Below are positions 1-64,000 of a stretch of 64,000 nt of DNA, piece after piece. The position numbers were made by a program, and so were the translations under genes. Positions within the stretch are counted from its first letter, which is position 1. Every line of letters starts with the position of its first letter. The stretch lies in NCBI RefSeq assembly GCF_000227665.2, contig NZ_CP007030.1, positions 310,001 to 374,000 of the forward strand. The letters run 5' to 3'. Origin of the DNA: Thiomicrospira aerophila AL3. GTDB lineage: Bacteria; Pseudomonadota; Gammaproteobacteria; Thiomicrospirales; Thiomicrospiraceae. The notes under the pieces were generated by a model. The model saw only the letters and a program-made list of their open reading frames with translations. It ran no database searches and had not been told where the DNA came from.

Positions 1-1
1 C

Positions 2-772
2 ATGTCAAAGCCCTATCCTTACTATATATTCAATTTTCGTGAACTTGATTCAACAAGCAGCTTTTTAAAAAAGGTAGCAGGTTTTACTTCTAAGCCTGTT
101 TTATGTTCTTCAGCATATCAGCATCAAGGATATGGTCAGCAGGGACGAGCTTGGTGCTCAAATCATAATGATCTTATGATGTCGTTGATGTTATCAGTTC
201 CTAGCAAATTTCTTACAACAAGCGGTTTATCCCAATTTATCGCACTGAGTTTAGCGAGTAGTTTAGAAACGGTGACGGATCAGTTAATACAAGTCAAATG
301 GCCTAATGATATTTTTATTGATGGTGGTAAGGCGGGTGGTATTTTAATTGAGGCAGTTAAAACTAATCATGACGAATCTGCTATTGTTATTGGATTTGGT
401 TTAAATTTATCTCTGCCGCTAGTGAGTGTCCCGTTAGATTACCCTGTCACTTCTCTGTCATCTACTCTAGACAGAATTCAGTTAATTAACCTATGTGCAA
501 CAAACCTCATTAAAGCATTGATGGAGCCATTAAATGAGTGTTTATATCAAGGTCAGATCGACTATAGTTTGTTAAATATAATTGATTGGCAGAAGTCTGA
601 TTACTTCAGGCAAAACGAGACTATTCGTGTCCAATACCCTAGTGGTGATGTGATTATAGGAACTTACTTGGGACTTGATCAGTCTGGTGAGGCGCTGATT
701 TATAATCCTTCCAGTCCTGCTAATATTATTAAGGTTAATTCGGGCGCAGTTCAACTTCGTCGCTTTGTTTAA
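2..772 (+). CDS. birA: Biotin-[acetyl-CoA-carboxylase] ligase (possibly 5'-truncated)
   Basis: Attaches biotin to the biotin carboxyl carrier protein of acetyl-CoA carboxylase through a biotinyl-5'-AMP intermediate. The 256 residues cover the catalytic and C-terminal domains. The KWPNDI motif is at residues 99-104, followed by GGKAGGILIE with Lys110. The N-terminal helix-turn-helix of bifunctional BirA is absent, but the reading frame begins at the window edge, so it may lie upstream. The glycine-rich loop normally reads GRGRRGR; here residues 43-49 are GYGQQGR, so three arginines are replaced. It lies just upstream of coaX, a common arrangement in gammaproteobacteria. The family call is secure; whether the protein is also a repressor cannot be seen. 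Confidence 0.9.
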   Translation: MSKPYPYYIFNFRELDSTSSFLKKVAGFTSKPVLCSSAYQHQGYGQQGRAWCSNHNDLMMSLMLSVPSKFLTTSGLSQFIALSLASSLETVTDQLIQVKWPNDIFIDGGKAGGILIEAVKTNHDESAIVIGFGLNLSLPLVSVPLDYPVTSLSSTLDRIQLINLCATNLIKALMEPLNECLYQGQIDYSLLNIIDWQKSDYFRQNETIRVQYPSGDVIIGTYLGLDQSGEALIYNPSSPANIIKVNSGAVQLRRFV

Positions 773-803
773 TAGCTTTTCATAAATGATTAAGAGCTTA
801 CTA

Positions 804-1577
804 ATGAGAAAGGCCATATTATTGCTTGATCTGGGCAATACCCACTTGAATTGGGGATTATGTGATAGTGCCAGTCTGCAGATTTTTGATACAGGCAAGG
901 TCGCTGACCAGGCTTGGTCTGATTTAATATCAGCTACAGGTCAGTTAGCTAATATTCAAGTAAGCATTGAAGAAATCTGGTTGTGTTCTGTTGCTAAGTC
1001 AACAATTAAGGAATCTCTATTATCATGGGTAACCTTAGTTGACCGACCGATTTATCAAGCAAGAACGGGTCAGCGTTTTAATAAGCTTGTTAATAGCTAC
1101 GATAATTATGCCCAACTTGGGATTGATCGTTGGTTGGGGCTTGTGGCCTTAACTACTGATTATGGTTATCCTGCACTCCTTATTGATGCAGGAAGTGCAA
1201 TGACGCTTGATTATGTTGATGCTGGTGCTGTTTACCAGGGTGGGTGGATCGTTCCAGGTATTGGTAAATCAAGACAATGTTTGAGTCAGCAAACTAGCCT
1301 CTTAGTCCCTGATTCCCCTTTACCAAACTCTCTTTGTATCGCTAAAAATACCACTGCGGGTATAACTGCAGGCCTGTTAGCTGCAGCGGTCGGTACCATT
1401 GCACAATTTGAGCGGCAAATAGATAAGCAAACAGAAGTATGCAAGGTGATTACGGGTGGAGAAGGCCCATTACTCTTGAAATATCTTAATAGTGACTGGC
1501 AATACGATCCTCACCTAGTCCTTAAAGGGTTGGCCCTTTATGCACAAGCAAATAAGCTGGTTAGCAGAAATAATTAA
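804..1577 (+). CDS. coaX: Type III pantothenate kinase
   Basis: Phosphorylates pantothenate in the first committed step of coenzyme A synthesis; type III enzymes are insensitive to CoA feedback. The N-terminal DLGNTHLNWG is the ASKHA-fold phosphate-binding loop. LGIDRW and IDAGSAMTLD are the other family signatures. The ATG at 804 is preferred over one 18 bases upstream at 786, because AAGAG lies 7 bases before it and the protein then starts a few residues before the first strand, as is usual. It follows birA by about 30 bases and is probably co-transcribed. coaD, a later step of the same pathway, is at 9.7 kb. Confidence 0.95.
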   Translation: MRKAILLLDLGNTHLNWGLCDSASLQIFDTGKVADQAWSDLISATGQLANIQVSIEEIWLCSVAKSTIKESLLSWVTLVDRPIYQARTGQRFNKLVNSYDNYAQLGIDRWLGLVALTTDYGYPALLIDAGSAMTLDYVDAGAVYQGGWIVPGIGKSRQCLSQQTSLLVPDSPLPNSLCIAKNTTAGITAGLLAAAVGTIAQFERQIDKQTEVCKVITGGEGPLLLKYLNSDWQYDPHLVLKGLALYAQANKLVSRNN

Positions 1578-1605
1578 GATTTCTGTTAATTTTTCTTAAA
1601 ACTTA

Positions 1606-1633
1606 TTGACACTAATTTAAACCTATTTATAAT
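1606..1633 (+). promoter_or_regulatory. Sigma-70 promoter of tRNA-Thr
   Basis: Perfect TTGACA (1606-1611) and TATAAT (1628-1633) boxes are separated by 16 bases. They are followed by a GC-rich discriminator (AGCGCGC) and then the tRNA at 1644. A GC discriminator on a strong promoter is typical of stable-RNA genes under stringent control. It is the clearest promoter in the window. Confidence 0.85.
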
Positions 1634-1643
1634 AGCGCGCAAT

Positions 1644-1719
1644 GCCGACATAGCACAATTGGTAGTGCAACTGATTTGTAATCAGTAGGTTGGGGGTTCG
1701 AGTCCCTCTGTCGGCACCA
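1644..1719 (+). tRNA. tRNA-Thr (anticodon TGT)
   Basis: A complete 76-base cloverleaf. The acceptor stem pairs GCCGACA (1644-1650) with TGTCGGC (1709-1715), followed by A1716 and an encoded CCA. The anticodon stem ACTGA/TCAGT encloses the loop TTTGTAA, giving anticodon TGT at 1677-1679. The T arm carries GGTTCGAGTCC. It stands alone rather than in the usual Thr-Tyr-Gly-tuf cluster, and a T-rich stretch follows. No integrase or attachment repeat is seen beside it. Confidence 0.97.
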
Positions 1720-1865
1720 TTTATTTTCAAGTCTATTTTCTTTTTCTTTTTTAATTTCCCTTAAATTCCTGTAGTTGTTATTTTCCAAATTTTAGTTTCT
1801 AATTTGTGTGCTTTGCCTAGCCCATGAAGGCTGATATAATAGCCAAAATTTTATATGGAAAAAAC

Positions 1866-2381
1866 ATGAATCAGCAATCAAGTTATAGTCGAGAAGAGTT
1901 ACTTCAATGTGGTCGTGGTGAGATATTTGGTCCTGGCAATGCCCAGCTTCCTAAGCCACCGATGCTTATGTTTGATCGTATCACTGAAATATCCGAAGAA
2001 GGCGGTGCTTACGGTAAAGGCATTATTAAAGCTGAACTGGATATCACCCCTGATTTATGGTTTTTTGAGTGCCATTTTAATGAAGATCCCGTTATGCCAG
2101 GTTGCCTCGGTTTAGATGCGATGTGGCAGCTAATTGGGTTTTTCCTTGGTTGGACAGGTGGGCCTGGTCGTGGTCGTGCACTAGGTTCAGGTGAAGTTAA
2201 ATTCTATGGACAGATTTTACCTAAAGCTAAAAAAGTAGAATATGTCATTGATATGAAGCGTGTAATTAAGCGTAAGCTCTATATGGGCATTGGTGATGCC
2301 AAGCTATTTGTAGATGGTCGCGAAATTTACAGCGCTACGGACTTAAAAGTCGGTTTGTTTACCAATACGGATAGTTTTTAA
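1866..2381 (+). CDS. fabA: 3-hydroxydecanoyl-ACP dehydratase/isomerase
   Basis: Dehydrates 3-hydroxydecanoyl-ACP and isomerises the trans-2 product to cis-3-decenoyl-ACP, the entry into unsaturated fatty acid synthesis. The active-site His70 (in FECHF) and Asp84 (in GLDAMWQ) are present, as is the [13 protein letters not shown] block. The ATG at 1866 gives 171 residues, the usual length, with TGGAAA just upstream. An in-frame ATG at 1824 would add a non-conserved extension. fabB begins two bases after the stop, so the pair is an operon. Confidence 0.96.
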
Positions 2382-2382
2382 A

Positions 2383-3606
2383 ATGAAAAGAGTTGTTATC
2401 ACCGGTTTAGGTATTGTTTCGAGTTTGGGTAATTCTAAACAAGAGGTCGCAGAATCATTAAAACTAGGCAAGTCGGGTATTGTTGCCGCACCTGAGTACA
2501 CTGAAAACGGTATGCGTTCACAAATCCATGGCGCTATCAAAAATCTTAGCTTTGAAGACCTTATTCCTCGTAAACAATTACGTTTCATGGGTGATGCCGC
2601 AGCCTATAGCTACATTGCCATGGAGCAAGCAATTGCTGACTCTGGCTTAACGCCAGAAATGGTTTCGAACGAGAGAACCGGTATTATTGCTGGTTCTGGC
2701 GGAGGCTCAAATTCTAACTCAACGCAAGCAGTCGAAATTACTCGTGAAAAGGGCGTTAAACGTGTAGGTCCTTACATGGTGACTCGTACCATGGGTAGCA
2801 CGGTGTCGGCTTGTCTTGCAACACCGTTTAAAATCAAAGGTATTAATTACTCTATCAGTTCTGCTTGTTCAACTAGTGCACACTGTGTCGGAACAGCAGT
2901 TGAGCAAATCCAACTTGGAAAACAAGATGTGGTGTTTGCTGGCGGTGGAGAAGAGCTTCACTGGACTATGTCAGTATTATTTGATGCGATGGGTGCCTTG
3001 TCGTCTAAATATAACGACACCCCACAAAAAGCGTCACGTACTTACGATGCTAACCGCGATGGTTTTGTGATAGCGGGTGGTGGTGGCATGGTTGTGGTTG
3101 AAGAATTAGAGCATGCGCTTGCGCGGGGCGCCAAAATCTATGCTGAAATTGTAGGTTATGGTGCAAACTCTGACGGCTATGATATGGTTGCTCCTTCTGG
3201 TGAGGGTGCGGTACGTTGTATGCGTCAAGCGTTGAGTACGGTAGCGGGTCCGATTGATTATATTAATCCCCATGGCACCAGTACACCTGTAGGTGACACC
3301 AAAGAAATGGCTGCAGTTAGAGAAGTGTTTGGTAATAACGTTCCAAAGATTAGTTCAACAAAAGCCATGTCGGGCCACTCGTTGGGCGCGGCAGGTGTGC
3401 ATGAGCTTATTTATAGTTTATTGATGATGGAAGAAGATTTTATTGCCCCTTCTATTAATATCGAAACCTTGGATCCTGAATGCGAAGGCATGCCCATTGT
3501 GACTGAGACCATCTATAACGCGGGGCTTAACCGTATTATGAGTAACAGCTTTGGTTTTGGTGGAACTAATGCTTCCTTAGTGGTTGAGCGTTATAAAACA
3601 AGCTAG
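2383..3606 (+). CDS. fabB: 3-oxoacyl-ACP synthase I
   Basis: Condensing enzyme that elongates the cis-3-decenoyl-ACP made by FabA. The catalytic triad is visible: Cys162 in SSACSTS, His297 in NPHGTSTP and His332 in [10 protein letters not shown], with Lys327 nearby. The C-terminal [14 protein letters not shown] block is intact. At 407 residues it has the normal length. It is translationally close to fabA and is followed by a clear intrinsic terminator. Confidence 0.96.
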
Positions 3607-3633
3607 TCATCAACGCAATTTACTTCATCCATC

Positions 3634-3660
3634 AAAGGCGGTTTAATCACCGCCTTTTTA
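3634..3660 (+). terminator. Rho-independent terminator after fabB
   Basis: AAAGGCGGT (3634-3642) and ACCGCCTTT (3649-3657) form a 9-bp stem with a 6-base loop, followed by a T run. It ends the fabA-fabB operon. Confidence 0.9.
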
Positions 3661-3701
3661 TTTGGTGCGCCTTTTAAAACGCCCTCTAAATCAAATCTGT
3701 C

Positions 3702-4328
3702 TTAGCAGCGACCAAATAAGCAACGTTGTGCAGGTAAGCGACACTGATTGAGTTGATTTTGATACTTGATACTGCGTTGTTCAACACGTTTGGCTACAGA
3801 CATTAACCAGGGTTTTTGTTCATAAGTTTTACGCCGAAACCCGCCATGTCCTTCATGATAAGCTAAATACAAGTTGTAAGGATCATTGAGCGCAATACCA
3901 TTGCGAGAGTGCGATAGGCTGTTATACCAACCGATAAAATCAAGGGCATCATCAATATTAGTGCGACGCGCGCGAAAGTTGCCCGTTGCTTGTTGGTAAT
4001 CAGACCAAGTGCCATCTAGTGCCTGCGCATAGCCTAGAGCACTAGAGGCTCGTCGTCCTGGAATGACACCTAAATGGTTTTGTCTAGGGGGGCGAGCATT
4101 ATGAACAAATCGAGATTCTTGATGCACAAAAGCTTTTTGAATGGCAATCGATGTACCCCATTTATCTTGCGAGCGTTTTGCCGCGTTGTACCATTGCCGA
4201 TCATGCTTGATCAACTCACAGACATTGTCATGAAGTTCAGGAGGGGGGTTGCGATTGGTCGCACAGCCATTCAAGATCAAGGTGCCAAGCACCAAACCTG
4301 CTAGCCCTAGTTTACTCAAGTAGCTCAA
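3702..4328 (-). CDS. Lipoprotein with lytic transglycosylase-like (SLT) domain
   Basis: Probably a murein-cleaving or murein-binding outer-membrane lipoprotein. A hydrophobic leader ends in the lipobox LNGC. The mature part holds an SLT-like region with HQESRF, where Glu would be catalytic, then ALGYAQALDGTW and LYLAYHEGHGG. The start is uncertain. The TTG at 4328 has GGAGG eight bases upstream and gives an ideal 22-residue lipoprotein signal. An ATG at 4343 and a TTG at 4364 lack a ribosome site. The gene overlaps the end of the preceding minus-strand gene. Substrate and partner are not known from the sequence. Confidence 0.75.
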   Translation of the reverse strand: MSYLSKLGLAGLVLGTLILNGCATNRNPPPELHDNVCELIKHDRQWYNAAKRSQDKWGTSIAIQKAFVHQESRFVHNARPPRQNHLGVIPGRRASSALGYAQALDGTWSDYQQATGNFRARRTNIDDALDFIGWYNSLSHSRNGIALNDPYNLYLAYHEGHGGFRRKTYEQKPWLMSVAKRVEQRSIKYQNQLNQCRLPAQRCLFGRC

Positions 4329-5088
4329 GTGTGTGGCCTCCATAGTAAAAAAATTGATGCGCAATAGGTAAATTATCTTTAAGTATTAACACTTGCCAAT
4401 CACCTATTTTAGGTGGAAAAAAAGCTTCATGCCAGCTATTTTGCTCATACTGATTTTTATCATCAAAAATCCAGATTAAGCTAATGTTATCCTGCCAAAT
4501 CACCGGCCAAATGAATAAAGCTCGGCAGGGCTCATTATCGATTAGGCCGTGCGCATCTAGTAACAAAGCAAACGATAAAACGGATTTATCTACTGAATCC
4601 ATGTGCGAATACGCGAGGTTCGGCAGGCCGGCTTGTAAGTTAAGCAGAATCTCGCGTTCTTGATGGGTTAAGAGCGCAAAGTCATCCAGTTCAGTAGGCA
4701 CAAAAAACTCACTAGCGCGAGTGGTTTGCTGAGCGTTATCCACTTGCGTTGGTTCTGCTGCCGATTCGGCTATGCTCTCATCGTTCGGTGCCATTATGAT
4801 GACGACAAGCAGGCCTGCTAAGATCACCATCAAAAAAAATAGCAGTTGGCGCATTTTAGTCCAGGGCATCATCCCTTGGTAACGGCGTTGTTTGGGTTGT
4901 TGCAGACCAACTTGATAGCCTTGCTCAAAAGCGTGCAGTAAAGCGGGATCATGTCTAATTGATAAGGGTGGTGCAGGTTTGTTTAGCAGGCCTGCTTCAC
5001 TTTGCATCAGCAGGGCGAGGCTAAATCCTTGCTGATAAGCACGTTGCTGGGCAGGCGACCAATATGCCATTGCAGCCGGTTTTGACAC
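4312..5088 (-). CDS. Single-pass membrane protein of unknown function
   Basis: Not recognised. About 80 polar residues precede a transmembrane helix (roughly residues 84-101, LLFFLMVILAGLLVVIIM). A low-complexity acidic/Gln linker and a soluble C-terminal domain of about 140 residues rich in Trp and Phe follow. The topology suggests a cytoplasmic N-terminus with the C-terminal domain in the periplasm. The gene begins one base after ftsY ends and overlaps the following transglycosylase gene, so all three are probably co-transcribed. A role in the envelope is inference from that context only. Two CAGGCCTG palindromes fall inside it. Confidence 0.6.
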   Translation of the reverse strand: MSKPAAMAYWSPAQQRAYQQGFSLALLMQSEAGLLNKPAPPLSIRHDPALLHAFEQGYQVGLQQPKQRRYQGMMPWTKMRQLLFFLMVILAGLLVVIIMAPNDESIAESAAEPTQVDNAQQTTRASEFFVPTELDDFALLTHQEREILLNLQAGLPNLAYSHMDSVDKSVLSFALLLDAHGLIDNEPCRALFIWPVIWQDNISLIWIFDDKNQYEQNSWHEAFFPPKIGDWQVLILKDNLPIAHQFFYYGGHTLELLE

Positions 5089-5089
5089 G

Positions 5090-6175
5090 TTATTGACCTG
5101 CAGTTGGGCGATCTAAAAAGGCATCCACAAACGCCTTCGCATTAAAGACTTGCAAGTCAGCAAGGGTTTCACCTACCCCGATAAATTTAACCGGTATCCC
5201 CATTGTTTGAGCTAAGTTAAAAATGACGCCGCCTTTGGCGGTACCATCGAGTTTAGTAATAACCAGGCCTGTTACACCAACGGCTTGATGAAATTCTTTC
5301 GCTTGATTGAGGGCGTTTTGACCAATAGACGCATCCAGTACCAGTAACACATCATGCGGCGCATCGGCATCGCACTTTTGTATGACTCGTTTGACCTTTT
5401 TCAGTTCGTCCATTAGGTTGTTCTGGGTATGCAAGCGCCCCGCCGTATCGGCCAGTAACACATCCATTTTTTTCGCTTTTGCAGAGTGAATCGCATCATA
5501 AATCACCGCCGCAGAGTCAGCACCGGTTTTTTGCGCCATTACTGGGATTTGATTGCGCTCTCCCCAGGTTTGCAGCTGCTCTACTGCGGCAGCCCTAAAG
5601 GTATCGCCAGCGGCTAACATCACTTTATGCTGCTGATTTTGTAAATATTTGGCCAGTTTACCAATTGTAGTGGTTTTGCCAGCACCATTAATGCCGACCA
5701 TTAAAACCACATGAGGTTTGGCATCCGCATGAATCACTAAAGCCTGCTCTACAGGGCTTAAAATCGCTTCAAGTTGCTCGGCTAAAGCATCAAATAGAGC
5801 TTGCGGATCTTTTAGCACTTGCCGTGACACCTGGTCGGTCAGAGCATCAATAATCTGGGTTGTAGCTTCAAAGCCCACATCGGCTTGTAATAACAGGGTT
5901 TCTAGCTCTTCTAATAGCTCATCATCAATCTGTTTTTTGCCTAAAAATAATCGTGATAAACCTGAGGTAAAGGCCTCGCGCGACTTGGTTAATTGCGCTT
6001 TAAGGCGAGCAAATAAGCCTGTTTTTGTGGGTGTTTCCGCTACCTTCTCAGTTTCCTTCAGGTTTGTCTGTGCTTCAGTGCGGTCTGTTGATGCAGGCTG
6101 ATCCAACATGGGATTATTGACATTATCAAGCTTGGGCTCAGTTACAATAGGTTTCTTTTTAAAAAAATCAAACAT
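5090..6175 (-). CDS. ftsY: Signal recognition particle receptor FtsY
   Basis: Membrane-associated GTPase that docks SRP-ribosome complexes at the Sec translocon. A charged N-terminal A domain (to about residue 55) precedes the NG domain. The P-loop GINGAGKTTT is at 161-170, AGDTFRAAAVEQ at 189-200, DTAGR at 243-247 and TKLDGTAKGG at 308-317. At 361 residues it is shorter than the E. coli protein because the acidic domain is short, as in many gammaproteobacteria. It is divergent from the M16 peptidase operon. Confidence 0.96.
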   Translation of the reverse strand: MFDFFKKKPIVTEPKLDNVNNPMLDQPASTDRTEAQTNLKETEKVAETPTKTGLFARLKAQLTKSREAFTSGLSRLFLGKKQIDDELLEELETLLLQADVGFEATTQIIDALTDQVSRQVLKDPQALFDALAEQLEAILSPVEQALVIHADAKPHVVLMVGINGAGKTTTIGKLAKYLQNQQHKVMLAAGDTFRAAAVEQLQTWGERNQIPVMAQKTGADSAAVIYDAIHSAKAKKMDVLLADTAGRLHTQNNLMDELKKVKRVIQKCDADAPHDVLLVLDASIGQNALNQAKEFHQAVGVTGLVITKLDGTAKGGVIFNLAQTMGIPVKFIGVGETLADLQVFNAKAFVDAFLDRPTAGQ

Positions 6176-6358
6176 ACAGGTCTCGGTAATTTAGGAAAAA
6201 TGTGACGCACTCGACGGCGCCCCTTGTAAAAGATATATCGGCCTATTATAAATAACTTATTGTTTTTTGCACTGTAAATGCCTGGCGGCACAGATCGTCT
6301 TGCAATAATGGGCGCAACACGACTACACATAATTTAGCAAGCATGAAAGGAGAGCAGT

Positions 6359-7738
6359 ATGCCAAGCTTAAAAGGATGGGGGCTGAGTATTTTATTGGCA
6401 CTGAGCGGTCATGCATTCGCCACTGAATCATCGACGCTATTTGAAACGCAGCTCGATAATGGTTTGCAAGTGATTGTAAAATCGGATCATCGTTCGCCCA
6501 TTGTGGTGCACCAGGTCTGGTATCGCGTCGGCGCCAACTATGAACCTACCCACTTAACTGGTATCTCTCATATGCTTGAACACATGATGTTTAAAGGTAC
6601 TGAAAATATGGCTCCCGGTGAGTTTTCGCGCGAAGTTTCGCGTCTAGGGGGGCGAGACAATGCCTTTACCTCGGCCAACTATACTGCCTATTTTCAAATC
6701 GTTGGTAGAGAACACTTGGGTCGGGTGATGGAAATGGAAGCCGATCGTATGGCCAATCTTAAGCTCACTGAAGAAGAGTTTCAGCCAGAGCGTAATGTGG
6801 TGATTCAAGAACGACTTTGGGCCATTGATGATCGCCCGAGTGCGCGTTTATTTGAGCAATTCAAAGCCACTGCGTTTATGAGTAGTCCAGAACGTAATCC
6901 TATTATCGGCTGGATGGATGATATTAAAAACTACACGCTTGAGGATTTGCAGGCCTGGTACGACCGTTGGTATTCACCTAGTAATGCCACATTGGTGGTG
7001 GTCGGGGATATCACGCCTGACGAAGTGTTAACTTATGCCAAGCAAACCTATGGTCAGATTCTTGCGCGTGACATTGCGCCACCCCGTTCCGCTGTTGAAA
7101 TTCCGCAACAAGGGCAACGCCGGATTATTCTCAAAGATGCCGTACCTGTCCCCAGTTTGTTAATTGGTTTTCATGCGCCAAGTCTGGTAACGGCCGAAGA
7201 TCCTGCTGATGTGTATGCCTTAGCGGTACTAAGTAGTATTTTGGGTGGCAACGACAGTTCACTATTGACGCAAGCCTTAGTCCGCGATCAGCAACTTGCC
7301 AGTTCTGCGGGGAGTTTTTATCGATTTTTGGGGCGGTTAGGATCACAGTTTGCGCTCAGTGCGCAGCCTAATCCTGGCGTGAGTGTGGCTCAGCTGGAGG
7401 AGGCTTTGTTAGCGCAGATTACCCGTTTGCAAAATGAGCCGGTCACCCAAGCAGAACTAAATCGTGTGCTGGCGCAAGCTGAAGCGGCACACGTGTTTAG
7501 TCAAGATTCGATTCAATCCCAAGCCAATATGTTAGGTATGCTGGTCAGCGTTGGATTGCCAGCCAGTACGTTTGATGACTATGTGGATAACTTACGCCAG
7601 GTCACACCGGAACAGATTCAGCAGGTTGCGAATAGATACTTGCAACTGGATCAATCTACCGTCGCGATTTTAGAACCCAGTGGTGAAACGAATCGTCGTC
7701 CAGCTGCCAGACCTGACTTTGGGGGGAGATCACACTAA
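6359..7738 (+). CDS. M16 family zinc metallopeptidase (catalytic)
   Basis: Exported insulinase-type peptidase. A signal peptide ends about residue 21 (GHAFA). The inverted zinc motif HMLEH is at residues 71-75 and the third ligand is probably Glu151 in IQERLW. The C-terminal half is the second, non-catalytic M16 repeat. The ribosome site AAAGGAGAG is close to the ATG. It overlaps by one base the start of a second M16 gene that lacks the zinc motif, the common periplasmic active/inactive heterodimer arrangement. Substrate unknown. Confidence 0.9.
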   Translation: MPSLKGWGLSILLALSGHAFATESSTLFETQLDNGLQVIVKSDHRSPIVVHQVWYRVGANYEPTHLTGISHMLEHMMFKGTENMAPGEFSREVSRLGGRDNAFTSANYTAYFQIVGREHLGRVMEMEADRMANLKLTEEEFQPERNVVIQERLWAIDDRPSARLFEQFKATAFMSSPERNPIIGWMDDIKNYTLEDLQAWYDRWYSPSNATLVVVGDITPDEVLTYAKQTYGQILARDIAPPRSAVEIPQQGQRRIILKDAVPVPSLLIGFHAPSLVTAEDPADVYALAVLSSILGGNDSSLLTQALVRDQQLASSAGSFYRFLGRLGSQFALSAQPNPGVSVAQLEEALLAQITRLQNEPVTQAELNRVLAQAEAAHVFSQDSIQSQANMLGMLVSVGLPASTFDDYVDNLRQVTPEQIQQVANRYLQLDQSTVAILEPSGETNRRPAARPDFGGRSH

Positions 7739-9064
7739 TGAAAAACTTAACACTTAATCGCTTAGCCATTGTATTTAAATCCGCGGCAGCCACGTTAATT
7801 CTCAGTATGAGTTGGCCAGTTTTTGCCCAATTGGATATTCAAACTTGGCAGACCCAACAAGACGTCAAAGTCATGTTTGTCGCCACACCAGAATTACCCA
7901 TGATGGATATCGAGCTGGTATTTGATGCCGGCAGTGCACGAGATGGCACGCAACCGGGTCTAGCCAACTTTACGGGCAATATGGTTGGGTTGGCGACCAG
8001 TCAGCGTAATGAGCAAGCGATCGCAGATGGCTTTAACGATTTAGGCGCGGTATTTAATTCCAATGTGAATCGTGACATGACTAGTTTTTCATTGCGTACG
8101 CTGACACGCGAGCCGCTGCTTACCGCCGCGCTTGATTTGTTTGCCGAAGTGATTACTGATGCAGAATTTCCAGCTGATATTATGCAGCGCGATCGTGTAC
8201 GTTTATTGCAAGCCATGCAGCAAGCCGATGAAGTAGCTGGGCAATATGCGCGAAAAGTCTTTTGGGAACGTCTTTATCAAGACCATCCTTATGCGCACGA
8301 TGTGGCAGGTCAGCAAGAGGTTATCGAACAGCTCACACCGTTGGATTTGGACGCTTTTTATCGACAGTTTTATGTCGCGCAAAATGCGCAAATTGCCATA
8401 GTCGGCGATTTAACTCGCGCACAAGCAGAAGCTATTGCACAAAAGCTGAGTGAGCGTTTGGGAACGGGGGTTAAAGCACCAGCCCTTGCTAAACCGGAGC
8501 CGGTGACACCTGGTTTAGAAGTGGTGGAATTTACGGCCAATCAAACGCAATATTTTGCCGGACAGTTGGGTGTTGAGCGTGGACACCCAGACCACTACGC
8601 CTTATTTTTAGGCAATCACTTACTTGGGGGCAGTGGCTTTGCATCGTTACTCGTCGAAGAAGTGCGCGAAAAGCGCGGTTTGGTGTACAGTGTGTTTAGT
8701 TTTTTTGCTCCCATGCGCGAAGCGGGGCCTTGGATGATTGGCTTGTCTACCGCCAATAACCAAGCGCAAGAAGCCGATCAGGTGGTTAAAGAAACCCTAC
8801 TAGGCTTTTTAGAGGACTTTGATGATCAAAAGTTTGCCGACATCAAACAAAACCTATTGGGTGGCTGGCCCATGCGCTTTGATACCAATAGCAAAATTTT
8901 AGGCTACTTAACTATGATTGGCTTTTATGACTTACCTTTAGATTATTTAGAAGCCTTTCCAGCCGCAATAGCCGAACTGGAAAAAGCCGATGTCTTGGCA
9001 GCTTGGCGCCGACATATCCACCCTGATAAGTTATTTACCCTAATGGTAGGTCAACCGGTGCTCA

Positions 9065-9078
<14 letters not shown>
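7738..9078 (+). CDS. M16 family peptidase-like subunit (non-catalytic partner)
   Basis: A secreted M16-fold protein with a signal peptide ending near residue 30 (WPVFA). Where HxxEH would be, the sequence reads GLANFTGN, so zinc cannot be bound and the protein should be inactive alone. The C-terminal substrate-binding motif EVREKRGLVYSVFS is retained. In known M16B heterodimers the inactive subunit supplies this R/Y pair to the catalytic subunit, which fits translational coupling with the upstream gene. It overlaps rsmD by 14 bases. Confidence 0.88.
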
Positions 9079-10972
<1,894 letters not shown>

Positions 10973-11159
10973 TCGTAGGAAAATATATTATTGTTTAATT
11001 ATATTACGCCTGGCCCACCCTAAAACTCTAATAGAAAAGCTTAATGGGGTCATCGGATGGCTTAGCGCTCACTTTGCCAGTGCGCAACAAAGTAATGAGC
11101 AAGGAATATGATAAGATACGCCCATGATTTACGTTAACCAAGGATACTAAGGATAGCCC

Positions 11160-12574
<1,415 letters not shown>

Positions 12575-12600
12575 ACCGCTCTAACGGTCAGGGCTCTCAC

Positions 12601-12661
12601 CCTCTAGCGCGGCCTCCTTCGGCTTTTTGCTGCGCAAAAAGAGGCGTCGGCAGACTAGAGG
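12601..12661. repeat. Large imperfect hairpin downstream of argB
   Basis: Nested complementary segments lie between argB and its terminator: CCTCTAG (12601-12607) with CTAGAGG (12655-12661), GCCTC (12612-12616) with GAGGC (12641-12645), and CTTTTTGC (12623-12630) with GCAAAAAG (12634-12641). GC-rich unpaired bulges separate them. The right arm lacks a T run, so it is not itself an intrinsic terminator. It could be a REP-like element or an mRNA 3' stabiliser. Confidence 0.6.
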
Positions 12662-12713
12662 ATTACGCCCTTTATTTCTAGCTTTGAGTCTGCAACATCA
12701 ACTAAAAGCGAAG

Positions 12714-12740
12714 TCTCTTAATTTGAGGTTTCGCTTTTTT
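12714..12740 (+). terminator. Rho-independent terminator
   Basis: AAAAGCGAA plus GTCTC pairs with GAGGT plus TTCGCTTTT across a TTAATTT loop, with two G-T wobbles, and ends in a run of six T. It terminates argB and lies only 14 bases before the next start codon. Confidence 0.88.
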
Positions 12741-12754
12741 ATTTGGAAGCGTCT

Positions 12755-13522
12755 GTGTTAGAACAAGTTTTGTTATTTTTTATTTCGCTGGTAGCGAATT
12801 TATTATCCGCGCTAGCCGGTGGCGGCGCAGGCTTGCTACAGCTGCCGGCTTTGTTGTTTCTAGGGTTGCCGTTTGGGGTGGCCTTAGCAACGCATAAGGT
12901 CGCCAGTGTGTTTTTAGGCTTGGGGGCAACCGCGCGACATTGGCGCAGTTCAACGCTTGATTGGCGATTTGCGGCATTTATTCTAGCTTGTGGGTTACCC
13001 GGTGTCGTGCTTGGCGCTAGTTTTATTTTACAGGTAGACGAACGTTGGGCGACCTTGGCTCTGGGGTTGCTAACTCTCAGTTTAGGCATTTATTCCTGGC
13101 TAAAGCCTGAACTAGGACAAATTTCACAGCCGCAAAATCGCCAAGTAGCAGGCCTGCTAATTGGTGGTATTGTGATTTTAATGATTGGCGTGCTAAATGG
13201 GTCACTCACCTCCGGTACGGGATTATTTGTCACACTGTGGTTAGTGCGTTGGTTTGGTCTTGATTATAAAACGGCGGTTGCCTATACCCTGGTGTTAGTT
13301 GGCATTTTTTGGAACGGCATGGGCGCTTTAACCTTGGGTATTTTAGGTGACATTATGTGGAGCTGGCTGCCCGCGTTAATTTTAGGGTCGCTAATTGGCG
13401 GTTATTTAGGCGCGCATTTGTCGATAGTCAAAGGCAATAAGCTGGTTAAACGTGCATTTGAAGTGATTACCATTTTAGTGGGCATGGCGCTCATCTACCA
13501 GGCCTGGTCACTTGGGAGTTAA
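12755..13522 (+). CDS. TauE/SafE family sulfite/anion exporter-like permease
   Basis: A polytopic membrane protein of the TauE/SafE (DUF81) family, with two homologous halves and about eight hydrophobic segments. The start NLLSALAGGGAGLLQLPALL and the repeat LIGGIVILMIGVLNGSLTSGTG are typical of this fold. Family members export sulfite, sulfoacetate or similar anions; the substrate here is not determined. There is no ATG: GTG at 12755 has GGAAG five bases upstream and is preferred over a TTG at 12743. It begins right after the argB terminator and so needs its own promoter. Confidence 0.85.
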   Translation: MLEQVLLFFISLVANLLSALAGGGAGLLQLPALLFLGLPFGVALATHKVASVFLGLGATARHWRSSTLDWRFAAFILACGLPGVVLGASFILQVDERWATLALGLLTLSLGIYSWLKPELGQISQPQNRQVAGLLIGGIVILMIGVLNGSLTSGTGLFVTLWLVRWFGLDYKTAVAYTLVLVGIFWNGMGALTLGILGDIMWSWLPALILGSLIGGYLGAHLSIVKGNKLVKRAFEVITILVGMALIYQAWSLGS

Positions 13523-13528
13523 TAGGCG

Positions 13529-14062
13529 TTAAGCGATGAACTTGTGCGTTAGCGTCTTGGGCCGCACTAGCGTGACTAATCGCATTGAAAGGCCTGGGCA
13601 ATCCTGCCAATCGCCATCGAACTCAAACAGGGCGATAGCGCCAGTAGGCATGACTTTATTGGCTTGCATAGCTGGATGATCTGTTTGCGCATTTAACTGC
13701 TTTTCCAGCTGCTCATAGCCTGGGTTGTGCCCCACCAGCATTAAACGCTTAATATCTGGATTGACCTTGCTGATAATCGCAAGTATTTGGTCGGGTTCGG
13801 CATGATACAGCTGCGAATCGAATGTGGTTGGAATAGGTTGCAGTCGGGTTAAAAACTCAAGGGTTTGTTTGGTGCGCACAGCAGAAGAACATAGCACCTG
13901 CTCGGGTATCAGCTTTTCTGATAGAAGCCAGTTCGCCATGCGTTGCGCGGCTTTTACTCCACGCGTCGCGAGCGGGCGGTCATGGTCAGCGAGGCTCGAA
14001 TCAGACCAATCTGACTTAGCATGACGCCACAAGAGTAATTGACGGCAATTATTTGACACCAT
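13529..14062 (-). CDS. SixA-like histidine phosphatase family protein
   Basis: Small phosphohistidine phosphatase of the histidine phosphatase (phosphoglycerate mutase-like) superfamily. [11 protein letters not shown] carries the catalytic RHA motif, and [17 protein letters not shown] holds the second histidine. The ATG at 14062 overlaps pyrE by 14 bases and puts the motif near the N-terminus, as in SixA. An ATG further upstream at 14125 would add 21 residues inside pyrE. SixA dephosphorylates phosphohistidine in E. coli signalling and PTS proteins; the partner here is unknown. Confidence 0.85.
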
Positions 14063-14696
14063 ATTGACTACGATAAGCTTGCATAGCGGATAAGGTCGCA
14101 GCTTCGCCTGATTGTTTCGCGCCATCGGCTAGATAGGCAATCAAGTCATTCAGATTTAAAATGCTCATCACGGGTAAGCCATATTGTTGCTCGACTTCTT
14201 GAATGGCGGATAACTCACCTTGGCCGCGTTCCATACGGTCTAATGCGACCACTACGCCAGCAGGGGTAGCCCCATGTTGATGAATTAAATCAATCGACTC
14301 CCTAATCGCAGTGCCCGCAGTAATTACATCGTCAATAATCAAAATACGCCCGTTAAGGGGATGGCCAACAATTTGACCCCCTTCACCATGATCTTTAATT
14401 TCCTTACGGTTAAAGGCATAAGGCTTGTTGATGCCATGATCACGTGCTAAGGCAACACTGGTTGTAGCGGCGAGTGGAATCCCTTTATAAGCCGGGCCAA
14501 ATAGTACATCAAACTCCACACCTGACGCAGCAATGGCTGCAGCATAGGCTTGAGATAGTTGATCTAGGTGCGCACCGGTATTGAATAAACCGGCATTAAA
14601 AAAGTAGGGGCTAATTCGGCCGGATTTTAGGGTAAATTCACCCCATTTCAATACACCGACATCGGCAATAAAATTGATAAAGTCTGCTTTATTCAT
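14049..14696 (-). CDS. pyrE: Orotate phosphoribosyltransferase
   Basis: Joins orotate to PRPP to make OMP in pyrimidine synthesis. [17 protein letters not shown] is the PRPP-binding loop, and [19 protein letters not shown] and [14 protein letters not shown] are the OPRTase signatures including the flexible catalytic loop. The length of 215 residues is normal. It is followed by the SixA-like gene with overlap. Other pyrimidine genes in the window are at 32.5 and 48-51 kb. Confidence 0.96.
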
Positions 14697-14893
14697 GATG
14701 ACAACCTTTGTTAATACGCTAAAAATAATGCCTCAAATCATAGAGGGCGATGTTGCATCTGGCAAGCCTTTTTCATCGCAGATTGCGCTTAGCTCTGTTA
14801 AGCTGGCCTGGGACTTGCTAAACTACTGATTATTGAATTAATTAACCTATTAACCATCCCATACCATCATGAACGCGCAGCGAGGCAGGACAC

Positions 14894-15418
14894 ATGGCAA
14901 TCGACTTACGTAAGGTCGAACCTCTGGGTTCAAAAAGTGTATTGCTCGAACAGGCAATTAAAAAAAATCGCGGTAAACAAAAAGCCAATGGAGCCAGTTA
15001 CTTAGAAGACATCGATTTGTCTGATATGCTCAATCCAGATTACGAATGGCTTAATCAAGACAAAACCGCCCTGCAAAACCTAGTCCAGCAAATGGACAAA
15101 GCCATTGCGCAGCTATCTGAGCAAATGCGCGATATGGGCACACAAACGCGCCATATTGAGCAGTTTAGTCGTCGTTCTAAAGCGCAACTGGAAGAAGAGC
15201 AGGCTTTGTTGTTTAAACAAATCCAAACGCTTAACACGATTTTGAAACGCCAAATCGCGGTGCTCGATGGGGTTGAACGCCAACTTGAACAGGTTGAAAT
15301 TCGTCAAATGAGTATTTTGCCGCAATTGGTATTAGGTCTGATGGCCGGCTTGGCCTCAGCGGTGACCATTTTAGTGGCCGCACCTTGGATGCTTAAACTC
15401 GTAGCTGGATTTAGCTAG
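14894..15418 (+). CDS. Coiled-coil protein with C-terminal membrane anchor
   Basis: Not recognised as a named family. Residues 1-50 are polar and charged. About residues 55-135 form a strongly predicted coiled coil with many Gln, Glu and Leu heptad positions. Residues 143-170 are a hydrophobic segment (LVLGLMAGLASAVTILVAAPWML). It ends four bases before the flavin reductase gene, so the two are almost certainly co-transcribed. It may tether or scaffold a partner at the inner membrane; this is inference. Confidence 0.7.
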   Translation: MAIDLRKVEPLGSKSVLLEQAIKKNRGKQKANGASYLEDIDLSDMLNPDYEWLNQDKTALQNLVQQMDKAIAQLSEQMRDMGTQTRHIEQFSRRSKAQLEEEQALLFKQIQTLNTILKRQIAVLDGVERQLEQVEIRQMSILPQLVLGLMAGLASAVTILVAAPWMLKLVAGFS

Positions 15419-15421
15419 TTC

Positions 15422-16522
15422 ATGCATGCACGTGTTATTGAAAAGTGGTTGCAAACCCATCCTGACTCGCCGCAACCTGCTTGGCTCGTTACCCTTGAGG
15501 CCGACTCACCATTGGTTTATGAACCGGGCGACTGGGTAACAGTAACCGGTGTTAATCAGCCAGCGTGGGCGAGGGCGATTTTAGCGCAATTGAATCTTGA
15601 TCCTGAAACGCCAGTAACCTTGCGCCGCCACGGCGATGTCAGTGCGCTTGATGCTTTAATTCATCATCTTGAAATTACCTTGCTCGATCCTGCGCTGCTC
15701 GGCAAGTTGAGCCGTCAGTTGGGCTTGAGTTATTGGCCAGATCGTGACGCGATGCGTGCGTATGCCGACAGCCGCGATTTGCTTGATCTATTAATTGAAT
15801 ACCCCGATATTGCGCAACTGGGAGTCGAGCTGTTGCCATTGCTAACGCCGCTGTTGCCTCGCTATTACTCGATTGCCAGTGCGCCCAATCCTTCGGCGCC
15901 TAACCAACTGCAGATTCTGTTCAAACAACTTGAAATTCACCAGCATGGCCGTACCCGATATGGGGTAACTTCGACCAGTTTAGCCAGTGCCGATACCACC
16001 GCTAATCGCAATGCTATGTTTGAGATAGCGATTAAACCTAACCCACAATTTAAACTGCCGGTTGATCCAACCACGCCGGTGATTATGGTGGCAGCAGGCA
16101 CAGGTTTAGCACCGTTTTTAGGGTTTATGCAAGCCCGTGCAGCACAAGGTGCTCGCTACAATCAACTCTATTTCGGTGAAACCCATGCCGCGCAACGTTT
16201 TCTAGCTCAAGCACAACTTAGCGGGTGGCAACAAGCAGGCCTGCTACAACTCGTTACGGCTTTTTCACGTGATCCACAGCCGGTTGACTATCCAACGCCT
16301 TATTATGTGCAGCATGCCTTACTTAAGCAGCAGGCCTGGTTAGATGCGTGGCAAGCCGGAGGGCATATTTATGTTTGTGGCAGTAAACTTGGCTTGGCAA
16401 AAGGCGTCGAATCGGCGATTAAGCAGGCCTGGTTAAATCATGGGCTGTATGCGGCAGACGCGTTAGACCAGGCCTGGTTAGATGCGCGCAAAAGTGGCCG
16501 CATTGCATTAGATGTGTATTAA
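15422..16522 (+). CDS. CysJ-type FAD/NADPH reductase lacking the flavodoxin domain
   Basis: A ferredoxin-NADP reductase-like flavoprotein. An N-terminal FAD-binding barrel with helical insert resembles the CysJ/cytochrome P450 reductase linker and is followed by RYYSIAS (FAD site, near residue 150). The NADPH domain has AAGTGLAPFLGF and ends in YVCGS and a C-terminal aromatic Tyr. The FMN flavodoxin domain of sulfite reductase alpha subunit is missing, so it must take or give electrons through a separate partner. It is coupled to the coiled-coil membrane protein. Four CAGGCCTG copies lie within 240 bases near its 3' end. Confidence 0.8.
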   Translation: MHARVIEKWLQTHPDSPQPAWLVTLEADSPLVYEPGDWVTVTGVNQPAWARAILAQLNLDPETPVTLRRHGDVSALDALIHHLEITLLDPALLGKLSRQLGLSYWPDRDAMRAYADSRDLLDLLIEYPDIAQLGVELLPLLTPLLPRYYSIASAPNPSAPNQLQILFKQLEIHQHGRTRYGVTSTSLASADTTANRNAMFEIAIKPNPQFKLPVDPTTPVIMVAAGTGLAPFLGFMQARAAQGARYNQLYFGETHAAQRFLAQAQLSGWQQAGLLQLVTAFSRDPQPVDYPTPYYVQHALLKQQAWLDAWQAGGHIYVCGSKLGLAKGVESAIKQAWLNHGLYAADALDQAWLDARKSGRIALDVY

Positions 16523-16526
16523 GACG

Positions 16527-18044
16527 TTATTGAATGGTCAGATAAAACCCCGCGGCTTCAAGACGTTTAGCTTCGATATCTAAATCCATCGCGGTCAGTG
16601 GATGTTGCGCTAACCAACCTTCCTCAAACACTAAGCTCAACCGATGCTCTAAAGAGCTGGCATCAATATGCAATAGCACCTCAGGTGAATCTAAATCACG
16701 ACCGCGATGAATGCGCACCGCTAAACGAAGCAATACGGTTAAAAATATTAATTTGGTATTGTGGGGTTCAAACAAGTTATCAAAGGCTTCTTTAATAAAT
16801 TTACCGCGATGATTGAGCATCATAGCGGCGAGCATTTGTTTTTCTTGGTTGGTAAAACCGGCGAGATCCGTGTTTTCGAGCAGATAGGCTGAATGGTGAC
16901 GATAGCGTTTATAGCTGATGGCCATTCCGCATTCATGTAACTGCGCGGCCCACTCCAGCAGTTTTGGATAGTTGTATTCGGTATCGTGCAGCTGCCAAGT
17001 ATTGTGTGCTTGATGGTACAAGCGGCGCGCTGTTTGGGCGACTTGTTTGGCTTGCGCCGTATCGACCCGCATCCAGTTTTGCATCGCCTGCACACTCTGT
17101 TCGCGACTGTCTTCATTATGCAACCGACCCAAGGTATCAAACACTAGGCCTTCACGTAATGCATTTTGGCTTACCAGCATACTGGCAATACCGAGCTCTT
17201 CAAAGGTGGCGATTAAAATCGCTAAACCGCCGGCAATGACAGGGCGACGGTCATCTTTTAAACCAGCAATAGTGGCATCCATGGCACTACCGGCTTTTAT
17301 TAACTCGCCACGCAGCTGTTGTAAACCCGAAAGCTGAATGCTGCCATCACTGCTCCATTGATTATCCACCAGAATTTGGCTAATCGACTTGATGGTTCCC
17401 GACGCCCCATAGGCGCTATCCCAGCCTTGTTTGGTCAGGTTTTTGCGGTGTGGCCGTAAGATTTGACGTGCGCTCGCAATTGCTCGACTCATGCGGTCAG
17501 CGGTAATCACATCATCGGCAAAGCAAGATTGGGTTAAACTGACACAGCCCATTTCGGTGCTGGTTAGATGTTGGTTGTCAAAACCCTGGCCAATAATATA
17601 TTCGGTACTACCGCCGCCAATATCCATGACAAGTCGCTGTTCATTGCTTTTGGGAAGGCCATGCACCACGCCTAAAAAGATCAGTCGCGCTTCTTCTTGT
17701 CCAGAAATAATTTCAATGTGATGACCTAGTGCCTCGCGGGCGGCGCGTAAAAAACTGCGCGAATTTTGCGCATTGCGTAGCGTGTTGGTGCCTACGGCGC
17801 GGATGTTTTGTACCGGCAAATGTTTAATCAGCTGGCCAAAACGAGTTAAACAACTCAGCGCACTATCAATGGCGTCATCCGATAACCAGCCCTGGGCGTC
17901 CAGGCCGGAACGTAAACGCACCATCTCCTTATGCTTATCGATTACCTGAAGTTGATGATCACGCTGGCGCGCTAAAATCATATGAAAACTGTTTGAACCT
18001 AAATCAATGGCCGCGTATAAATCAGATTCCGGACTCTCGTTCAT
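16527..18044 (-). CDS. ppx: Exopolyphosphatase (Ppx/GppA family)
   Basis: Releases orthophosphate from polyphosphate chain ends, or acts on pppGpp; the two activities are hard to separate by sequence. AAIDLGSNSFHMILA and VMDIGGGSTEYIIG are the ASKHA ATPase-fold phosphate motifs, and a C-terminal HD-like helical region follows, giving 505 residues, the size of E. coli Ppx. It lies downstream of ppk1 on the same strand, with a 113-base gap containing a long inverted repeat. Confidence 0.93.
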   Translation of the reverse strand: MNESPESDLYAAIDLGSNSFHMILARQRDHQLQVIDKHKEMVRLRSGLDAQGWLSDDAIDSALSCLTRFGQLIKHLPVQNIRAVGTNTLRNAQNSRSFLRAAREALGHHIEIISGQEEARLIFLGVVHGLPKSNEQRLVMDIGGGSTEYIIGQGFDNQHLTSTEMGCVSLTQSCFADDVITADRMSRAIASARQILRPHRKNLTKQGWDSAYGASGTIKSISQILVDNQWSSDGSIQLSGLQQLRGELIKAGSAMDATIAGLKDDRRPVIAGGLAILIATFEELGIASMLVSQNALREGLVFDTLGRLHNEDSREQSVQAMQNWMRVDTAQAKQVAQTARRLYHQAHNTWQLHDTEYNYPKLLEWAAQLHECGMAISYKRYRHHSAYLLENTDLAGFTNQEKQMLAAMMLNHRGKFIKEAFDNLFEPHNTKLIFLTVLLRLAVRIHRGRDLDSPEVLLHIDASSLEHRLSLVFEEGWLAQHPLTAMDLDIEAKRLEAAGFYLTIQ

Positions 18045-18090
18045 AAGTATCTTTGTTCACAATGGGGGAAAGGCAAGGATTCAAGTGTAC

Positions 18091-18145
18091 CCCATTTTTT
18101 AGCGACCAACCAAGCAAATTGGCTGGTTGCGCTGTCAAAAATGGG
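18091..18145. repeat. Imperfect inverted repeat between ppk1 and ppx
   Basis: CCCATTTTT (18091-18099) pairs with AAAAATGGG (18137-18145). Inside, AGCGACCAACCAA and TTGGCTGGTTGCGCT pair imperfectly around a short loop. Neither strand has a stem followed directly by a T run, so a simple terminator is not supported. A transcript reading from ppk1 into ppx would carry this structure. Confidence 0.55.
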
Positions 18146-18157
18146 ATAGAACTGTTA

Positions 18158-20302
18158 CTAGCTGGCACTTGGGTCGCCTTGATATTGACTAATCAACTGC
18201 TGTTGCGCATTGACAGTCGGTTCATCATCACTCAAGGGAGGCGTAACCAGTTCATAATGCCCATCCTGCTGCAATAACCAGGCAGAGGTATTGTCCTCTA
18301 AGTATAAAGCCAATCCTTCAGTAAAGACTTGCTGAAAGCACTGCGGGTCCAGAATTGGGAAGCAGGTTTCCACGCGCGCTAATAGGTTTCGGCTCATCCA
18401 ATCGGCACTGGAGCAATACAACTCGGGTTCGCCGCCGTGATTTTCAAAATAATAGACACGATGGTGTTCCAAAAAGCGGCCGATAATTGAGCGCACTTGA
18501 ATATTTTCAGACAAGCCTGGCACACCTGGCACTAACGAACAAATGCCACGAACAATCAAATCGACCTTTACACCGGCTTGTGACGCCTCATAAAGTGCAT
18601 CAATAATTTGCTTTTCTTGCAAACCGTTCATTTTGGCAATCACGCGAGCGGGCTTACCATTGCGCGCGTTTTCAGCCTCACGCTGAATCCGTTCAATCAT
18701 GCCGGAATGCAGGGTAAAAGGAGATTGCAACAAGACTTTTAGATCTTTGGTATTGCCTAAGCTGGTGAGTTGTTGAAAGATTTTGGTGACATCATTGCCG
18801 ATGTCCTTGTGGCAGGTAAACAATCCAAAATCAGTATAAAAACGCGTGGTGATATGATGGTAGTTACCTGTGCCTAAATGCACATAATGGCGTAATTTGG
18901 AGTCTTCACGGCGCACCACCAAAATCATTTTGGCATGGGTTTTATAGCCCACCACGCCATAAACTACATGCACTCCGGCATCTTGCAAGCGGGTCGCTTG
19001 TTGAATGTTATTGTCTTCATCAAAGCGGGCGCGTAACTCGACCACTGCGGTGACTTCTTTGCCATTTTTGGCGGCGCGCACAAGGGCATCAATAATCGCC
19101 GATTTTTCACCGGTACGGTATAGAGTCATTCGAATTGCCAATACATCGGGATCTTTAGACGCTTGATTTAAGAAATCAATGACCGGGGTAAAGGCATCAT
19201 AGGGGTGATGCAGCAAAATATCCTGGCGAGCAATATGTTGAAATAAGCTTTCACCGTCTTTTTTGCGCGAGAACAAGCGGAAGGGGTTTTTATTCACCGG
19301 CTTGGGCTTAAACGGCTTGGGTACATGAGGCGGAAACATTAAATCCGGACGATTGACTAAATTCGGCACCGCATCTAAGCGATGCAAGTTGACTGGGCCA
19401 TGCACCTGATACAAGGCGGTCTCGTCCAGTTTAAAGCGGTCGAGCAAATAATCCATCATCGCCGGTGGACAATTATCGGCCACTTCTAAACGAATCGCAT
19501 CGCCAAATTGACGACCATATAACTCGCCCTGTAGGGCGCTCATAATGTCATCAACTTCTTCCTCGTCAATAAATAAATTGGTGTTACGCGTTACTCTAAA
19601 TTGATAACAACCGGTCACCGTCATACCAGGGAATAAATTAGCGACATTGGAATGCAGGATAGACGACAAAAACACGAGATCGTTGTCACCATCTGTCGCC
19701 TCAGGCGGCAGCTTGACCAAGCGCGGTAATGACCGTGGCACCTGCACTATAGCCAAACCATTTGAACGCCCAAACGCATCCTTGCCTTCTAAGGAAACAA
19801 TAAAATTTAAACTTTTGTTAAGAATTTTAGGGAAAGGGTGCGACGGGTCGAGACCCATTGGGCTAAGTACTGGCTTTAATGAATCCAAAAAGTAATTGCG
19901 AATCCATTCTTTTTGTTTTTCATTCCAATGGTTGCGGCGTACAAAGCGAATCCCTTCTTTTTCCAACGCGGGAATCAAAATATGGTTAAGGGTGTAATAT
20001 TGATCCTTGACAATATCATGCGCTGCCTCAGTGAGCTGCGCTATCGCATCGCGTGGGACGAGGTTATCTGGGTGGGTCCGCGCCGCAGGCTCTTTAGCCA
20101 GTTCGATTAAACTGGCTAAACGTACTTCAAAAAACTCATCCATATTCGAGCTGGAAATACACAAAAACTTTAAGCGCTCTAACAAAGGCACCTGGGCATT
20201 TTTAGCTTGAGCTAATACGCGGCGGTTAAACTCCAGCAAACTGCGTTCGCGATTGATATAAATGGGTTGCACAGGCGATGTAGGTTGAGTCGTATCTGTC
20301 AT
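18158..20302 (-). CDS. ppk1: Polyphosphate kinase 1
   Basis: Makes polyphosphate from ATP through a phosphohistidine intermediate. The N-terminal INRERSLLEFNRRVL, the IRMTLYRTGEKSAIIDAL block and HLGTGNYHHITTRFYTD (the phospholipase D-like catalytic region) are characteristic. The C-terminal part has NGLQEKQIIDALYEASQAG and SIIGRFLEHHRVYYF. The 714 residues fit the family. It is followed by ppx, giving the usual synthesis and breakdown pair; a PPK2 gene is at 43.7 kb. Confidence 0.96.
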   Translation of the reverse strand: MTDTTQPTSPVQPIYINRERSLLEFNRRVLAQAKNAQVPLLERLKFLCISSSNMDEFFEVRLASLIELAKEPAARTHPDNLVPRDAIAQLTEAAHDIVKDQYYTLNHILIPALEKEGIRFVRRNHWNEKQKEWIRNYFLDSLKPVLSPMGLDPSHPFPKILNKSLNFIVSLEGKDAFGRSNGLAIVQVPRSLPRLVKLPPEATDGDNDLVFLSSILHSNVANLFPGMTVTGCYQFRVTRNTNLFIDEEEVDDIMSALQGELYGRQFGDAIRLEVADNCPPAMMDYLLDRFKLDETALYQVHGPVNLHRLDAVPNLVNRPDLMFPPHVPKPFKPKPVNKNPFRLFSRKKDGESLFQHIARQDILLHHPYDAFTPVIDFLNQASKDPDVLAIRMTLYRTGEKSAIIDALVRAAKNGKEVTAVVELRARFDEDNNIQQATRLQDAGVHVVYGVVGYKTHAKMILVVRREDSKLRHYVHLGTGNYHHITTRFYTDFGLFTCHKDIGNDVTKIFQQLTSLGNTKDLKVLLQSPFTLHSGMIERIQREAENARNGKPARVIAKMNGLQEKQIIDALYEASQAGVKVDLIVRGICSLVPGVPGLSENIQVRSIIGRFLEHHRVYYFENHGGEPELYCSSADWMSRNLLARVETCFPILDPQCFQQVFTEGLALYLEDNTSAWLLQQDGHYELVTPPLSDDEPTVNAQQQLISQYQGDPSAS

Positions 20303-20452
20303 GGTAGTCCTCGCGGCAAAAGCAGATTGAATGAAAATATTTATCCCCTTATTTTAACTTAAATTACCCCTAGCAACATGACGCTTTGATGACGAGCACC
20401 CTGTCGAGGTGCTAAACTGATGCCACTCATTTTTAGTAGGACATATTCCACC

Positions 20453-21532
20453 ATGACAGAGAGCAAAGGCCTTAATTGGTTAGTCGGATTGGCCGCGATT
20501 ATTATTATTCTCGCCGGCCTTAAAGCCGCTGAATCCATTACCATTCCGATTATGTTGGCGTTGTTTATTGCGATTATCAGCAGCCCATTTTTAAGAATGC
20601 TCACCAAGCGCGGCATTCCCGGTTATGCGGCCGTGCTAATTGTGTTGTCGGTGCTGATTATTGTTGGCGGCGGGTTGGTGTCGATTGTTAGTCAGTCAAT
20701 CAATGCGTTTATGTTGCAATTGCCGCATTATCAAATGCGCTTACAAATCATGCTAACCGGCCTGGTACCGCTCGCCGAACAGTTTAATATCCCTTTAACC
20801 CGCGACATGATTATGCAGCACATTAATCCGGCTACGGTGATGGGCTCCATCGGCACGGCCTTATCCGCTGTCAGTTCACTCCTTACCAGTACCTTTTTAG
20901 TGGTGTTTATTGTTATCTTTTTAATGATGGAAGAAGCGCAATTACCCGCCAAGCTTAAAGCGGCCAGCAAGAAAGCGAATTTTACGATTGAGCTGACCAG
21001 TGGCTTTATGGATCGTGTTAACAAATATTTGCTCATTAAAACCATCATCAGTTTTATAACAGGCCTACTGGTTACCTTATGGCTAATGTTTTTAGGCGTT
21101 GATTTTCCTATACTCTGGGGCTTAGTGGCGATGCTAATGAATTTTATCCCCAACGTCGGCTCGCTGATTGCCGCGATTCCAGCGGTGTTGCTGGCGATGG
21201 TTCAACTCGGCTTTGGTGATGCCGCCTTTGTCGCACTGGGTTACATCGTGATTAACGTGCTGATGGGTAGTTTAATTGAACCACGCTACATGGGCAAAGG
21301 GCTAGGTTTGTCGCCGTTGGTCGTGTTTTTATCATTAATACTCTGGGGTTGGTTATTTGGTCCCGTTGGGATGTTTTTATCTATCCCGCTGACCATGATT
21401 GTTAAGATTGCCCTTGAGCAAAACGAAGCGACACGTTGGATCGGCATTATGCTGTCAAATGAAGCGCCGTCTGTCATAGAACCTGAGCATCTAAATACTT
21501 CTACAACTCAAGAATCAAAAGGAACCCAATAA
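20453..21532 (+). CDS. AI-2E family transporter (PerM-like)
   Basis: Polytopic membrane protein with two N-terminal helices, an amphipathic region, and a C-terminal block of five to six helices. The [21 protein letters not shown] and [20 protein letters not shown] segments are the family core. Some homologues export AI-2 or act as sodium/proton antiporters; the substrate here is unknown. The ATG at 20453 with AGGA upstream is preferred over one at 20420. Its stop codon overlaps the ATG of dut by one base. Confidence 0.88.
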
Positions 21533-22008
21533 TGTTAAACGTGCAAGATAGTCTGACCCTTGAATATAAAATCTTAGACCCACGCATCGGTGACACGATT
21601 CCATTTCCTGCCTATGCGACCGAAGGATCAGCAGGCCTGGATTTACGGGCCGCAATTGCCGAACCCCTCACCATTGTGCCAGGGCAAACCCTACTCATTC
21701 CCACGGGGTTGGCGGTACATTTAGCTCATCCAGGTTTGGCTGCAATGATTTTACCGCGTTCAGGCTTGGGGCATAAACACGGTTTGGTGTTAGGGAATTT
21801 GGTGGGGTTGATTGATTCAGATTATCAGGGCGAACTGAAAGTATCCTGCTGGAATCGGGGCAATCAGCCTTATGAAATTGCAGTAGGTGAGCGGATTGCA
21901 CAAATGGTGATTGTGCCGGTACTGCAACCGCAGTTTCAACAGGTAAGCGAATTTAGTGATGCCAGTGACCGTGGCCAAGGCGGCTTTGGTCATTCAGGGC
22001 GAGCCTAG
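21532..22008 (+). CDS. dut: dUTP diphosphatase
   Basis: Hydrolyses dUTP to dUMP, keeping uracil out of DNA and feeding thymidylate synthesis. The five trimeric dUTPase motifs are present: [45 protein letters not shown] and the C-terminal [10 protein letters not shown] arm. The length of 158 residues is normal. It is translationally coupled to the upstream permease and its end overlaps the convergent ATPase gene by four bases. Confidence 0.96.
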
Positions 22009-24716
22009 AGCCAGTGCCATCGAAACAGCTTGTTAGCGCCCGATAAGATCAGGGTTGGCAAGGCCGCAATGAACATAACAATGAGAAGATGCTCTATCGT
22101 CAGTGCACTCGTCCCAAGTACCAGCTGACCCCATGACCAATATACCATCAATATCGATAAGCTGGCCGAGGCCAGCACCATCAGCACTAATGCGGGATTG
22201 TTGAATGGATTGCGATCATAGAGCGTGCCAAAACTGCGAGCGTCAAAAATATGGACAAGCTGGCCAAAAATAAGCGTCATAAATGCCAAGGTTTGTGCAT
22301 AGCTTTCGGCGTAGCCCTGTAAGATAGCCCATTGAAATACGCCAAAGGTAATGGCGCCCAGTACTAAGCCTCGAACAATAATTTTGGTGCCTAAATGTTG
22401 CGCAAATAAACTTTCCTGGCTTGATCGAGGTGGGCGAGACATAACATTTTTTTCTGCTTGATCAATGCCCAGTGCAAGTGCTGGCAAGCCGTCGCTTATT
22501 AAGTTGACCCATAAAATCATTAGGGGCGCGAGTGTCAGCAGGGGCTCATTGGTGATGAAAGCAAAGGCAAATAATAGTGCGCTGACTTCACTGACATTGG
22601 CCGTGAGGCCTTGACGAATAAATTTGCGAATATTGTCATAAATCCGCCGTCCTTCTCTTACGGCCATGACGATGGTGGCAAAGTTATCATCGAGTAAAAT
22701 CAGATCAGCAGATTCTTTGGCGACCCCTGTGCCAGCTATGCCCATGGCGACCCCTATGTCAGCGCTGCGCAGTGCCGGTGCATCATTGACGCCATCTCCT
22801 GTCATGGCGACCACTTCTTGATTGGCTTGCAAGGCTTGAACTATGCGCAGTTTGTGTTCGGGGGTTACGCGTGCAAATACACGCACTTTCTTAACGGCCT
22901 GAGTCAGTTGAAACTCGTCGAGTTGATTTAATTCTTCACCGACTAAACATGGTGCTTCAGCTGTAGTGGTAATGCCCATTTGAAAGGCAATGGCTTTGGC
23001 TGTTTCGGCATGGTCACCGGTAATCATGGCAACAGCAATGCCGGCTTCGTGACAATCAGCAATTGCTGTTATCGCTTCAGGTCGAGGCGGATCAATAATA
23101 CCAAACAGACCCACTAGGGTTAAATCATATTCCAGTGACAAATCGGGTTTTGCCGCTTCGGCGGGTGTCAATGGTCGAATGGCCACCGCTAAGGTTCGTA
23201 ACGCCTGTTGCCCAAAAGACGCGATTGCGTCTAATGCATCTTGATGAACCCTTGTAATAGACGCTTGTTGTTGAGCGATTAAAGCGGTGTTGCAGCGAGC
23301 TAATAACACATCGGGCGCGCCTTTTACAATTAACCAGGCCTGCTGATCTTGATCTTGAATGACCACGCTCATCATTTTGCGCTCAGAGTCAAAGGGTTGG
23401 CTAGCCAGTCGCTTGAAGCGCGTTGCCAGGGACGCTTGGGTAATGTTAGCTTTGGCTGCGGCCACAATGAGCGCGCCTTCTGTGGGCATGCCGTGAATGC
23501 TGTAGCGTTCGTTATCGATGATTAGCACGGCATCATTGCATAGTGCGGCATAGTCGAGCAATTGGGTGAGGTCAGTGTGTTGAGTTGGGTCAATAGGTTG
23601 GCTTGCTTGCGAAGAGTCGCTGGCTAGGAACTCACCTTGTGGTTCATAACCTAATCCGGTTAAGTGATAGGATTGATTGGCTTGCCAAATTTGAGTTACC
23701 TGCATCTTGTTCTGGGTAAGTGTGCCGGTTTTGTCAGAACAAATAATACTGGTAGAGCCTAGGGTTTCAACTGCATTGAGTTGTTTGGCTAGGGCGTTGC
23801 TGCGCATCATTTGATACGCGCCCAAGGTTAATACGATTGTAACAACGGTTGGAAGGCCCTCTGGGATTGCGGCAACGGCTAATGAAATGCCCGTGCGCGC
23901 TAATTCTGCCCAGCCAAAACTCTGTAACATTCCGAGAATGATGATGGTTGAAATAATTACGGCTGCCGCCCAGATGAGCAGCTTGGATAGGCGTAAAATG
24001 CGCAGTTGTAAGGGAGTCAAGCGTGTTTCAGTTTGTTGCATCAGTTGCGCAATATGCCCAACCTCGGTGTTCATGCCGATAGCGGTAACAAGAGCAGTAC
24101 CTTGGCCATGGGTGACGGCGGTACTCATAAAGACCATATTAGTTTGATCGGCAACGGCTAGCGTCTTGTTGTTAATAGTTTGGGTGTGCTTGCTAACCGG
24201 TTCTGACTCACCCGTGAGCGCTGACTCATCAATATGTAAGCTACTTATGTCTATCAAGCGGGCATCTGCAGGCACAATAGCACCGGTATCGAGCTTAATG
24301 ATGTCGCCTCTCACCAGGTCACGTGCCGCAAGGTGCTGCCATTGATTATCACGCCGCACCCAGCATTTAGGTGCGGCCATAGTGCGAAGGGCTTCAATAG
24401 ATTTTTGCGCTTTATAGGCTTGGACAAAGCTGATCAAAGCGTTGATTAGGATAATAACCGCAATAGCAATCGCATCTACATAATGGGCAATAACAAAAGA
24501 TAGCAGTGCACCAAACATCAATACAATTAACAGTGGGTTGGTGAATTGTTGTAACAGTAGCCTTAAGGACGAAATGGTCGCTGTGTCAGTAAATATATTG
24601 GGGCCGTCTTCTTGCCGGCGCTGTTGCGCGGCGTGCTGCGTCATGCCGCACGAGAGGTCAGTATTCAGTTCGGCGGCTAGTGCATCGGGATCTTGACGAT
24701 AAGGGAGTTTTGGCAT
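22005..24716 (-). CDS. Calcium-type (P2A) cation-transporting ATPase
   Basis: Inner-membrane P-type ATPase of 903 residues. An N-terminal cation ATPase domain is followed by the actuator TGES motif, [19 protein letters not shown] in helix 4, the phosphorylation site [13 protein letters not shown], and [20 protein letters not shown] in the hinge. Six C-terminal helices complete the fold. The PEGLP helix-4 motif is typical of SERCA/PMR1-type pumps, so calcium or manganese efflux is likely, but the ion is not proven. A small lipoprotein gene lies three bases upstream. Confidence 0.9.
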
Positions 24717-24719
24717 GAT

Positions 24720-25214
24720 TTAGCGATTTCGCGTTTCCAGTAGAAAGGGCACTTGACTGACTTGGCCATCGCTATGGTGAATGAGCAGGGTGACCTGCCA
24801 CTGCATCACTTCGTTGGTACAAAAAGCTAACATGGTTTGACCGGCAAACATATTGTTTGGCTGTGCATGGAGGTTGACGCGGTTATATCCCATGTACATA
24901 TTAATGCCGGCGATATCCAGTTCCACCTTAGTGACATCCTCAAATCCATGCAGTTGTACGCTGGCTTCAATAGGGCGCGCAATCGGGATGGGTTGCGGCG
25001 ACAGCGCCAACTCGACCTGTTGGGTTTGATCAGGACTGGTCGCCAAGCAGGCCTGCTGATGTAAATCACAGTCGGTCAATAAGGGCCAGCTTGGTCCTTT
25101 GGTGCTGTCGCTACATCCTCCAAGCATTATCAGGGTTGCAACTAGGCCTGTGATGACGGCGGCCATTAAGCTAAGCGATTTGAATGACGTGTTATTAATT
25201 GAGTAAGCTGGCAT
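24720..25214 (-). CDS. Putative lipoprotein of unknown function
   Basis: The N-terminus is a lipoprotein signal with a long hydrophobic stretch ending in LGGC (Cys34). The mature part, about 130 residues, looks like a single beta-rich domain, with two cysteines soon after the lipid anchor (CDLHQQAC) and one later (FCTNE). No named family is recognised. It lies between mutM and the P-type ATPase on the same strand with gaps of 12 and 3 bases. An envelope role beside the pump is inference. Confidence 0.65.
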   Translation of the reverse strand: MPAYSINNTSFKSLSLMAAVITGLVATLIMLGGCSDSTKGPSWPLLTDCDLHQQACLATSPDQTQQVELALSPQPIPIARPIEASVQLHGFEDVTKVELDIAGINMYMGYNRVNLHAQPNNMFAGQTMLAFCTNEVMQWQVTLLIHHSDGQVSQVPFLLETRNR

Positions 25215-25226
25215 TTGGCTCTCCTT

Positions 25227-26057
25227 TTACGACGAGCTGGGAAGTGCCTGGCATCTTGGGCAGAATACACTGGCGCGTTGTTGAATAATCATTTTTTCGA
25301 GCCCTGTGCCACACACCTGGCAGGCTTCACCGGCACGGCCATAGACATAAAGATGTTGTTTAAAATAGCCCGCTTGACCATCAGCATGATAGAAGTCGCG
25401 TAGGGTGGTGCCGCCTTGTTCAATGGCCTTAGCCAATACCTGTTTAACAATCATCACCCAATTCTCGGCCTGCTGTTGCGACAAGTCTTTAGCGGGCAGC
25501 GCAGGATGGAGGCCTGCTAAAAACAGCGATTCATTGGCATAAATATTGCCAACACCTACTACGACCTTGTTATCCATAATCAGCGTTTTCAATGGAATCT
25601 TGCGATGTTTAGCCTGTTGTAACAGCCAGCTTGCATTAAACGCAGCATCTAAAGGTTCGGGACCTAAGTGGGCGAGCAATGGATGGGATGTTGCAGTGTC
25701 ATCGGTCCAGAGCCAAGCGCCAAAGCGGCGCGGGTCATGATAACGTAGGGTTTGACCTTGGGTGGTTAACAAATCAATATGGTCGTGTTTTTTGCGGGGT
25801 GTATTGGCGTCTAAAATGCGTAACGAGCCAGACATGCCGAGATGAATAATCAACGTCCCGGTCGGAAACTCAAGCAATAGGTATTTAGCGCGGCGACTTA
25901 AGCGGGTAATCGGTTGTTGGGTAATTTTAGCGGCAAGATCACTTGGCACCGGCCAGCGTAACCGTCCTTGATGGACGGTCAGGCTGGCCACGGTTTGCCC
26001 GTTTAAATGCGGGGCAATGCCACGCAGCGTTGTTTCAACTTCAGGTAATTCAGGCAC
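25227..26057 (-). CDS. mutM: Formamidopyrimidine-DNA glycosylase
   Basis: Removes 8-oxoguanine and formamidopyrimidines and cuts the abasic site. Starts MPELPEVET, with catalytic Pro2 and Glu3. GNIYANESLFLAGLHP is the helix-two-turn-helix region. A C-terminal zinc finger uses CQVC and CPRC. The length of 276 residues is normal. It overlaps the TIGR01777 gene upstream by eight bases, so these are one transcription unit with the lipoprotein and ATPase. Confidence 0.96.
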   Translation of the reverse strand: MPELPEVETTLRGIAPHLNGQTVASLTVHQGRLRWPVPSDLAAKITQQPITRLSRRAKYLLLEFPTGTLIIHLGMSGSLRILDANTPRKKHDHIDLLTTQGQTLRYHDPRRFGAWLWTDDTATSHPLLAHLGPEPLDAAFNASWLLQQAKHRKIPLKTLIMDNKVVVGVGNIYANESLFLAGLHPALPAKDLSQQQAENWVMIVKQVLAKAIEQGGTTLRDFYHADGQAGYFKQHLYVYGRAGEACQVCGTGLEKMIIQQRASVFCPRCQALPSSS

Positions 26058-26910
26058 GGCTCACCAAGTGTTTTATGGCCGAGGTGGCATTAGGGTAGGT
26101 AAATTTAAAACCTAATTCAGTTAAACGGGTCGGCACCACACAACTACTGTGGGTCAAGACTTGTGCGCCTTCACCAAACAGGATTTTTAGCGCAACTTCT
26201 GGCATCGGTAGCCAAAATGGGCGACCTAATGCATGAGCTAAGGTACGACCAAATGCCGCTTGGGTCAGCGGCTCGGGTGCGCAGAAGTTAATGGCCCCGC
26301 TAAGCGTCGGTTGGCCCAGTGCCCAACTGATCGCAGCAACCAAGTCATCAATGTGAATCCAACTGAAACATTGCTGCCCTCCGGCGACCGGGCCACCTCC
26401 GCCCAAACGAAAGGCCGGTAACATTTTCGCCAATGCACCGCCATCCAATCCGAGTACTACGCCAAAACGCATAATCAGTGGCGCGGGCGTCAGTTGGGCA
26501 TTAGCGGCTTCCCAGGCTTGGCCTAAATGACCTAAAAACCCTGGATCGACATCGGTACACCGTTCGTCAAGGGGTTGACCACAAGGGCGTTGCGGATAAA
26601 TACCAATTGCAGAAGCCGCTAAAATGCGTTCGGGTGGGGTATTTGCTTTCGCTAGGGCTTTTTGTAGCAGTTCGCTGGTGGCAATCCGGCTATCATAAAG
26701 TTCGCGTTTATAGGCTTCATTCCAGCGCTCCCCAATATTGGCGCCCGCTAATTGAATCACCACATCTTGGTTATCAATGAGTTGGGTGAGGTGATCTAAG
26801 TCCTTAAATGCTGAGCGCCCTTGCGCAGTGACCTGATGGCCCTGCTCGGTAAGATGACGTGATAGGTGACGTCCCACAAATCCTGTACCGCCTAGAATAA
26901 CAATCTTCAT
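26050..26910 (-). CDS. TIGR01777 family NAD(P)-dependent epimerase-like protein
   Basis: Extended short-chain dehydrogenase fold. The N-terminal GGTGFVGRHLSRHL is the dinucleotide-binding glycine motif. SAIGIYPQR carries the Tyr of the active site and FSWIHIDDLVAAI and INFCAPEPLTQAAFGRTLAHAL are TIGR01777 hallmarks (E. coli YfcH). The true substrate of this family is not known. It is the first gene of the mutM group and is divergent from folM. Confidence 0.9.
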   Translation of the reverse strand: MKIVILGGTGFVGRHLSRHLTEQGHQVTAQGRSAFKDLDHLTQLIDNQDVVIQLAGANIGERWNEAYKRELYDSRIATSELLQKALAKANTPPERILAASAIGIYPQRPCGQPLDERCTDVDPGFLGHLGQAWEAANAQLTPAPLIMRFGVVLGLDGGALAKMLPAFRLGGGGPVAGGQQCFSWIHIDDLVAAISWALGQPTLSGAINFCAPEPLTQAAFGRTLAHALGRPFWLPMPEVALKILFGEGAQVLTHSSCVVPTRLTELGFKFTYPNATSAIKHLVSRA

Positions 26911-27008
26911 GATCTGTTCCTTTTTTGCGCTTTTATGCGAGAGGTCAACACAGTAGAATTCTGTTTCATTTATTATAGTTTAAATTGTGAAGGGAATCAG
27001 GAGGCAGT

Positions 27009-27734
27009 GTGAAACTCAAACAGGCAATCGTGATTACCGGGGCAGGTCAGCGAATCGGGTTGGCGTTGGCGCAGCATTTAATCCAACAGCGTCCGCATCC
27101 GATTGTATTTACCTATCGAAGCCTCAAGCCTGGCGTTGAGCAGTTGTTAGCTGCCGGCGCAGTGGGGTTTCAGGTTGATTTTAATCATCCCGATGCGGTT
27201 AAACACCTGATGCCAAAACTAACCGAACAGGTCGGCAGTCTCCGCGCCTTGATACACAATGCCTCGCTCTGGTGGCCGGATTCGGCACCGGATGCGTTGC
27301 AAAAACAGTTTGATGTGCATGTGCGTGCGCCTTATGAGCTTAACCAGGCCTGCTTGCCCTTGTTACAAGCCTGTCAGTCCGAGCAAAAAGATATTATCAG
27401 TATTTCAGATGCGCGCGTTAGCCAAGGTCATCCGTCGAAAATTGCCTATTTAGCAACCAAAGCTGCACTAGAGAATATGACCTTGTCTTTTGCGCAAGCT
27501 TTTGCCCCCGATGTAAAAGTTAATGCCATTGCTCCGGCCTTATTAACCTTTCATCCGCAAGACAGTGCGGCCTATCGTCAAGCGCGTTTAGACCGGTTAT
27601 TGTTGCCCATGGAGCCGGGTGCGCAGGTTTTATGCCATGCTGTCGATTATTTGCTGGATAACCCCTACACCACGGGCACGATTTTGCCCTTAGATGGTGG
27701 TAGCCGTTTGGTCGGCCAACGCCTGGATAAATAA
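27009..27734 (+). CDS. folM: Dihydromonapterin/dihydrofolate reductase FolM-like SDR
   Basis: Short-chain dehydrogenase of 241 residues. It matches FolM in TGAGQRIGLALAQHL (cofactor motif with Arg), HNASLWW, the active site YLATKAALENMTLSFAQ, and the end FVTG-like TTGTILPLDGGSRLV. FolM reduces dihydromonapterin and, weakly, dihydrofolate with NADPH. The GTG start at 27009 is supported by a perfect AGGAGG seven bases before it. It converges on ggt with a 15-base gap. Confidence 0.85.
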   Translation: MKLKQAIVITGAGQRIGLALAQHLIQQRPHPIVFTYRSLKPGVEQLLAAGAVGFQVDFNHPDAVKHLMPKLTEQVGSLRALIHNASLWWPDSAPDALQKQFDVHVRAPYELNQACLPLLQACQSEQKDIISISDARVSQGHPSKIAYLATKAALENMTLSFAQAFAPDVKVNAIAPALLTFHPQDSAAYRQARLDRLLLPMEPGAQVLCHAVDYLLDNPYTTGTILPLDGGSRLVGQRLDK

Positions 27735-27749
27735 CCGAACAAGTAATAG

Positions 27750-29450
27750 TTACTGCGGTTGCGGCCAAACGCGGCTTTCACCGCGCCCACGTTGGTCTGA
27801 TGCTGCGTCAAACGTGCCATCGGCTTGTCGCTTAATCACTTGCATATCGCCAAAAAAGCGTCGTGCTTCCACTTGATACCCCATCTCGCGCAATTGTTGT
27901 TGTGTGCTGCTATCGAGTTCTGGGTGAAAACCTATCTGTTGTGATGGCCAAAGTTGATGATGGACGCGAGTGATATCAATGGCTTGCTGTAACGGCATAG
28001 TAAACCAGTAACTGTTAAGCAGGGTTTGAAACACGCTGGTAATAATCGTTGAACCGCCTGGCGTGCCCAGTACCGCATCGACCTTTTGATTCGCAATGAC
28101 GAGGGTTGGGCTCATCGATGACAACATCCGTTTGTTAGGCGCGATGGCATTCGCTTCATTCCCTATCACACCATATAAATTGGGCACGCCGGGTTTGGCA
28201 GAAAAATCATCCATTTCATTGTTCATTAAAAAGCCGGCTCCAGGCACGACCCAGCCATTACCGAACGGCATGTTTAGGGTAAAGGTGCTGGCCACCGCAT
28301 TGCCCCAGCGATCTACAATTGAAAAATGCGAGGTTTGTTCAGACTCATTAAACGGTGCCAGGCCTGGTGCAACGGCTTCAGTAGCGCTGGGGGCAGTCAG
28401 GTCAATCTCAGCGGCGCGCTTAGCAATATAAGCGGGATCAATCAACCTTTCTATCGGTACGGCAACAAAATCACTGTCGCCTAAGTATTCTGCACGATCG
28501 GCATAGGCGCGTTTTTTCAGCTCCGCTAGAATATGGATATAGTGCGCCGAATTATGAGATTCAGCCTTGAGTGCCAGTTGATGTTGTTCGGCCATCAATA
28601 GCAATTGAATCAGCGCAATACCGCCTGAGCTGGGCGGTGGGGCGGACACGACCGTCATACCTTGCCAGTTAGCTTGTACAGGTTCGCGCCAAATGGCGTG
28701 ATAGTTGGCCAGATCTTGATGGGTAATCAAACCGCCAATACGTTGTTGATGCGCGACAATTAAATCGGCCGTTTCACCATGATAAAACTCCCGCACACCA
28801 TCACGTGACAGGCGCTTTAGCGTTGCCGCCAGCTCAGGCTGAACCAGCCGCTCACCCACAACCAAATTGCCAAAATAAGTATTAAAGTTGTTACTATAGC
28901 CTTTATCGCTAGACCAGCCACTATACCATTCAGCAACATCAGCCAATTCTTTTGTAACCACAAAACCCTGTTCAGCTAATTCAATCGCGGGTGCTAAAAC
29001 CTCCTGCCAACGTAAATGACCAAAGCGTTGATGCGCTTGCCACAAGCCCATCACTTGACCCGGTACGCCGCTAGATTGCGGTCCTAATAATGACGCAAAG
29101 GGTATCACCTCACCTTGTTCATCTAAAAATAAGTCACGATGGGCGCGAGCCGGAGCGGTTTCACGATAGTCTAAAAACCAATTGTGATGATGCATTCGCA
29201 TCAGCATAAAACCACCCCCGCCCAAATTGCCGGCTTCAGGGTAGGTCACCGCGAGACCAAATGAGGCGGCCACAGCGGCATCGACAGCATTGCCCCCACG
29301 ATCAAGAATATGCTGGGCAATCGTGGCTGAATAATGGTCAGGCATCGCCACTGCGTGCTGGTAAGCCTGGCTGCTAGGAAGGTAAAGCAAACAAGATAGG
29401 GCACAAATACGAAGACAGTGCTTAGCAAGGGTGGCTTTAAACAAGCGCAT
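27750..29450 (-). CDS. ggt: Gamma-glutamyltranspeptidase
   Basis: Periplasmic Ntn-hydrolase that cleaves glutathione and other gamma-glutamyl compounds. A signal peptide ends around SSQAYQHA. GGNAVDAAVAASFGLAVTYPEAGNLGGGGFML is the large-subunit block. EQTSHFSIVDRWGNAVA contains the Thr that becomes the catalytic N-terminus after self-cleavage, and GGSTIITSV is near the end. The ATG at 29450 gives a proper signal sequence. A GTG further upstream at 29549 would reach almost to gcvH. gshB at 53 kb makes the likely substrate. Confidence 0.93.
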   Translation of the reverse strand: MRLFKATLAKHCLRICALSCLLYLPSSQAYQHAVAMPDHYSATIAQHILDRGGNAVDAAVAASFGLAVTYPEAGNLGGGGFMLMRMHHHNWFLDYRETAPARAHRDLFLDEQGEVIPFASLLGPQSSGVPGQVMGLWQAHQRFGHLRWQEVLAPAIELAEQGFVVTKELADVAEWYSGWSSDKGYSNNFNTYFGNLVVGERLVQPELAATLKRLSRDGVREFYHGETADLIVAHQQRIGGLITHQDLANYHAIWREPVQANWQGMTVVSAPPPSSGGIALIQLLLMAEQHQLALKAESHNSAHYIHILAELKKRAYADRAEYLGDSDFVAVPIERLIDPAYIAKRAAEIDLTAPSATEAVAPGLAPFNESEQTSHFSIVDRWGNAVASTFTLNMPFGNGWVVPGAGFLMNNEMDDFSAKPGVPNLYGVIGNEANAIAPNKRMLSSMSPTLVIANQKVDAVLGTPGGSTIITSVFQTLLNSYWFTMPLQQAIDITRVHHQLWPSQQIGFHPELDSSTQQQLREMGYQVEARRFFGDMQVIKRQADGTFDAASDQRGRGESRVWPQPQ

Positions 29451-29571
29451 AAATAAACCTTTTAACAAGATGGAGTGTATAAATAATCGGTGTGACTGCA
29501 TTAATAGTAAGCCTCCGTTATAATAGCCAAAATTCTCTTTCAAAAACACCTTTTATACGGAACCACCAAAG

Positions 29572-29958
29572 ATGAGCCGACTACCTGAACACCTTAGATA
29601 CTGCACGACCCACGAATGGGTTTATATTGACCAAGACGGTTTAGCCGTGGTGGGAATTACAGATTTTGCCCAAGAGTCTTTGGGCGATTTAGTGAATGCC
29701 GACCTACCGGAAGTGGGTGATAGTGTCAGTGCCGGTGATGACATTATGGTGCTTGAATCGGTTAAAACGGCTTCCGATATTCATGCACCCATCAGTGGTG
29801 AAATTGTAGCGGTCAATGAAGCCTTAGAAAATGAGCCAGAATTGGTTAATGATGAACCCTATGACGCCGGCTGGCTATTTAAGATTAAGCCCGATGATGT
29901 TAGCGAGCTAGAGGATCTATTTACCGCAGAAGACTACCAGGCCGAAATCGATGGCTGA
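29572..29958 (+). CDS. gcvH: Glycine cleavage system H protein
   Basis: Lipoyl-carrying shuttle of the glycine cleavage system. [25 protein letters not shown] contains the lipoyl-lysine. The length of 128 residues is normal. No gcvT or gcvP is beside it, so it may also serve lipoate metabolism, or the other genes are elsewhere. TATAAT at 29519-29524 is a plausible -10 box, without a well-placed -35. It overlaps rlmI by eight bases. Confidence 0.95.
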
Positions 29959-31150
29959 TTTACAAAATCTACGCTTAAAAAAGAACGAAGAACGCCGCAT
30001 TAAGCAAGGTCATATGTGGGTGTTCAGTAACGAAGTGGATACCCAGGTTACGCCGTTAAAGGCATTTGAGCCAGGTCAACAGGTTGTGGTTGAAGCGAGT
30101 AATGGCAAGGCGTTGGGGTTGGCCTATGTTAATCCTAATAGCCTCATTTGCGCGCGAGTGTTTAGCCGTGACACCAAACATCAGCTAGGGATGACCTTTT
30201 TTAAAAAACGCTTACAACAAGCGCAAGCACTCCGCGAACTCAACTACGACCAGCCTTATTATCGTCTTGCTTTTGGTGAAAGTGATGGGTTACCAGGCCT
30301 GGTGATTGATCGTTTTAACGATGTGTTTGTCGCCCAAATTACCACGGCGGGTATGGAAGCCTGTAAAGATGATGTTTTGCAAGTGTTGATTAATCTTTAT
30401 CACCCGCGTGCGGTGGTGTGGCGTAATGATACGGCTAGCCGAGATATCGAAGGCTTAGAGCGCTATCAAGCGCTGGCCTATGGCGAGCTACCCGAGCAAG
30501 TGGAACTGGTTGAAAATGGAGTGCGTTTTATTGTTCCCGGTCTAGGGGGACAAAAAACTGGCTGGTTTTATGATCATCGTTCAGGGCGGGCGCGTTGTGC
30601 CGAATTGGTCAAGGATAAGCGCGTGCTGGATGTGTTCAGCTACCTAGGGGGCTGGGGCGTATTAGCCGCCGTGGCCGGTGCGCGCGAAGTCGCTTGTGTT
30701 GATGCTTCTGAAGCAGCGCTAGATGGTGTGCACCTTAATGCGGAGCTGAATGGTGTGGCTGATAAAGTCACCAGTTATCAAGGCAATGCGTTTGAAGTGC
30801 TGACGGCACTCGCACAACAGGCTGAAAAATTTGATGTGGTGATTGTCGATCCGCCGGCTTTTATTAAACGAAAAAAAGATTTTAAGGCGGGTTCAGAAGG
30901 TTACCGACGGGTTAATGAGTTGGCGATGCGTTTAGTCGAGCCGAATGGTGTATTGGTGTCGGCATCCTGTTCACACCACATGCCGCGAGCGACTTTGATA
31001 TCACAGGTCCAAGCTGCCGCCAGTCATTTAGATCGCACCGTGACCCTATTTGATCAAGCGGGGCAGGCGCCGGATCATCCGATTCATCCTGCGATACCTG
31101 AAACAGAGTACCTAAAAACGCTGTTTTTTAGGGTATCGCCAAAATGGTAA
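29951..31150 (+). CDS. rlmI: Class I rRNA methyltransferase, RlmI-type
   Basis: SAM-dependent methyltransferase, probably making m5C1962 in 23S rRNA. An N-terminal PUA domain begins [22 protein letters not shown]. The methylase domain has [26 protein letters not shown] as the SAM loop, and [13 protein letters not shown] as motif IV, with Cys in ASCSHHM. The 399 residues agree with RlmI (YccW). Translation is probably coupled to gcvH. Confidence 0.88.
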
Positions 31151-31156
31151 TCGCTG

Positions 31157-32527
31157 TTATTTAATCCAAATCGATTTGACGTTGGTAAACTCGCGAATGC
31201 CGTGATAAGACAGTTCGCGACCATAACCGGAGTTTTTCACGCCACCAAAGGGTAAGCGTGGATCAGACTTGGTAAAGCCATTAACAAAACACGCGCCGGA
31301 CTCCATTCGCAACGCCATAGTTTCGGCTGTGGCGCCATCGCTACTCCAAACAGCCCCACCTAAACCAAAGTTGGTCGCATTCGCTAAACCCACGGCATGC
31401 GCCGGTTCAGTAGCTTTAAAAATCAAGGCAACCGGCCCAAAAAACTCTTCACGATAGGCGGGCATCGCGCTAGAAATATCGGCCAAAATGGTCGGTGCGT
31501 AATAGCAACCGGGGCGATCCAGTTGATAACCGCCGGTTACTAGGCGCGCGCCATATTTAACGCAGGTTTGTACCTGTTGATGCAGCTCGTCTAACAAGTC
31601 TTGACGCGCCATCGGGCAGAGCGTGGTGGCTGGTTCGAGCGGGTCGCCTGCCACAAACTTAGCTTCCACAGCCGCTTTCAGACGACTAATAAAGTCTTCG
31701 TAAACAAACTGATCAATAATGAAACGCTTAGCGGCAATGCAACTTTGCCCCATATTTAGATAACGGCTGGTTACCGCCGCCTCCACTGCCGCCGGTATAT
31801 CCGCATCGTTCATCACAATAAAGGCATCCGAGCCACCCAGCTCAAGCACGGTCTTTTTCAATTCCGCTCCGGCAATGGCCGCGACTTTGCGTCCGGCTGG
31901 TTCGCTACCGGTTAGTGTAACAGCGCGCACGTGACGATGGCGAATCACACTTTCCACCTGATCGGAGCCAATCATTAAGTTGGTAAAGACATAGGGCGGG
32001 AAGCCCGCATCTAAAAATACCTGTTCAATAGCTTGGGCGCATTGCGGTACATTCGAGGCGTGTTTTAACAAGCCAATATTTCCAGCAATCAGTGCCGGCG
32101 CAGCAAAGCGAAACACCTGCCAAAACGGATAGTTCCAAGGCATCACTGCCAGCACCACGCCAAGCGGTTGGTAGCAAATATAGCTTTTGCTGGCATCGGT
32201 TTCAATCAGCTCGTCGGCCAAGAAGGCCGGGCCGTTTTCGGCATAAAACTCACACACCCAGGCGGATTTTTCGATTTCGGATTTGGCTTCATTAATCGAC
32301 TTACCCATTTCAAGGGTAATGAGTTTCGCCAGTTCATCTTGCTGTTCACGCAAGACTCTAGCGGCGTTTTTCATCAACTGACAACGCTCTGCCATCGAGG
32401 TGCGTTGTGACCATTCAGGAAACTCAGCGGCCGCACGGCGAACCGCTAAATCTAAGCGTTCTTGATCCCAGGCTTCAAATTCAGCCAGCTTTTCACCGGT
32501 TGCAGGATTAATTGATTGCAATGCCAT
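31157..32527 (-). CDS. NAD(P)-dependent aldehyde dehydrogenase, succinate-semialdehyde type
   Basis: Oxidises an aldehyde to an acid; closest in pattern to the Sad/GabD group. [21 protein letters not shown] is the cofactor region, [10 protein letters not shown] carries the general-base Glu, and [12 protein letters not shown] the catalytic Cys. The end [16 protein letters not shown] is typical. The length of 456 residues is normal. It follows pyrC on the same strand after ten bases. The substrate is inferred only from family resemblance. Confidence 0.85.
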
Positions 32528-32537
32528 CTAGTCCTCC

Positions 32538-33869
32538 TTAGCGGTTAAATAATAAACGTTGGCCAGGCACAAACTCGGCAAACTGCCCTTGATCATACAT
32601 GACACGGCCATTGACCAGGGTTTTAATCACGCTGGATTTAAAAGTATGGCCTTCCCAAGGTGACCATTGGCATTTGTACAAATTTTTGTCTTTGCTGTCA
32701 GTATGCGGCTTGTTTAAATCCACCAATACTAAATCTGCCCAATAGCCTTCGCGGATAAAGCCACGATCTTGCACATCAAACAGTCGCGCAACATTGTGTG
32801 AGGTACGATCAACGATTTGCTCTAGGGTAAAGACGCCTTGGTGATAGAGGTCAAGCAGGGCACTCAACGACTGTTGCACCTGTGGCAGGCCAGCCGGTGC
32901 TTTAAAGTAGCTGTTTTGTTTTTCGTCCCAAGTATGCGGCGCATGGTCGGTGGCAATGACTTCAATGCGGCCATCAATCACCGCTTGGCGAATCGCATCG
33001 CGGTCGGCTTGGGTTTTGACCGCCGGGTTACATTTCACCAACGACCCTTTAGTGTCATAGTCGGCATCGGTAAACCACAAATGGTGAACGCAGGCCTCAG
33101 CGGTGATTTTTTTGTCGGCCAACGGGCCGGGGGTGAACAGGTCGAGTTCTTCTTTGGTGGTGATATGCAAAATATGCAAGCGTGCGCCGGTTTCCTGTGC
33201 CAGCTTCACCGCCATCGCCGAAGATTTATAGCAGGCTTCGCGGCTACGAATAATTGGATGGGCGCTCATGGGCACATCCTCGCCATATTTTTCGCGGAAA
33301 GCGTCTTCATTGGCTTTAATCATCGGCGTATCTTCGCAGTGGGTGGTGATTATGATGGGGCTATTGCTGAAGATCGCGCGTAACGCGGTTTCTTGATCGA
33401 CTAACATATTGCCGGTTGACGACCCCATAAACACCTTCACGCCACAGACGGTTTTCGGGTTTACTCTTGCCACTTCCTCGGCATTGTCATTGGTGCCGCC
33501 CAAATAAAACGAGTAGTTTGCCCAGGATTTTTCAGCACCGATGGCATACTTGGCTTCCAAGGCCTCCAAAGTAACCGACGGCGGATTGACATTGGGCATT
33601 TCCATGTAGCTGGTGGTGCCACCGGCGACTGCCGCGCGTGATTCCGTGCCGATATCGCCTTTATGGGTAATGCCCGGTTCACGAAAATGCACCTGATCAT
33701 CAATCATGCCGGGTAACAAATGCAAGCCTTCGGCGTTGATTTCAAGGTCGGCTGTAACATCAATCTGTGGTGCAATTTGGGCGATGCGACCATTTTCGAT
33801 CAAAACATCAGCAACCTGCTGCTGGTTTTCGTTCACAATCGTGGCGTGTTTAATCAGGGTACGTGACAT
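32538..33869 (-). CDS. pyrC: Dihydroorotase (catalytic type)
   Basis: Closes carbamoyl-aspartate to dihydroorotate. Amidohydrolase fold of 443 residues. The first metal motif reads DDQVHFREPG, with Gln59 where the first His of HxH usually lies and His61 kept; Gln is seen in some dihydroorotase subfamilies, such as the Porphyromonas type. Carboxylated Lys145 (CGVKVFMG), His177 (TTHCED) and ATDHAPH near the end are present. AAAGGA precedes the ATG. A second, degenerate homologue (pyrC') is at 48.3 kb. Confidence 0.88.
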   Translation of the reverse strand: MSRTLIKHATIVNENQQQVADVLIENGRIAQIAPQIDVTADLEINAEGLHLLPGMIDDQVHFREPGITHKGDIGTESRAAVAGGTTSYMEMPNVNPPSVTLEALEAKYAIGAEKSWANYSFYLGGTNDNAEEVARVNPKTVCGVKVFMGSSTGNMLVDQETALRAIFSNSPIIITTHCEDTPMIKANEDAFREKYGEDVPMSAHPIIRSREACYKSSAMAVKLAQETGARLHILHITTKEELDLFTPGPLADKKITAEACVHHLWFTDADYDTKGSLVKCNPAVKTQADRDAIRQAVIDGRIEVIATDHAPHTWDEKQNSYFKAPAGLPQVQQSLSALLDLYHQGVFTLEQIVDRTSHNVARLFDVQDRGFIREGYWADLVLVDLNKPHTDSKDKNLYKCQWSPWEGHTFKSSVIKTLVNGRVMYDQGQFAEFVPGQRLLFNR

Positions 33870-33950
33870 GAGAAAGTCCTTTATTAAAAAGTGTGTTCTA
33901 TTCTAGCAAGATTGGGTCAGGGGCGGAAATAATCGCGTTTGCCTCATAAA

Positions 33951-36900
33951 TTAAACTGTAAGTGCCCAGCTATCTGCCAACAATTCAGCTTGCGTAATAA
34001 TTTTGCGTGTCGCTTCCTTTTCGTTGTCCGGTGGGTAACGATGGCGCTTCAACAGCACCTTAATCATCGCCATCATTTTTGCGCGGGCTGATTGACGGTT
34101 TTGCCAGTTAATGGTGGCCGACTTTCTTAACTTATCGGTTAATTCTAATGCCAAGGCTTTTAATACCGGATGCCCTAAGTGCTCCACGGCAGACTTATTT
34201 TCCGCTAAGGCTTGGTAAAAGGCATATTCTTCATCAGTCATGCCATCGGGGGCGGCGGATTCGCGTAACTCTTTAGCGATTTCAATAATACGATTCATCA
34301 CCTCTACCGTGGTGAGTCCACGGTTTTGGTATTTGGTAATGGCTTCTTCCAGTTTTTGGGTGAACTCTTTTCCTTGTATCGCGTTTTTCTGACCGCGTGC
34401 TTTAATCTGATCTTCTACCAATCTGGATAACAACTCGGCCGCTAGGTTTTTGGTGGGCATATCACGAATTTTTTCTAGGAATCGCTCATCCAATAACGAC
34501 AAATCCGGTTTTTCCATGCCCAAGGTGCTGTAAATGTCATTCACGCCTTCAACCAACACGCCTTTTGCCACTAACTGGCGCAAAGCCGCTTCTCGCTCTA
34601 AACGCGATTTACCACTTGGTGCACCAGAGCGTGTGAGTTTTACCAGGCCTGCTTTAACGGCTTGAAAAAAAGCAATTTCTTCACGGTATGCCATCGCTCG
34701 TTCATGGGTTCCCGCCAAACCCTGTGCTTTGGTGATTTTGGCTACCAAGTCCAAATAATCCGTCACGCCTTGATTGCGACCTTTTTTGTCCGGCTCTGGA
34801 TTGACTTGCAGAATATGCTCCATCGCCGGTTGCAACAGGCTGAGTGCTTTTTTTGCTTCTTCAAATCCGCTGTAATCAAACCCGTGGAAGAACTCTTTTC
34901 TCGCGACATCTAAGCTGTCTAATAAAATCTTCACCGCTTCACCGCTAATATCGACCGGATCACGCTCGCTACCGCTGTCTTTAGTGTAGGTTTTAATCGC
35001 TTCTTTGAGTTCATTACCAATGCCAATATAATCGACCACTAAACCGCCGGGCTTGTCTTTCCAGATACGGTTCGTTCTTGCAATCGCTTGCATCAAGCCA
35101 TGACCTTTCATCGGCTTGTCCACGTACAGCGTATGAACCGGCGGCGCATCAAAGCCGGTAAGCCACATATCACGTACAATCACGATTTCAAGCGGGTCGG
35201 CTTCATCTTTAAAACGTTTTTCCAGCAATTTGCGTTCTTGCTTGTCGGTGCGGTGTGGCTGAAAGTGACTCGGGTCAGACGAACTGCTGGTCATCACCAC
35301 TTTGATTTTGCCTTGATGAATATCCTCATCGTGCCAATCGGGGCGCAGTTTGATGACTTCATCATAAAGTCTGACGGCGGCCTCGCGTGAAATCGACACC
35401 ACCATCGCCTTGCCCGCCACCGCTTCTTGGCGCAATTCCCAATGAGCGATTAAATCTTCCGCCAAGGTTTGCAAACGCCCATCCGCCATGGCCAAGGCTT
35501 CTAGCCGGGTATAGCGACTGATGGTTTTGGATTGTTCGGTTTCGTCTTCCTCTTCGGTGTTTTCAATAAACTCTTCCACCAAAGCCTGACGGTCAGCCTC
35601 ATTAAACGCCAACTCGATAATGCGCGACTCATAACTCACCGGCACCACCGCACCATCATCCTGTGCCGCAATCATGTCGTACACATCGACATAACTGCCA
35701 AACACCGATTCGGTATCGCGGTCATCAAAACTAATCGGTGTACCGGTCATCCCCAGATAAATCGCATTCGGCATGGCATCGCGCATGTATTTCGCCAAAC
35801 CGTATTTGGTTTTGCCGGTTTTGTCGTCCAGAGAAGCCTTAAACCCATATTGCGTGCGATGGGCTTCATCAGCAATCACGATCACATTCGAGCGGTCGCA
35901 TAAGGATTCCACTTTGTTTTGACCCGTTTCCGGCGCAAATTTATTAATCGTGGTAAAGATAATGCCACCGGCCTCCGATTGGCTCAAAATGCTTTTTAAC
36001 TCGCTACGATTATTGGCCTGCACCGGTGAACCGCGCAAAGACCAGGAGCTTTGTGAAAAGGTTTCATAAAGCTGGCCATCTAGGTCGTTTCGGTCGGTCA
36101 CTAACACAATCGTTGGGTTTTTAAATTCGGGATGGTCGCGCAAATTCATCACATAAAACAGCGCCAACAGGGATTTACCCGAACCCTGGGTAAACCAAAT
36201 CACGCCACCTTTACCGTCTTTTTTCGTCAATAGGGCAGATGTTGCGCGTTCAACCGCTTTGACCACGCCGTGATATTGATGCCATTGTGCAATGATTTTA
36301 AACGTGGCATGGCCGCTTTCACCACCATAGGCCACAAAGCCTTTAAAGTAAGACAGCAAGGTTTTCGGCGCCAATAAGCCGCGCACCATGATTTCCAACT
36401 CCATTTGAGCGCTGTCATGCTGTTTTTGGCCGTTCAGCAAGCGCCAAGGGGTAAAGCGTCCAAAGTTCGCCGTGAGCGAGCCGAAGCGTGCCACCGTACC
36501 ATCGGAAATAATATTAAGCAGATTAAAATAAAACAGCTGAGGAATATCGGTTTTATAGGTTTGGATTTGGTTATAGGCGCTTTCAATATCGGCGTTCACA
36601 TCCGCCGGATTCTTTAGTTCTAATACCACCAGTGGCAAGCCATTCACCAACACCACAATATCCGGTCGGCGTACTTTTTGACCGTGAACCGTAAACTGGC
36701 GCAAGGCCAGCCAATCATTATCGCCGCTAAAATCGAACACGCTCAGGCGTTCAGTGGTGCGTGCGCCGTCACTGTGAGTCTTTTCAACCGGCACCCCATT
36801 GCGCAACCAGTCATAAAGTTCTTTATTGCCATCCACCAGTGATTGCGAGGCATAACCGGACAATTTAGAAAACGCGTCATCTATTTCAGAATTCGAAGCC

Positions 36901-37073
36901 TTTGGGTTTAAGCGAATCAGCGCATTTTTCAGTCGCGATTCCAACACCACATCCGCATAACGCGTTCGGTCTTCGTCCGCACCCCCCGGCGAAACTTCGT
37001 CACCATGCAGGCACTCGTAACCCAACTCTGCGAGCCAATCCAAGGCGGCGTCTTCTAAAATGTTCTCGTTCAT
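33951..37073 (-). CDS. hsdR: Type I restriction enzyme R subunit
   Basis: Motor and nuclease subunit of a type I restriction-modification system, cutting DNA lacking the host mark. The N-terminal nuclease has RRPDIV (Asp138) and LELKNP (Glu152, Lys154). The helicase has Walker A TQGSGKS near 295-301, DEAH at 402-405, and MTGTP. A long helical C-terminal region completes 1040 residues. It is the last gene of the minus-strand hsdM, hsdS, hsdR island, separated from hsdS by a DUF2442 and a RelBE gene pair. Confidence 0.95.
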   Translation of the reverse strand: MNENILEDAALDWLAELGYECLHGDEVSPGGADEDRTRYADVVLESRLKNALIRLNPKASNSEIDDAFSKLSGYASQSLVDGNKELYDWLRNGVPVEKTHSDGARTTERLSVFDFSGDNDWLALRQFTVHGQKVRRPDIVVLVNGLPLVVLELKNPADVNADIESAYNQIQTYKTDIPQLFYFNLLNIISDGTVARFGSLTANFGRFTPWRLLNGQKQHDSAQMELEIMVRGLLAPKTLLSYFKGFVAYGGESGHATFKIIAQWHQYHGVVKAVERATSALLTKKDGKGGVIWFTQGSGKSLLALFYVMNLRDHPEFKNPTIVLVTDRNDLDGQLYETFSQSSWSLRGSPVQANNRSELKSILSQSEAGGIIFTTINKFAPETGQNKVESLCDRSNVIVIADEAHRTQYGFKASLDDKTGKTKYGLAKYMRDAMPNAIYLGMTGTPISFDDRDTESVFGSYVDVYDMIAAQDDGAVVPVSYESRIIELAFNEADRQALVEEFIENTEEEDETEQSKTISRYTRLEALAMADGRLQTLAEDLIAHWELRQEAVAGKAMVVSISREAAVRLYDEVIKLRPDWHDEDIHQGKIKVVMTSSSSDPSHFQPHRTDKQERKLLEKRFKDEADPLEIVIVRDMWLTGFDAPPVHTLYVDKPMKGHGLMQAIARTNRIWKDKPGGLVVDYIGIGNELKEAIKTYTKDSGSERDPVDISGEAVKILLDSLDVARKEFFHGFDYSGFEEAKKALSLLQPAMEHILQVNPEPDKKGRNQGVTDYLDLVAKITKAQGLAGTHERAMAYREEIAFFQAVKAGLVKLTRSGAPSGKSRLEREAALRQLVAKGVLVEGVNDIYSTLGMEKPDLSLLDERFLEKIRDMPTKNLAAELLSRLVEDQIKARGQKNAIQGKEFTQKLEEAITKYQNRGLTTVEVMNRIIEIAKELRESAAPDGMTDEEYAFYQALAENKSAVEHLGHPVLKALALELTDKLRKSATINWQNRQSARAKMMAMIKVLLKRHRYPPDNEKEATRKIITQAELLADSWALTV

Positions 37074-37105
37074 CCTATGCCTTTTTATTTCTCAACCATA
37101 CTTGA

Positions 37106-37123
37106 CCTTGGATCCTTCCAAGG
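37106..37123. repeat. Short hairpin upstream of hsdR
   Basis: CCTTGGA and TCCAAGG form a 7-bp stem with a four-base loop about 33 bases before the hsdR start codon, in the probable mRNA leader. It might affect hsdR expression. No terminator T run follows. Confidence 0.4.
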
Positions 37124-37228
37124 TGTATCGTTCGATTTAATATGCCCGGCGCCTCTTCTCAATTTATTGAGTACGCGTCGGTTTTCATTTCTGTCGCCAC
37201 AAACCCGATTCATGCCACTTCTACAGCT

Positions 37229-37262
37229 CTCATTCCCACTCTTCCCATTGGGAAAGCATTTC
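37229..37262. repeat. Degenerate copy of the hsdS-flanking palindrome
   Basis: The stretch contains CATTCCCAC and a later TTGGGAAAGCAT, similar in layout to the CATTCCCACG/CGTGGGAACGAG palindromes at 38282 and 39730 but with mismatches. It lies between the RelE stop and the hsdR leader. It is probably a decayed copy of the same repeat. Confidence 0.4.
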
Positions 37263-37266
37263 AAGT

Positions 37267-37554
37267 TCATGATTGTCGATGTTTCGCGGACTCATAAGCT
37301 TTTTCTTTATCTCGCTTGCCAATGGCAATAACGAATACCACAACACGCGCATCCTGCACTTGATAGACCAGACGATAACCAGATTGACGTAGCTTGATTT
37401 TGTAACAATTTTCCAAATCACGCAGTCGATTGGCTTCAATTTTTGGCTGTTCAAGCACTTGTGCCAATTTCTTTTTAAATTGTGCTTGAATAGTTGCGTC
37501 AAGCTTATGCCACTCTTTCAATGCTCTTTGATCAAATTCAAGACTATAGGTCAT
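37267..37554 (-). CDS. relE: RelE-family toxin
   Basis: Ribosome-dependent mRNA endonuclease toxin of the RelE/ParE superfamily. MTYSLEFDQRALKEWHKLD, the basic stretch RLRDLENCYKIKLR and GYRLVYQVQDARVVVFVIAIGKRDK match RelE of the RelBE type. The length of 95 residues is normal. It overlaps its antitoxin gene by 11 bases. It sits inside the restriction island between hsdS and hsdR. Confidence 0.92.
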   Translation of the reverse strand: MTYSLEFDQRALKEWHKLDATIQAQFKKKLAQVLEQPKIEANRLRDLENCYKIKLRQSGYRLVYQVQDARVVVFVIAIGKRDKEKAYESAKHRQS

Positions 37555-37783
37555 TTAGGGAAATCGCTACGGGTTGGGGATCTTGTAACCTTTCGCGCAC
37601 CGTTTGCAGTAAAGCCTGATCTTCCTCGTTGAGTAATACAGGTTTAAACGGCAGTTTATGATGTTGTGCGACATATTCTAAGGTCTGGCGCAGCAATTCA
37701 GATGGTGTAATATCTAGCTCTCGTAATACTTGATAAGCATCACTTTTTAACTTGTCATCGACACGAATACTAATGGTGCTCAT
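37544..37783 (-). CDS. relB: RelB/DinJ-family antitoxin
   Basis: Antidote and autorepressor for the RelE toxin. STISIRVDDKLKSDAYQVLREL is the ribbon-helix-helix DNA-binding part; the C-terminal half wraps the toxin. The ATG at 37783 (AGGATG upstream) is preferred over one nine bases further upstream. The promoter region holds the 8-bp palindrome ACAATTGT at 37819-37826, a possible operator, and a CAGGCCTG copy at 37860. Confidence 0.9.
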   Translation of the reverse strand: MSTISIRVDDKLKSDAYQVLRELDITPSELLRQTLEYVAQHHKLPFKPVLLNEEDQALLQTVRERLQDPQPVAISLNDL

Positions 37784-37879
37784 GCGCAACATCCTCTTTG
37801 GTGATTAATTTTGTAATGACAATTGTAACACAAAAGTATTGTTCAACTTCCAAAGTCACCAGGCCTGGTGGTTCTTATT

Positions 37880-38167
37880 TTAAAGATAGCCCCATTCGGC
37901 AAATTGCGTTTGCAATCTTGCATCGTAACGCTTGGCGAGAAAGTACAAATATTCTGGTGCCAAATCAATCGTGCCATTTAACCAAGTAAGCGTGCCATAC
38001 TCCAACTTAAACGCTTTAAAAACAGACACATCCCACAAAGGCTGAAACACTTTCCGGCTTTCTTGTTCTAAAAATGGATATAAATCAACCACGCCCTCAC
38101 AACCATCGCTAAAACTCAAAGCTAATTGATAGTCGTTTAAATACTTCGCTTGCGTAACTTCTAACAT
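37880..38167 (-). CDS. DUF2442 domain protein
   Basis: A 95-residue protein resembling DUF2442: begins MLEVTQAKYLNDYQLALSF, with a central GVVDLYPFL and the typical LTWLNGTIDLAPEYLY near the end. DUF2442 genes often sit beside DUF4160 or toxin-antitoxin genes and have been proposed as toxin-antitoxin parts, without firm proof. Here the neighbours are relBE downstream and hsdS upstream; no DUF4160 partner is seen. Confidence 0.8.
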   Translation of the reverse strand: MLEVTQAKYLNDYQLALSFSDGCEGVVDLYPFLEQESRKVFQPLWDVSVFKAFKLEYGTLTWLNGTIDLAPEYLYFLAKRYDARLQTQFAEWGYL

Positions 38168-38281
38168 GACACCCTCCCAAACTAAACCAAAGGTTCAATG
38201 CTCCCAGTGTCCCCAGTGGGAGCGCCTACCAATCTGCCTGTCGCGCAACACACTAAGCCAATCCGGCTATTATTCGACACC

Positions 38282-38315
38282 GGTCTGCATTCCCACGCCA
38301 GAGCGTGGGAACGAG
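38282..38315. repeat. REP-like palindrome, copy 1 (downstream of hsdS)
   Basis: GGTCTGCATTCCCACG followed by CGTGGGAACGAG forms a palindrome whose arms share CCCACG/CGTGGG. It ends 20 bases from the hsdS stop codon. A near-identical copy in the same orientation lies beyond the hsdS start. Palindromes of this CATTCCCACG type are scattered in many bacterial genomes. Confidence 0.75.
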
Positions 38316-38334
38316 TAAAAAACCTCAGCTTCGC

Positions 38335-39687
38335 TCATGCTACATCCTCGGTTGAGATTTGCAGTTCACCTGATAGGAGTTTTGGCAGCAGAGTGTCTCT
38401 GAGTTCGGTTAATGTTCGGTTTTCAAGTCTTACCGCAACTGCTTTATCAAGTAGAGGTTTAATGGTTTGGCCTAAATGGGCAATCAAATCAGAATCTGGC
38501 ACAGCACATAATGCTTTTTTTAGGTGTTCTCGTTTGATATGTCCCATAGTGACGGCTTTGGCTTGAGCAATTCGTTGAAATTCATCCAAGTGGTGCTTGG
38601 TGAAATAGTAGTAAAACCATTTTGGGTGATCATCAGAGGTCACTTTGAACAAATGCTGATTTAATGCCGCTTTTCCGCCACACCAACTATCCACAACAAG
38701 CGTTCCAGACCACGAAAACACAACGTCTCCATCATCAATAATGCACGATGGGTTGATATTGGGTGATGCCTTTTCTTCTCCGTCAGTAAAACCTTTTTTG
38801 AGTTGAGCGATTTTTACAACCGGCAAAAAATCATTTTCATCTTCTGGCCTGAACTTTTGTAAGGCCAAACCATTTTGATAATGAGCCATAGTATCCAAAG
38901 ATTTTACTTCCCACCCCGCCGGGATTTCGCCGAGTTCGCTGTCTTGCATGGCAGAGGGGAAGAGGCTGGCGGTGTGGTGGAGTTGTTGGTATTGGTCGGG
39001 GTGTTGGGTTTTTAGGGTGGCGAGTTGGTCGGCGGTTTTGCCGCTGATGGCTTGCATGGCGGCGAGGTTGGCGTCGTCTTCGGTGCCGCTGTTTTCGAGT
39101 GCCTGCATTTTGGCTTTGACCGGTTCAAAATCGACAAACCAGCTTTTAAACATCGCCTGAGCCATCGCTTCGAGGGTTTGGTTGATTTGGCGGTTGAGGG
39201 TGATTTTTTTATCGAGTGTTCTCAAAATATCACTTATTCTTTGTTGGGTGCTTAAAGGCGGCAATAACAGTTTATGGCCTTGAATTGCACCTTTGTCTCC
39301 ACGAGGCATTTTCGCCCCTTTAGAAGTCCTAACAGTAAAGTCAATGAAATCTTTGTTGCTTGCAATGTAGTACAAATACTCTGGTAAAAGTTTTTGTGCG
39401 CTTTTCGTTCTAAATATCAGTACGTCGGGGGAAGCTCCACCTGAAAAGTCTGCAAAATGGACTTTCTCAAAATAGGTTCTTATATTTGAAAACAGAGTGT
39501 CACCTTTAACAAACTTGTTGACGGTTTTTGAGTTAGGCAATGAGCTAGCAACCTCAATTCCGCCTTTATTCGGAATCATATTTTCTGTTGAAATATATGT
39601 TTCTAATGTGAGAGACTCAACAGGCACTTTTTCGGAAGCAAGTTCAATAAATTCATCAAAAATAACTTCCTGAAACTCAGATGACAT
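38335..39687 (-). CDS. hsdS: Type I restriction-modification specificity subunit
   Basis: Recognises the bipartite DNA target for HsdM and HsdR. Two target recognition domains (about residues 1-145 and 230-400) are each followed by a helical conserved region; STQQRISDILRTLDKKIT and LNRQINQTLEAMAQAMFKSWF mark the central one. The start at 39687 is set by GGAGG eight bases upstream. A longer frame would read through the flanking palindrome. The first recognition domain is visibly more AT-rich than the centre, suggesting domain exchange. The gene is bracketed by two repeat copies. Confidence 0.93.
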   Translation of the reverse strand: MSSEFQEVIFDEFIELASEKVPVESLTLETYISTENMIPNKGGIEVASSLPNSKTVNKFVKGDTLFSNIRTYFEKVHFADFSGGASPDVLIFRTKSAQKLLPEYLYYIASNKDFIDFTVRTSKGAKMPRGDKGAIQGHKLLLPPLSTQQRISDILRTLDKKITLNRQINQTLEAMAQAMFKSWFVDFEPVKAKMQALENSGTEDDANLAAMQAISGKTADQLATLKTQHPDQYQQLHHTASLFPSAMQDSELGEIPAGWEVKSLDTMAHYQNGLALQKFRPEDENDFLPVVKIAQLKKGFTDGEEKASPNINPSCIIDDGDVVFSWSGTLVVDSWCGGKAALNQHLFKVTSDDHPKWFYYYFTKHHLDEFQRIAQAKAVTMGHIKREHLKKALCAVPDSDLIAHLGQTIKPLLDKAVAVRLENRTLTELRDTLLPKLLSGELQISTEDVA

Positions 39688-39729
39688 ACCCAATCCCTCC
39701 AAGGTTCTTTTTAAGCTCGGCTTCGAATT

Positions 39730-39762
39730 GGTCTGCATTCCCACGTGGAACGTGGGAACGAG
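39730..39762. repeat. REP-like palindrome, copy 2 (upstream of hsdS)
   Basis: GGTCTGCATTCCCACG then CGTGGGAACGAG, the same orientation and 5' part as the copy at 38282 but with a shorter centre. It lies 43 bases before the hsdS start, between it and the AlbA_2 gene. Confidence 0.75.
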
Positions 39763-39828
39763 AAAATGGTTCGATGAACTTGTCCGGTTTTAACCAGGCC
39801 TGGTGATTTTGATGGATTTGTTTTTTAG

Positions 39829-41202
39829 TCATTTAACTCTCCAATAGCCGCCTTTTGCTGGGCCGATGCGTTCTAATTTGTCATCTTTTTTTAGCTGTGC
39901 AATTTGTTTTTCAACAGCACGGGATGTGATACCCAATTCTTCAGATAGGGCTTTGGCGCTGATTTTAGGGTTACTCTGAATCAAAGCTAAAATCGGTGGC
40001 AGTTTCTCCGAACTTTTCTCAGAACTTTTCTCCGAACTTTTCTCCGAACTTTCATCTTGCGAGGTGGTTTCGGTTCGGACAAACTCAATATCGAAAAAGT
40101 CGCCGGTTTCTTTGAGGCGTGGCGCGGGGGTGTCGGCTTGTTGGCAAATTTGTTGCATCCGGGCGATGCCGCTGCCCCATTGTTCGATAAAGTCGAGTTC
40201 TTTAAATACGCGGGCGATGACTTTGTTGCGGATTTCGGAGCGTCCGTGCATGGCTTCGTCAAGGGTGATGCCGTTGGGTAAGCCGCCGGGGGATACGATA
40301 TTGAGCAGATCATCATAAATACCGACTTTGATGTCGCGCCCGCTGTTACTGTAGTCGCGGTGTACGATGGCATTGACGAGTGCTTCACGTATCGCCGGCA
40401 TGGGGATTTCAAAGGTATCGGTGCGTTGCAGCCCTAAAATTTCGCCGCGCAGGTGCAGGTGGTTTTTTATGAAGATTTCGGTTTGTTCGAGCTGGTTGAA
40501 CAGATCGCCGGTGTATTCTTTTTTGTCTAAGAATAGCGTCATGGCGGTGCCTTTAAAGCGTGCGCATTTGATGGCAACCTGTTCATAGCGCCCGAGCAAA
40601 ATCATTAAGCCGTGGGTGGGGTAATCTATCCCATCCTGTTGGCGAATTAATTTAAGCGAACGCATTTTGGCATCATTTAATGGTTTGCCTACTTGCTCAA
40701 AGGCTTGAATCAGCGGCGTTAAATCGAGTTCTGACAAAGCCGTTTGCCAAGCGATTTGTTCATCAAAGCTTTGATTGAGCGCTTGGCGTTCGAGTTCATG
40801 AATCATCACCAAGCTGGCTTGGCGATTGGTCGCGCCTAGGCGAACGTAAGTGCCTTGATCGCGCCCTTGGTATTTGAGGAAGTAAGGCATTTGATTGCCG
40901 CGAAACACTTGCACTACCACAAGGGTTTTGTTTTGCAGGGTTTCGAGGTAAATGCTTGGCATGAGACTCGGCTGGCAAAGCTCATGCACCATCGAGGCGA
41001 TTTTATCCATCATCTCAAATTCGTCGTCTTCGATACCGAGGATTTGGCGTTGATCGTCCACACCAATCACCAGTTTGCCGCCAGCGGTATTGGCAAACGC
41101 AATCAGCGTTTTGGCGAGCTGTTCGCCCTTGGGAAGTTGGCGTTTGAATTCCAGCGTTTTGCTTTCGCCAGCGTCGATTTGCTGTTGCAAGTTAAAGTGC
41201 AT
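39829..41202 (-). CDS. AlbA_2 (Schlafen-type) / HATPase_c_4 / winged-helix protein
   Basis: Predicted DNA-linked regulator or ATPase of 457 residues. The N-terminal AlbA_2 domain starts ESKTLEFKRQLP, with IAFANTAGGKLVIGV. The central part has REALVNAIVHRDYS, typical of the HATPase_c_4 (GHKL-fold) region in these proteins. A linker with four SSEK units leads to a C-terminal winged helix (ISAKALSEELGITSRAVEKQI). Such proteins are common within type I restriction loci but their role is unsettled. It overlaps hsdM by 11 bases, so it is co-transcribed. Confidence 0.85.
   Translation of the reverse strand: MHFNLQQQIDAGESKTLEFKRQLPKGEQLAKTLIAFANTAGGKLVIGVDDQRQILGIEDDEFEMMDKIASMVHELCQPSLMPSIYLETLQNKTLVVVQVFRGNQMPYFLKYQGRDQGTYVRLGATNRQASLVMIHELERQALNQSFDEQIAWQTALSELDLTPLIQAFEQVGKPLNDAKMRSLKLIRQQDGIDYPTHGLMILLGRYEQVAIKCARFKGTAMTLFLDKKEYTGDLFNQLEQTEIFIKNHLHLRGEILGLQRTDTFEIPMPAIREALVNAIVHRDYSNSGRDIKVGIYDDLLNIVSPGGLPNGITLDEAMHGRSEIRNKVIARVFKELDFIEQWGSGIARMQQICQQADTPAPRLKETGDFFDIEFVRTETTSQDESSEKSSEKSSEKSSEKLPPILALIQSNPKISAKALSEELGITSRAVEKQIAQLKKDDKLERIGPAKGGYWRVK
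40006..40053. repeat. 12-bp tandem repeat (four units) in the AlbA_2 gene
   Basis: Four copies of CTCCGAACTTTT, the second with one change and the last ending in C, encode SSEK repeats in the linker before the winged helix. Units are a multiple of three, so copy-number change would keep the frame and alter linker length. Confidence 0.85.
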
Positions 41203-42793
41203 AACCCAGGCCTGCTAGATTGGTTTTGATTTCGGCTTCGAGGCGGTCACTTTCTTTGAATTGTTTGCTAAGTTGGGCGGTGAGGCGTGTCATTTTGTCG
41301 CTAAAGGGTTCGCCGTCGTCTTCGACTTCGGCTGCGCCAACATAGCGTCCTGGTGTCAGCACATAGTCGTGTTTTTTAATATCGTCTAGTGATGCCGAAA
41401 ACACCAGGCCTGGTATATCTTGGTATTCTTCGCCATCGCTAAATTCGGTGCCACGCCAGCGGTGGTAGAGCATGGCGATTTGGTTTAGGTCATCACCAGT
41501 GAATTCAATTTGGGTGCGTGAAATACGACTTGAGGCGGCGTGACGTGCATCAATAAATAAGACTTGCCCGGTGCGGTCAATCGAGCCATTTGCACCTGCT
41601 TTTTTGTCTTTTGATAGGAACCATAAACACGCCGGAATTTGGGTGTTCGAGAAAAGTTGGCCAGGCAATGCAACCATACAGTCGACGGCATCGCCTTCGA
41701 TCATGTTTTTGCGAATCACCCCTTCGTTGGAGGTGTTGGAGGACATCGAGCCATTGGCGAGCACAATCCCGGCACGACCTTTGTTGGATAGGCGGTTCCA
41801 CATATGTTGCAGCCAGGCGTAGTTGGCATTGCCGGCGGGTGGAATCCCAAAACTCCAGCGCGGGTCGTCGGTGAGCTTGTCGCCATCCCAGTTTGAGATA
41901 TTAAATGGCGGATTGGCGAGGATATAGTCGGCACGCAGGGTTTTGTGTTGGTCATTGGTAAAGGTGGAGCCATAGGTCGAGCCTAAATCACCCTCTAAGC
42001 CATGCACGGCCAAGTTCATTAAGCATAGGCGGCGAGTTTGCGCCATCATTTCTTGACCATAGACGGCAAGGTCGCCGGTCTTTTTTAAGGTTTTCTGGTG
42101 TGATTCTTTGAACTTCATTGACTGCACAAACATCCCGCCCGAACCACAAGCCGGGTCGTAGATTTTGCCTTTAAAGGGTGCAAGGATTTCCACCAGCATA
42201 TTGACCACGGATTTGGGCGTGTAGAACTCGCCAGCACGTTGACCCTCGGACATGGCAAACTGCCCAAGAAAGTATTCGTACACTTCCCCAAACACATCTT
42301 TACTGCCGTGGTCTTCTGGATTGAATTTTAGGCGAGCCAGCGTATTCATGAGTTCGCCTAACTTACCAGGCTCTAGGGCTAATCGAGAAAACTCACGATA
42401 CAGCACGCCTTTTAAGCTGGGGTTTTCATCTTCAATCAGCTTCATGGCTTTATCGAGCATTTGCGGCAAGGCAGGGTCGGTAGCTTTTGCTAACAGGGTA
42501 TTAAATTGCGCTTCTTTAGGAATCCAGAATACGTTATCGGATTCGTAAAAAGTTTTATCCTCCACAAAGTAGTCGGCGCTTTCTTCACGAATCTCCAATT
42601 CTTCAATAAACAGGTCGGATTGCGGGTCGGCCAATCGGTGGCGAATCACGTCTTCTTGTGCGGCAAACAGGTCGGACACATATTTTAAAAACACCAGTCC
42701 AAGAACAGGGTATTTGTATTCTGCCGCTGATACCGAACCGCGCAATTGATTGGCAGCTGTCCAGAGGGTCTTTTTCATGTCTTCGTAGGTCAT
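41192..42793 (-). CDS. hsdM: Type I restriction-modification methyltransferase subunit
   Basis: N6-adenine methyltransferase that, with HsdS, marks host DNA. The N-terminal helical domain is followed by the SAM motif YDPACGSGGMF (about 212-222) and the catalytic NPPF (294-297). The 533 residues fit the family. AGGATAATTGC before the ATG is the ribosome site. It is the first gene of the minus-strand island, so the promoter probably lies in the 100 bases before yggS; a TTGACT is visible there but no clear -10. Confidence 0.95.
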   Translation of the reverse strand: MTYEDMKKTLWTAANQLRGSVSAAEYKYPVLGLVFLKYVSDLFAAQEDVIRHRLADPQSDLFIEELEIREESADYFVEDKTFYESDNVFWIPKEAQFNTLLAKATDPALPQMLDKAMKLIEDENPSLKGVLYREFSRLALEPGKLGELMNTLARLKFNPEDHGSKDVFGEVYEYFLGQFAMSEGQRAGEFYTPKSVVNMLVEILAPFKGKIYDPACGSGGMFVQSMKFKESHQKTLKKTGDLAVYGQEMMAQTRRLCLMNLAVHGLEGDLGSTYGSTFTNDQHKTLRADYILANPPFNISNWDGDKLTDDPRWSFGIPPAGNANYAWLQHMWNRLSNKGRAGIVLANGSMSSNTSNEGVIRKNMIEGDAVDCMVALPGQLFSNTQIPACLWFLSKDKKAGANGSIDRTGQVLFIDARHAASSRISRTQIEFTGDDLNQIAMLYHRWRGTEFSDGEEYQDIPGLVFSASLDDIKKHDYVLTPGRYVGAAEVEDDGEPFSDKMTRLTAQLSKQFKESDRLEAEIKTNLAGLGYAL

Positions 42794-42894
42794 GCAATTA
42801 TCCTAGTGATGGTTTTTTCTTTGATCGGACTATTGTAAGTCAAATTGGGTGATGGGGTTAAACTTACCCGTACCCACCCCTTTTGGGGAGGGTG

Positions 42895-43590
42895 TTATGA
42901 CTTAACGCGTGCGCCAAACAAGTCGGTGCCAATGCGTATTTGGGTGGCGCCTTCTAGAATTGCGGCCTCTAAATCGTTCGACATGCCCATTGAAAGGGTA
43001 TCAATGGGGTGTTGCGGCAGGGTCGTTTGCAGTTGTTCAAATAGCACGCGCATCTGTGCAAAGGCTTGGCGTTGCGCGGCCATGTCATCGGTCGCAGCGG
43101 GAATCGCCATTAAACCGCGAATGACCAGGCCTGGTAATAGCGCCATCTCTTGTGCTGCGGCGATCAGCTCTGCCGGTAAAAACCCAGACTTGCTTTCCTC
43201 TTGGCTAATATTAACCTGAAGCAGAATATTGAGCGGCGCGCGGTCAGTTGGGCGTTGTGCGCTTAGGCGTTGGGCAATTTTAAGACGATCGACACTTTCT
43301 ACCCAGTCAAAATGCTCGGCAATCGGTTTGGTTTTGTTGGATTGAATCGGTCCAATAAAATGCCAGGTCGCATCTGGGTGGACGGCTATTTTTGGCAAAG
43401 CATCTTGCAGATAGTTTTCGCCAAAGGCGCGTTGGCCGAGGGCGATAAATGCGGCGACGGCAGCGGCCGGTTGCGTTTTGCTAACCGCCAAGAGGCTCAC
43501 GTCATTGGGGTCGCGGTTGGCTTGTAAGCAGGCCTGGTTAATTCGGTGTTTTACTTGTGCGAAGTTGTGGGCGTAGTCCTGCGGTGTCAT
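42895..43590 (-). CDS. yggS: YggS family pyridoxal phosphate homeostasis protein
   Basis: Binds PLP on a single alanine-racemase-like barrel and balances B6 and amino-acid pools; it has no known enzymatic activity. LLAVSKTQPAAAVAAFIALG carries the PLP lysine, with FGENYLQDALPKI, WHFIGPIQSNK and LSMGMSNDLEAAI as further signatures. The length of 231 residues is normal. It ends 101 bases upstream of the hsdM start on the same strand. Confidence 0.95.
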   Translation of the reverse strand: MTPQDYAHNFAQVKHRINQACLQANRDPNDVSLLAVSKTQPAAAVAAFIALGQRAFGENYLQDALPKIAVHPDATWHFIGPIQSNKTKPIAEHFDWVESVDRLKIAQRLSAQRPTDRAPLNILLQVNISQEESKSGFLPAELIAAAQEMALLPGLVIRGLMAIPAATDDMAAQRQAFAQMRVLFEQLQTTLPQHPIDTLSMGMSNDLEAAILEGATQIRIGTDLFGARVKS

Positions 43591-43717
43591 GCTGAGTCCT
43601 TTTCATTGATTGGGTTGATTCTAGCCTATTAATTATTTTATTTGGCTATTTGGCGCTGCACTTGTTAAGCTTAAATTATGCATTAAATATGTTTAAACAA
43701 GATGGTAAGGAGTGTGT

Positions 43718-44512
43718 GTGAAGCAAGTTAAATCCAGCGAAAGTAATTATCCTTATGATGATAAGTTAGGGCGTGATGAATATGAAGCCATGAAGCGCGA
43801 TTTGCAAATTGAGTTACTCAAAATGCAAAAGTGGGCCAAGGATACTGATCAGCGTATTGTGATGTTGTTTGAAGGGCGTGATGCGGCCGGTAAAGGTGGC
43901 ACTATTAAACGGGTGATGGAACATTTAAATCCGCGTGGCGCGAGAGTGGTGGCCTTAGACAAGCCTAATGAGCGTGAAAAAGGCCAGTGGTATTTTCAGC
44001 GTTATTTAGAGCATATGCCGACTCAAGGTGAGATGGTGCTGTTTGACCGATCTTGGTATAACCGGGCAGGTGTTGAGCGTGTCATGGGCTTTTGTACACC
44101 GCAGCAATACACGCAGTTTATGCATCAAGTGCCAGAGGTTGAACGGATGTTGGTCGCTGATGGCGTGACCTTGATGAAGTTTTGGTTTTCGGTTGGGCGT
44201 AAGGAACAGCTGCGCCGCTTTACCGGACGTAAAAATGATCCATTGAAGCAGTGGAAACTCTCGCCCATGGACTTAGCGTCCTTAGACCGTTGGGATGATT
44301 ACACGAAAGCCAAAGAAGATATGTTCTTTTACACCAATACCAATGAATGTCCTTGGACAGTAATCAAGTCGAATGATAAGAAACGGGCGCGTTTGGCCTG
44401 TATGCGATTTATCTTAAATAGCCTGCCCTATGAAGGCAAAGATGAATCGATTGTCGGCTTGCCGGACCCTCTCATCTTATCGAGTGGCGATGATATTTTC
44501 CAAGACGATTAA
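43718..44512 (+). CDS. ppk2: Polyphosphate kinase 2
   Basis: Uses polyphosphate to phosphorylate nucleoside diphosphates or monophosphates, or the reverse. LFEGRDAAGKGGTIKR is the P-loop, FDRSWYNRAGVERVMGF the second conserved block, and KFWFSVGRKEQLRRF and LASLDRWDDYTKAKE the lid region. The single-domain length of about 265 residues is typical of class I. GTG at 43718 with GGAG six bases upstream is preferred over GTG at 43712. A 76-residue gene follows after 22 bases. ppk1 and ppx are at 16-20 kb. Confidence 0.95.
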   Translation: MKQVKSSESNYPYDDKLGRDEYEAMKRDLQIELLKMQKWAKDTDQRIVMLFEGRDAAGKGGTIKRVMEHLNPRGARVVALDKPNEREKGQWYFQRYLEHMPTQGEMVLFDRSWYNRAGVERVMGFCTPQQYTQFMHQVPEVERMLVADGVTLMKFWFSVGRKEQLRRFTGRKNDPLKQWKLSPMDLASLDRWDDYTKAKEDMFFYTNTNECPWTVIKSNDKKRARLACMRFILNSLPYEGKDESIVGLPDPLILSSGDDIFQDD

Positions 44513-44534
44513 ATAAACACTAAAAGGATAGACT

Positions 44535-44765
44535 ATGACTCTCCCTATGAAAGGCCACGCGAAAGAGGTGGTCGAGCGTTTTAAAATTATGTTGGATGCA
44601 CCGCAACTTGAAGCGATTAGTGATGAGCATTTTGCCGAGCTAGAGTTGTTGATTGATGCCGCCATGGAGGTGGTGCATTCCGATGCTTATCATGAATTTG
44701 CTAAAGAGTTAGAAGCGATAGCTAAAAAAATGCGCAAAAGATCGGGTCGCACAGAAAGACTCTAA
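44535..44765 (+). CDS. Small helical protein of unknown function
   Basis: A 76-residue, mostly helical, charged protein with a basic C-terminus (KKMRKRSGRTERL). No family is recognised. AAAGGATAG lies before the ATG and it is 22 bases downstream of ppk2, which suggests co-expression. A role linked to polyphosphate is only inference. Confidence 0.6.
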   Translation: MTLPMKGHAKEVVERFKIMLDAPQLEAISDEHFAELELLIDAAMEVVHSDAYHEFAKELEAIAKKMRKRSGRTERL

Positions 44766-44908
44766 ACTATTATTTGATTTTTTTGAACAAATTTGTTTTT
44801 TATTTTGTATAGATCCTGTATAGTCATAAGTAAAGCTACTCTAGTCATTTTGGTTTTTTGAGTGTTTTTGTAGCAAGTGTTTATTTCATGCTTTATCAGG
44901 AGTCTGCC

Positions 44909-47452
44909 ATGTTTAAAACAATCAAAGCTAAGCTGCTTGGTAGCTTTACGTTAATCACCTTGATGGTGATTGGATTAGCTGTGTACAGTATCGTCAAGGT
45001 GCAGGAATCGGCCGGTGGTTTTGCGGATTATCGGACCTTAGCCATTAATGCGGTGGCTGCGACCGATGTTGATTCCAGCATGTTTGCCACCCGCATGAAT
45101 TTTATGCGTTATTTAAGAAGTTCTAGCCAAACAAACGCGGAAGGTTTTATTGAGCGTTATAACGAACTGGTGACCGAAACCGAGCGTTTGACAGCCCGTG
45201 TCACCGGCTCTGAGCGCGAGCGTCAAGCTCAAGAGGTGATGGCAGGGTTGATTGAGTTTCGAGCTAATTTTGATCGCATTCAATTACTCATGGCTGAACG
45301 CGATACATTGGTACACGCCCTTACCTTTGAAACCGGTCCGCAAATCGAACAAAACATTACTGATATGTTGCGTAGTGCTGAAAACCTTGAAGTGGTACGG
45401 GATTTAGGCTTGTTGAATCGTAATTTGCTCTTAGCTCGTATTGCCGGACAGCGCTTTATTCGCGAAGGCACGCCCGACGTCATGGAGATCGCCTATCAGG
45501 AGTTTGAGCGCTCCGAACAGCGTCTTGCCAATCTGCGCACGAGTATGCAAAGTGCCGAGCGCATCGCACAAATGCGCGATACCGAACAATTGATTGATGT
45601 TTATGTTCAGCAAATGCGTGATTTACAACGTGTTATAGATCTAACCAATTCAAATATCAGCGAAATGGATAGTATTGGTCGCGATGTTGAAGGTCGCTTG
45701 CAAGAGGTGGTATCACGTATCCAAGCAGAACAAAACCAAGTCGGGCCGATGGTGCAGGCGCTCAATGAAGACATCGTACGCATGATGATGATTATCAGCT
45801 TGTTGGTAGTGGTTTTATCGATTGCGGTCGCGATCTTTATTCCACGGTTAATTGCCCGCGGTTTATCGGCAATTCAAGGCACTCTGGCGCAAATTAGCCA
45901 AACCGGCAATTTCAGCATCCGGGCCGATGACAAACGCCAAGATGAAATCGGCGACATGGGTAAAGCGGTCAATTTCTTGTTGTCGAATATGCAAGATGCG
46001 ATTAGTGAAGCCAATAAGGTCGTCAAGGCGCTGGCCGAAGGGCGATTTGATCAGCGTATCACCCGCGAGTTGGTGGGTGACCTTAATAAACTCAAGGACG
46101 GCATCAATACCAGTGCCGATAATATTGCCGATGTGATGTCTCAGCTACAAGAAACCATGAACTATCTTCGCGATGGTCAGTTTAGTGTCAATATCGATAC
46201 CCAAGCGCAGGGTGAATATAAGGCGATGATTGATGCGGCTTCGTTTGCAATGTCTACCATGAATGGTGTCATTAGCGAAATTAACACGGTGATGTCTAAT
46301 GTTTCAGATGGACAATTCTCCGAAAGGGTAAAAATTGCAGCCGCTGGCGATATGAATAAGCTGAAAGATTCAATAAATGCTACGGTTGCAGTACTTGAGG
46401 ATGTTATCGGCGACATCACCCGTGTCATGGACGCACAAAGCCAAGGTGATCTCACCCAAGCCATCACTACCGACTGCCAAGGCCAGTTAGAGAAGCTCAA
46501 AACCGCCATTAATAGCAATTCTGACAAGCTCTCTAATGTGATTGCAAGCGCATTGCATGCTGCACAGGTCGTAGATGGCGCTTCCGCTGAGGTTTCGAAA
46601 GGGTCGCAGGATCTAAGTCAGCGTGTGCAAGAACAAGCAGCGGCATTAGAGGAAACCTCTGCCACTATGGAGCAGATGAATACAGCCGTACAGAACAATC
46701 GCGAAGCTGCTGCAGCGACCACCAAGGTTGCAAAAGCAGTTCAGCAAAAATCGACCGATGGTGTGGCCGTCATGAATAAGACCATCGCGTCAATGCATGA
46801 GATTGAGCAGGCGAGCAATAAGATTGGCGAGATTGTGACCTTGATTGATGGTATCGCTTTCCAAACCAATTTACTTGCCCTTAATGCGGCAGTCGAGGCG
46901 GCACGTGCCGGTGATCATGGGCGTGGTTTTGCCGTGGTAGCGGGTGAAGTTAGAGCCTTGGCACAGAAGTCAGCCGCTGCCGCAAAAGATATTACGGGTC
47001 TGATTCAAAATAGTGCCAATAAAGTAAAAGAGGGTAATGAATTGGCCAAGCAATCTAGCGAGGTACTTGCTGAAATTAACTTGGCGGTTGATGAGGTGAC
47101 TGCGATGATTGAAGGTATTGCGAGTTCTTCAGAACAGCAGGCAGCCGGCATTTTACAAGTGCATGAAGCGATTACTCAAATTGATACGGTGACCCAGCAA
47201 AACGCGGCCTTGGTTGAAGAGACGAGCGCTGCATCAGAAAGCATGCAGGAGCAAGCGCGTGGCCTTATGGAGGAAATGGCGTTCTTCAAAACAGAAGAAA
47301 TGTCGCACCATGACCAAGCCAAGTTGCTTAAGCAGCCAAAAATTGTTCCGCTCAAGCCTAAATCTAATGCTAAATTACCTCCAAAGCTGGATAACAGCTC
47401 GAAGCGAGTATTAGTAGCGAATGGTCAGGCAGAGGAATGGGCAGAGTTTTAG
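44909..47452 (+). CDS. Methyl-accepting chemotaxis protein with multiple HAMP-like units
   Basis: Membrane chemoreceptor of about 847 residues. TM1 is near residues 10-30, then a helical periplasmic domain of roughly 250 residues, and TM2 ([20 protein letters not shown]). After it come several HAMP-like units (one ending [11 protein letters not shown]; further ones with [22 protein letters not shown] and [11 protein letters not shown]). The signalling tip has [22 protein letters not shown]. The last residues, EWAEF, resemble the NWETF tether for CheR/CheB. ATG at 44909 has AGGAG upstream. The ligand is unknown. Confidence 0.93.
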
Positions 47453-47485
47453 CTGTCCGCTGTAAAAATGGTTGCATAATTGATT

Positions 47486-47510
47486 AGCCCGACTTGTGCG
47501 GGCTTTTTTA
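47486..47510 (+). terminator. Rho-independent terminator after the chemoreceptor gene
   Basis: AGCCCG (47486-47491) pairs with CGGGCT (47499-47504) across a seven-base loop, followed by six T. It overlaps the last codons of the convergent minus-strand gene. Confidence 0.88.
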
Positions 47511-48272
47511 TTGAGTGGCCTGGGCGGGCAGTCGGTGAGTCAAATAATGTCTAATAAATAGATGGTCAGTTTGGGCTAAGCAGGCCTGCTGATCAGTTTC
47601 TTTGAGTTGTCCTAATAGATACCAAGCCGGCTGGTTTTCGGGCGAGTGATTAGATAAATGATGAGGCAGGTGGTTGAGTAAGTCAGCCAGTAGGTCAGCC
47701 AATTCACCCTCATAACAGCCCGGAAGCCCATCTGGGTGCGCCACGCGATTGACCACGCCCCAATCCTCTAATATGGGTACGGCACCCAACGCTGACCCGG
47801 CTAAATCCAATATAAACCGCGCCGGTTTCAGTTGCACCGGTAGCAAGGGGTCATGTTTGAGTAGCGCAATCATCGGTGCTACCTCTAGGCCGGCTTGTTT
47901 AGCCTGTTGGCGTTCTTTTGCAGCAGCTAATACCCAAGCAAGGCTGCTGCGGTCCGCTAACCAAATTTGTGCTTGTTGTGGCCAGTATGTTACGCCATCG
48001 GGGCGAATGAAGTCTTGGTGGAGCGTGACTTGTCGCTGGTCACCGGCTTGCCACGAGTCTAACCAGGCCTGGTCACTGAGCCATTGGGTTTTAACTCGAC
48101 CATCCGCGGTAGCTTGGTTGTGCCAGGCTTTAGCGGTGATTTGGTTAAGTGGGTCTGAATGGTTAAAATGGCCGACGGTACCAAATTTAATCTCATGTGC
48201 CTGTTCTGTTTGCCACAACCAGGCCTGGTTGGGCTGGGCGCTACAACTCAATAGGGTAAGTAGGCTATTCAT
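47508..48272 (-). CDS. Uncharacterised protein downstream of pyrC'
   Basis: Not recognised. 254 residues, rich in Gln, Leu, Ala and Trp, without clear membrane segments. A short, weakly hydrophobic start MNSLLTLLSC could be a poor signal but is not convincing. It lies seven bases after pyrC' and so is probably the last gene of the pyrimidine operon. Three CAGGCCTG palindromes encode QAW or QAC tripeptides in it, so part of its composition reflects the repeat. Confidence 0.55.
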   Translation of the reverse strand: MNSLLTLLSCSAQPNQAWLWQTEQAHEIKFGTVGHFNHSDPLNQITAKAWHNQATADGRVKTQWLSDQAWLDSWQAGDQRQVTLHQDFIRPDGVTYWPQQAQIWLADRSSLAWVLAAAKERQQAKQAGLEVAPMIALLKHDPLLPVQLKPARFILDLAGSALGAVPILEDWGVVNRVAHPDGLPGCYEGELADLLADLLNHLPHHLSNHSPENQPAWYLLGQLKETDQQACLAQTDHLFIRHYLTHRLPAQATQ

Positions 48273-48279
48273 AGTGTCT

Positions 48280-49575
48280 TTATACGGCGCGGTTTTGATA
48301 CACCGTGCGACCCTGAAAGAGCGTGGTCACCACCGCTGATTCAAAACGCCAACCGGCAAAAGGCGAGTTTTTACCCGCTGAAATCAGTTGCGCGGGTTCA
48401 AATGCCCAAAAGGTTTCTGGATCGACCAGGCATAGATCGGCGCTGTAGCCACTGGTGATACGTCCAGCCATCACATTAATAATATTCGCTGGTTGCCAGG
48501 TGAGGGCACTGATCGCTCGCTCAAGGGGCAGCTGGCCGTTTTGCACCAGTTTAAGGGTGAGGGGCAAGAGCGTTTCTAGGGCGCTGATACCGGGTGTGCT
48601 TTCGCCAAAGGGTAAGAGTTTATGGTCCTTGTTAAGCGGGGTATGGTCACTGACAATGGCATCAATCGTGCCATCGGCGACCCCCGCGATAAGCGCCAGT
48701 TGATCGTCTTGACTACGCAGCGGCGGACTGACATGAAATAGGCTATTAAATTCTAATAAGTCCATTTCAGTTAGGTGCAGCTGATGGGCCGCCACATCGC
48801 AGGTGACCGGCAAGCCTTGCGCTTTGGCCTGGGCAATCATCTGCACGGATTCGGCGCAGGAGAGTTGCGAAAAATGGGCGCGCACGCCACTTTCAGCGAC
48901 CAAAATTAAATCACGTGCCAGTGCGATGGTTTCGGCTGAACGCGGAATCGGGTTAAGGCCAAGGCGGGTGCTGACCGCACCGGAATGAGCGACGCCGTGA
49001 TTTTTAAGCTGTTGATTCTCGCAGCGCAGCATCACCAGTAAATCTTGTGACGCCGCATAATCAAGGGCATTTTTGAGTACCAGTGGGTTTTGAATGGGTT
49101 GATTGGCTTGGCTGAGTGCCACGCATCCGCCCGCTTTTAGCGAATTCATGTTACTGAGTTGTTCGCCAGCGAGTCCTTTGGTTAGCGCACCCAGTGGCAA
49201 AACAAACGCCGTGGCGGCTTGGCGCGCCCGACGTTGAATAAGTTCGGTGACGGCTTGGGTGTCGGTGACCGGCTGGGTGTCAGGTGGGCAGCACAGGGTG
49301 GTAATGCCACCGGCGACCGCCGCTTTGGTTTCACTGGCAATATTACCGGCGAGATGTTTGCCGGGTTCGCCTAAGCGTGCTTGCAAATCCACCAGGCCTG
49401 GTAATACCCACAAGCCTTGCGCGTCCAGAATGTCAATTTCAGCGCGTGTTTCAAAGCCGGCGGGTACGGGGTCGCCGACGGCGACAATATGCCCGTGGCT
49501 GATATAGATATTGGTTATTTGATCGAGTTGTTGTGAAGGATCAATAACGCGGCCCTGCTTAATAATCATTTTCAT
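48280..49575 (-). CDS. pyrC': Dihydroorotase-like non-catalytic subunit of aspartate carbamoyltransferase
   Basis: Amidohydrolase-fold partner needed for assembly of the large class A carbamoyltransferase, as in Pseudomonas. The metal motif is lost: [10 protein letters not shown] has Gln65 and Arg67 where HxH should be. Other regions follow the dihydroorotase pattern ([24 protein letters not shown]). The length of 431 residues is normal. Its ATG overlaps the pyrB stop by four bases. The active dihydroorotase is at 32.5 kb. Confidence 0.93.
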
Positions 49576-50612
49576 GAGTGAGTCTCCGTGCTGGCTTGGG
49601 CATCGGCTTGTTGCGTTTGTTCTTGGTTAAATTGTTGCAGTTGCGCGGCATTGCTCATAATGATGGCCATGACGGCCATGCGCACGGCAATCCCGTAGGT
49701 AACTTGTTGCAGAATGACCGATTGCGGGCCATCAGCGACGGCTGAGTCAATTTCAACCCCGCGATTAATCGGGCCGGGATGCATGACAATCGCATCCGGT
49801 TTGGCATAGCTAAGACGTTCTTCAGTTAAGCCGTAGGTTTTAAAGTATTCATCGGCACTCGGTAGCAAGGCACTTTGCATCCGCTCGTTTTGCAGGCGCA
49901 GCATAATCACCACATCGACATCTTCTAAGCCTTGTTTCATATCATGATACACCTGCACGCCGAGGCTTTCTGGATAAGGTGGAATCAGGGTTTTTGGGCC
50001 AATAACACGAATTTCACGGGCTTCCAGCAAGCTTAGAGCTTGGATTTGAGAGCGCGCAACGCGTGAGTGCAAAATATCGCCCACAATAGCGACTTTGAGG
50101 TCAAAAATATCGCCTTTGAGTTTGCGGATCGTAAACATATCCAGCATCGCTTGAGTCGGGTGCGCGTGTTGTCCGTCGCCAGCATTGAGGACATGCACGT
50201 GCGGGGCAACGTGCTCAGCAAAAAAATGCGCGGCACCACTTTCGGCATGACGTACCACAAACATATCCGCTTGCATGGCTTCTAGGTTCCACAGGGTATC
50301 GAGTAGCGATTCGCCTTTTTTGGTCGCTGAGGCGCTGATGTTGAGGTTCATTACATCAGCCGACAGGCGTTTTTCGGCAATTTCAAAGGTGGTGCGGGTG
50401 CGGGTGCTCGGCTCAAAAAACAGGTTCATAATGGTTTTGCCGCGCAGCAGGGGCACTTTTTTGATTTCATTGGTTTGCGGATTGATGAAGGACTCCGCCA
50501 AATCGAGGATTTCTAACAGGTGAGTTTGTTTTAAACCCTCCAGCGTTAGAAAGTGTTTGAGTTTGCCTAGCTCGTTAAGTTGAATGTTGGGGGCATTTAG
50601 GCGTGGGCTCAT
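49572..50612 (-). CDS. pyrB: Aspartate carbamoyltransferase catalytic subunit
   Basis: Condenses carbamoyl phosphate and aspartate. [18 protein letters not shown] is the carbamoyl phosphate loop, and [15 protein letters not shown] and MLRLQNERM are aspartate-binding blocks. A C-terminal Gln-rich tail is unusual but unimportant. It overlaps pyrR upstream and pyrC' downstream by four bases each. No pyrI is present, as expected for the pyrB-pyrC' class. Confidence 0.96.
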
Positions 50613-51118
50613 AGGGTGTCCTCCAAAAGTTCAATGCGCAGGCTCAAGGGGCTAGGGCCTTGTAATTTAAAGCGGAGCGCATCTGCGGTGGCATAGGCAT
50701 AAAAATCGGGCTGGATAGGCAGTTCGCGTCCACCTTGGCGATCAATCAGGCAGGCTAATATAATCCGCGCAGGGCGACCATAGTCAAAAATTTCGTTCAT
50801 TGCGGCGCGAATGGTGCGTCCAGTGTGCACCACGTCATCCACCAAAATAATGGTTTGGTCTTGCACATCCCAAGGAATATTAGACGGTTGCACTTGGGCG
50901 CTAAGTCCGCTGGTGGCAAAGTCATCACGATAAAAGCTGCTGTCTAACACGCCAATCGCTTCATTAAGTTGCAGACGTTCGGCCAAGGCCAGCGCGATAT
51001 ATTCGCCGCCGGTGCGCAGCCCAATCATTTTGCTGTCGGCGCTAAAAAAGGGCGCTTGACGGATAGCATCAGCAAGTTGGTCTAGTAAGGAATCTAAATC
51101 AAGGTTGGGCATGATCAT
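50609..51118 (-). CDS. pyrR: PyrR regulator / uracil phosphoribosyltransferase
   Basis: PRPP-fold protein that in other bacteria controls pyr genes in response to UMP and may make UMP from uracil. [18 protein letters not shown] is the PRPP motif and [20 protein letters not shown] a family block. The ATG at 51118 follows GGAGA; 51112 is also possible. It overlaps ruvX by four bases. The pyrR-pyrB-pyrC' order is known from pseudomonads. No PyrR-binding RNA leader was recognised. Confidence 0.93.
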
Positions 51119-51582
51119 GCGGTCTCCAGCCAATTGGTCAGTAAAATTTGGGCAGCGTGTGCGTCAAGTAGCGGATTGTGGCGGGTGTGGTTTTTTTTGC
51201 CACCGGACTGGGCGCGCAGGCGCTGTTCGGCTTCAATAGAACTCAGTTGCTCTTCGATTAAAAACACCGGAAGGTTGTAGCGACCACCGAGGCGTTGGGC
51301 AAATTTGCGGGCATTTTGCGTAAAGGGCTGTTCTTCACCGTTTAAACGCAGCGGTAATCCCACCACCAGACCCACCGGTTGCCATTCTGTGATTAAGGCG
51401 CTGATGTCATCCCAGTTTACTTGGCCATCGCGATTCTTTAACACACATAAAGGAGTGGCCGTGTCGCTAATGGTTTGTCCTATCGCTACGCCAATGCGCG
51501 CCAGCCCATAATCAAAGCCGAGCAAACTCCCCGATAAATCGGCTTTAGTGCGGCCTTGTGCTAGGGCGTGTAGATTAAGCAT
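51115..51582 (-). CDS. ruvX: Putative pre-16S rRNA nuclease / RuvX (YqgF)
   Basis: RNase H-fold nuclease; family members trim 16S rRNA precursors or resemble Holliday junction resolvases. LLGFDYGLARIGVAIGQ has the first catalytic Asp, VVGLPLRLNGEEQPFTQNARKFAQRL the middle motif, and LLDAHAAQILLTNWL the last Asp region. The ATG at 51582 has GAGG seven bases upstream; a GTG at 51594 is less likely. It overlaps yqgE by eight bases and pyrR by four. Confidence 0.94.
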   Translation of the reverse strand: MLNLHALAQGRTKADLSGSLLGFDYGLARIGVAIGQTISDTATPLCVLKNRDGQVNWDDISALITEWQPVGLVVGLPLRLNGEEQPFTQNARKFAQRLGGRYNLPVFLIEEQLSSIEAEQRLRAQSGGKKNHTRHNPLLDAHAAQILLTNWLETA

Positions 51583-52162
51583 GACCGGCCTCACTGCTTA
51601 AAAAGACCGGATCGATTCCCAGTGACGCCAAGGCATGTTGCCAGTGTTGATCAATCGGCACATCAAACACGATAGCGGGATCATAGGGGCAAGTTAGCCA
51701 GGAATTGCGTTGGATTTCTTCAGTCAGCTGGCCGGGATGCCAACTAGCCACCCCTAAAAATACCAAATAAGGTCGTTCAGCTTCATCCGCGGCAATGGCT
51801 TTTAAAAACGCTTCCGAGGTACTGAGCACTAAGCCATCATCAAGGTTTATGCTGTTGGGCCAGTTGTTGCGGTGGCGGTGCAGAATAAAGCCGTGTTCTT
51901 TATCGACGGGTCCGCCCAGGCGCACATGCTCGCCCAGTTCGGGACGGGTTTCGGCTGATCCGGCGGGGCTAAAGCTAAAATAGTCGAGCAGGTCACTCAC
52001 TTTAAATTGATGAGGTTTGTTGAGCACCAGGCCGGTGGTTTGCTGATCGCTGTCTTCGGCAATATAAATCACCGTTTTCTCAAACCAGCTGTTATCCAAG
52101 CTGGGGTTGGCAATTAAAATTTGGTGTTGATAACTGTGTAAGGTTTCTATTTGGGGCTGCAA
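51575..52162 (-). CDS. yqgE: YqgE/AlgH family protein
   Basis: DUF179 family protein of 195 residues. HQILIANPSLDNSWFEKTVIYIAED, GLVLNKPHQ and VRLGGPVDKEHGFILHR are diagnostic, with YLVFLGVASWHPGQLTEEI later. The biochemical role is unknown; the name AlgH comes from a regulatory phenotype in Pseudomonas. It starts the operon yqgE-ruvX-pyrR-pyrB-pyrC'. Confidence 0.94.
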   Translation of the reverse strand: MQPQIETLHSYQHQILIANPSLDNSWFEKTVIYIAEDSDQQTTGLVLNKPHQFKVSDLLDYFSFSPAGSAETRPELGEHVRLGGPVDKEHGFILHRHRNNWPNSINLDDGLVLSTSEAFLKAIAADEAERPYLVFLGVASWHPGQLTEEIQRNSWLTCPYDPAIVFDVPIDQHWQHALASLGIDPVFLSSEAGHA

Positions 52163-52257
52163 CTTAGGCCTCGTGTCATTCTGTGAGTCAGTCTGTTGGT
52201 GTTTAGGTCATGAAATGACCTTTATTTTAACAGATTTATTCAATAGCATTCGCAGGC

Positions 52258-53316
52258 TTATGGGGTCGTCTTGACTAACCAGGGCGAAAGAGCAGGGCTA
52301 ACAATCAGCTGATTTTGCTGGTCGATGAGTAGATAGTGGCTCAGCTCAAACTCAGCGACTAAGGCTTGCCACCCATTAGGGCCGGCAATGAGTAGAGCTG
52401 TTGCGAGGGTGTCAGCCATGACGGGGTCTGGATGCCAAACGCTAACCGAGGCAAAGCTATCAGCCGGTGCGGCGGTGTTGGGGTTAAGCAGGTGACTGAA
52501 GCGCTGCCCTTGCCAATCGAAGTATCGTTGATAGGTGCCGGAGGTGAAGAGCGCCATATTGGCGGGTAGGATGACTTCGGCGATTGCGCGCTCTGGTTGT
52601 TGCGGGTCGCGTAGTTTGATGGTCCAGTTTGTATGGGGATTTTTATCACGTGTATCAAGCGAAAAACTGCCTAAGTCGCCGCCTAGATTAAGCAGGGCGC
52701 GAGGTATTTGATGGTCTTGTAAAATTGACCAGGCCTGCTGCACCGCTAAACCTTTGAGATTGCCGCCAAAATCCAAGCGCACCTCTGTGTTGCGGCTAGT
52801 GAGCTGGCCTTGCTCAAATGCGAGGTCGGCAATGGAAGGGCGCTGGTCTAACCAGGCCTGGCGCAGGTGCAGGTCGGGCGGTGGGCCTTGCCAGTCGCGC
52901 TGATGAAATCCCCATAGGGCAATTAGGCTGCCAATGCCGGGGTCAAAAAGATGGTGGGTGCGCGCGCTTAATTGCTGGGTTTGCTGGATGAAGGCTTGGA
53001 TATCAGCAGGGATTTCAATGGCCTGATCTTGCGCAATGGCTTGATTAATTTGATACACCCAGCCATGAGGTTCCCAAGCATGCCAGGCCTGGTGCATGGC
53101 CAAAAAATGCTGTTCGATAGCATGAATTGCTTTTTGGGCTTGCGGTGAGGGCGTGTCATAAATATGTACGCTCACTTCAGTGCCAAACACATAGAAGGTT
53201 TGCACAACCGGCGGCGGGGTCGTTTGACAGCCACTGAGAAGCAGCAGGCCTGCTAACACTAGGCCTAAGATTCCGCGTGTAATTAGAGAAGTGGTTAATC
53301 GCGTGCTTGGCTGCAT
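52258..53316 (-). CDS. apbE: FAD:protein FMN transferase (lipoprotein)
   Basis: Attaches FMN covalently to a threonine in periplasmic flavoproteins such as RnfG, NqrC or NosR-type subunits. The lipobox LLSGC puts lipid on Cys30. VRLDFGGNLKGLAVQQAW and ALLNLGGDLGSF are the FAD-binding parts, and HLLNPNTAAPADSFASVSVW the metal site. Four CAGGCCTG copies lie in it. It follows gshB after four bases. No flavinylation target gene is seen nearby. Confidence 0.94.
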   Translation of the reverse strand: MQPSTRLTTSLITRGILGLVLAGLLLLSGCQTTPPPVVQTFYVFGTEVSVHIYDTPSPQAQKAIHAIEQHFLAMHQAWHAWEPHGWVYQINQAIAQDQAIEIPADIQAFIQQTQQLSARTHHLFDPGIGSLIALWGFHQRDWQGPPPDLHLRQAWLDQRPSIADLAFEQGQLTSRNTEVRLDFGGNLKGLAVQQAWSILQDHQIPRALLNLGGDLGSFSLDTRDKNPHTNWTIKLRDPQQPERAIAEVILPANMALFTSGTYQRYFDWQGQRFSHLLNPNTAAPADSFASVSVWHPDPVMADTLATALLIAGPNGWQALVAEFELSHYLLIDQQNQLIVSPALSPWLVKTTP

Positions 53317-53320
53317 GTGG

Positions 53321-54304
53321 TTAATGGCGCGCTGGTTGTTGAATGGCTTGCTCTTGCAGTGCCTGTTCTAAGCGTTGCATTAACTGGTCGGCAATATTGA
53401 GGCCAAATTGTGCATCTAGCTCACGGATGCAGGTCGGGCTGGTGACATTAATTTCGGTAATGTAGTCGCCAATCACGTCGAGGCCAACAAACCATAACCC
53501 TTTGGCGCGTAAAGTGGGTGCAATCCGGGCGCAAAGAGCCTGGTCGCGCTCCGTGAGCGGTTGACCGACCCCCCGTCCACCGGCCGCCAAATTGCCGCGA
53601 TTTTCGCCAGCCAGCGGAATGCGAGCCAGTGCAAAAGGCACAGGTTCACCATCAATAAGTAGGATGCGCTTGTCGCCTTGCGCAATGTCCGGTAAAAAGC
53701 GTTGCGCCATGATGAGGTGTTGGCCATGGTCGGTTAAGGTTTCAATAATCACATTGAGATTCGGGTCGCCATGCTTCACTCGAAAAATAGACGCACCACC
53801 CATGGCATCAAGTGGCTTAAATATGGTGTCTTGATGCTGTGCCACAAAGGTTTTGAGCCGATCGGCTTGCGCGGTCACTAGGGTGTCGGTCATGCAATCG
53901 CTAAACCAGGTCGCAAAGAGTTTTTCATTGGCGTCGCGCAGGCTTTGGGGTTTGTTGACCACGAGCACGCCTTGTTGTTCGGCGAGTTCTAAAATGTGGG
54001 TGCAATAGAGGTAGTCTTGATCAAACGGGGGGTCTTGGCGAATCAGCACAATATCTAATTCGTTGAGCGGGCGGTCTTGGCGGTCATGAAGTTCAAAATA
54101 GTTTGGGTCATCAGCCTGCTCCCAGACGCGCAGCCTTTGCATTCGTGCCATGGGCTGCCCTTGCACTAAAAACACATCGTTTGGATTCATGTAAAACAAC
54201 TCATAGCCGCGGGCTTGCGCGGCCAGTAGCATCGCAAATGAGCTGTCTTTATAAGGTTTTATCTGTTCGATTGGATCCATTATGATCCCAAGTTTAATGG
54301 TCAT
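53321..54304 (-). CDS. gshB: Glutathione synthetase
   Basis: ATP-grasp ligase adding glycine to gamma-glutamylcysteine. IMDPIEQIKPYKDSSFAMLLAA at the start, IRQDPPFDQDYLY, FKPLDAMGGASIFRV and FVGLDVIGDYITEINVTSPT are the family blocks. The length of 327 residues is slightly long because of the C-terminal tail. It is divergent from the ATP-grasp/alpha-E operon across an AT-rich gap of 238 bases. Confidence 0.96.
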   Translation of the reverse strand: MTIKLGIIMDPIEQIKPYKDSSFAMLLAAQARGYELFYMNPNDVFLVQGQPMARMQRLRVWEQADDPNYFELHDRQDRPLNELDIVLIRQDPPFDQDYLYCTHILELAEQQGVLVVNKPQSLRDANEKLFATWFSDCMTDTLVTAQADRLKTFVAQHQDTIFKPLDAMGGASIFRVKHGDPNLNVIIETLTDHGQHLIMAQRFLPDIAQGDKRILLIDGEPVPFALARIPLAGENRGNLAAGGRGVGQPLTERDQALCARIAPTLRAKGLWFVGLDVIGDYITEINVTSPTCIRELDAQFGLNIADQLMQRLEQALQEQAIQQPARH

Positions 54305-54542
54305 CGTGCCATCCCAAGCGTCGGCTGAAAGAGCTTTATTATAGGAGATTTAGCGGGCCATTTTATGTCGTTTTGTTTGTGCTGTTTTTTTGTTCTAACA
54401 TGGTGCGTTTTGTTTCATAATTTTTTTATAAGCTGTGTGATTTTTCAGTACTTTGTATCTAATTCTATGTTTTTAAATATTAATTAAAAAATTGGTTTTT
54501 TATGTGCTTATAATTGATAAATATAATAAACATGAGGATGTA
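54305..54542. promoter_or_regulatory. AT-rich divergent intergenic region
   Basis: A 238-base gap between the divergent gshB and ATP-grasp genes, strongly AT-rich from about 54360 with long T runs and TTAATTAAAAAATT near 54480. Both genes must be promoted from here. Several -10-like boxes (for example TATAAG) exist but none pairs with a convincing -35, so no promoter is assigned. Confidence 0.4.
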
Positions 54543-55994
54543 ATGATGCTATCGGCTTATAACCCCGCCTTTTATGATGAGTCTATGTTATCCGATACCC
54601 AGCCGCGTGCCGGTTCACAAGACTTGGTCAATAATTTTCGTGCGTTAGATTCGGATCAATTGCAAGGCTTGCAAGCTTTAGCAGATGCAACGATTGCCAA
54701 AATGGGCGTGTCTTTTACGGTTTATAGTGATGAAGGCAATATCGATCGGGCTTGGCCGTTTGATATTTGGCCACGCGTTATTGAGGCCAGTGAATGGCAA
54801 TCGGTAGCAGCAGGCCTGCAACAACGCTTACGCGCACTGAATTGTTTTATTGATGATGTTTATAACGAGCAAAAAATTTTCAAGGCCGGTGTGGTGCCGG
54901 CTGATATTGTGCTGAGTTCGCGAAATTTTCGTCCTGAGTGTGTCGGGATGCGTCCAAAACATGGTGCTTGGTCCAATATTTGTGGCAGTGATTTGGTGCG
55001 CGATGCACAGGGGCAATTTTATGTGTTGGAAGACAATCTGCGCGTGCCATCAGGCGTATCCTATATGTTAGAAAATCGCGCGGTCATGAAGCAGGTGCTC
55101 CCTGAGTTGTTTGAGCATAGCATGATTGCGCCAGTCGGGGATTACCCTAATAAATTATTATCGATGCTCAATTCGCTTAATCCCAATGACTCAGTACTGG
55201 CGGAGGTGGTGGTGTTAACACCGGGCATTTTTAATTCGGCCTATTATGAACACGCCTTCTTAGCCCATGAAATGGGGGCTGAATTGGTGGAGGGCAGCGA
55301 CCTGGTCGTCGGTGATGATGATTATGTTTATATGCGCAATATCGAGGGCTTAAAGCGTGTTGATGTTATTTATCGTCGTATTGATGATGAGTTTTTAGAC
55401 CCTGAGGTATTTCGGCCGGACTCGACCCTGGGTGTGCCGGGCCTAATGCGTGCTTGGCGTGCCGGCAAGGTGGGCATTGCTAATGCACCAGGCTGTGGCG
55501 TGGCGGATGATAAGGTGGTTTATGCCTATGTGCCAGCGATGATTGAGTTTTATCTGAATGAGCAACCTTTAGTGCCGAATGTGCCCACTTATCTGTGTCG
55601 CAACGAAGAAGATCAAGCCTATGTGTTGGCGAACATTGAGCAGTTAGTGGTGAAGCCCGCCAATGAATCCGGTGGTTACGGCATGTTGGTTGGGCCGCAC
55701 GCCAGCGCCGAACAATGTGATGCGTTTCGTGAGTTGATTAAACAGAATCCACGCAATTATATTGCACAGCCTACTTTACAGTTGTCGGTGGTGCCTACCT
55801 TAACCACGAAGGGTATTGCCCAGCGCCATGTTGATTTAAGGCCGTTTATATTGCAGGGCGCAGATACCTATGTGACGCCGGGCGGCTTAACCCGTGTGGC
55901 CTTGGTTGAAGGCTCGTTGGTGGTGAATTCGTCACAGGGTGGTGGCAGTAAAGATACGTGGATTGTAGATTTGGAGGTGGATGATGTTATCTAG
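54543..55994 (+). CDS. Circularly permuted type 2 ATP-grasp protein
   Basis: Predicted peptide-bond-forming or amide ligase of 483 residues. FRPECVGMRPKHGAWSNICGSDLVRD, YVLEDNLRVPSGVSYMLENR, PGCGVADDKVVYAYVPAMI, VVKPANESGGYGM and VVNSSQGGGSKDTW are hallmarks of the permuted family. ATG at 54543 or 54546 follows GAGG. It overlaps the alpha-E gene by 14 bases; the two are nearly always paired. Comparative genomics has predicted a peptide synthesis or tagging role, without biochemical proof. Confidence 0.9.
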   Translation: MMLSAYNPAFYDESMLSDTQPRAGSQDLVNNFRALDSDQLQGLQALADATIAKMGVSFTVYSDEGNIDRAWPFDIWPRVIEASEWQSVAAGLQQRLRALNCFIDDVYNEQKIFKAGVVPADIVLSSRNFRPECVGMRPKHGAWSNICGSDLVRDAQGQFYVLEDNLRVPSGVSYMLENRAVMKQVLPELFEHSMIAPVGDYPNKLLSMLNSLNPNDSVLAEVVVLTPGIFNSAYYEHAFLAHEMGAELVEGSDLVVGDDDYVYMRNIEGLKRVDVIYRRIDDEFLDPEVFRPDSTLGVPGLMRAWRAGKVGIANAPGCGVADDKVVYAYVPAMIEFYLNEQPLVPNVPTYLCRNEEDQAYVLANIEQLVVKPANESGGYGMLVGPHASAEQCDAFRELIKQNPRNYIAQPTLQLSVVPTLTTKGIAQRHVDLRPFILQGADTYVTPGGLTRVALVEGSLVVNSSQGGGSKDTWIVDLEVDDVI

Positions 55995-56928
55995 AGTTGC
56001 AGAGCGGGTATATTGGGTTGCGCGCTATATTGAGCGCGTGGAAAACAGCGCCCGGATGATTTTGGTGCATTCCAATTTGATGTATGACTTGCCCAAAAAA
56101 ATTGATATTAGCTGGTATCGTTTGATTGAGTTGGTGAGTGCTGAGGCTTTGTTTGATGAGCTTTACGATGCGAAAACTGAGAAAAACGTGATGGCGATGT
56201 TAATCAGTGATACGCGTAACCCCTCGTCATTGGTGTCATCACTGCGGCATGCCCGTGAAAATATTCGCACCACGCGTGATATTTTGCCAAAAGAAACCTG
56301 GAATATGATTAATCAGTTACATTTGATGCTGGCATCGCGCGAAAGTGATTTGAGTTCGCGAGCTAAACGCAATGATCTAATGGAAGAGGTGATTCGTGCC
56401 TGTCAAGCCATGACCGGGATGTTCTCGGGCACCTTGAGCCAAAATGAAACCTTTTCATTTTTGATGTTGGGGCGCAATTTAGAGCGCGCAGATATGACGT
56501 CGCGTTTGCTGGATGAAGGTGGCTTCTTTTTGGGTCAGCAAAAACATCTTGAGCAGGTGCAGGCCTATGAAAATGTACTGTGGGCGAATGTATTGCGTTC
56601 AGTTAGTGGCTATTTGATGTATCGCCAGCATGTGCAAACGCAAATTAATGGTGAAGATGTGGTGCGGTTTTTGTTGAATGATCGCAAATTTCCGCGCTCG
56701 GTGACCCAGTGTTTGCAGACTATAGAACAGGTCATACAGCAGTTACCTGATGGGGAACTGGTAAAGCAGCAGGTGGCCTCGCTAAGGGTCTACTTGCAAG
56801 AATGGCGTAATTTTGAAGCCGGCTCTGAGGAGCTGCATGGTTATCTTGATCAGTTGCAAAAACATCTTATGTCGCTTAATAATGCGATTTACCAGGCCTG
56901 GTTTGTCCACAAGTTACAAGCCGCCTAG
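55981..56928 (+). CDS. Alpha-E domain protein
   Basis: All-helical protein of 315 residues, partner of the permuted ATP-grasp protein. LSRVAERVYWVARYIERVENSARMI at the start, RENIRTTRDILPKETWN and FLMLGRNLERADMTSRLLD are typical of the family. Catalytic residues are unknown. Coupled by overlap to the upstream gene; a zinc peptidase gene follows after 45 bases. Confidence 0.9.
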   Translation: MMLSRVAERVYWVARYIERVENSARMILVHSNLMYDLPKKIDISWYRLIELVSAEALFDELYDAKTEKNVMAMLISDTRNPSSLVSSLRHARENIRTTRDILPKETWNMINQLHLMLASRESDLSSRAKRNDLMEEVIRACQAMTGMFSGTLSQNETFSFLMLGRNLERADMTSRLLDEGGFFLGQQKHLEQVQAYENVLWANVLRSVSGYLMYRQHVQTQINGEDVVRFLLNDRKFPRSVTQCLQTIEQVIQQLPDGELVKQQVASLRVYLQEWRNFEAGSEELHGYLDQLQKHLMSLNNAIYQAWFVHKLQAA

Positions 56929-56973
56929 GCGTAAAGGTGTGGATAATCGAGCGTCAAAAGAAAAAGGATAGGC

Positions 56974-57999
56974 ATGCAACGATTTTATTGTAATTGTGGT
57001 CAGGAGGTCTATTTTGCCGATACCCATTGTGTGGCGTGCGGCAAAGAGTTGGGGTTTGACCCAAGTAAGCGTCATTTATATTGTGGGCGTCGCGACGGCC
57101 GTGTCTTTATTGCCGAGCTTCCAAATGGGGCGGAAAAACGCTTTAAGGTCTGTGATAATCATCATGAGCCTGTGCGTTGTAATTGGTTGTTGGCGCTTGA
57201 TGACCCGCATCATCAATGTATTTCGTGTCGTACCACCCATATTATTCCAGATCAAAACCAACCCAAAAACCCGTTACGCTGGCGGCGATTAGAAGAAGCC
57301 AAGCGGCGTTTATTTGATACCCTGATTTCGTTGGGCTTAGATACCCGTGGTGCTCCCGATATTATAAATGGCCTTCGCTTTAATTTTTTGGAAGACCAGC
57401 GCACCAACCCGAATGTTGATTTAGAGTTTGTGCTAACCGGTCATAGTCACGGTTTGATTACCCTCAATGCGGCCGAGGCCGATGAAGGGTTTTTACATGC
57501 GATGAAAGAGCAGATGAATGAGCCTTATCGTAGTTTGCTGGGTCATTTTCGTCATGAAGTCGGCCATTACTATTGGGAGCGCCTGCTAAAATCCGAAAGT
57601 TTAGTGCAGTTTCGCCGGGTCTTTGGTGATGAGCGGTTTGATTATGGTCAAGCGTTGCGCAGTTATTACCAATATGGTCCGCAGCGTAACTGGCAGGTCA
57701 GTTTTATAAGTGCCTATGCCAGTTCCCATCCCTTTGAAGATTGGGCGGAAACCTGGGCGCATTATTTACATATTACCGATACGCTGGAAACCGCGCGCAT
57801 GTATGGCTTAACGGACTATGTGCAGGCGCGTCATGATTTTGAACTTTGGGTAAAGGAATGGCTCAAGGTTGTCAAGGTGATGAATGCGCTGAATCGCAGT
57901 ATGGGCTTAGCCGATCCCTATCCGTTTGTGCTAAGCCCGATTGTGATGAGTAAATTGCGGTTTATTGATGATTTAATCGACAGTCAGGCGCGTATTTAA
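56974..57999 (+). CDS. Putative zinc-binding metallopeptidase (Mx family)
   Basis: 341 residues. The N-terminus is a zinc ribbon with CNCGQ, CVAC, CGRR, CNWLLA and CISC cysteine pairs. The central GHFRHEVGHYYWERLL is a metallopeptidase HExxH-type helix (HEVGH), and WAETWAHYLHITDTLETA follows as the third-ligand region. This fits the putative zinc-binding metallopeptidase family found beside ATP-grasp/alpha-E genes. AAAAAGGATAG precedes the ATG. It could process whatever peptide the upstream pair makes; this is inference. Confidence 0.85.
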   Translation: MQRFYCNCGQEVYFADTHCVACGKELGFDPSKRHLYCGRRDGRVFIAELPNGAEKRFKVCDNHHEPVRCNWLLALDDPHHQCISCRTTHIIPDQNQPKNPLRWRRLEEAKRRLFDTLISLGLDTRGAPDIINGLRFNFLEDQRTNPNVDLEFVLTGHSHGLITLNAAEADEGFLHAMKEQMNEPYRSLLGHFRHEVGHYYWERLLKSESLVQFRRVFGDERFDYGQALRSYYQYGPQRNWQVSFISAYASSHPFEDWAETWAHYLHITDTLETARMYGLTDYVQARHDFELWVKEWLKVVKVMNALNRSMGLADPYPFVLSPIVMSKLRFIDDLIDSQARI

Positions 58000-58015
58000 T
58001 AGCTTTGCTGTACTT

Positions 58016-59449
58016 CTATATTTGCCAGTTTTGGCAGAGGTCGCTGGGTAAATAGCTATATTCACCACGAGTCTGTGCTAATTGATCAGCAGTGGTGGCG
58101 TGTTGTAGCACACCGAGCTGTGCTGCAAAACCGAGCTCTAGTCCTTGCGCAACCAGGCCTGCTATTAAACCCGTTAACACATCGCCCATACCGCCTTTTG
58201 CCATGCCACCATTACCGTAGCGGCAGACTATCATGTCTTGGCCATCATAAATAAGTGTCCCCGTGCCTTTTAATACAATCACGCCGCCATAGCGTTTATA
58301 CAGGGCTTTAACGGCGGCAATCCGGTCCTGCTGAACTTGGGCGACGGATTGTTTAAGCAATCGTGCCGCTTCTTTCGGGTGTGGCGTTAAAATCCAACGG
58401 TGATAGTGGCTAGGGCGGTGGGCTAAACAATTGAGCGCATCGGCATCTATAATGAGCGGTTTGTTGGCTTGGCAGGCCTGCTCAAATAAACGCCACGCCC
58501 AGTCGCTTTGGCCGAGTCCTGGTCCAATGGCAATGGTTGTTGCTTGTGCTAATTGTTGAGCAAGTGCTGTGTCGTTGCTGACCATGAGCTCGGGCTGCAT
58601 TTGGGTTAAGGCGATTTGATGTTCCGCGCGGCTGATGACTTTAACTAATCCCGCTCCCGCGCGCAAGCAAGCCTGGCTTGCCAATGCAATCGCGCCCATC
58701 ATGCCAAAGTCGCCACCGATTAATAACGCCGTACCGTAGCGTCTTTTGTGGGATGAATGTTTGCGTTTAGGCGGGCGGATGTCAGCGATATCGGGCGCAT
58801 GCGCTTCTGCTGCAAAGGTATAAAGTAACTTGGGATCGAGATTAAGATCGCAAAGATGAATTTGCCCACACTTATCTCGCCCATCGAGCTGATAATAGCC
58901 TAGTTTATGGCAGATAAAGGCGGCAGTATGGCTGGCGTTGATCGTATCGGTGTGTGCCAGACCGGTTGCACAATCCAATCCCGATGGACAATCTAAGGCT
59001 AAGACTGGTTTTTCCGCTAGATTAACCGCTTGAGTAATCAGGTTCCAGGGCTCGCCTAATGGTCGATTAAGGCCAATACCAAATAGCGCATCAATTACTA
59101 AATCAGCGTCTAATAGGGATTGGGCTGAAAAGCCGGTGACCGGAATGCCTAGTTCGTTAATTTGTTGTGCAGCGTGTTGGGCTAGGCGTGATTTGGGTGG
59201 AGTGATTTGGCAGACGGTAACTTGTTTGCCGGCTTGTTTGGCATATTGGGCAACAAGATAGCCGTCGCCGCCATTTTTACCTGGCCCGACCAAAATGTAG
59301 CAGTTTTTTGCCTGTGGCCATAGACGTTCAGCTAATAACCAGGCCTGCTTAGCGGCACGATTCATCAGCTCCCAACCATCGTCACCGAGTTGTTTTTGGG
59401 CGAGCTGGTCAATAGCCTGGGTTTGATGTGGGGTGAATAATGGCAACAT
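58016..59449 (-). CDS. nnr: Bifunctional NAD(P)H-hydrate epimerase/dehydratase
   Basis: Repairs hydrated NAD(P)H. The N-terminal YjeF_N epimerase has VGPGKNGGDGYLVAQYAKQAG and DALFGIGLNRPLGEP. The C-terminal ADP/ATP-dependent dehydratase, ribokinase-like, has IGPGLGQ, LTPHPKEAARLL and GNGGMAKGGMGDVLTGLIAGL. The ATG at 59449 has GAGG six bases upstream; a TTG at 59461 is less likely. At about 477 residues it is full length. It lies opposite the end of the Mx peptidase gene. Confidence 0.95.
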   Translation of the reverse strand: MLPLFTPHQTQAIDQLAQKQLGDDGWELMNRAAKQAWLLAERLWPQAKNCYILVGPGKNGGDGYLVAQYAKQAGKQVTVCQITPPKSRLAQHAAQQINELGIPVTGFSAQSLLDADLVIDALFGIGLNRPLGEPWNLITQAVNLAEKPVLALDCPSGLDCATGLAHTDTINASHTAAFICHKLGYYQLDGRDKCGQIHLCDLNLDPKLLYTFAAEAHAPDIADIRPPKRKHSSHKRRYGTALLIGGDFGMMGAIALASQACLRAGAGLVKVISRAEHQIALTQMQPELMVSNDTALAQQLAQATTIAIGPGLGQSDWAWRLFEQACQANKPLIIDADALNCLAHRPSHYHRWILTPHPKEAARLLKQSVAQVQQDRIAAVKALYKRYGGVIVLKGTGTLIYDGQDMIVCRYGNGGMAKGGMGDVLTGLIAGLVAQGLELGFAAQLGVLQHATTADQLAQTRGEYSYLPSDLCQNWQI

Positions 59450-59503
59450 AACAGGCCTCAATGGTCGTCGGTAATAATTCGATTAAAGCATAGTTTTAGC
59501 TAT

Positions 59504-59528
59504 AAAAAAACCGGCATGAAGCCGGTTT
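59504..59528 (-). terminator. Rho-independent terminator after rpmB-rpmG
   Basis: Read on the minus strand, AAACCGGC and GCCGGTTT form an 8-bp stem with a five-base loop, ending in a T run. It lies 27 bases after the rpmG stop. Confidence 0.9.
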
Positions 59529-59555
59529 CTTTAGTACGAACAATCGAATAATAAA

Positions 59556-59711
59556 TTACTTGATTTTCGCTTCTTTAAACATGACGTGCTTACGAACCAC
59601 TGGGTCGTATTTTTTGATTTCAAACTTGCCCGCCATGGTGCGTTTGTTTTTATCAGTGGTGTAGAAGTAACCTGTACCCGCTGAAGAAACTAGTTTAATT
59701 TTATCGCGCAT
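59556..59711 (-). CDS. rpmG: 50S ribosomal protein L33
   Basis: A 51-residue protein too short for most gene callers' cut-offs. It begins [20 protein letters not shown] and ends [11 protein letters not shown], with the KYDPVVRKH block, all matching L33 of the non-zinc type (no CxxC pairs). It follows rpmB after 12 bases, the usual rpmB-rpmG order. Confidence 0.96.
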
Positions 59712-59723
59712 AACCGTCTCCTA

Positions 59724-59960
59724 TTAAACCTTCTCACCACGTGCACGCATTTCTGCAAGCACTGACTCGATGCCGTTCTTATCGATAGTACGCATAGCGG
59801 CTGGCGTTAAGCGTAGTTTTACAAAACGGTTTTCAGACTCAACCCAAAAACGGTGCGCTTGTAAATTTGGTAAAAAACGACGACGTGTTTTACGGTGAGA
59901 GTGGGAAACGTTATTACCGACCGCAGGGCGTTTTCCTGTGACTTGGCAAACTCTAGACAT
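59724..59960 (-). CDS. rpmB: 50S ribosomal protein L28
   Basis: 78 residues with the L28 signature [22 protein letters not shown] at the start, [10 protein letters not shown] in the middle and [17 protein letters not shown] toward the end. Upstream of it (59961-60110) is an AT-rich gap that should hold the promoter; TAAAAT about 25 bases before the ATG is a possible -10. Confidence 0.96.
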
Positions 59961-60110
59961 CTCTCAATCCCCTAATCTTTAAAGATTTTACACTAAATTA
60001 GAAGGCGCTAAATTGCGCTTTCAAAAATTCTACATTGTGGTAAAAAATTACCCAAAAACAAGAATGACGCATTATCCATAAATCGGCTTTGGATTGCAAG
60101 TGTTATTTAT

Positions 60111-60788
60111 TTATATCTCGCCGGCTTGTGCCATAGAGTGCCAGCGACCATGATCACCGACAATAATGTGATCAAGTAACCTCACTTCAACCAATGCAAA
60201 AGCTTCTTTAATCGTGGCCGTTATACTGCGATCAGCCTGGCTCGGGTGGGGTTTGCCCGATGGGTGATTGTGGGTAATAATCGCTGCTGCCGCATTGTGT
60301 TTTAGCGCTAATTTTACTAACTCACGAGGATGCACGCTGGCTTGGTTGACCGTACCCCAAAATACGATTTCAAAAGCAATCATTTGGTGTTGTTGGTCCA
60401 GCAGCATCAAGCCAAATTGTTCACGCTGGCTATGGCCAATTTGCTGCATAAAATACTGAGCGCTGAGTTCGGGCGCATTCATGGTGTCGCCTTTTTTCAG
60501 GCCACTTTCAAAGTGTCGCCGCGACATTTCTAATACCGCGCGCAATTGGGCATATTTAGCAACGCCCAAGCCTTTGGCTTGGCAAAAATAACTTTGCTCA
60601 GCGGTGAGTAGACTATGTAAGTCGCCAAATTCGTCCAATAAATCTTGTGCCAAGGTGACGGCGCTTTTGCCCTTTACACCGACGCGCAAAAAAATCGCGA
60701 GCAATTCTGCATCGGATAGACTGCTCGCCCCAAACGCAATCAGTTTTTCTCGAGGCTGATCAAACGGATGCCATTCTTTTATGCCCAT
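60111..60788 (-). CDS. radC: RadC family JAB/MPN-domain protein
   Basis: 225 residues. An N-terminal helix-hairpin-helix region ([20 protein letters not shown]) precedes the JAMM domain with [16 protein letters not shown] and [12 protein letters not shown] metal ligands His, His and Asp are present. The old link to DNA repair is doubtful and the function is unsettled. It is upstream of rpmB-rpmG on the same strand, a common neighbourhood. Confidence 0.94.
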
Positions 60789-60853
60789 AATAGCTTACCA
60801 TTGTTAAGTATTAATACTTATTTTATAGTGATTTTACCAGGGATGGGAGATTT

Positions 60854-61276
60854 TTATTTAATGGCCTCTGCTTCTTTTAACCGTTGTTGTTTAATGATTA
60901 AAGCGGTTTTAGCTACTTTCGCAAAGGTAGGGTACTCTTTTTCTACCTGTTTGTAGAGTTCATGTTGGTTGGTGTGTGAGATTTGCAGAGCCAGTTTAGC
61001 AATTTCAAACCACTTGTCTATTTCGTCATTACTAAACAGCTTGTTGAATTCGAAGTATGAGAGCTTTGATAAAATTACGGACTGTAAGATATCTGTCCAC
61101 TCATCTGGTCTAACTTCAGCGTATGTTTGAAGGTAATAGTCATCGATCTTGTGATCTAAGTAGTTTAAGAGTTTGTGAAGAGGTTCCTGTGCCAGCATAT
61201 CTTCTGCTGCCAGGCGAGCATTAAAGCTAAGATTATCGAGAAACTGGCGTTCTAGTTGATGGCTCGTGCCTGGCAT
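60854..61276 (-). CDS. Hypothetical helical protein
   Basis: Not recognised. 140 residues, almost entirely charged helices, with no signal, membrane segment or cysteine motif. It is 30 bases downstream of the PilZ gene on the same strand and is probably the last gene of the metX-metW-PilZ operon. Its function may go with the PilZ protein. Confidence 0.6.
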   Translation of the reverse strand: MPGTSHQLERQFLDNLSFNARLAAEDMLAQEPLHKLLNYLDHKIDDYYLQTYAEVRPDEWTDILQSVILSKLSYFEFNKLFSNDEIDKWFEIAKLALQISHTNQHELYKQVEKEYPTFAKVAKTALIIKQQRLKEAEAIK

Positions 61277-61306
61277 AGTCTGTTACTTATTTATTTTATT
61301 GGGTAA

Positions 61307-62227
61307 TTAGAAACATTGTTGTAGTTCATATTTTTGAATTTGAGCTAACAGGTAAGTTTGATCGGTGCCATGTGCGTGTTCAAAGTTGATTGCTACTCGT
61401 TCAAAGGATTGGTCGGGTTGTTTTTGTATGTTAACGACAATCCCTTCAAAAGTTAACACTTTGTTATTGTCTTCAAAATAAATGAGTACATCGAGTTTTT
61501 CATGGAGTTTAAACGCTTTTTTTATCATTAGTGCCATGCCACTCGCACTGATATTAGTACTTTCAGTTTGCCAATATTCTGGGTGATGGCGCAATAGGTG
61601 GTCTTCATAGAGCTGGCGGTAGATGTCACAGTAGATGGCTAACAATAGGCTGGTTTGAATAATAGCTTGCATGAGCGGTGATGGGTCATATTTGTTTAGA
61701 GACTGGGCACAGAAATCATCTAATTTAAAACCTAGCGGTATTGGATTGGGTGCATAGAAGGTGTTGGGGTCTGAATGGGTAAGTGTTTCGTTTAATCTTC
61801 GTAAAAAGTAAAGATACTTGCTTTCAATAAGCTGAAAGTAATCATGAGTTTTGGGAGCCGATGCTTGTAGTTTTTTAATTTTGCTAAAACCGGCCAAAAA
61901 CGCTTTGAATTTAAAGAGGTTATTAGCCTCTTTGGTGAGATTGTAGCCCTTGGAGAGCGCAACTAAACATTCCTCGAAAAAATTCAAGTGTCCTTGAATT
62001 TCATCGAATATCCCATTGATGGTGCCAGATCTATCGTGTAGTTGATTTAGGGCCTGTTGTAGTAAGTTTTTATGTTGTTTAATCTCATCTTGACGGCTCA
62101 TTGAGAAGTAGTCGGCACCCGTTGCCAAAACATCACGATCAGTAATTGGAGAGCGTGATGTGACGTGGAATTTCAGCGGCATATTTATCCGAAAGAATCG
62201 ACGTACATTACGAGCGTTTCTTTTCAT
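61307..62227 (-). CDS. PilZ-domain protein with large insertion
   Basis: A predicted cyclic di-GMP effector of 306 residues. The N-terminus RRFFR (Arg9 and Arg13, the RxxxR motif) begins the first PilZ strand. A helical stretch of about 210 residues intervenes, then NISASG (225-230) supplies the second, NxSxxG, motif, followed by beta strands (FEGIVVNI). Its ATG overlaps metW by four bases. The pairing of motifs is inferred, and c-di-GMP binding untested. Confidence 0.75.
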   Translation of the reverse strand: MKRNARNVRRFFRINMPLKFHVTSRSPITDRDVLATGADYFSMSRQDEIKQHKNLLQQALNQLHDRSGTINGIFDEIQGHLNFFEECLVALSKGYNLTKEANNLFKFKAFLAGFSKIKKLQASAPKTHDYFQLIESKYLYFLRRLNETLTHSDPNTFYAPNPIPLGFKLDDFCAQSLNKYDPSPLMQAIIQTSLLLAIYCDIYRQLYEDHLLRHHPEYWQTESTNISASGMALMIKKAFKLHEKLDVLIYFEDNNKVLTFEGIVVNIQKQPDQSFERVAINFEHAHGTDQTYLLAQIQKYELQQCF

Positions 62228-62868
62228 GGCACTTTATGTTTAGTTTGTATTTTATAAAGCGCAATCTCGCCCAGCAAGTTGGGCATTAATCGGGTGCCAA
62301 GGTTGCTTTTGTGTTGATTGTTGACTACGGCTTTTTCAACAATAGCGATATTATTGGCCTCGCAAAGCGCTTCGAAGTCCTTAAATGTGCATAGGTGAAT
62401 ATTCGGCGTGTCGTACCAGTGATAGGGTAGCGTATCTGTTTCAGGCATTCTTCCTTTAAATAACAACTGGGCGCGCATCCGCCAATGACCAAAGTTTGGA
62501 AAAGTCACAATACATTCACGCCCGATTTTTAGCATTCTTTTCAGCAAAATGTCAGGGCGACTCACCACTTGTAACGCTTGAGTCATAATCACATAGTCAA
62601 ATGAATTAGGGTCAAAATAGTCAGTGAGGTCAGCGCTGTTAAGATTGCTTTGAATAACATTCAGGCCGTTGTTCATGGCTTGCACGGTTTTAAGCGGATC
62701 TATCTCCATGCCATAGCCGCGTACCTGACGATCTTTAATTAGGTGTTGTAGAAGCTGGCCATCGCCGCAACCTAAATCCAACACATGGGTATTGGGTTCA
62801 ATCCAATTAGCGATGAGTTGAAACTCTGGGCTAAGGGGCGTGCTGTTCTTCAGAGTCATGCGTGCCAC
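62224..62868 (-). CDS. metW: Methionine biosynthesis protein MetW
   Basis: SAM-methyltransferase-fold protein required with MetX in proteobacteria. [16 protein letters not shown] is the SAM-binding loop, and [22 protein letters not shown] and [22 protein letters not shown] are MetW blocks. It overlaps metX by 13 bases. MetW has been shown to activate MetX in related bacteria rather than act as a methylase on its own. Confidence 0.94.
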
Positions 62869-63989
62869 TCCTGCTTGATGCGGTTCATATAGGCGCGAAA
62901 TATCCCTTCATAATGGGCATTCGGGAGTAAAAAGGCATCGTGGCCATGTTCGGACTCAATTTCGGCATAGCTGACTGAATGATCGTTATCTAATAACGCG
63001 CGCACAATTTCGCGCGAGCGAGCCGGCGAGAAGCGCCAATCTGAGGTAAAAGACACCACCAAAAAAGACGCTTGCGTTTGAGCAAAAGCGGCACTTAAGT
63101 CATTGTTAAACTCAGCCGCAGGGTCAAAATAATCTAAGGCTTTGGTCATCAGTAAATAGGTATTGGCGTCAAAGTTTTGCTTAGTGGCAAATTTTTCACC
63201 CTGATAGCGTAAATAACTTTCTACTTGAAACTCGACATCAAAACTATATTTGAGGCTTTCACTACGCAGTTCGCGACCGAATTTTGCGCCCATCATATCA
63301 TCTGACAAGTAGGTGAGATGCCCCAGCATTCTCGCGAGAGCCAAGCCACCTTTAGGCGTGGTGCCCGCTTCAATAAAACGTCCACCATGAAACTCAGGAT
63401 CGGTCATGATCGCGCGGCGTGCCACTTCGTTAAAGGCAATATTTTGAGCGCTTAACTTGGGTGCGGCGGCAATCACTAAGGCGTGGCGAAGCTTATCTGG
63501 ATAATCAATCGCCCATTGCATCACTTGCATGCCGCCCATTGAGCCGCCTACAACGGCTGCCCACTGATTAATTCCTAAATGTTGGCGCAGGCTGTTTTGA
63601 CTATTTACCCAATCACGGCAGGTTACAATCGGAAAGTCAGGTCCATAGATCTTACCGGTGTTTGGGTTAATCGTGGCCGGCCCACTGGAACCTCGACAGC
63701 TGCCTAGGTTGTTTGAACAGACTACAAAAAACTCATTGGTATCAACTGGCTTGCCTGGACCAATGTAGTCATGCCACCAGCCAGGCTTATTATCGCCTTC
63801 ATGAAAGCCCGTGACATGGTGGTCACCACTGAGTGCATGGCATATAAGCACAGCATTAGAGCCGTCGACGTTGAGTTCGCCATAGGTTTCATAGACCAAG
63901 TCATAGCTGGGTAGTTCGGCCCCACTGACCAGTTGCAGTGGGGTAGTAACATGCAGGATTTGTGGCCTTACGTAGTGAATCTCGGTCAT
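62856..63989 (-). CDS. metX: Homoserine O-acyltransferase
   Basis: Alpha/beta hydrolase that activates homoserine for methionine synthesis. The nucleophile elbow is [20 protein letters not shown] has the His and the Asp lies in [28 protein letters not shown] is a MetX signature. Partnered with MetW, it may use succinyl-CoA, as in several gammaproteobacteria, but the acyl donor cannot be decided here. It is the first gene of the operon; the promoter is at or beyond the window edge. Confidence 0.94.
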
Positions 63990-64000
63990 GGTTGTTTGCT

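Follow-up and report, generated by a model that had tools for sequence, protein, structure and literature searches.

A palindrome in excess in a 64-kb window

What keeps an eight-base palindrome, CAGGCCTG, present at dozens of positions in unrelated genes of Thiomicrospira aerophila AL3? The window, the whole 64-kb stretch of DNA analysed, was recounted and holds 41 copies (span 1369-59347), compared with a mean of 0.95 and a maximum of 6 in 100 dinucleotide shuffles. The 12-mer ASCAGGCCTGST encloses 30 of the 41, where the expectation is 0. Both counts agree with the initial annotation, as do the peptides encoded in the different reading frames (QAW/QAC, AGL and PGL), to which we add one TGL. 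In an order-2 Markov model no other 8-mer in the window is as over-represented as CAGGCCTG (41 against 1.31 expected), and the second-ranking palindrome has only 9 copies. Three of the 41 sites lie in no ORF of 80 codons or more. All sites are listed below with strand "." throughout; strand skew is no issue because the site is its own complement.

1369..1376: CAGGCCTG site, inside ORF 786-1577 (+), AGL frame
4808..4819: AGCAGGCCTGCT site, inside ORF 4312-5088 (-), AGL frame
4985..4996: AGCAGGCCTGCT site, inside ORF 4312-5088 (-), AGL frame
5264..5271: CAGGCCTG site, inside ftsY-like ORF 5090-6175 (-), TGL frame
6950..6957: CAGGCCTG site, ORF 6359-7738 (+), QAW
9375..9382: CAGGCCTG site, ORF 9065-9685 (+), AGL
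9875..9886: 12-mer site, ORF 9709-10188 (+), QAC
11645..11656: 12-mer site, between ORFs
12337..12348: 12-mer site, ORF 11660-12574 (+), PGL
13147..13158: 12-mer site, ORF 12743-13522 (+), AGL
13497..13508: 12-mer site, ORF 12743-13522 (+), QAW
16234..16245: 12-mer site, ORF 15422-16522 (+), AGL; first of four in 245 bases
16329..16340: 12-mer site, ORF 15422-16522 (+), QAW
16422..16433: 12-mer site, ORF 15422-16522 (+), QAW
16467..16478: 12-mer site, ORF 15422-16522 (+), QAW
21632..21639: CAGGCCTG site, ORF 21532-22008 (+), AGL
23333..23344: 12-mer site, P-type ATPase ORF 22005-24716 (-), QAW
25046..25057: 12-mer site, ORF 24720-25214 (-), QAC
27343..27354: 12-mer site, ORF 27009-27734 (+), QAC
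28359..28366: CAGGCCTG site, ORF 27750-29549 (-), PGL
30292..30303: 12-mer site, ORF 29951-31150 (+), PGL
34642..34653: 12-mer site, hsdR ORF 33951-37073 (-), AGL
37858..37869: 12-mer site, between ORFs
39793..39804: 12-mer site, between ORFs
41207..41214: CAGGCCTG site, ORF 41192-42793 (-), AGL
41403..41414: 12-mer site, ORF 41192-42793 (-), PGL
43124..43135: 12-mer site, ORF 42895-43590 (-), PGL
43527..43538: 12-mer site, ORF 42895-43590 (-), QAC
47579..47590: 12-mer site, ORF 47508-48272 (-), QAC
48062..48073: 12-mer site, ORF 47508-48272 (-), QAW
48218..48229: 12-mer site, ORF 47508-48272 (-), QAW
49391..49402: 12-mer site, ORF 48280-49575 (-), PGL
52728..52739: 12-mer site, ORF 52258-53316 (-), QAW
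52853..52860: CAGGCCTG site, ORF 52258-53316 (-), QAW
53084..53091: CAGGCCTG site, ORF 52258-53316 (-), QAW
53243..53254: 12-mer site, ORF 52258-53316 (-), AGL
54811..54818: CAGGCCTG site, ORF 54492-55994 (+), AGL
56891..56902: 12-mer site, ORF 55981-56928 (+), QAW
58152..58163: 12-mer site, ORF 58016-59461 (-), AGL
58473..58480: CAGGCCTG site, ORF 58016-59461 (-), QAC
59338..59349: 12-mer site, ORF 58016-59461 (-), QAW

The excess is genome-wide and shapes proteins

A genome-wide count had been set in advance as the check on this excess. The 2.16 Mb genome (G000) was found to hold 1128 copies of CAGGCCTG and one of the reversed-pattern control, and the likening of the motif to HIP1, as a real and genome-wide palindrome, is upheld. 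Its density in the sulfur-oxidising Thiomicrospira and relatives is about one per two thousand letters. In the ORFs of a 464-kb sample that includes the window, 216 copies compare with 21.6 (maximum 33) in 100 synonymous-codon shuffles, and 128 copies of the 12-mer with 2.3; codon usage is thereby ruled out as the cause, and the excess is, as had been proposed, no codon-pair effect. The A-S/S-T bias of the flanks also extends beyond the window: over 251 sites in the 464 kb, A reaches 0.81 at -2 and S reaches 0.95 at -1. The consensus is tnASCAGGCCTGSTna. The tripeptide QAW is 7.8-fold above expectation and 70 of its 80 occurrences are coded by the motif. The motif thus distorts the proteome, and amino acids are altered to fit it; distortion of the proteome is likewise a property of the uptake sequences (USS) of Pasteurellaceae.

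The share of sites inside ORFs is close to expectation (216 of 251, against 221), with a mild intergenic excess (30 versus 21 expected). Spacing is approximately random except for a few long gaps, and close pairs show no excess in G000. Stretches of 32-38 kb with just 0-2 sites exist in G000 and in the second species compared, G001: the rpo/ribosomal block has one site in G000 and none in G001, and a giant ORF of G001 has two.

Relatives carry clade-specific dialects

Of 62 family genomes, 32 have 236-1173 copies of CAGGCCTG (motif-rich) and the remaining 30 have 0-74 (motif-poor); the order-level genome set is the same, as the order holds no further genomes. The top count in 365 gammaproteobacterial genomes outside the family is 338, in a 4.1 Mb genome. 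Relatives without CAGGCCTG bear CCGGCCGG, AACAGGCCGGGT or AAAATCTGCCAGGCTGGG instead, and in the sister lineage of the AAAATCTGCCAGGCTGGG carrier the same element reads ...GGTTGGG. The palindrome CCGGCCGG has 1217 copies in G035 and 0-159 in all others. The words of G015, G016 and G031 are non-palindromic. We found 46 CAGGCCGG and one CAGGCCTG in 100 kb of G031 (74 CAGGCCTG in the whole genome), 30 CCAGGCTGGG and no CCAGGTTGGG in 220 kb of G015, and one CCAGGCTGGG and 33 CCAGGTTGGG in G016; tag density in G015 and G016 is about a quarter. Both orthologous copies seen in G015/G016/G021 show the C/T switch.

Motif flanks differ from clade to clade. In G015 and G016 and, more loosely, in G031, positions -9 to -6 relative to CAGG form an A-tract. 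In seven of the nine CAGGCCTG clade groups that have 10 or more sites, A is 1.5-2.6 times as frequent as in the background at -8 to -6, a ratio given without a significance test. The own genome has no A-tract, and expectation-maximisation over site orientation detected no hidden one-sided tract in G000 or G001: the G000 likelihood (-16357) exceeded all 20 null sets (mean -16390, sd 4.7) with no clear motif, and the likelihoods of the other four sets were not above the null maxima. The octamer named in the initial annotation is a real palindrome but only one clade-specific dialect of a larger signal, with flanks that vary by clade and an A-tract in many relatives.

It could be argued that the words of G015/G016 and G031 have nothing to do with CAGGCCTG, being for example terminator stems or a small dispersed repeat, which would leave just the palindromes to be explained. 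Any descent of one of these words from the other is putative, most copies lie outside ORFs in G015 (21/30) and G016 (23/33), and some stand as inverted pairs no more than 80 bases apart (G015, 4 of 30 copies; G016, 14 of 33, with 12 of these outside ORFs; G031, 0 of 28). However, copies also occur inside ORFs (9/30, 10/33 and 21/28 in G015, G016 and G031), the words are found in CAGGCCTG-poor genomes placed among motif-rich clades, and they have CAGG plus an A-tract at a like distance in common. We consider unrelated words improbable.

Sites are conserved above their surroundings

Between G000 and G001, two species with 80% identity, 84 of 121 and 84 of 108 CAGGCCTG sites are identical, against an 8-mer background of 0.21. 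Among 13 control 8-mers, GCCTGGCA gave 0.52 but can overlap real sites; the other 12 gave 0-0.20. The flanks are 77.0% identical, compared with 82.2% at a distance from sites, or 81.3% once the ribosomal block is excluded. In this species pair, sites are far better conserved than their permissive surroundings, and a similar pattern is described in a report on Neisseria uptake sequences (DUS; PMC2397512). None of 145 site positions contains a gap in this pair, so the differences are substitutions, and insertion of a mobile element was rejected; in more distant and less certain alignments, gaps were seen at 4/49 and 2/26 sites. The pooled more-distant comparison, which includes pairs within one genus, has 16 of 49 sites conserved. 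At 68-71% identity, position is kept in 2 of 93 comparisons, fewer than the 8-mer background (0.08) would give.

A bias of mutation or repair might by itself create and preserve the word. The substitutional differences would suit this explanation, as would the commonest single difference, G>A (C>T; 9/19 and 10/16), but the other single differences are of several kinds and include transversions. The altered amino acids also argue against it, and the combination of an 18-base asymmetric A-tract word with a C/T difference fixed between sister lineages exceeds the mutational specificities known to us. Biased repair, one of the origins put forward in the annotation, is hard to square with such dialects, and we regard bias alone as very improbable.

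One possible but doubtful explanation is a cytoplasmic protein that organises the chromosome (by nucleoid association, condensin loading or repair guidance), with site density under selection and protein and sites co-evolving into dialects. A palindrome with a graded 12-16 base consensus fits a dimeric binder, and both the near-proportionate placement in ORFs and the conservation within the genus are consistent with it. On the other hand, the asymmetric dialects are ill-suited to a simple homodimer, and neither the site-poor 32-38 kb stretches, the low density in G015/G016 nor the scarcely kept positions at 68-71% identity would be anticipated.

Methylation is an improbable explanation of the motif

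HIP1 of cyanobacteria (GCGATCGC) is likewise an octamer palindrome at about one per 1-2 kb, and the alternate HIPs described in the same report (PMC4390886) resemble the exchange of one palindrome for another in a relative, here G035. In the model of that report an orphan methylase marks the palindrome and methyl-directed repair or marking favours it. Applied to CAGGCCTG, this model would draw on the similar palindrome and density and on the one-base variants. Overall these are little over background (166 versus 148 in G000, 162 versus 126 in G001). Outer-base variants are in excess (42 versus 29.2 and 28 versus 20.6), as reported for HIP1, and so are central-base variants (36 versus 27.6 and 49 versus 25.1), with the remaining two positions near expectation; CAGACCTG (C5>T) is over-represented 2.0 and 2.9 fold, as decay of m5C would give. 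However, the C5 methylase family PF00145 has no match in any of the nine genus genomes, matches to PF01555 and PF02086 are scattered, and none of these three families, to which the methylase search was confined, is matched in 10 of the 32 motif-rich genomes (two in the genus; some drafts). The methylation link suggested by the annotation is thus not supported and a methylase-linked HIP was rejected; we judge such a site quite improbable. The asymmetric dialects and the gammaproteobacterial hosts are further differences from HIP1.

A putative DNA-uptake sequence

We favour, with somewhat better than even confidence, the reading of CAGGCCTG as the Thiomicrospira dialect of a putative, partly palindromic DNA-uptake-type self-recognition sequence of its bacterial family. 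Uptake was among the options named initially; it is now the preferred one, although a search for GspH/FimT gave no receptor in the motif-rich genomes. A DNA receptor on the surface, belonging to the transformation machinery, would prefer tagged fragments; kin DNA taken up would recombine, and copies with a perfect tag would replace worn ones. Such drive, with or without selection for recognition, would spread the tag and conserve it where the protein tolerates it, and a shift in receptor specificity, followed by the copies, would yield clade dialects. We infer four parts of this picture: that an uptake receptor does the reading, that these bacteria can be transformed, that the tag is kept up by drive, and that even dissimilar dialects arose one from another.

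The copy range in the 32 motif-rich genomes matches that of DUS and USS, which are words of 9-12 bases; we count this in favour of uptake, together with the presence of ComEC in 31 of these genomes, the inverted pairs of G015 and G016 (none in G031), the conservation over permissive flanks, the dialects and the shared A-tract architecture. The DUS of Neisseriaceae (receptor ComP) are described as numbering in the hundreds to thousands, forming dialects by clade, being better conserved than their flanks, sitting in permissive stretches and, in some species, occurring as inverted pairs (PMC3630211; PMC2397512). Frequent inverted pairs that act as terminators are a trait of DUS and USS. The tag considered here differs in its sequence and bacterial family, in the palindromic form of CAGGCCTG and CCGGCCGG, and in lying mostly within ORFs in its own genome; it is a candidate uptake sequence. 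The USS of Pasteurellaceae (predicted receptor ComN/PpdA) are described as a core with an AT-rich tract at a fixed distance (PMC12616744), an arrangement seen here in G015, G016, G031 and many palindromic relatives; dialects are common to both. Unlike in USS, the A-tract lies upstream of its core and is missing from the own species group, the core is unrelated, and most clades are palindromic.

Against uptake counts the palindromic form, as DUS and USS are non-palindromic. The own genome adds its mild intergenic excess, lack of close-pair excess and lack of an A-tract; position is hardly kept at 68-71% identity, and one-base variants are little over background. ComEC occurs in 31 of 32 motif-rich but also in 25 of 30 motif-poor genomes and was rejected as a discriminating gene; three of its motif-poor carriers (G038, G039, G051) show no tag in 60 kb each, which also counts against uptake. 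The genomes at least 90% complete that lack ComEC (G027, G045, G059) are all motif-poor and too few to weigh. DUS/USS systems feature a type IV pilus that has a sequence-specific minor pilin; here the GspH/FimT receptor family (PF12019) was found in 3 of 62 genomes, all motif-poor, and we found no report of transformation in these genera.

Uptake sequences are stated to be known from two families only (PMC12616744), and ideas on their origin and dialect change consequently rest on two cases. There is about an even chance that the Thiomicrospira family is a third with a genome-wide uptake tag, independent of Neisseriaceae and Pasteurellaceae, in which an ancestral palindrome, legible from either direction, had its symmetry broken at least twice (G031; the G015/G016/G021 clade) to give one-sided A-tract dialects. 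If so, sister lineages one base apart at practically every copy would form a natural series for change of a self-recognition code, and the range of forms among related sulfur bacteria, from palindromic through half-broken to one-sided, would allow tests of joint change in a receptor and its hundreds of sites, of drive versus benefit as upkeep, and of dialects as species barriers. Should the reader turn out to be something else, a word with an effect of nearly 8-fold on QAW, exchanged across copies from one sister lineage to the other, would still call for a new explanation; it may also be relevant to the long-standing question of the purpose of HIP1. Calculated with the formula given in PMC2397512, 2Nes is 4.7-4.8 here and about 4 there.

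Abundance, codon context and protein sequence

The 41 copies of the 8-bp palindrome CAGGCCTG first noted in the window were confirmed, 30 of them lying within the 12-mer ASCAGGCCTGST. The window occupies 310001-374000 of the genome, a single contig of 2,158,359 bases, which contains 1128 copies of the palindrome compared with one of the reversed pattern. Synonymous codons were shuffled within genes (ORFs of at least 100 codons) in a 464 kb sample with 251 sites. ORFs hold 216 sites, against 21.6 (sd 4.3, maximum 33) in 100 shuffles, and 128 copies of the 12-mer, against 2.3 expected from the same procedure. The initial annotation was therefore right that the word is not simply a favoured codon pair. 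The flanking bias that it described also extends beyond the window: over the 251 sites, the frequency of A at -2 is 0.81 and that of S at -1 is 0.95, and symmetrising the logo gives (T)nA[C/G]CAGGCCTG[C/G]Tn(A).

Sites are roughly proportional to ORF share (216 of 251 in ORFs of at least 100 codons, 221 expected); when the cut-off is lowered to 80 codons, 30 sites lie outside ORFs compared with 21 expected. At a few intergenic spots in the sample, two sites with outward-facing flanks resemble, by eye, a terminator hairpin followed by T. The orientation model for this genome exceeds its null, yet shows no visible motif.

The word leaves its mark on proteins. The tripeptide QAW occurs 80 times (10.3 predicted from composition), and 70 of these are coded by the motif; QAC occurs 34 times (6.6 predicted), 27 of them motif-coded. 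QAW is likewise in excess in the second Thiomicrospira species, G001 (7.2 fold), in six motif-rich genomes of genus g6 (5.2 fold) and in three of genus g3 (3.2 fold), compared with 1.3 and 1.0 fold in motif-poor stretches of g6 and g3, both from small counts (5 and 1). Genome G035, whose word is CCGGCCGG, has raised PAG (11 versus 2.0) and RPV (7 versus 1.2) instead.

Spacing between sites is approximately random except for long gaps. A 32 kb block of the T. aerophila genome (148.7-181.0 kb) has one site and a 34 kb block of G001 (113.2-147.2 kb) has none; judged by eye from the first residues of their ORFs, both blocks look like rpoBC and ribosomal protein operons. The former block has one QA[WC] in 10,079 residues, where about 8 are predicted from the sample rate (116 in 141,730). 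A single open frame of 37.6 kb in G001 (G001:C1:339808-377428, stretches L117-L119; 12,540 codons) contains two sites. Its GC content is 0.55-0.59, compared with 0.44-0.48 for most other site-poor gaps, and it is a giant adhesin-like gene, probably foreign or repetitive.

Distribution and dialects

The host, a sulfur oxidiser, belongs to the GTDB family Thiomicrospiraceae; of the 62 family genomes (the order contains the same 62), 32 are motif-rich, with 236-1173 copies, and the other 30 motif-poor, with 0-74. All nine Thiomicrospira genomes (genus g1) are rich, with 840-1128. NCBI places Thiomicrospira, a gammaproteobacterium, in the Piscirickettsiaceae, Thiotrichales. Judged by FtsY, the closest relative with a name is Thiomicrospira sp. 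ALE5, at 87% identity. None of 365 genomes outside the family is comparable, the maximum being 338 copies in 4.1 Mb. A 40-genome tree, built from FtsZ and three more proteins (some absent in some genomes), rooted on G025, with several low inner supports and with the motif-poor genera g2 and g4 left out, spreads the rich genomes through g1, g3, g6 and g7. Amid them lie departures: G015, G016, G021 and G022; G031; G038; and a clade of G059, G035, G049, G051, G060, G037 and G039.

Several departures have their own version of the word. G035 carries 1217 copies of CCGGCCGG (0-159 in other genomes), with the logo ACCGGCCGGT over 25 sites. G031, grouped at good support with three rich genomes, shows 46 CAGGCCGG, 17 AACAGGCCGGGT and a single CAGGCCTG in 100 kb. 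The G015 word is AAAATCTGCCAGGCTGGG, with CCAGGCTGGG 30 times and CCAGGTTGGG never in 220 kb; its sister lineage G016 has 33 CCAGGTTGGG and one CCAGGCTGGG. At two places in the second locus analysed, G015, G016 and G021 all carry the word; the variable base is C in G015 but T in G016 and G021. An A-tract lies upstream of CAGG at equal distance in G015 and G016, and more loosely in G031. Nine clade groups of CAGGCCTG genomes have at least 10 sites, and for seven of them the frequency of A at -8 to -6 reaches 1.5-2.6 times background; the second Thiomicrospira group shows 1.25 times, and the window's own species group no increase. The base at -1 likewise depends on the clade: most have C, the own group has C or G, and G032, G055 and G056 have A or G.

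No other word was seen in 60 kb each of motif-poor G038, G039, G051 and G059, in 40 kb of G012 or, more weakly, in 20 kb each of G022, G025, G037 and G049. In G060, k-mer counts are swamped by some 100 short repeats (TTCTTAGC...) arrayed in stretch L161. Strong local 8-mer repeats in L153 (G016; CCGCGG-rich), L170 (G013; TATCGATA with CTACCTAG) and L176 (G029; CCCGCGGG), each in one of two stretches, look like arrays rather than genome-wide words.

Conservation and turnover of sites

Over 190 kb aligned between the two Thiomicrospira species at 80% identity, 84 of 121 and 84 of 108 sites have an exact counterpart in the other species, compared with 0.21 for random 8-mers. Values for 12 of the 13 control words were 0-0.20, and the one exception, a word able to overlap real sites, reached 0.52. 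Conservation extends to positions -1 and -2, and none of 145 site positions has a gap within the 8-mer. Site flanks are less conserved, at 77.0% identity (285 stretches) versus 82.2% away from sites (442 stretches; P 1e-24, taking stretches as independent). Flanks remain lower once the ribosomal block is removed (81.3% away from sites, 344 stretches; P 7e-18, on the same assumption).

At the second locus, pairs of motif-rich genomes were compared; these share genomes and are non-independent. Exact sites number 20/21 at 82-90% identity (8-mer background 0.44), 20/25 at 78-82% (0.29), 88/143 at 74-78% (0.15), 4/48 at 71-74% (0.11), 2/93 at 68-71% (0.08) and 0/3 below 68% (0.07). When sites of motif-rich genomes are traced into motif-poor ones, 2 of 26 are exact. 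Sites are thus kept at short distance and turned over at larger.

Methylation

PMC4390886 proposes a methylase model for the iterated palindromes of cyanobacteria, and the initial annotation had raised a methylase here. Two hints point towards such a model: among one-base variants, CAGACCTG is over-represented 2.0 and 2.9 fold, as decay of m5C would give, an excess equally explained by ordinary C-to-T mutation; and variants at the outer base are enriched to 1.4 times the expected number in the two genomes, a feature also reported for HIP1. PF00145 occurs in 24 of 62 genomes (none of the nine in g1), PF01555 in 24 and PF02086 in 10. Since ten of the 32 motif-rich genomes (G006, G008, G014, G030, G032, G034, G055, G057, G058 and G061) match none of the three families, the methylase model is not supported for this word as far as these families go, types I and IIG lying outside the counts and draft genomes being liable to miss genes.

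A proposed reader and uptake-like process

The word is clade-specific, swapped between sister lineages, conserved in permissive stretches and overrides the choice of amino acids; it therefore seems to need a protein reader and some means of holding its copies uniform across the genome. The known case of this kind is that of uptake sequences. Neisseriaceae DUS have 97% versus 85% identity with flanks diverging more than average (PMC2397512) and eight dialects (PMC3630211), and uptake sequences include inverted pairs and, in Pasteurellaceae USS, AT-rich tracts, with only two families known (PMC12616744). Applied to the ratio between exact sites and those one base off, the formula of PMC2397512 yields a 2Nes of 4.7-4.8 here versus ~4 for DUS.

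Palindromy is the main departure of CAGGCCTG from DUS and USS. It would fit a protein that binds as a dimer. The one-sided words in G015, G016 and G031, provided that they are part of this system, argue that the reader does not require symmetry. A palindromic tag would be readable in both directions, which could itself be favoured.

As a whole word, CAGGCCTG has no occurrence in the searched literature. A 2018 HIP1 study reportedly dealt with selection and periodicity. Titles and abstract openings on Thiomicrospira, Thiomicrorhabdus, Hydrogenovibrio, transformation and uptake sequences hold no report of it among the matches listed, and a term search of the main text of a 2019 Hydrogenovibrio genome paper (PMC6501319) returned none of 'competence', 'DNA uptake' and 'pili'.

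ComEC is present in 31 of 32 motif-rich genomes (missing in G044, 82% complete) and in 25 of 30 motif-poor ones. The ComEC frame of G031 (G031:C1:88273-89076) has 594 codons versus 854-867 in G032, G055 and G056, and is possibly truncated, in a genome with a one-sided dialect. GspH/FimT was found in three of 62 genomes, all motif-poor. Four adjacent ORFs with GFTLIE-type prepilin motifs in L171 (G013, ~5300-7250) probably form a pseudopilin operon of type II secretion, and the three GspH/FimT (PF12019) matches (L206-L208) sit in similar clusters.

Within the window, two sites accompany type I restriction genes (region 33951-39804):

33951-37073, hsdR, containing a site
38335-39744, hsdS, with a site adjoining

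This possibly mobile restriction module thus already bears the tag.
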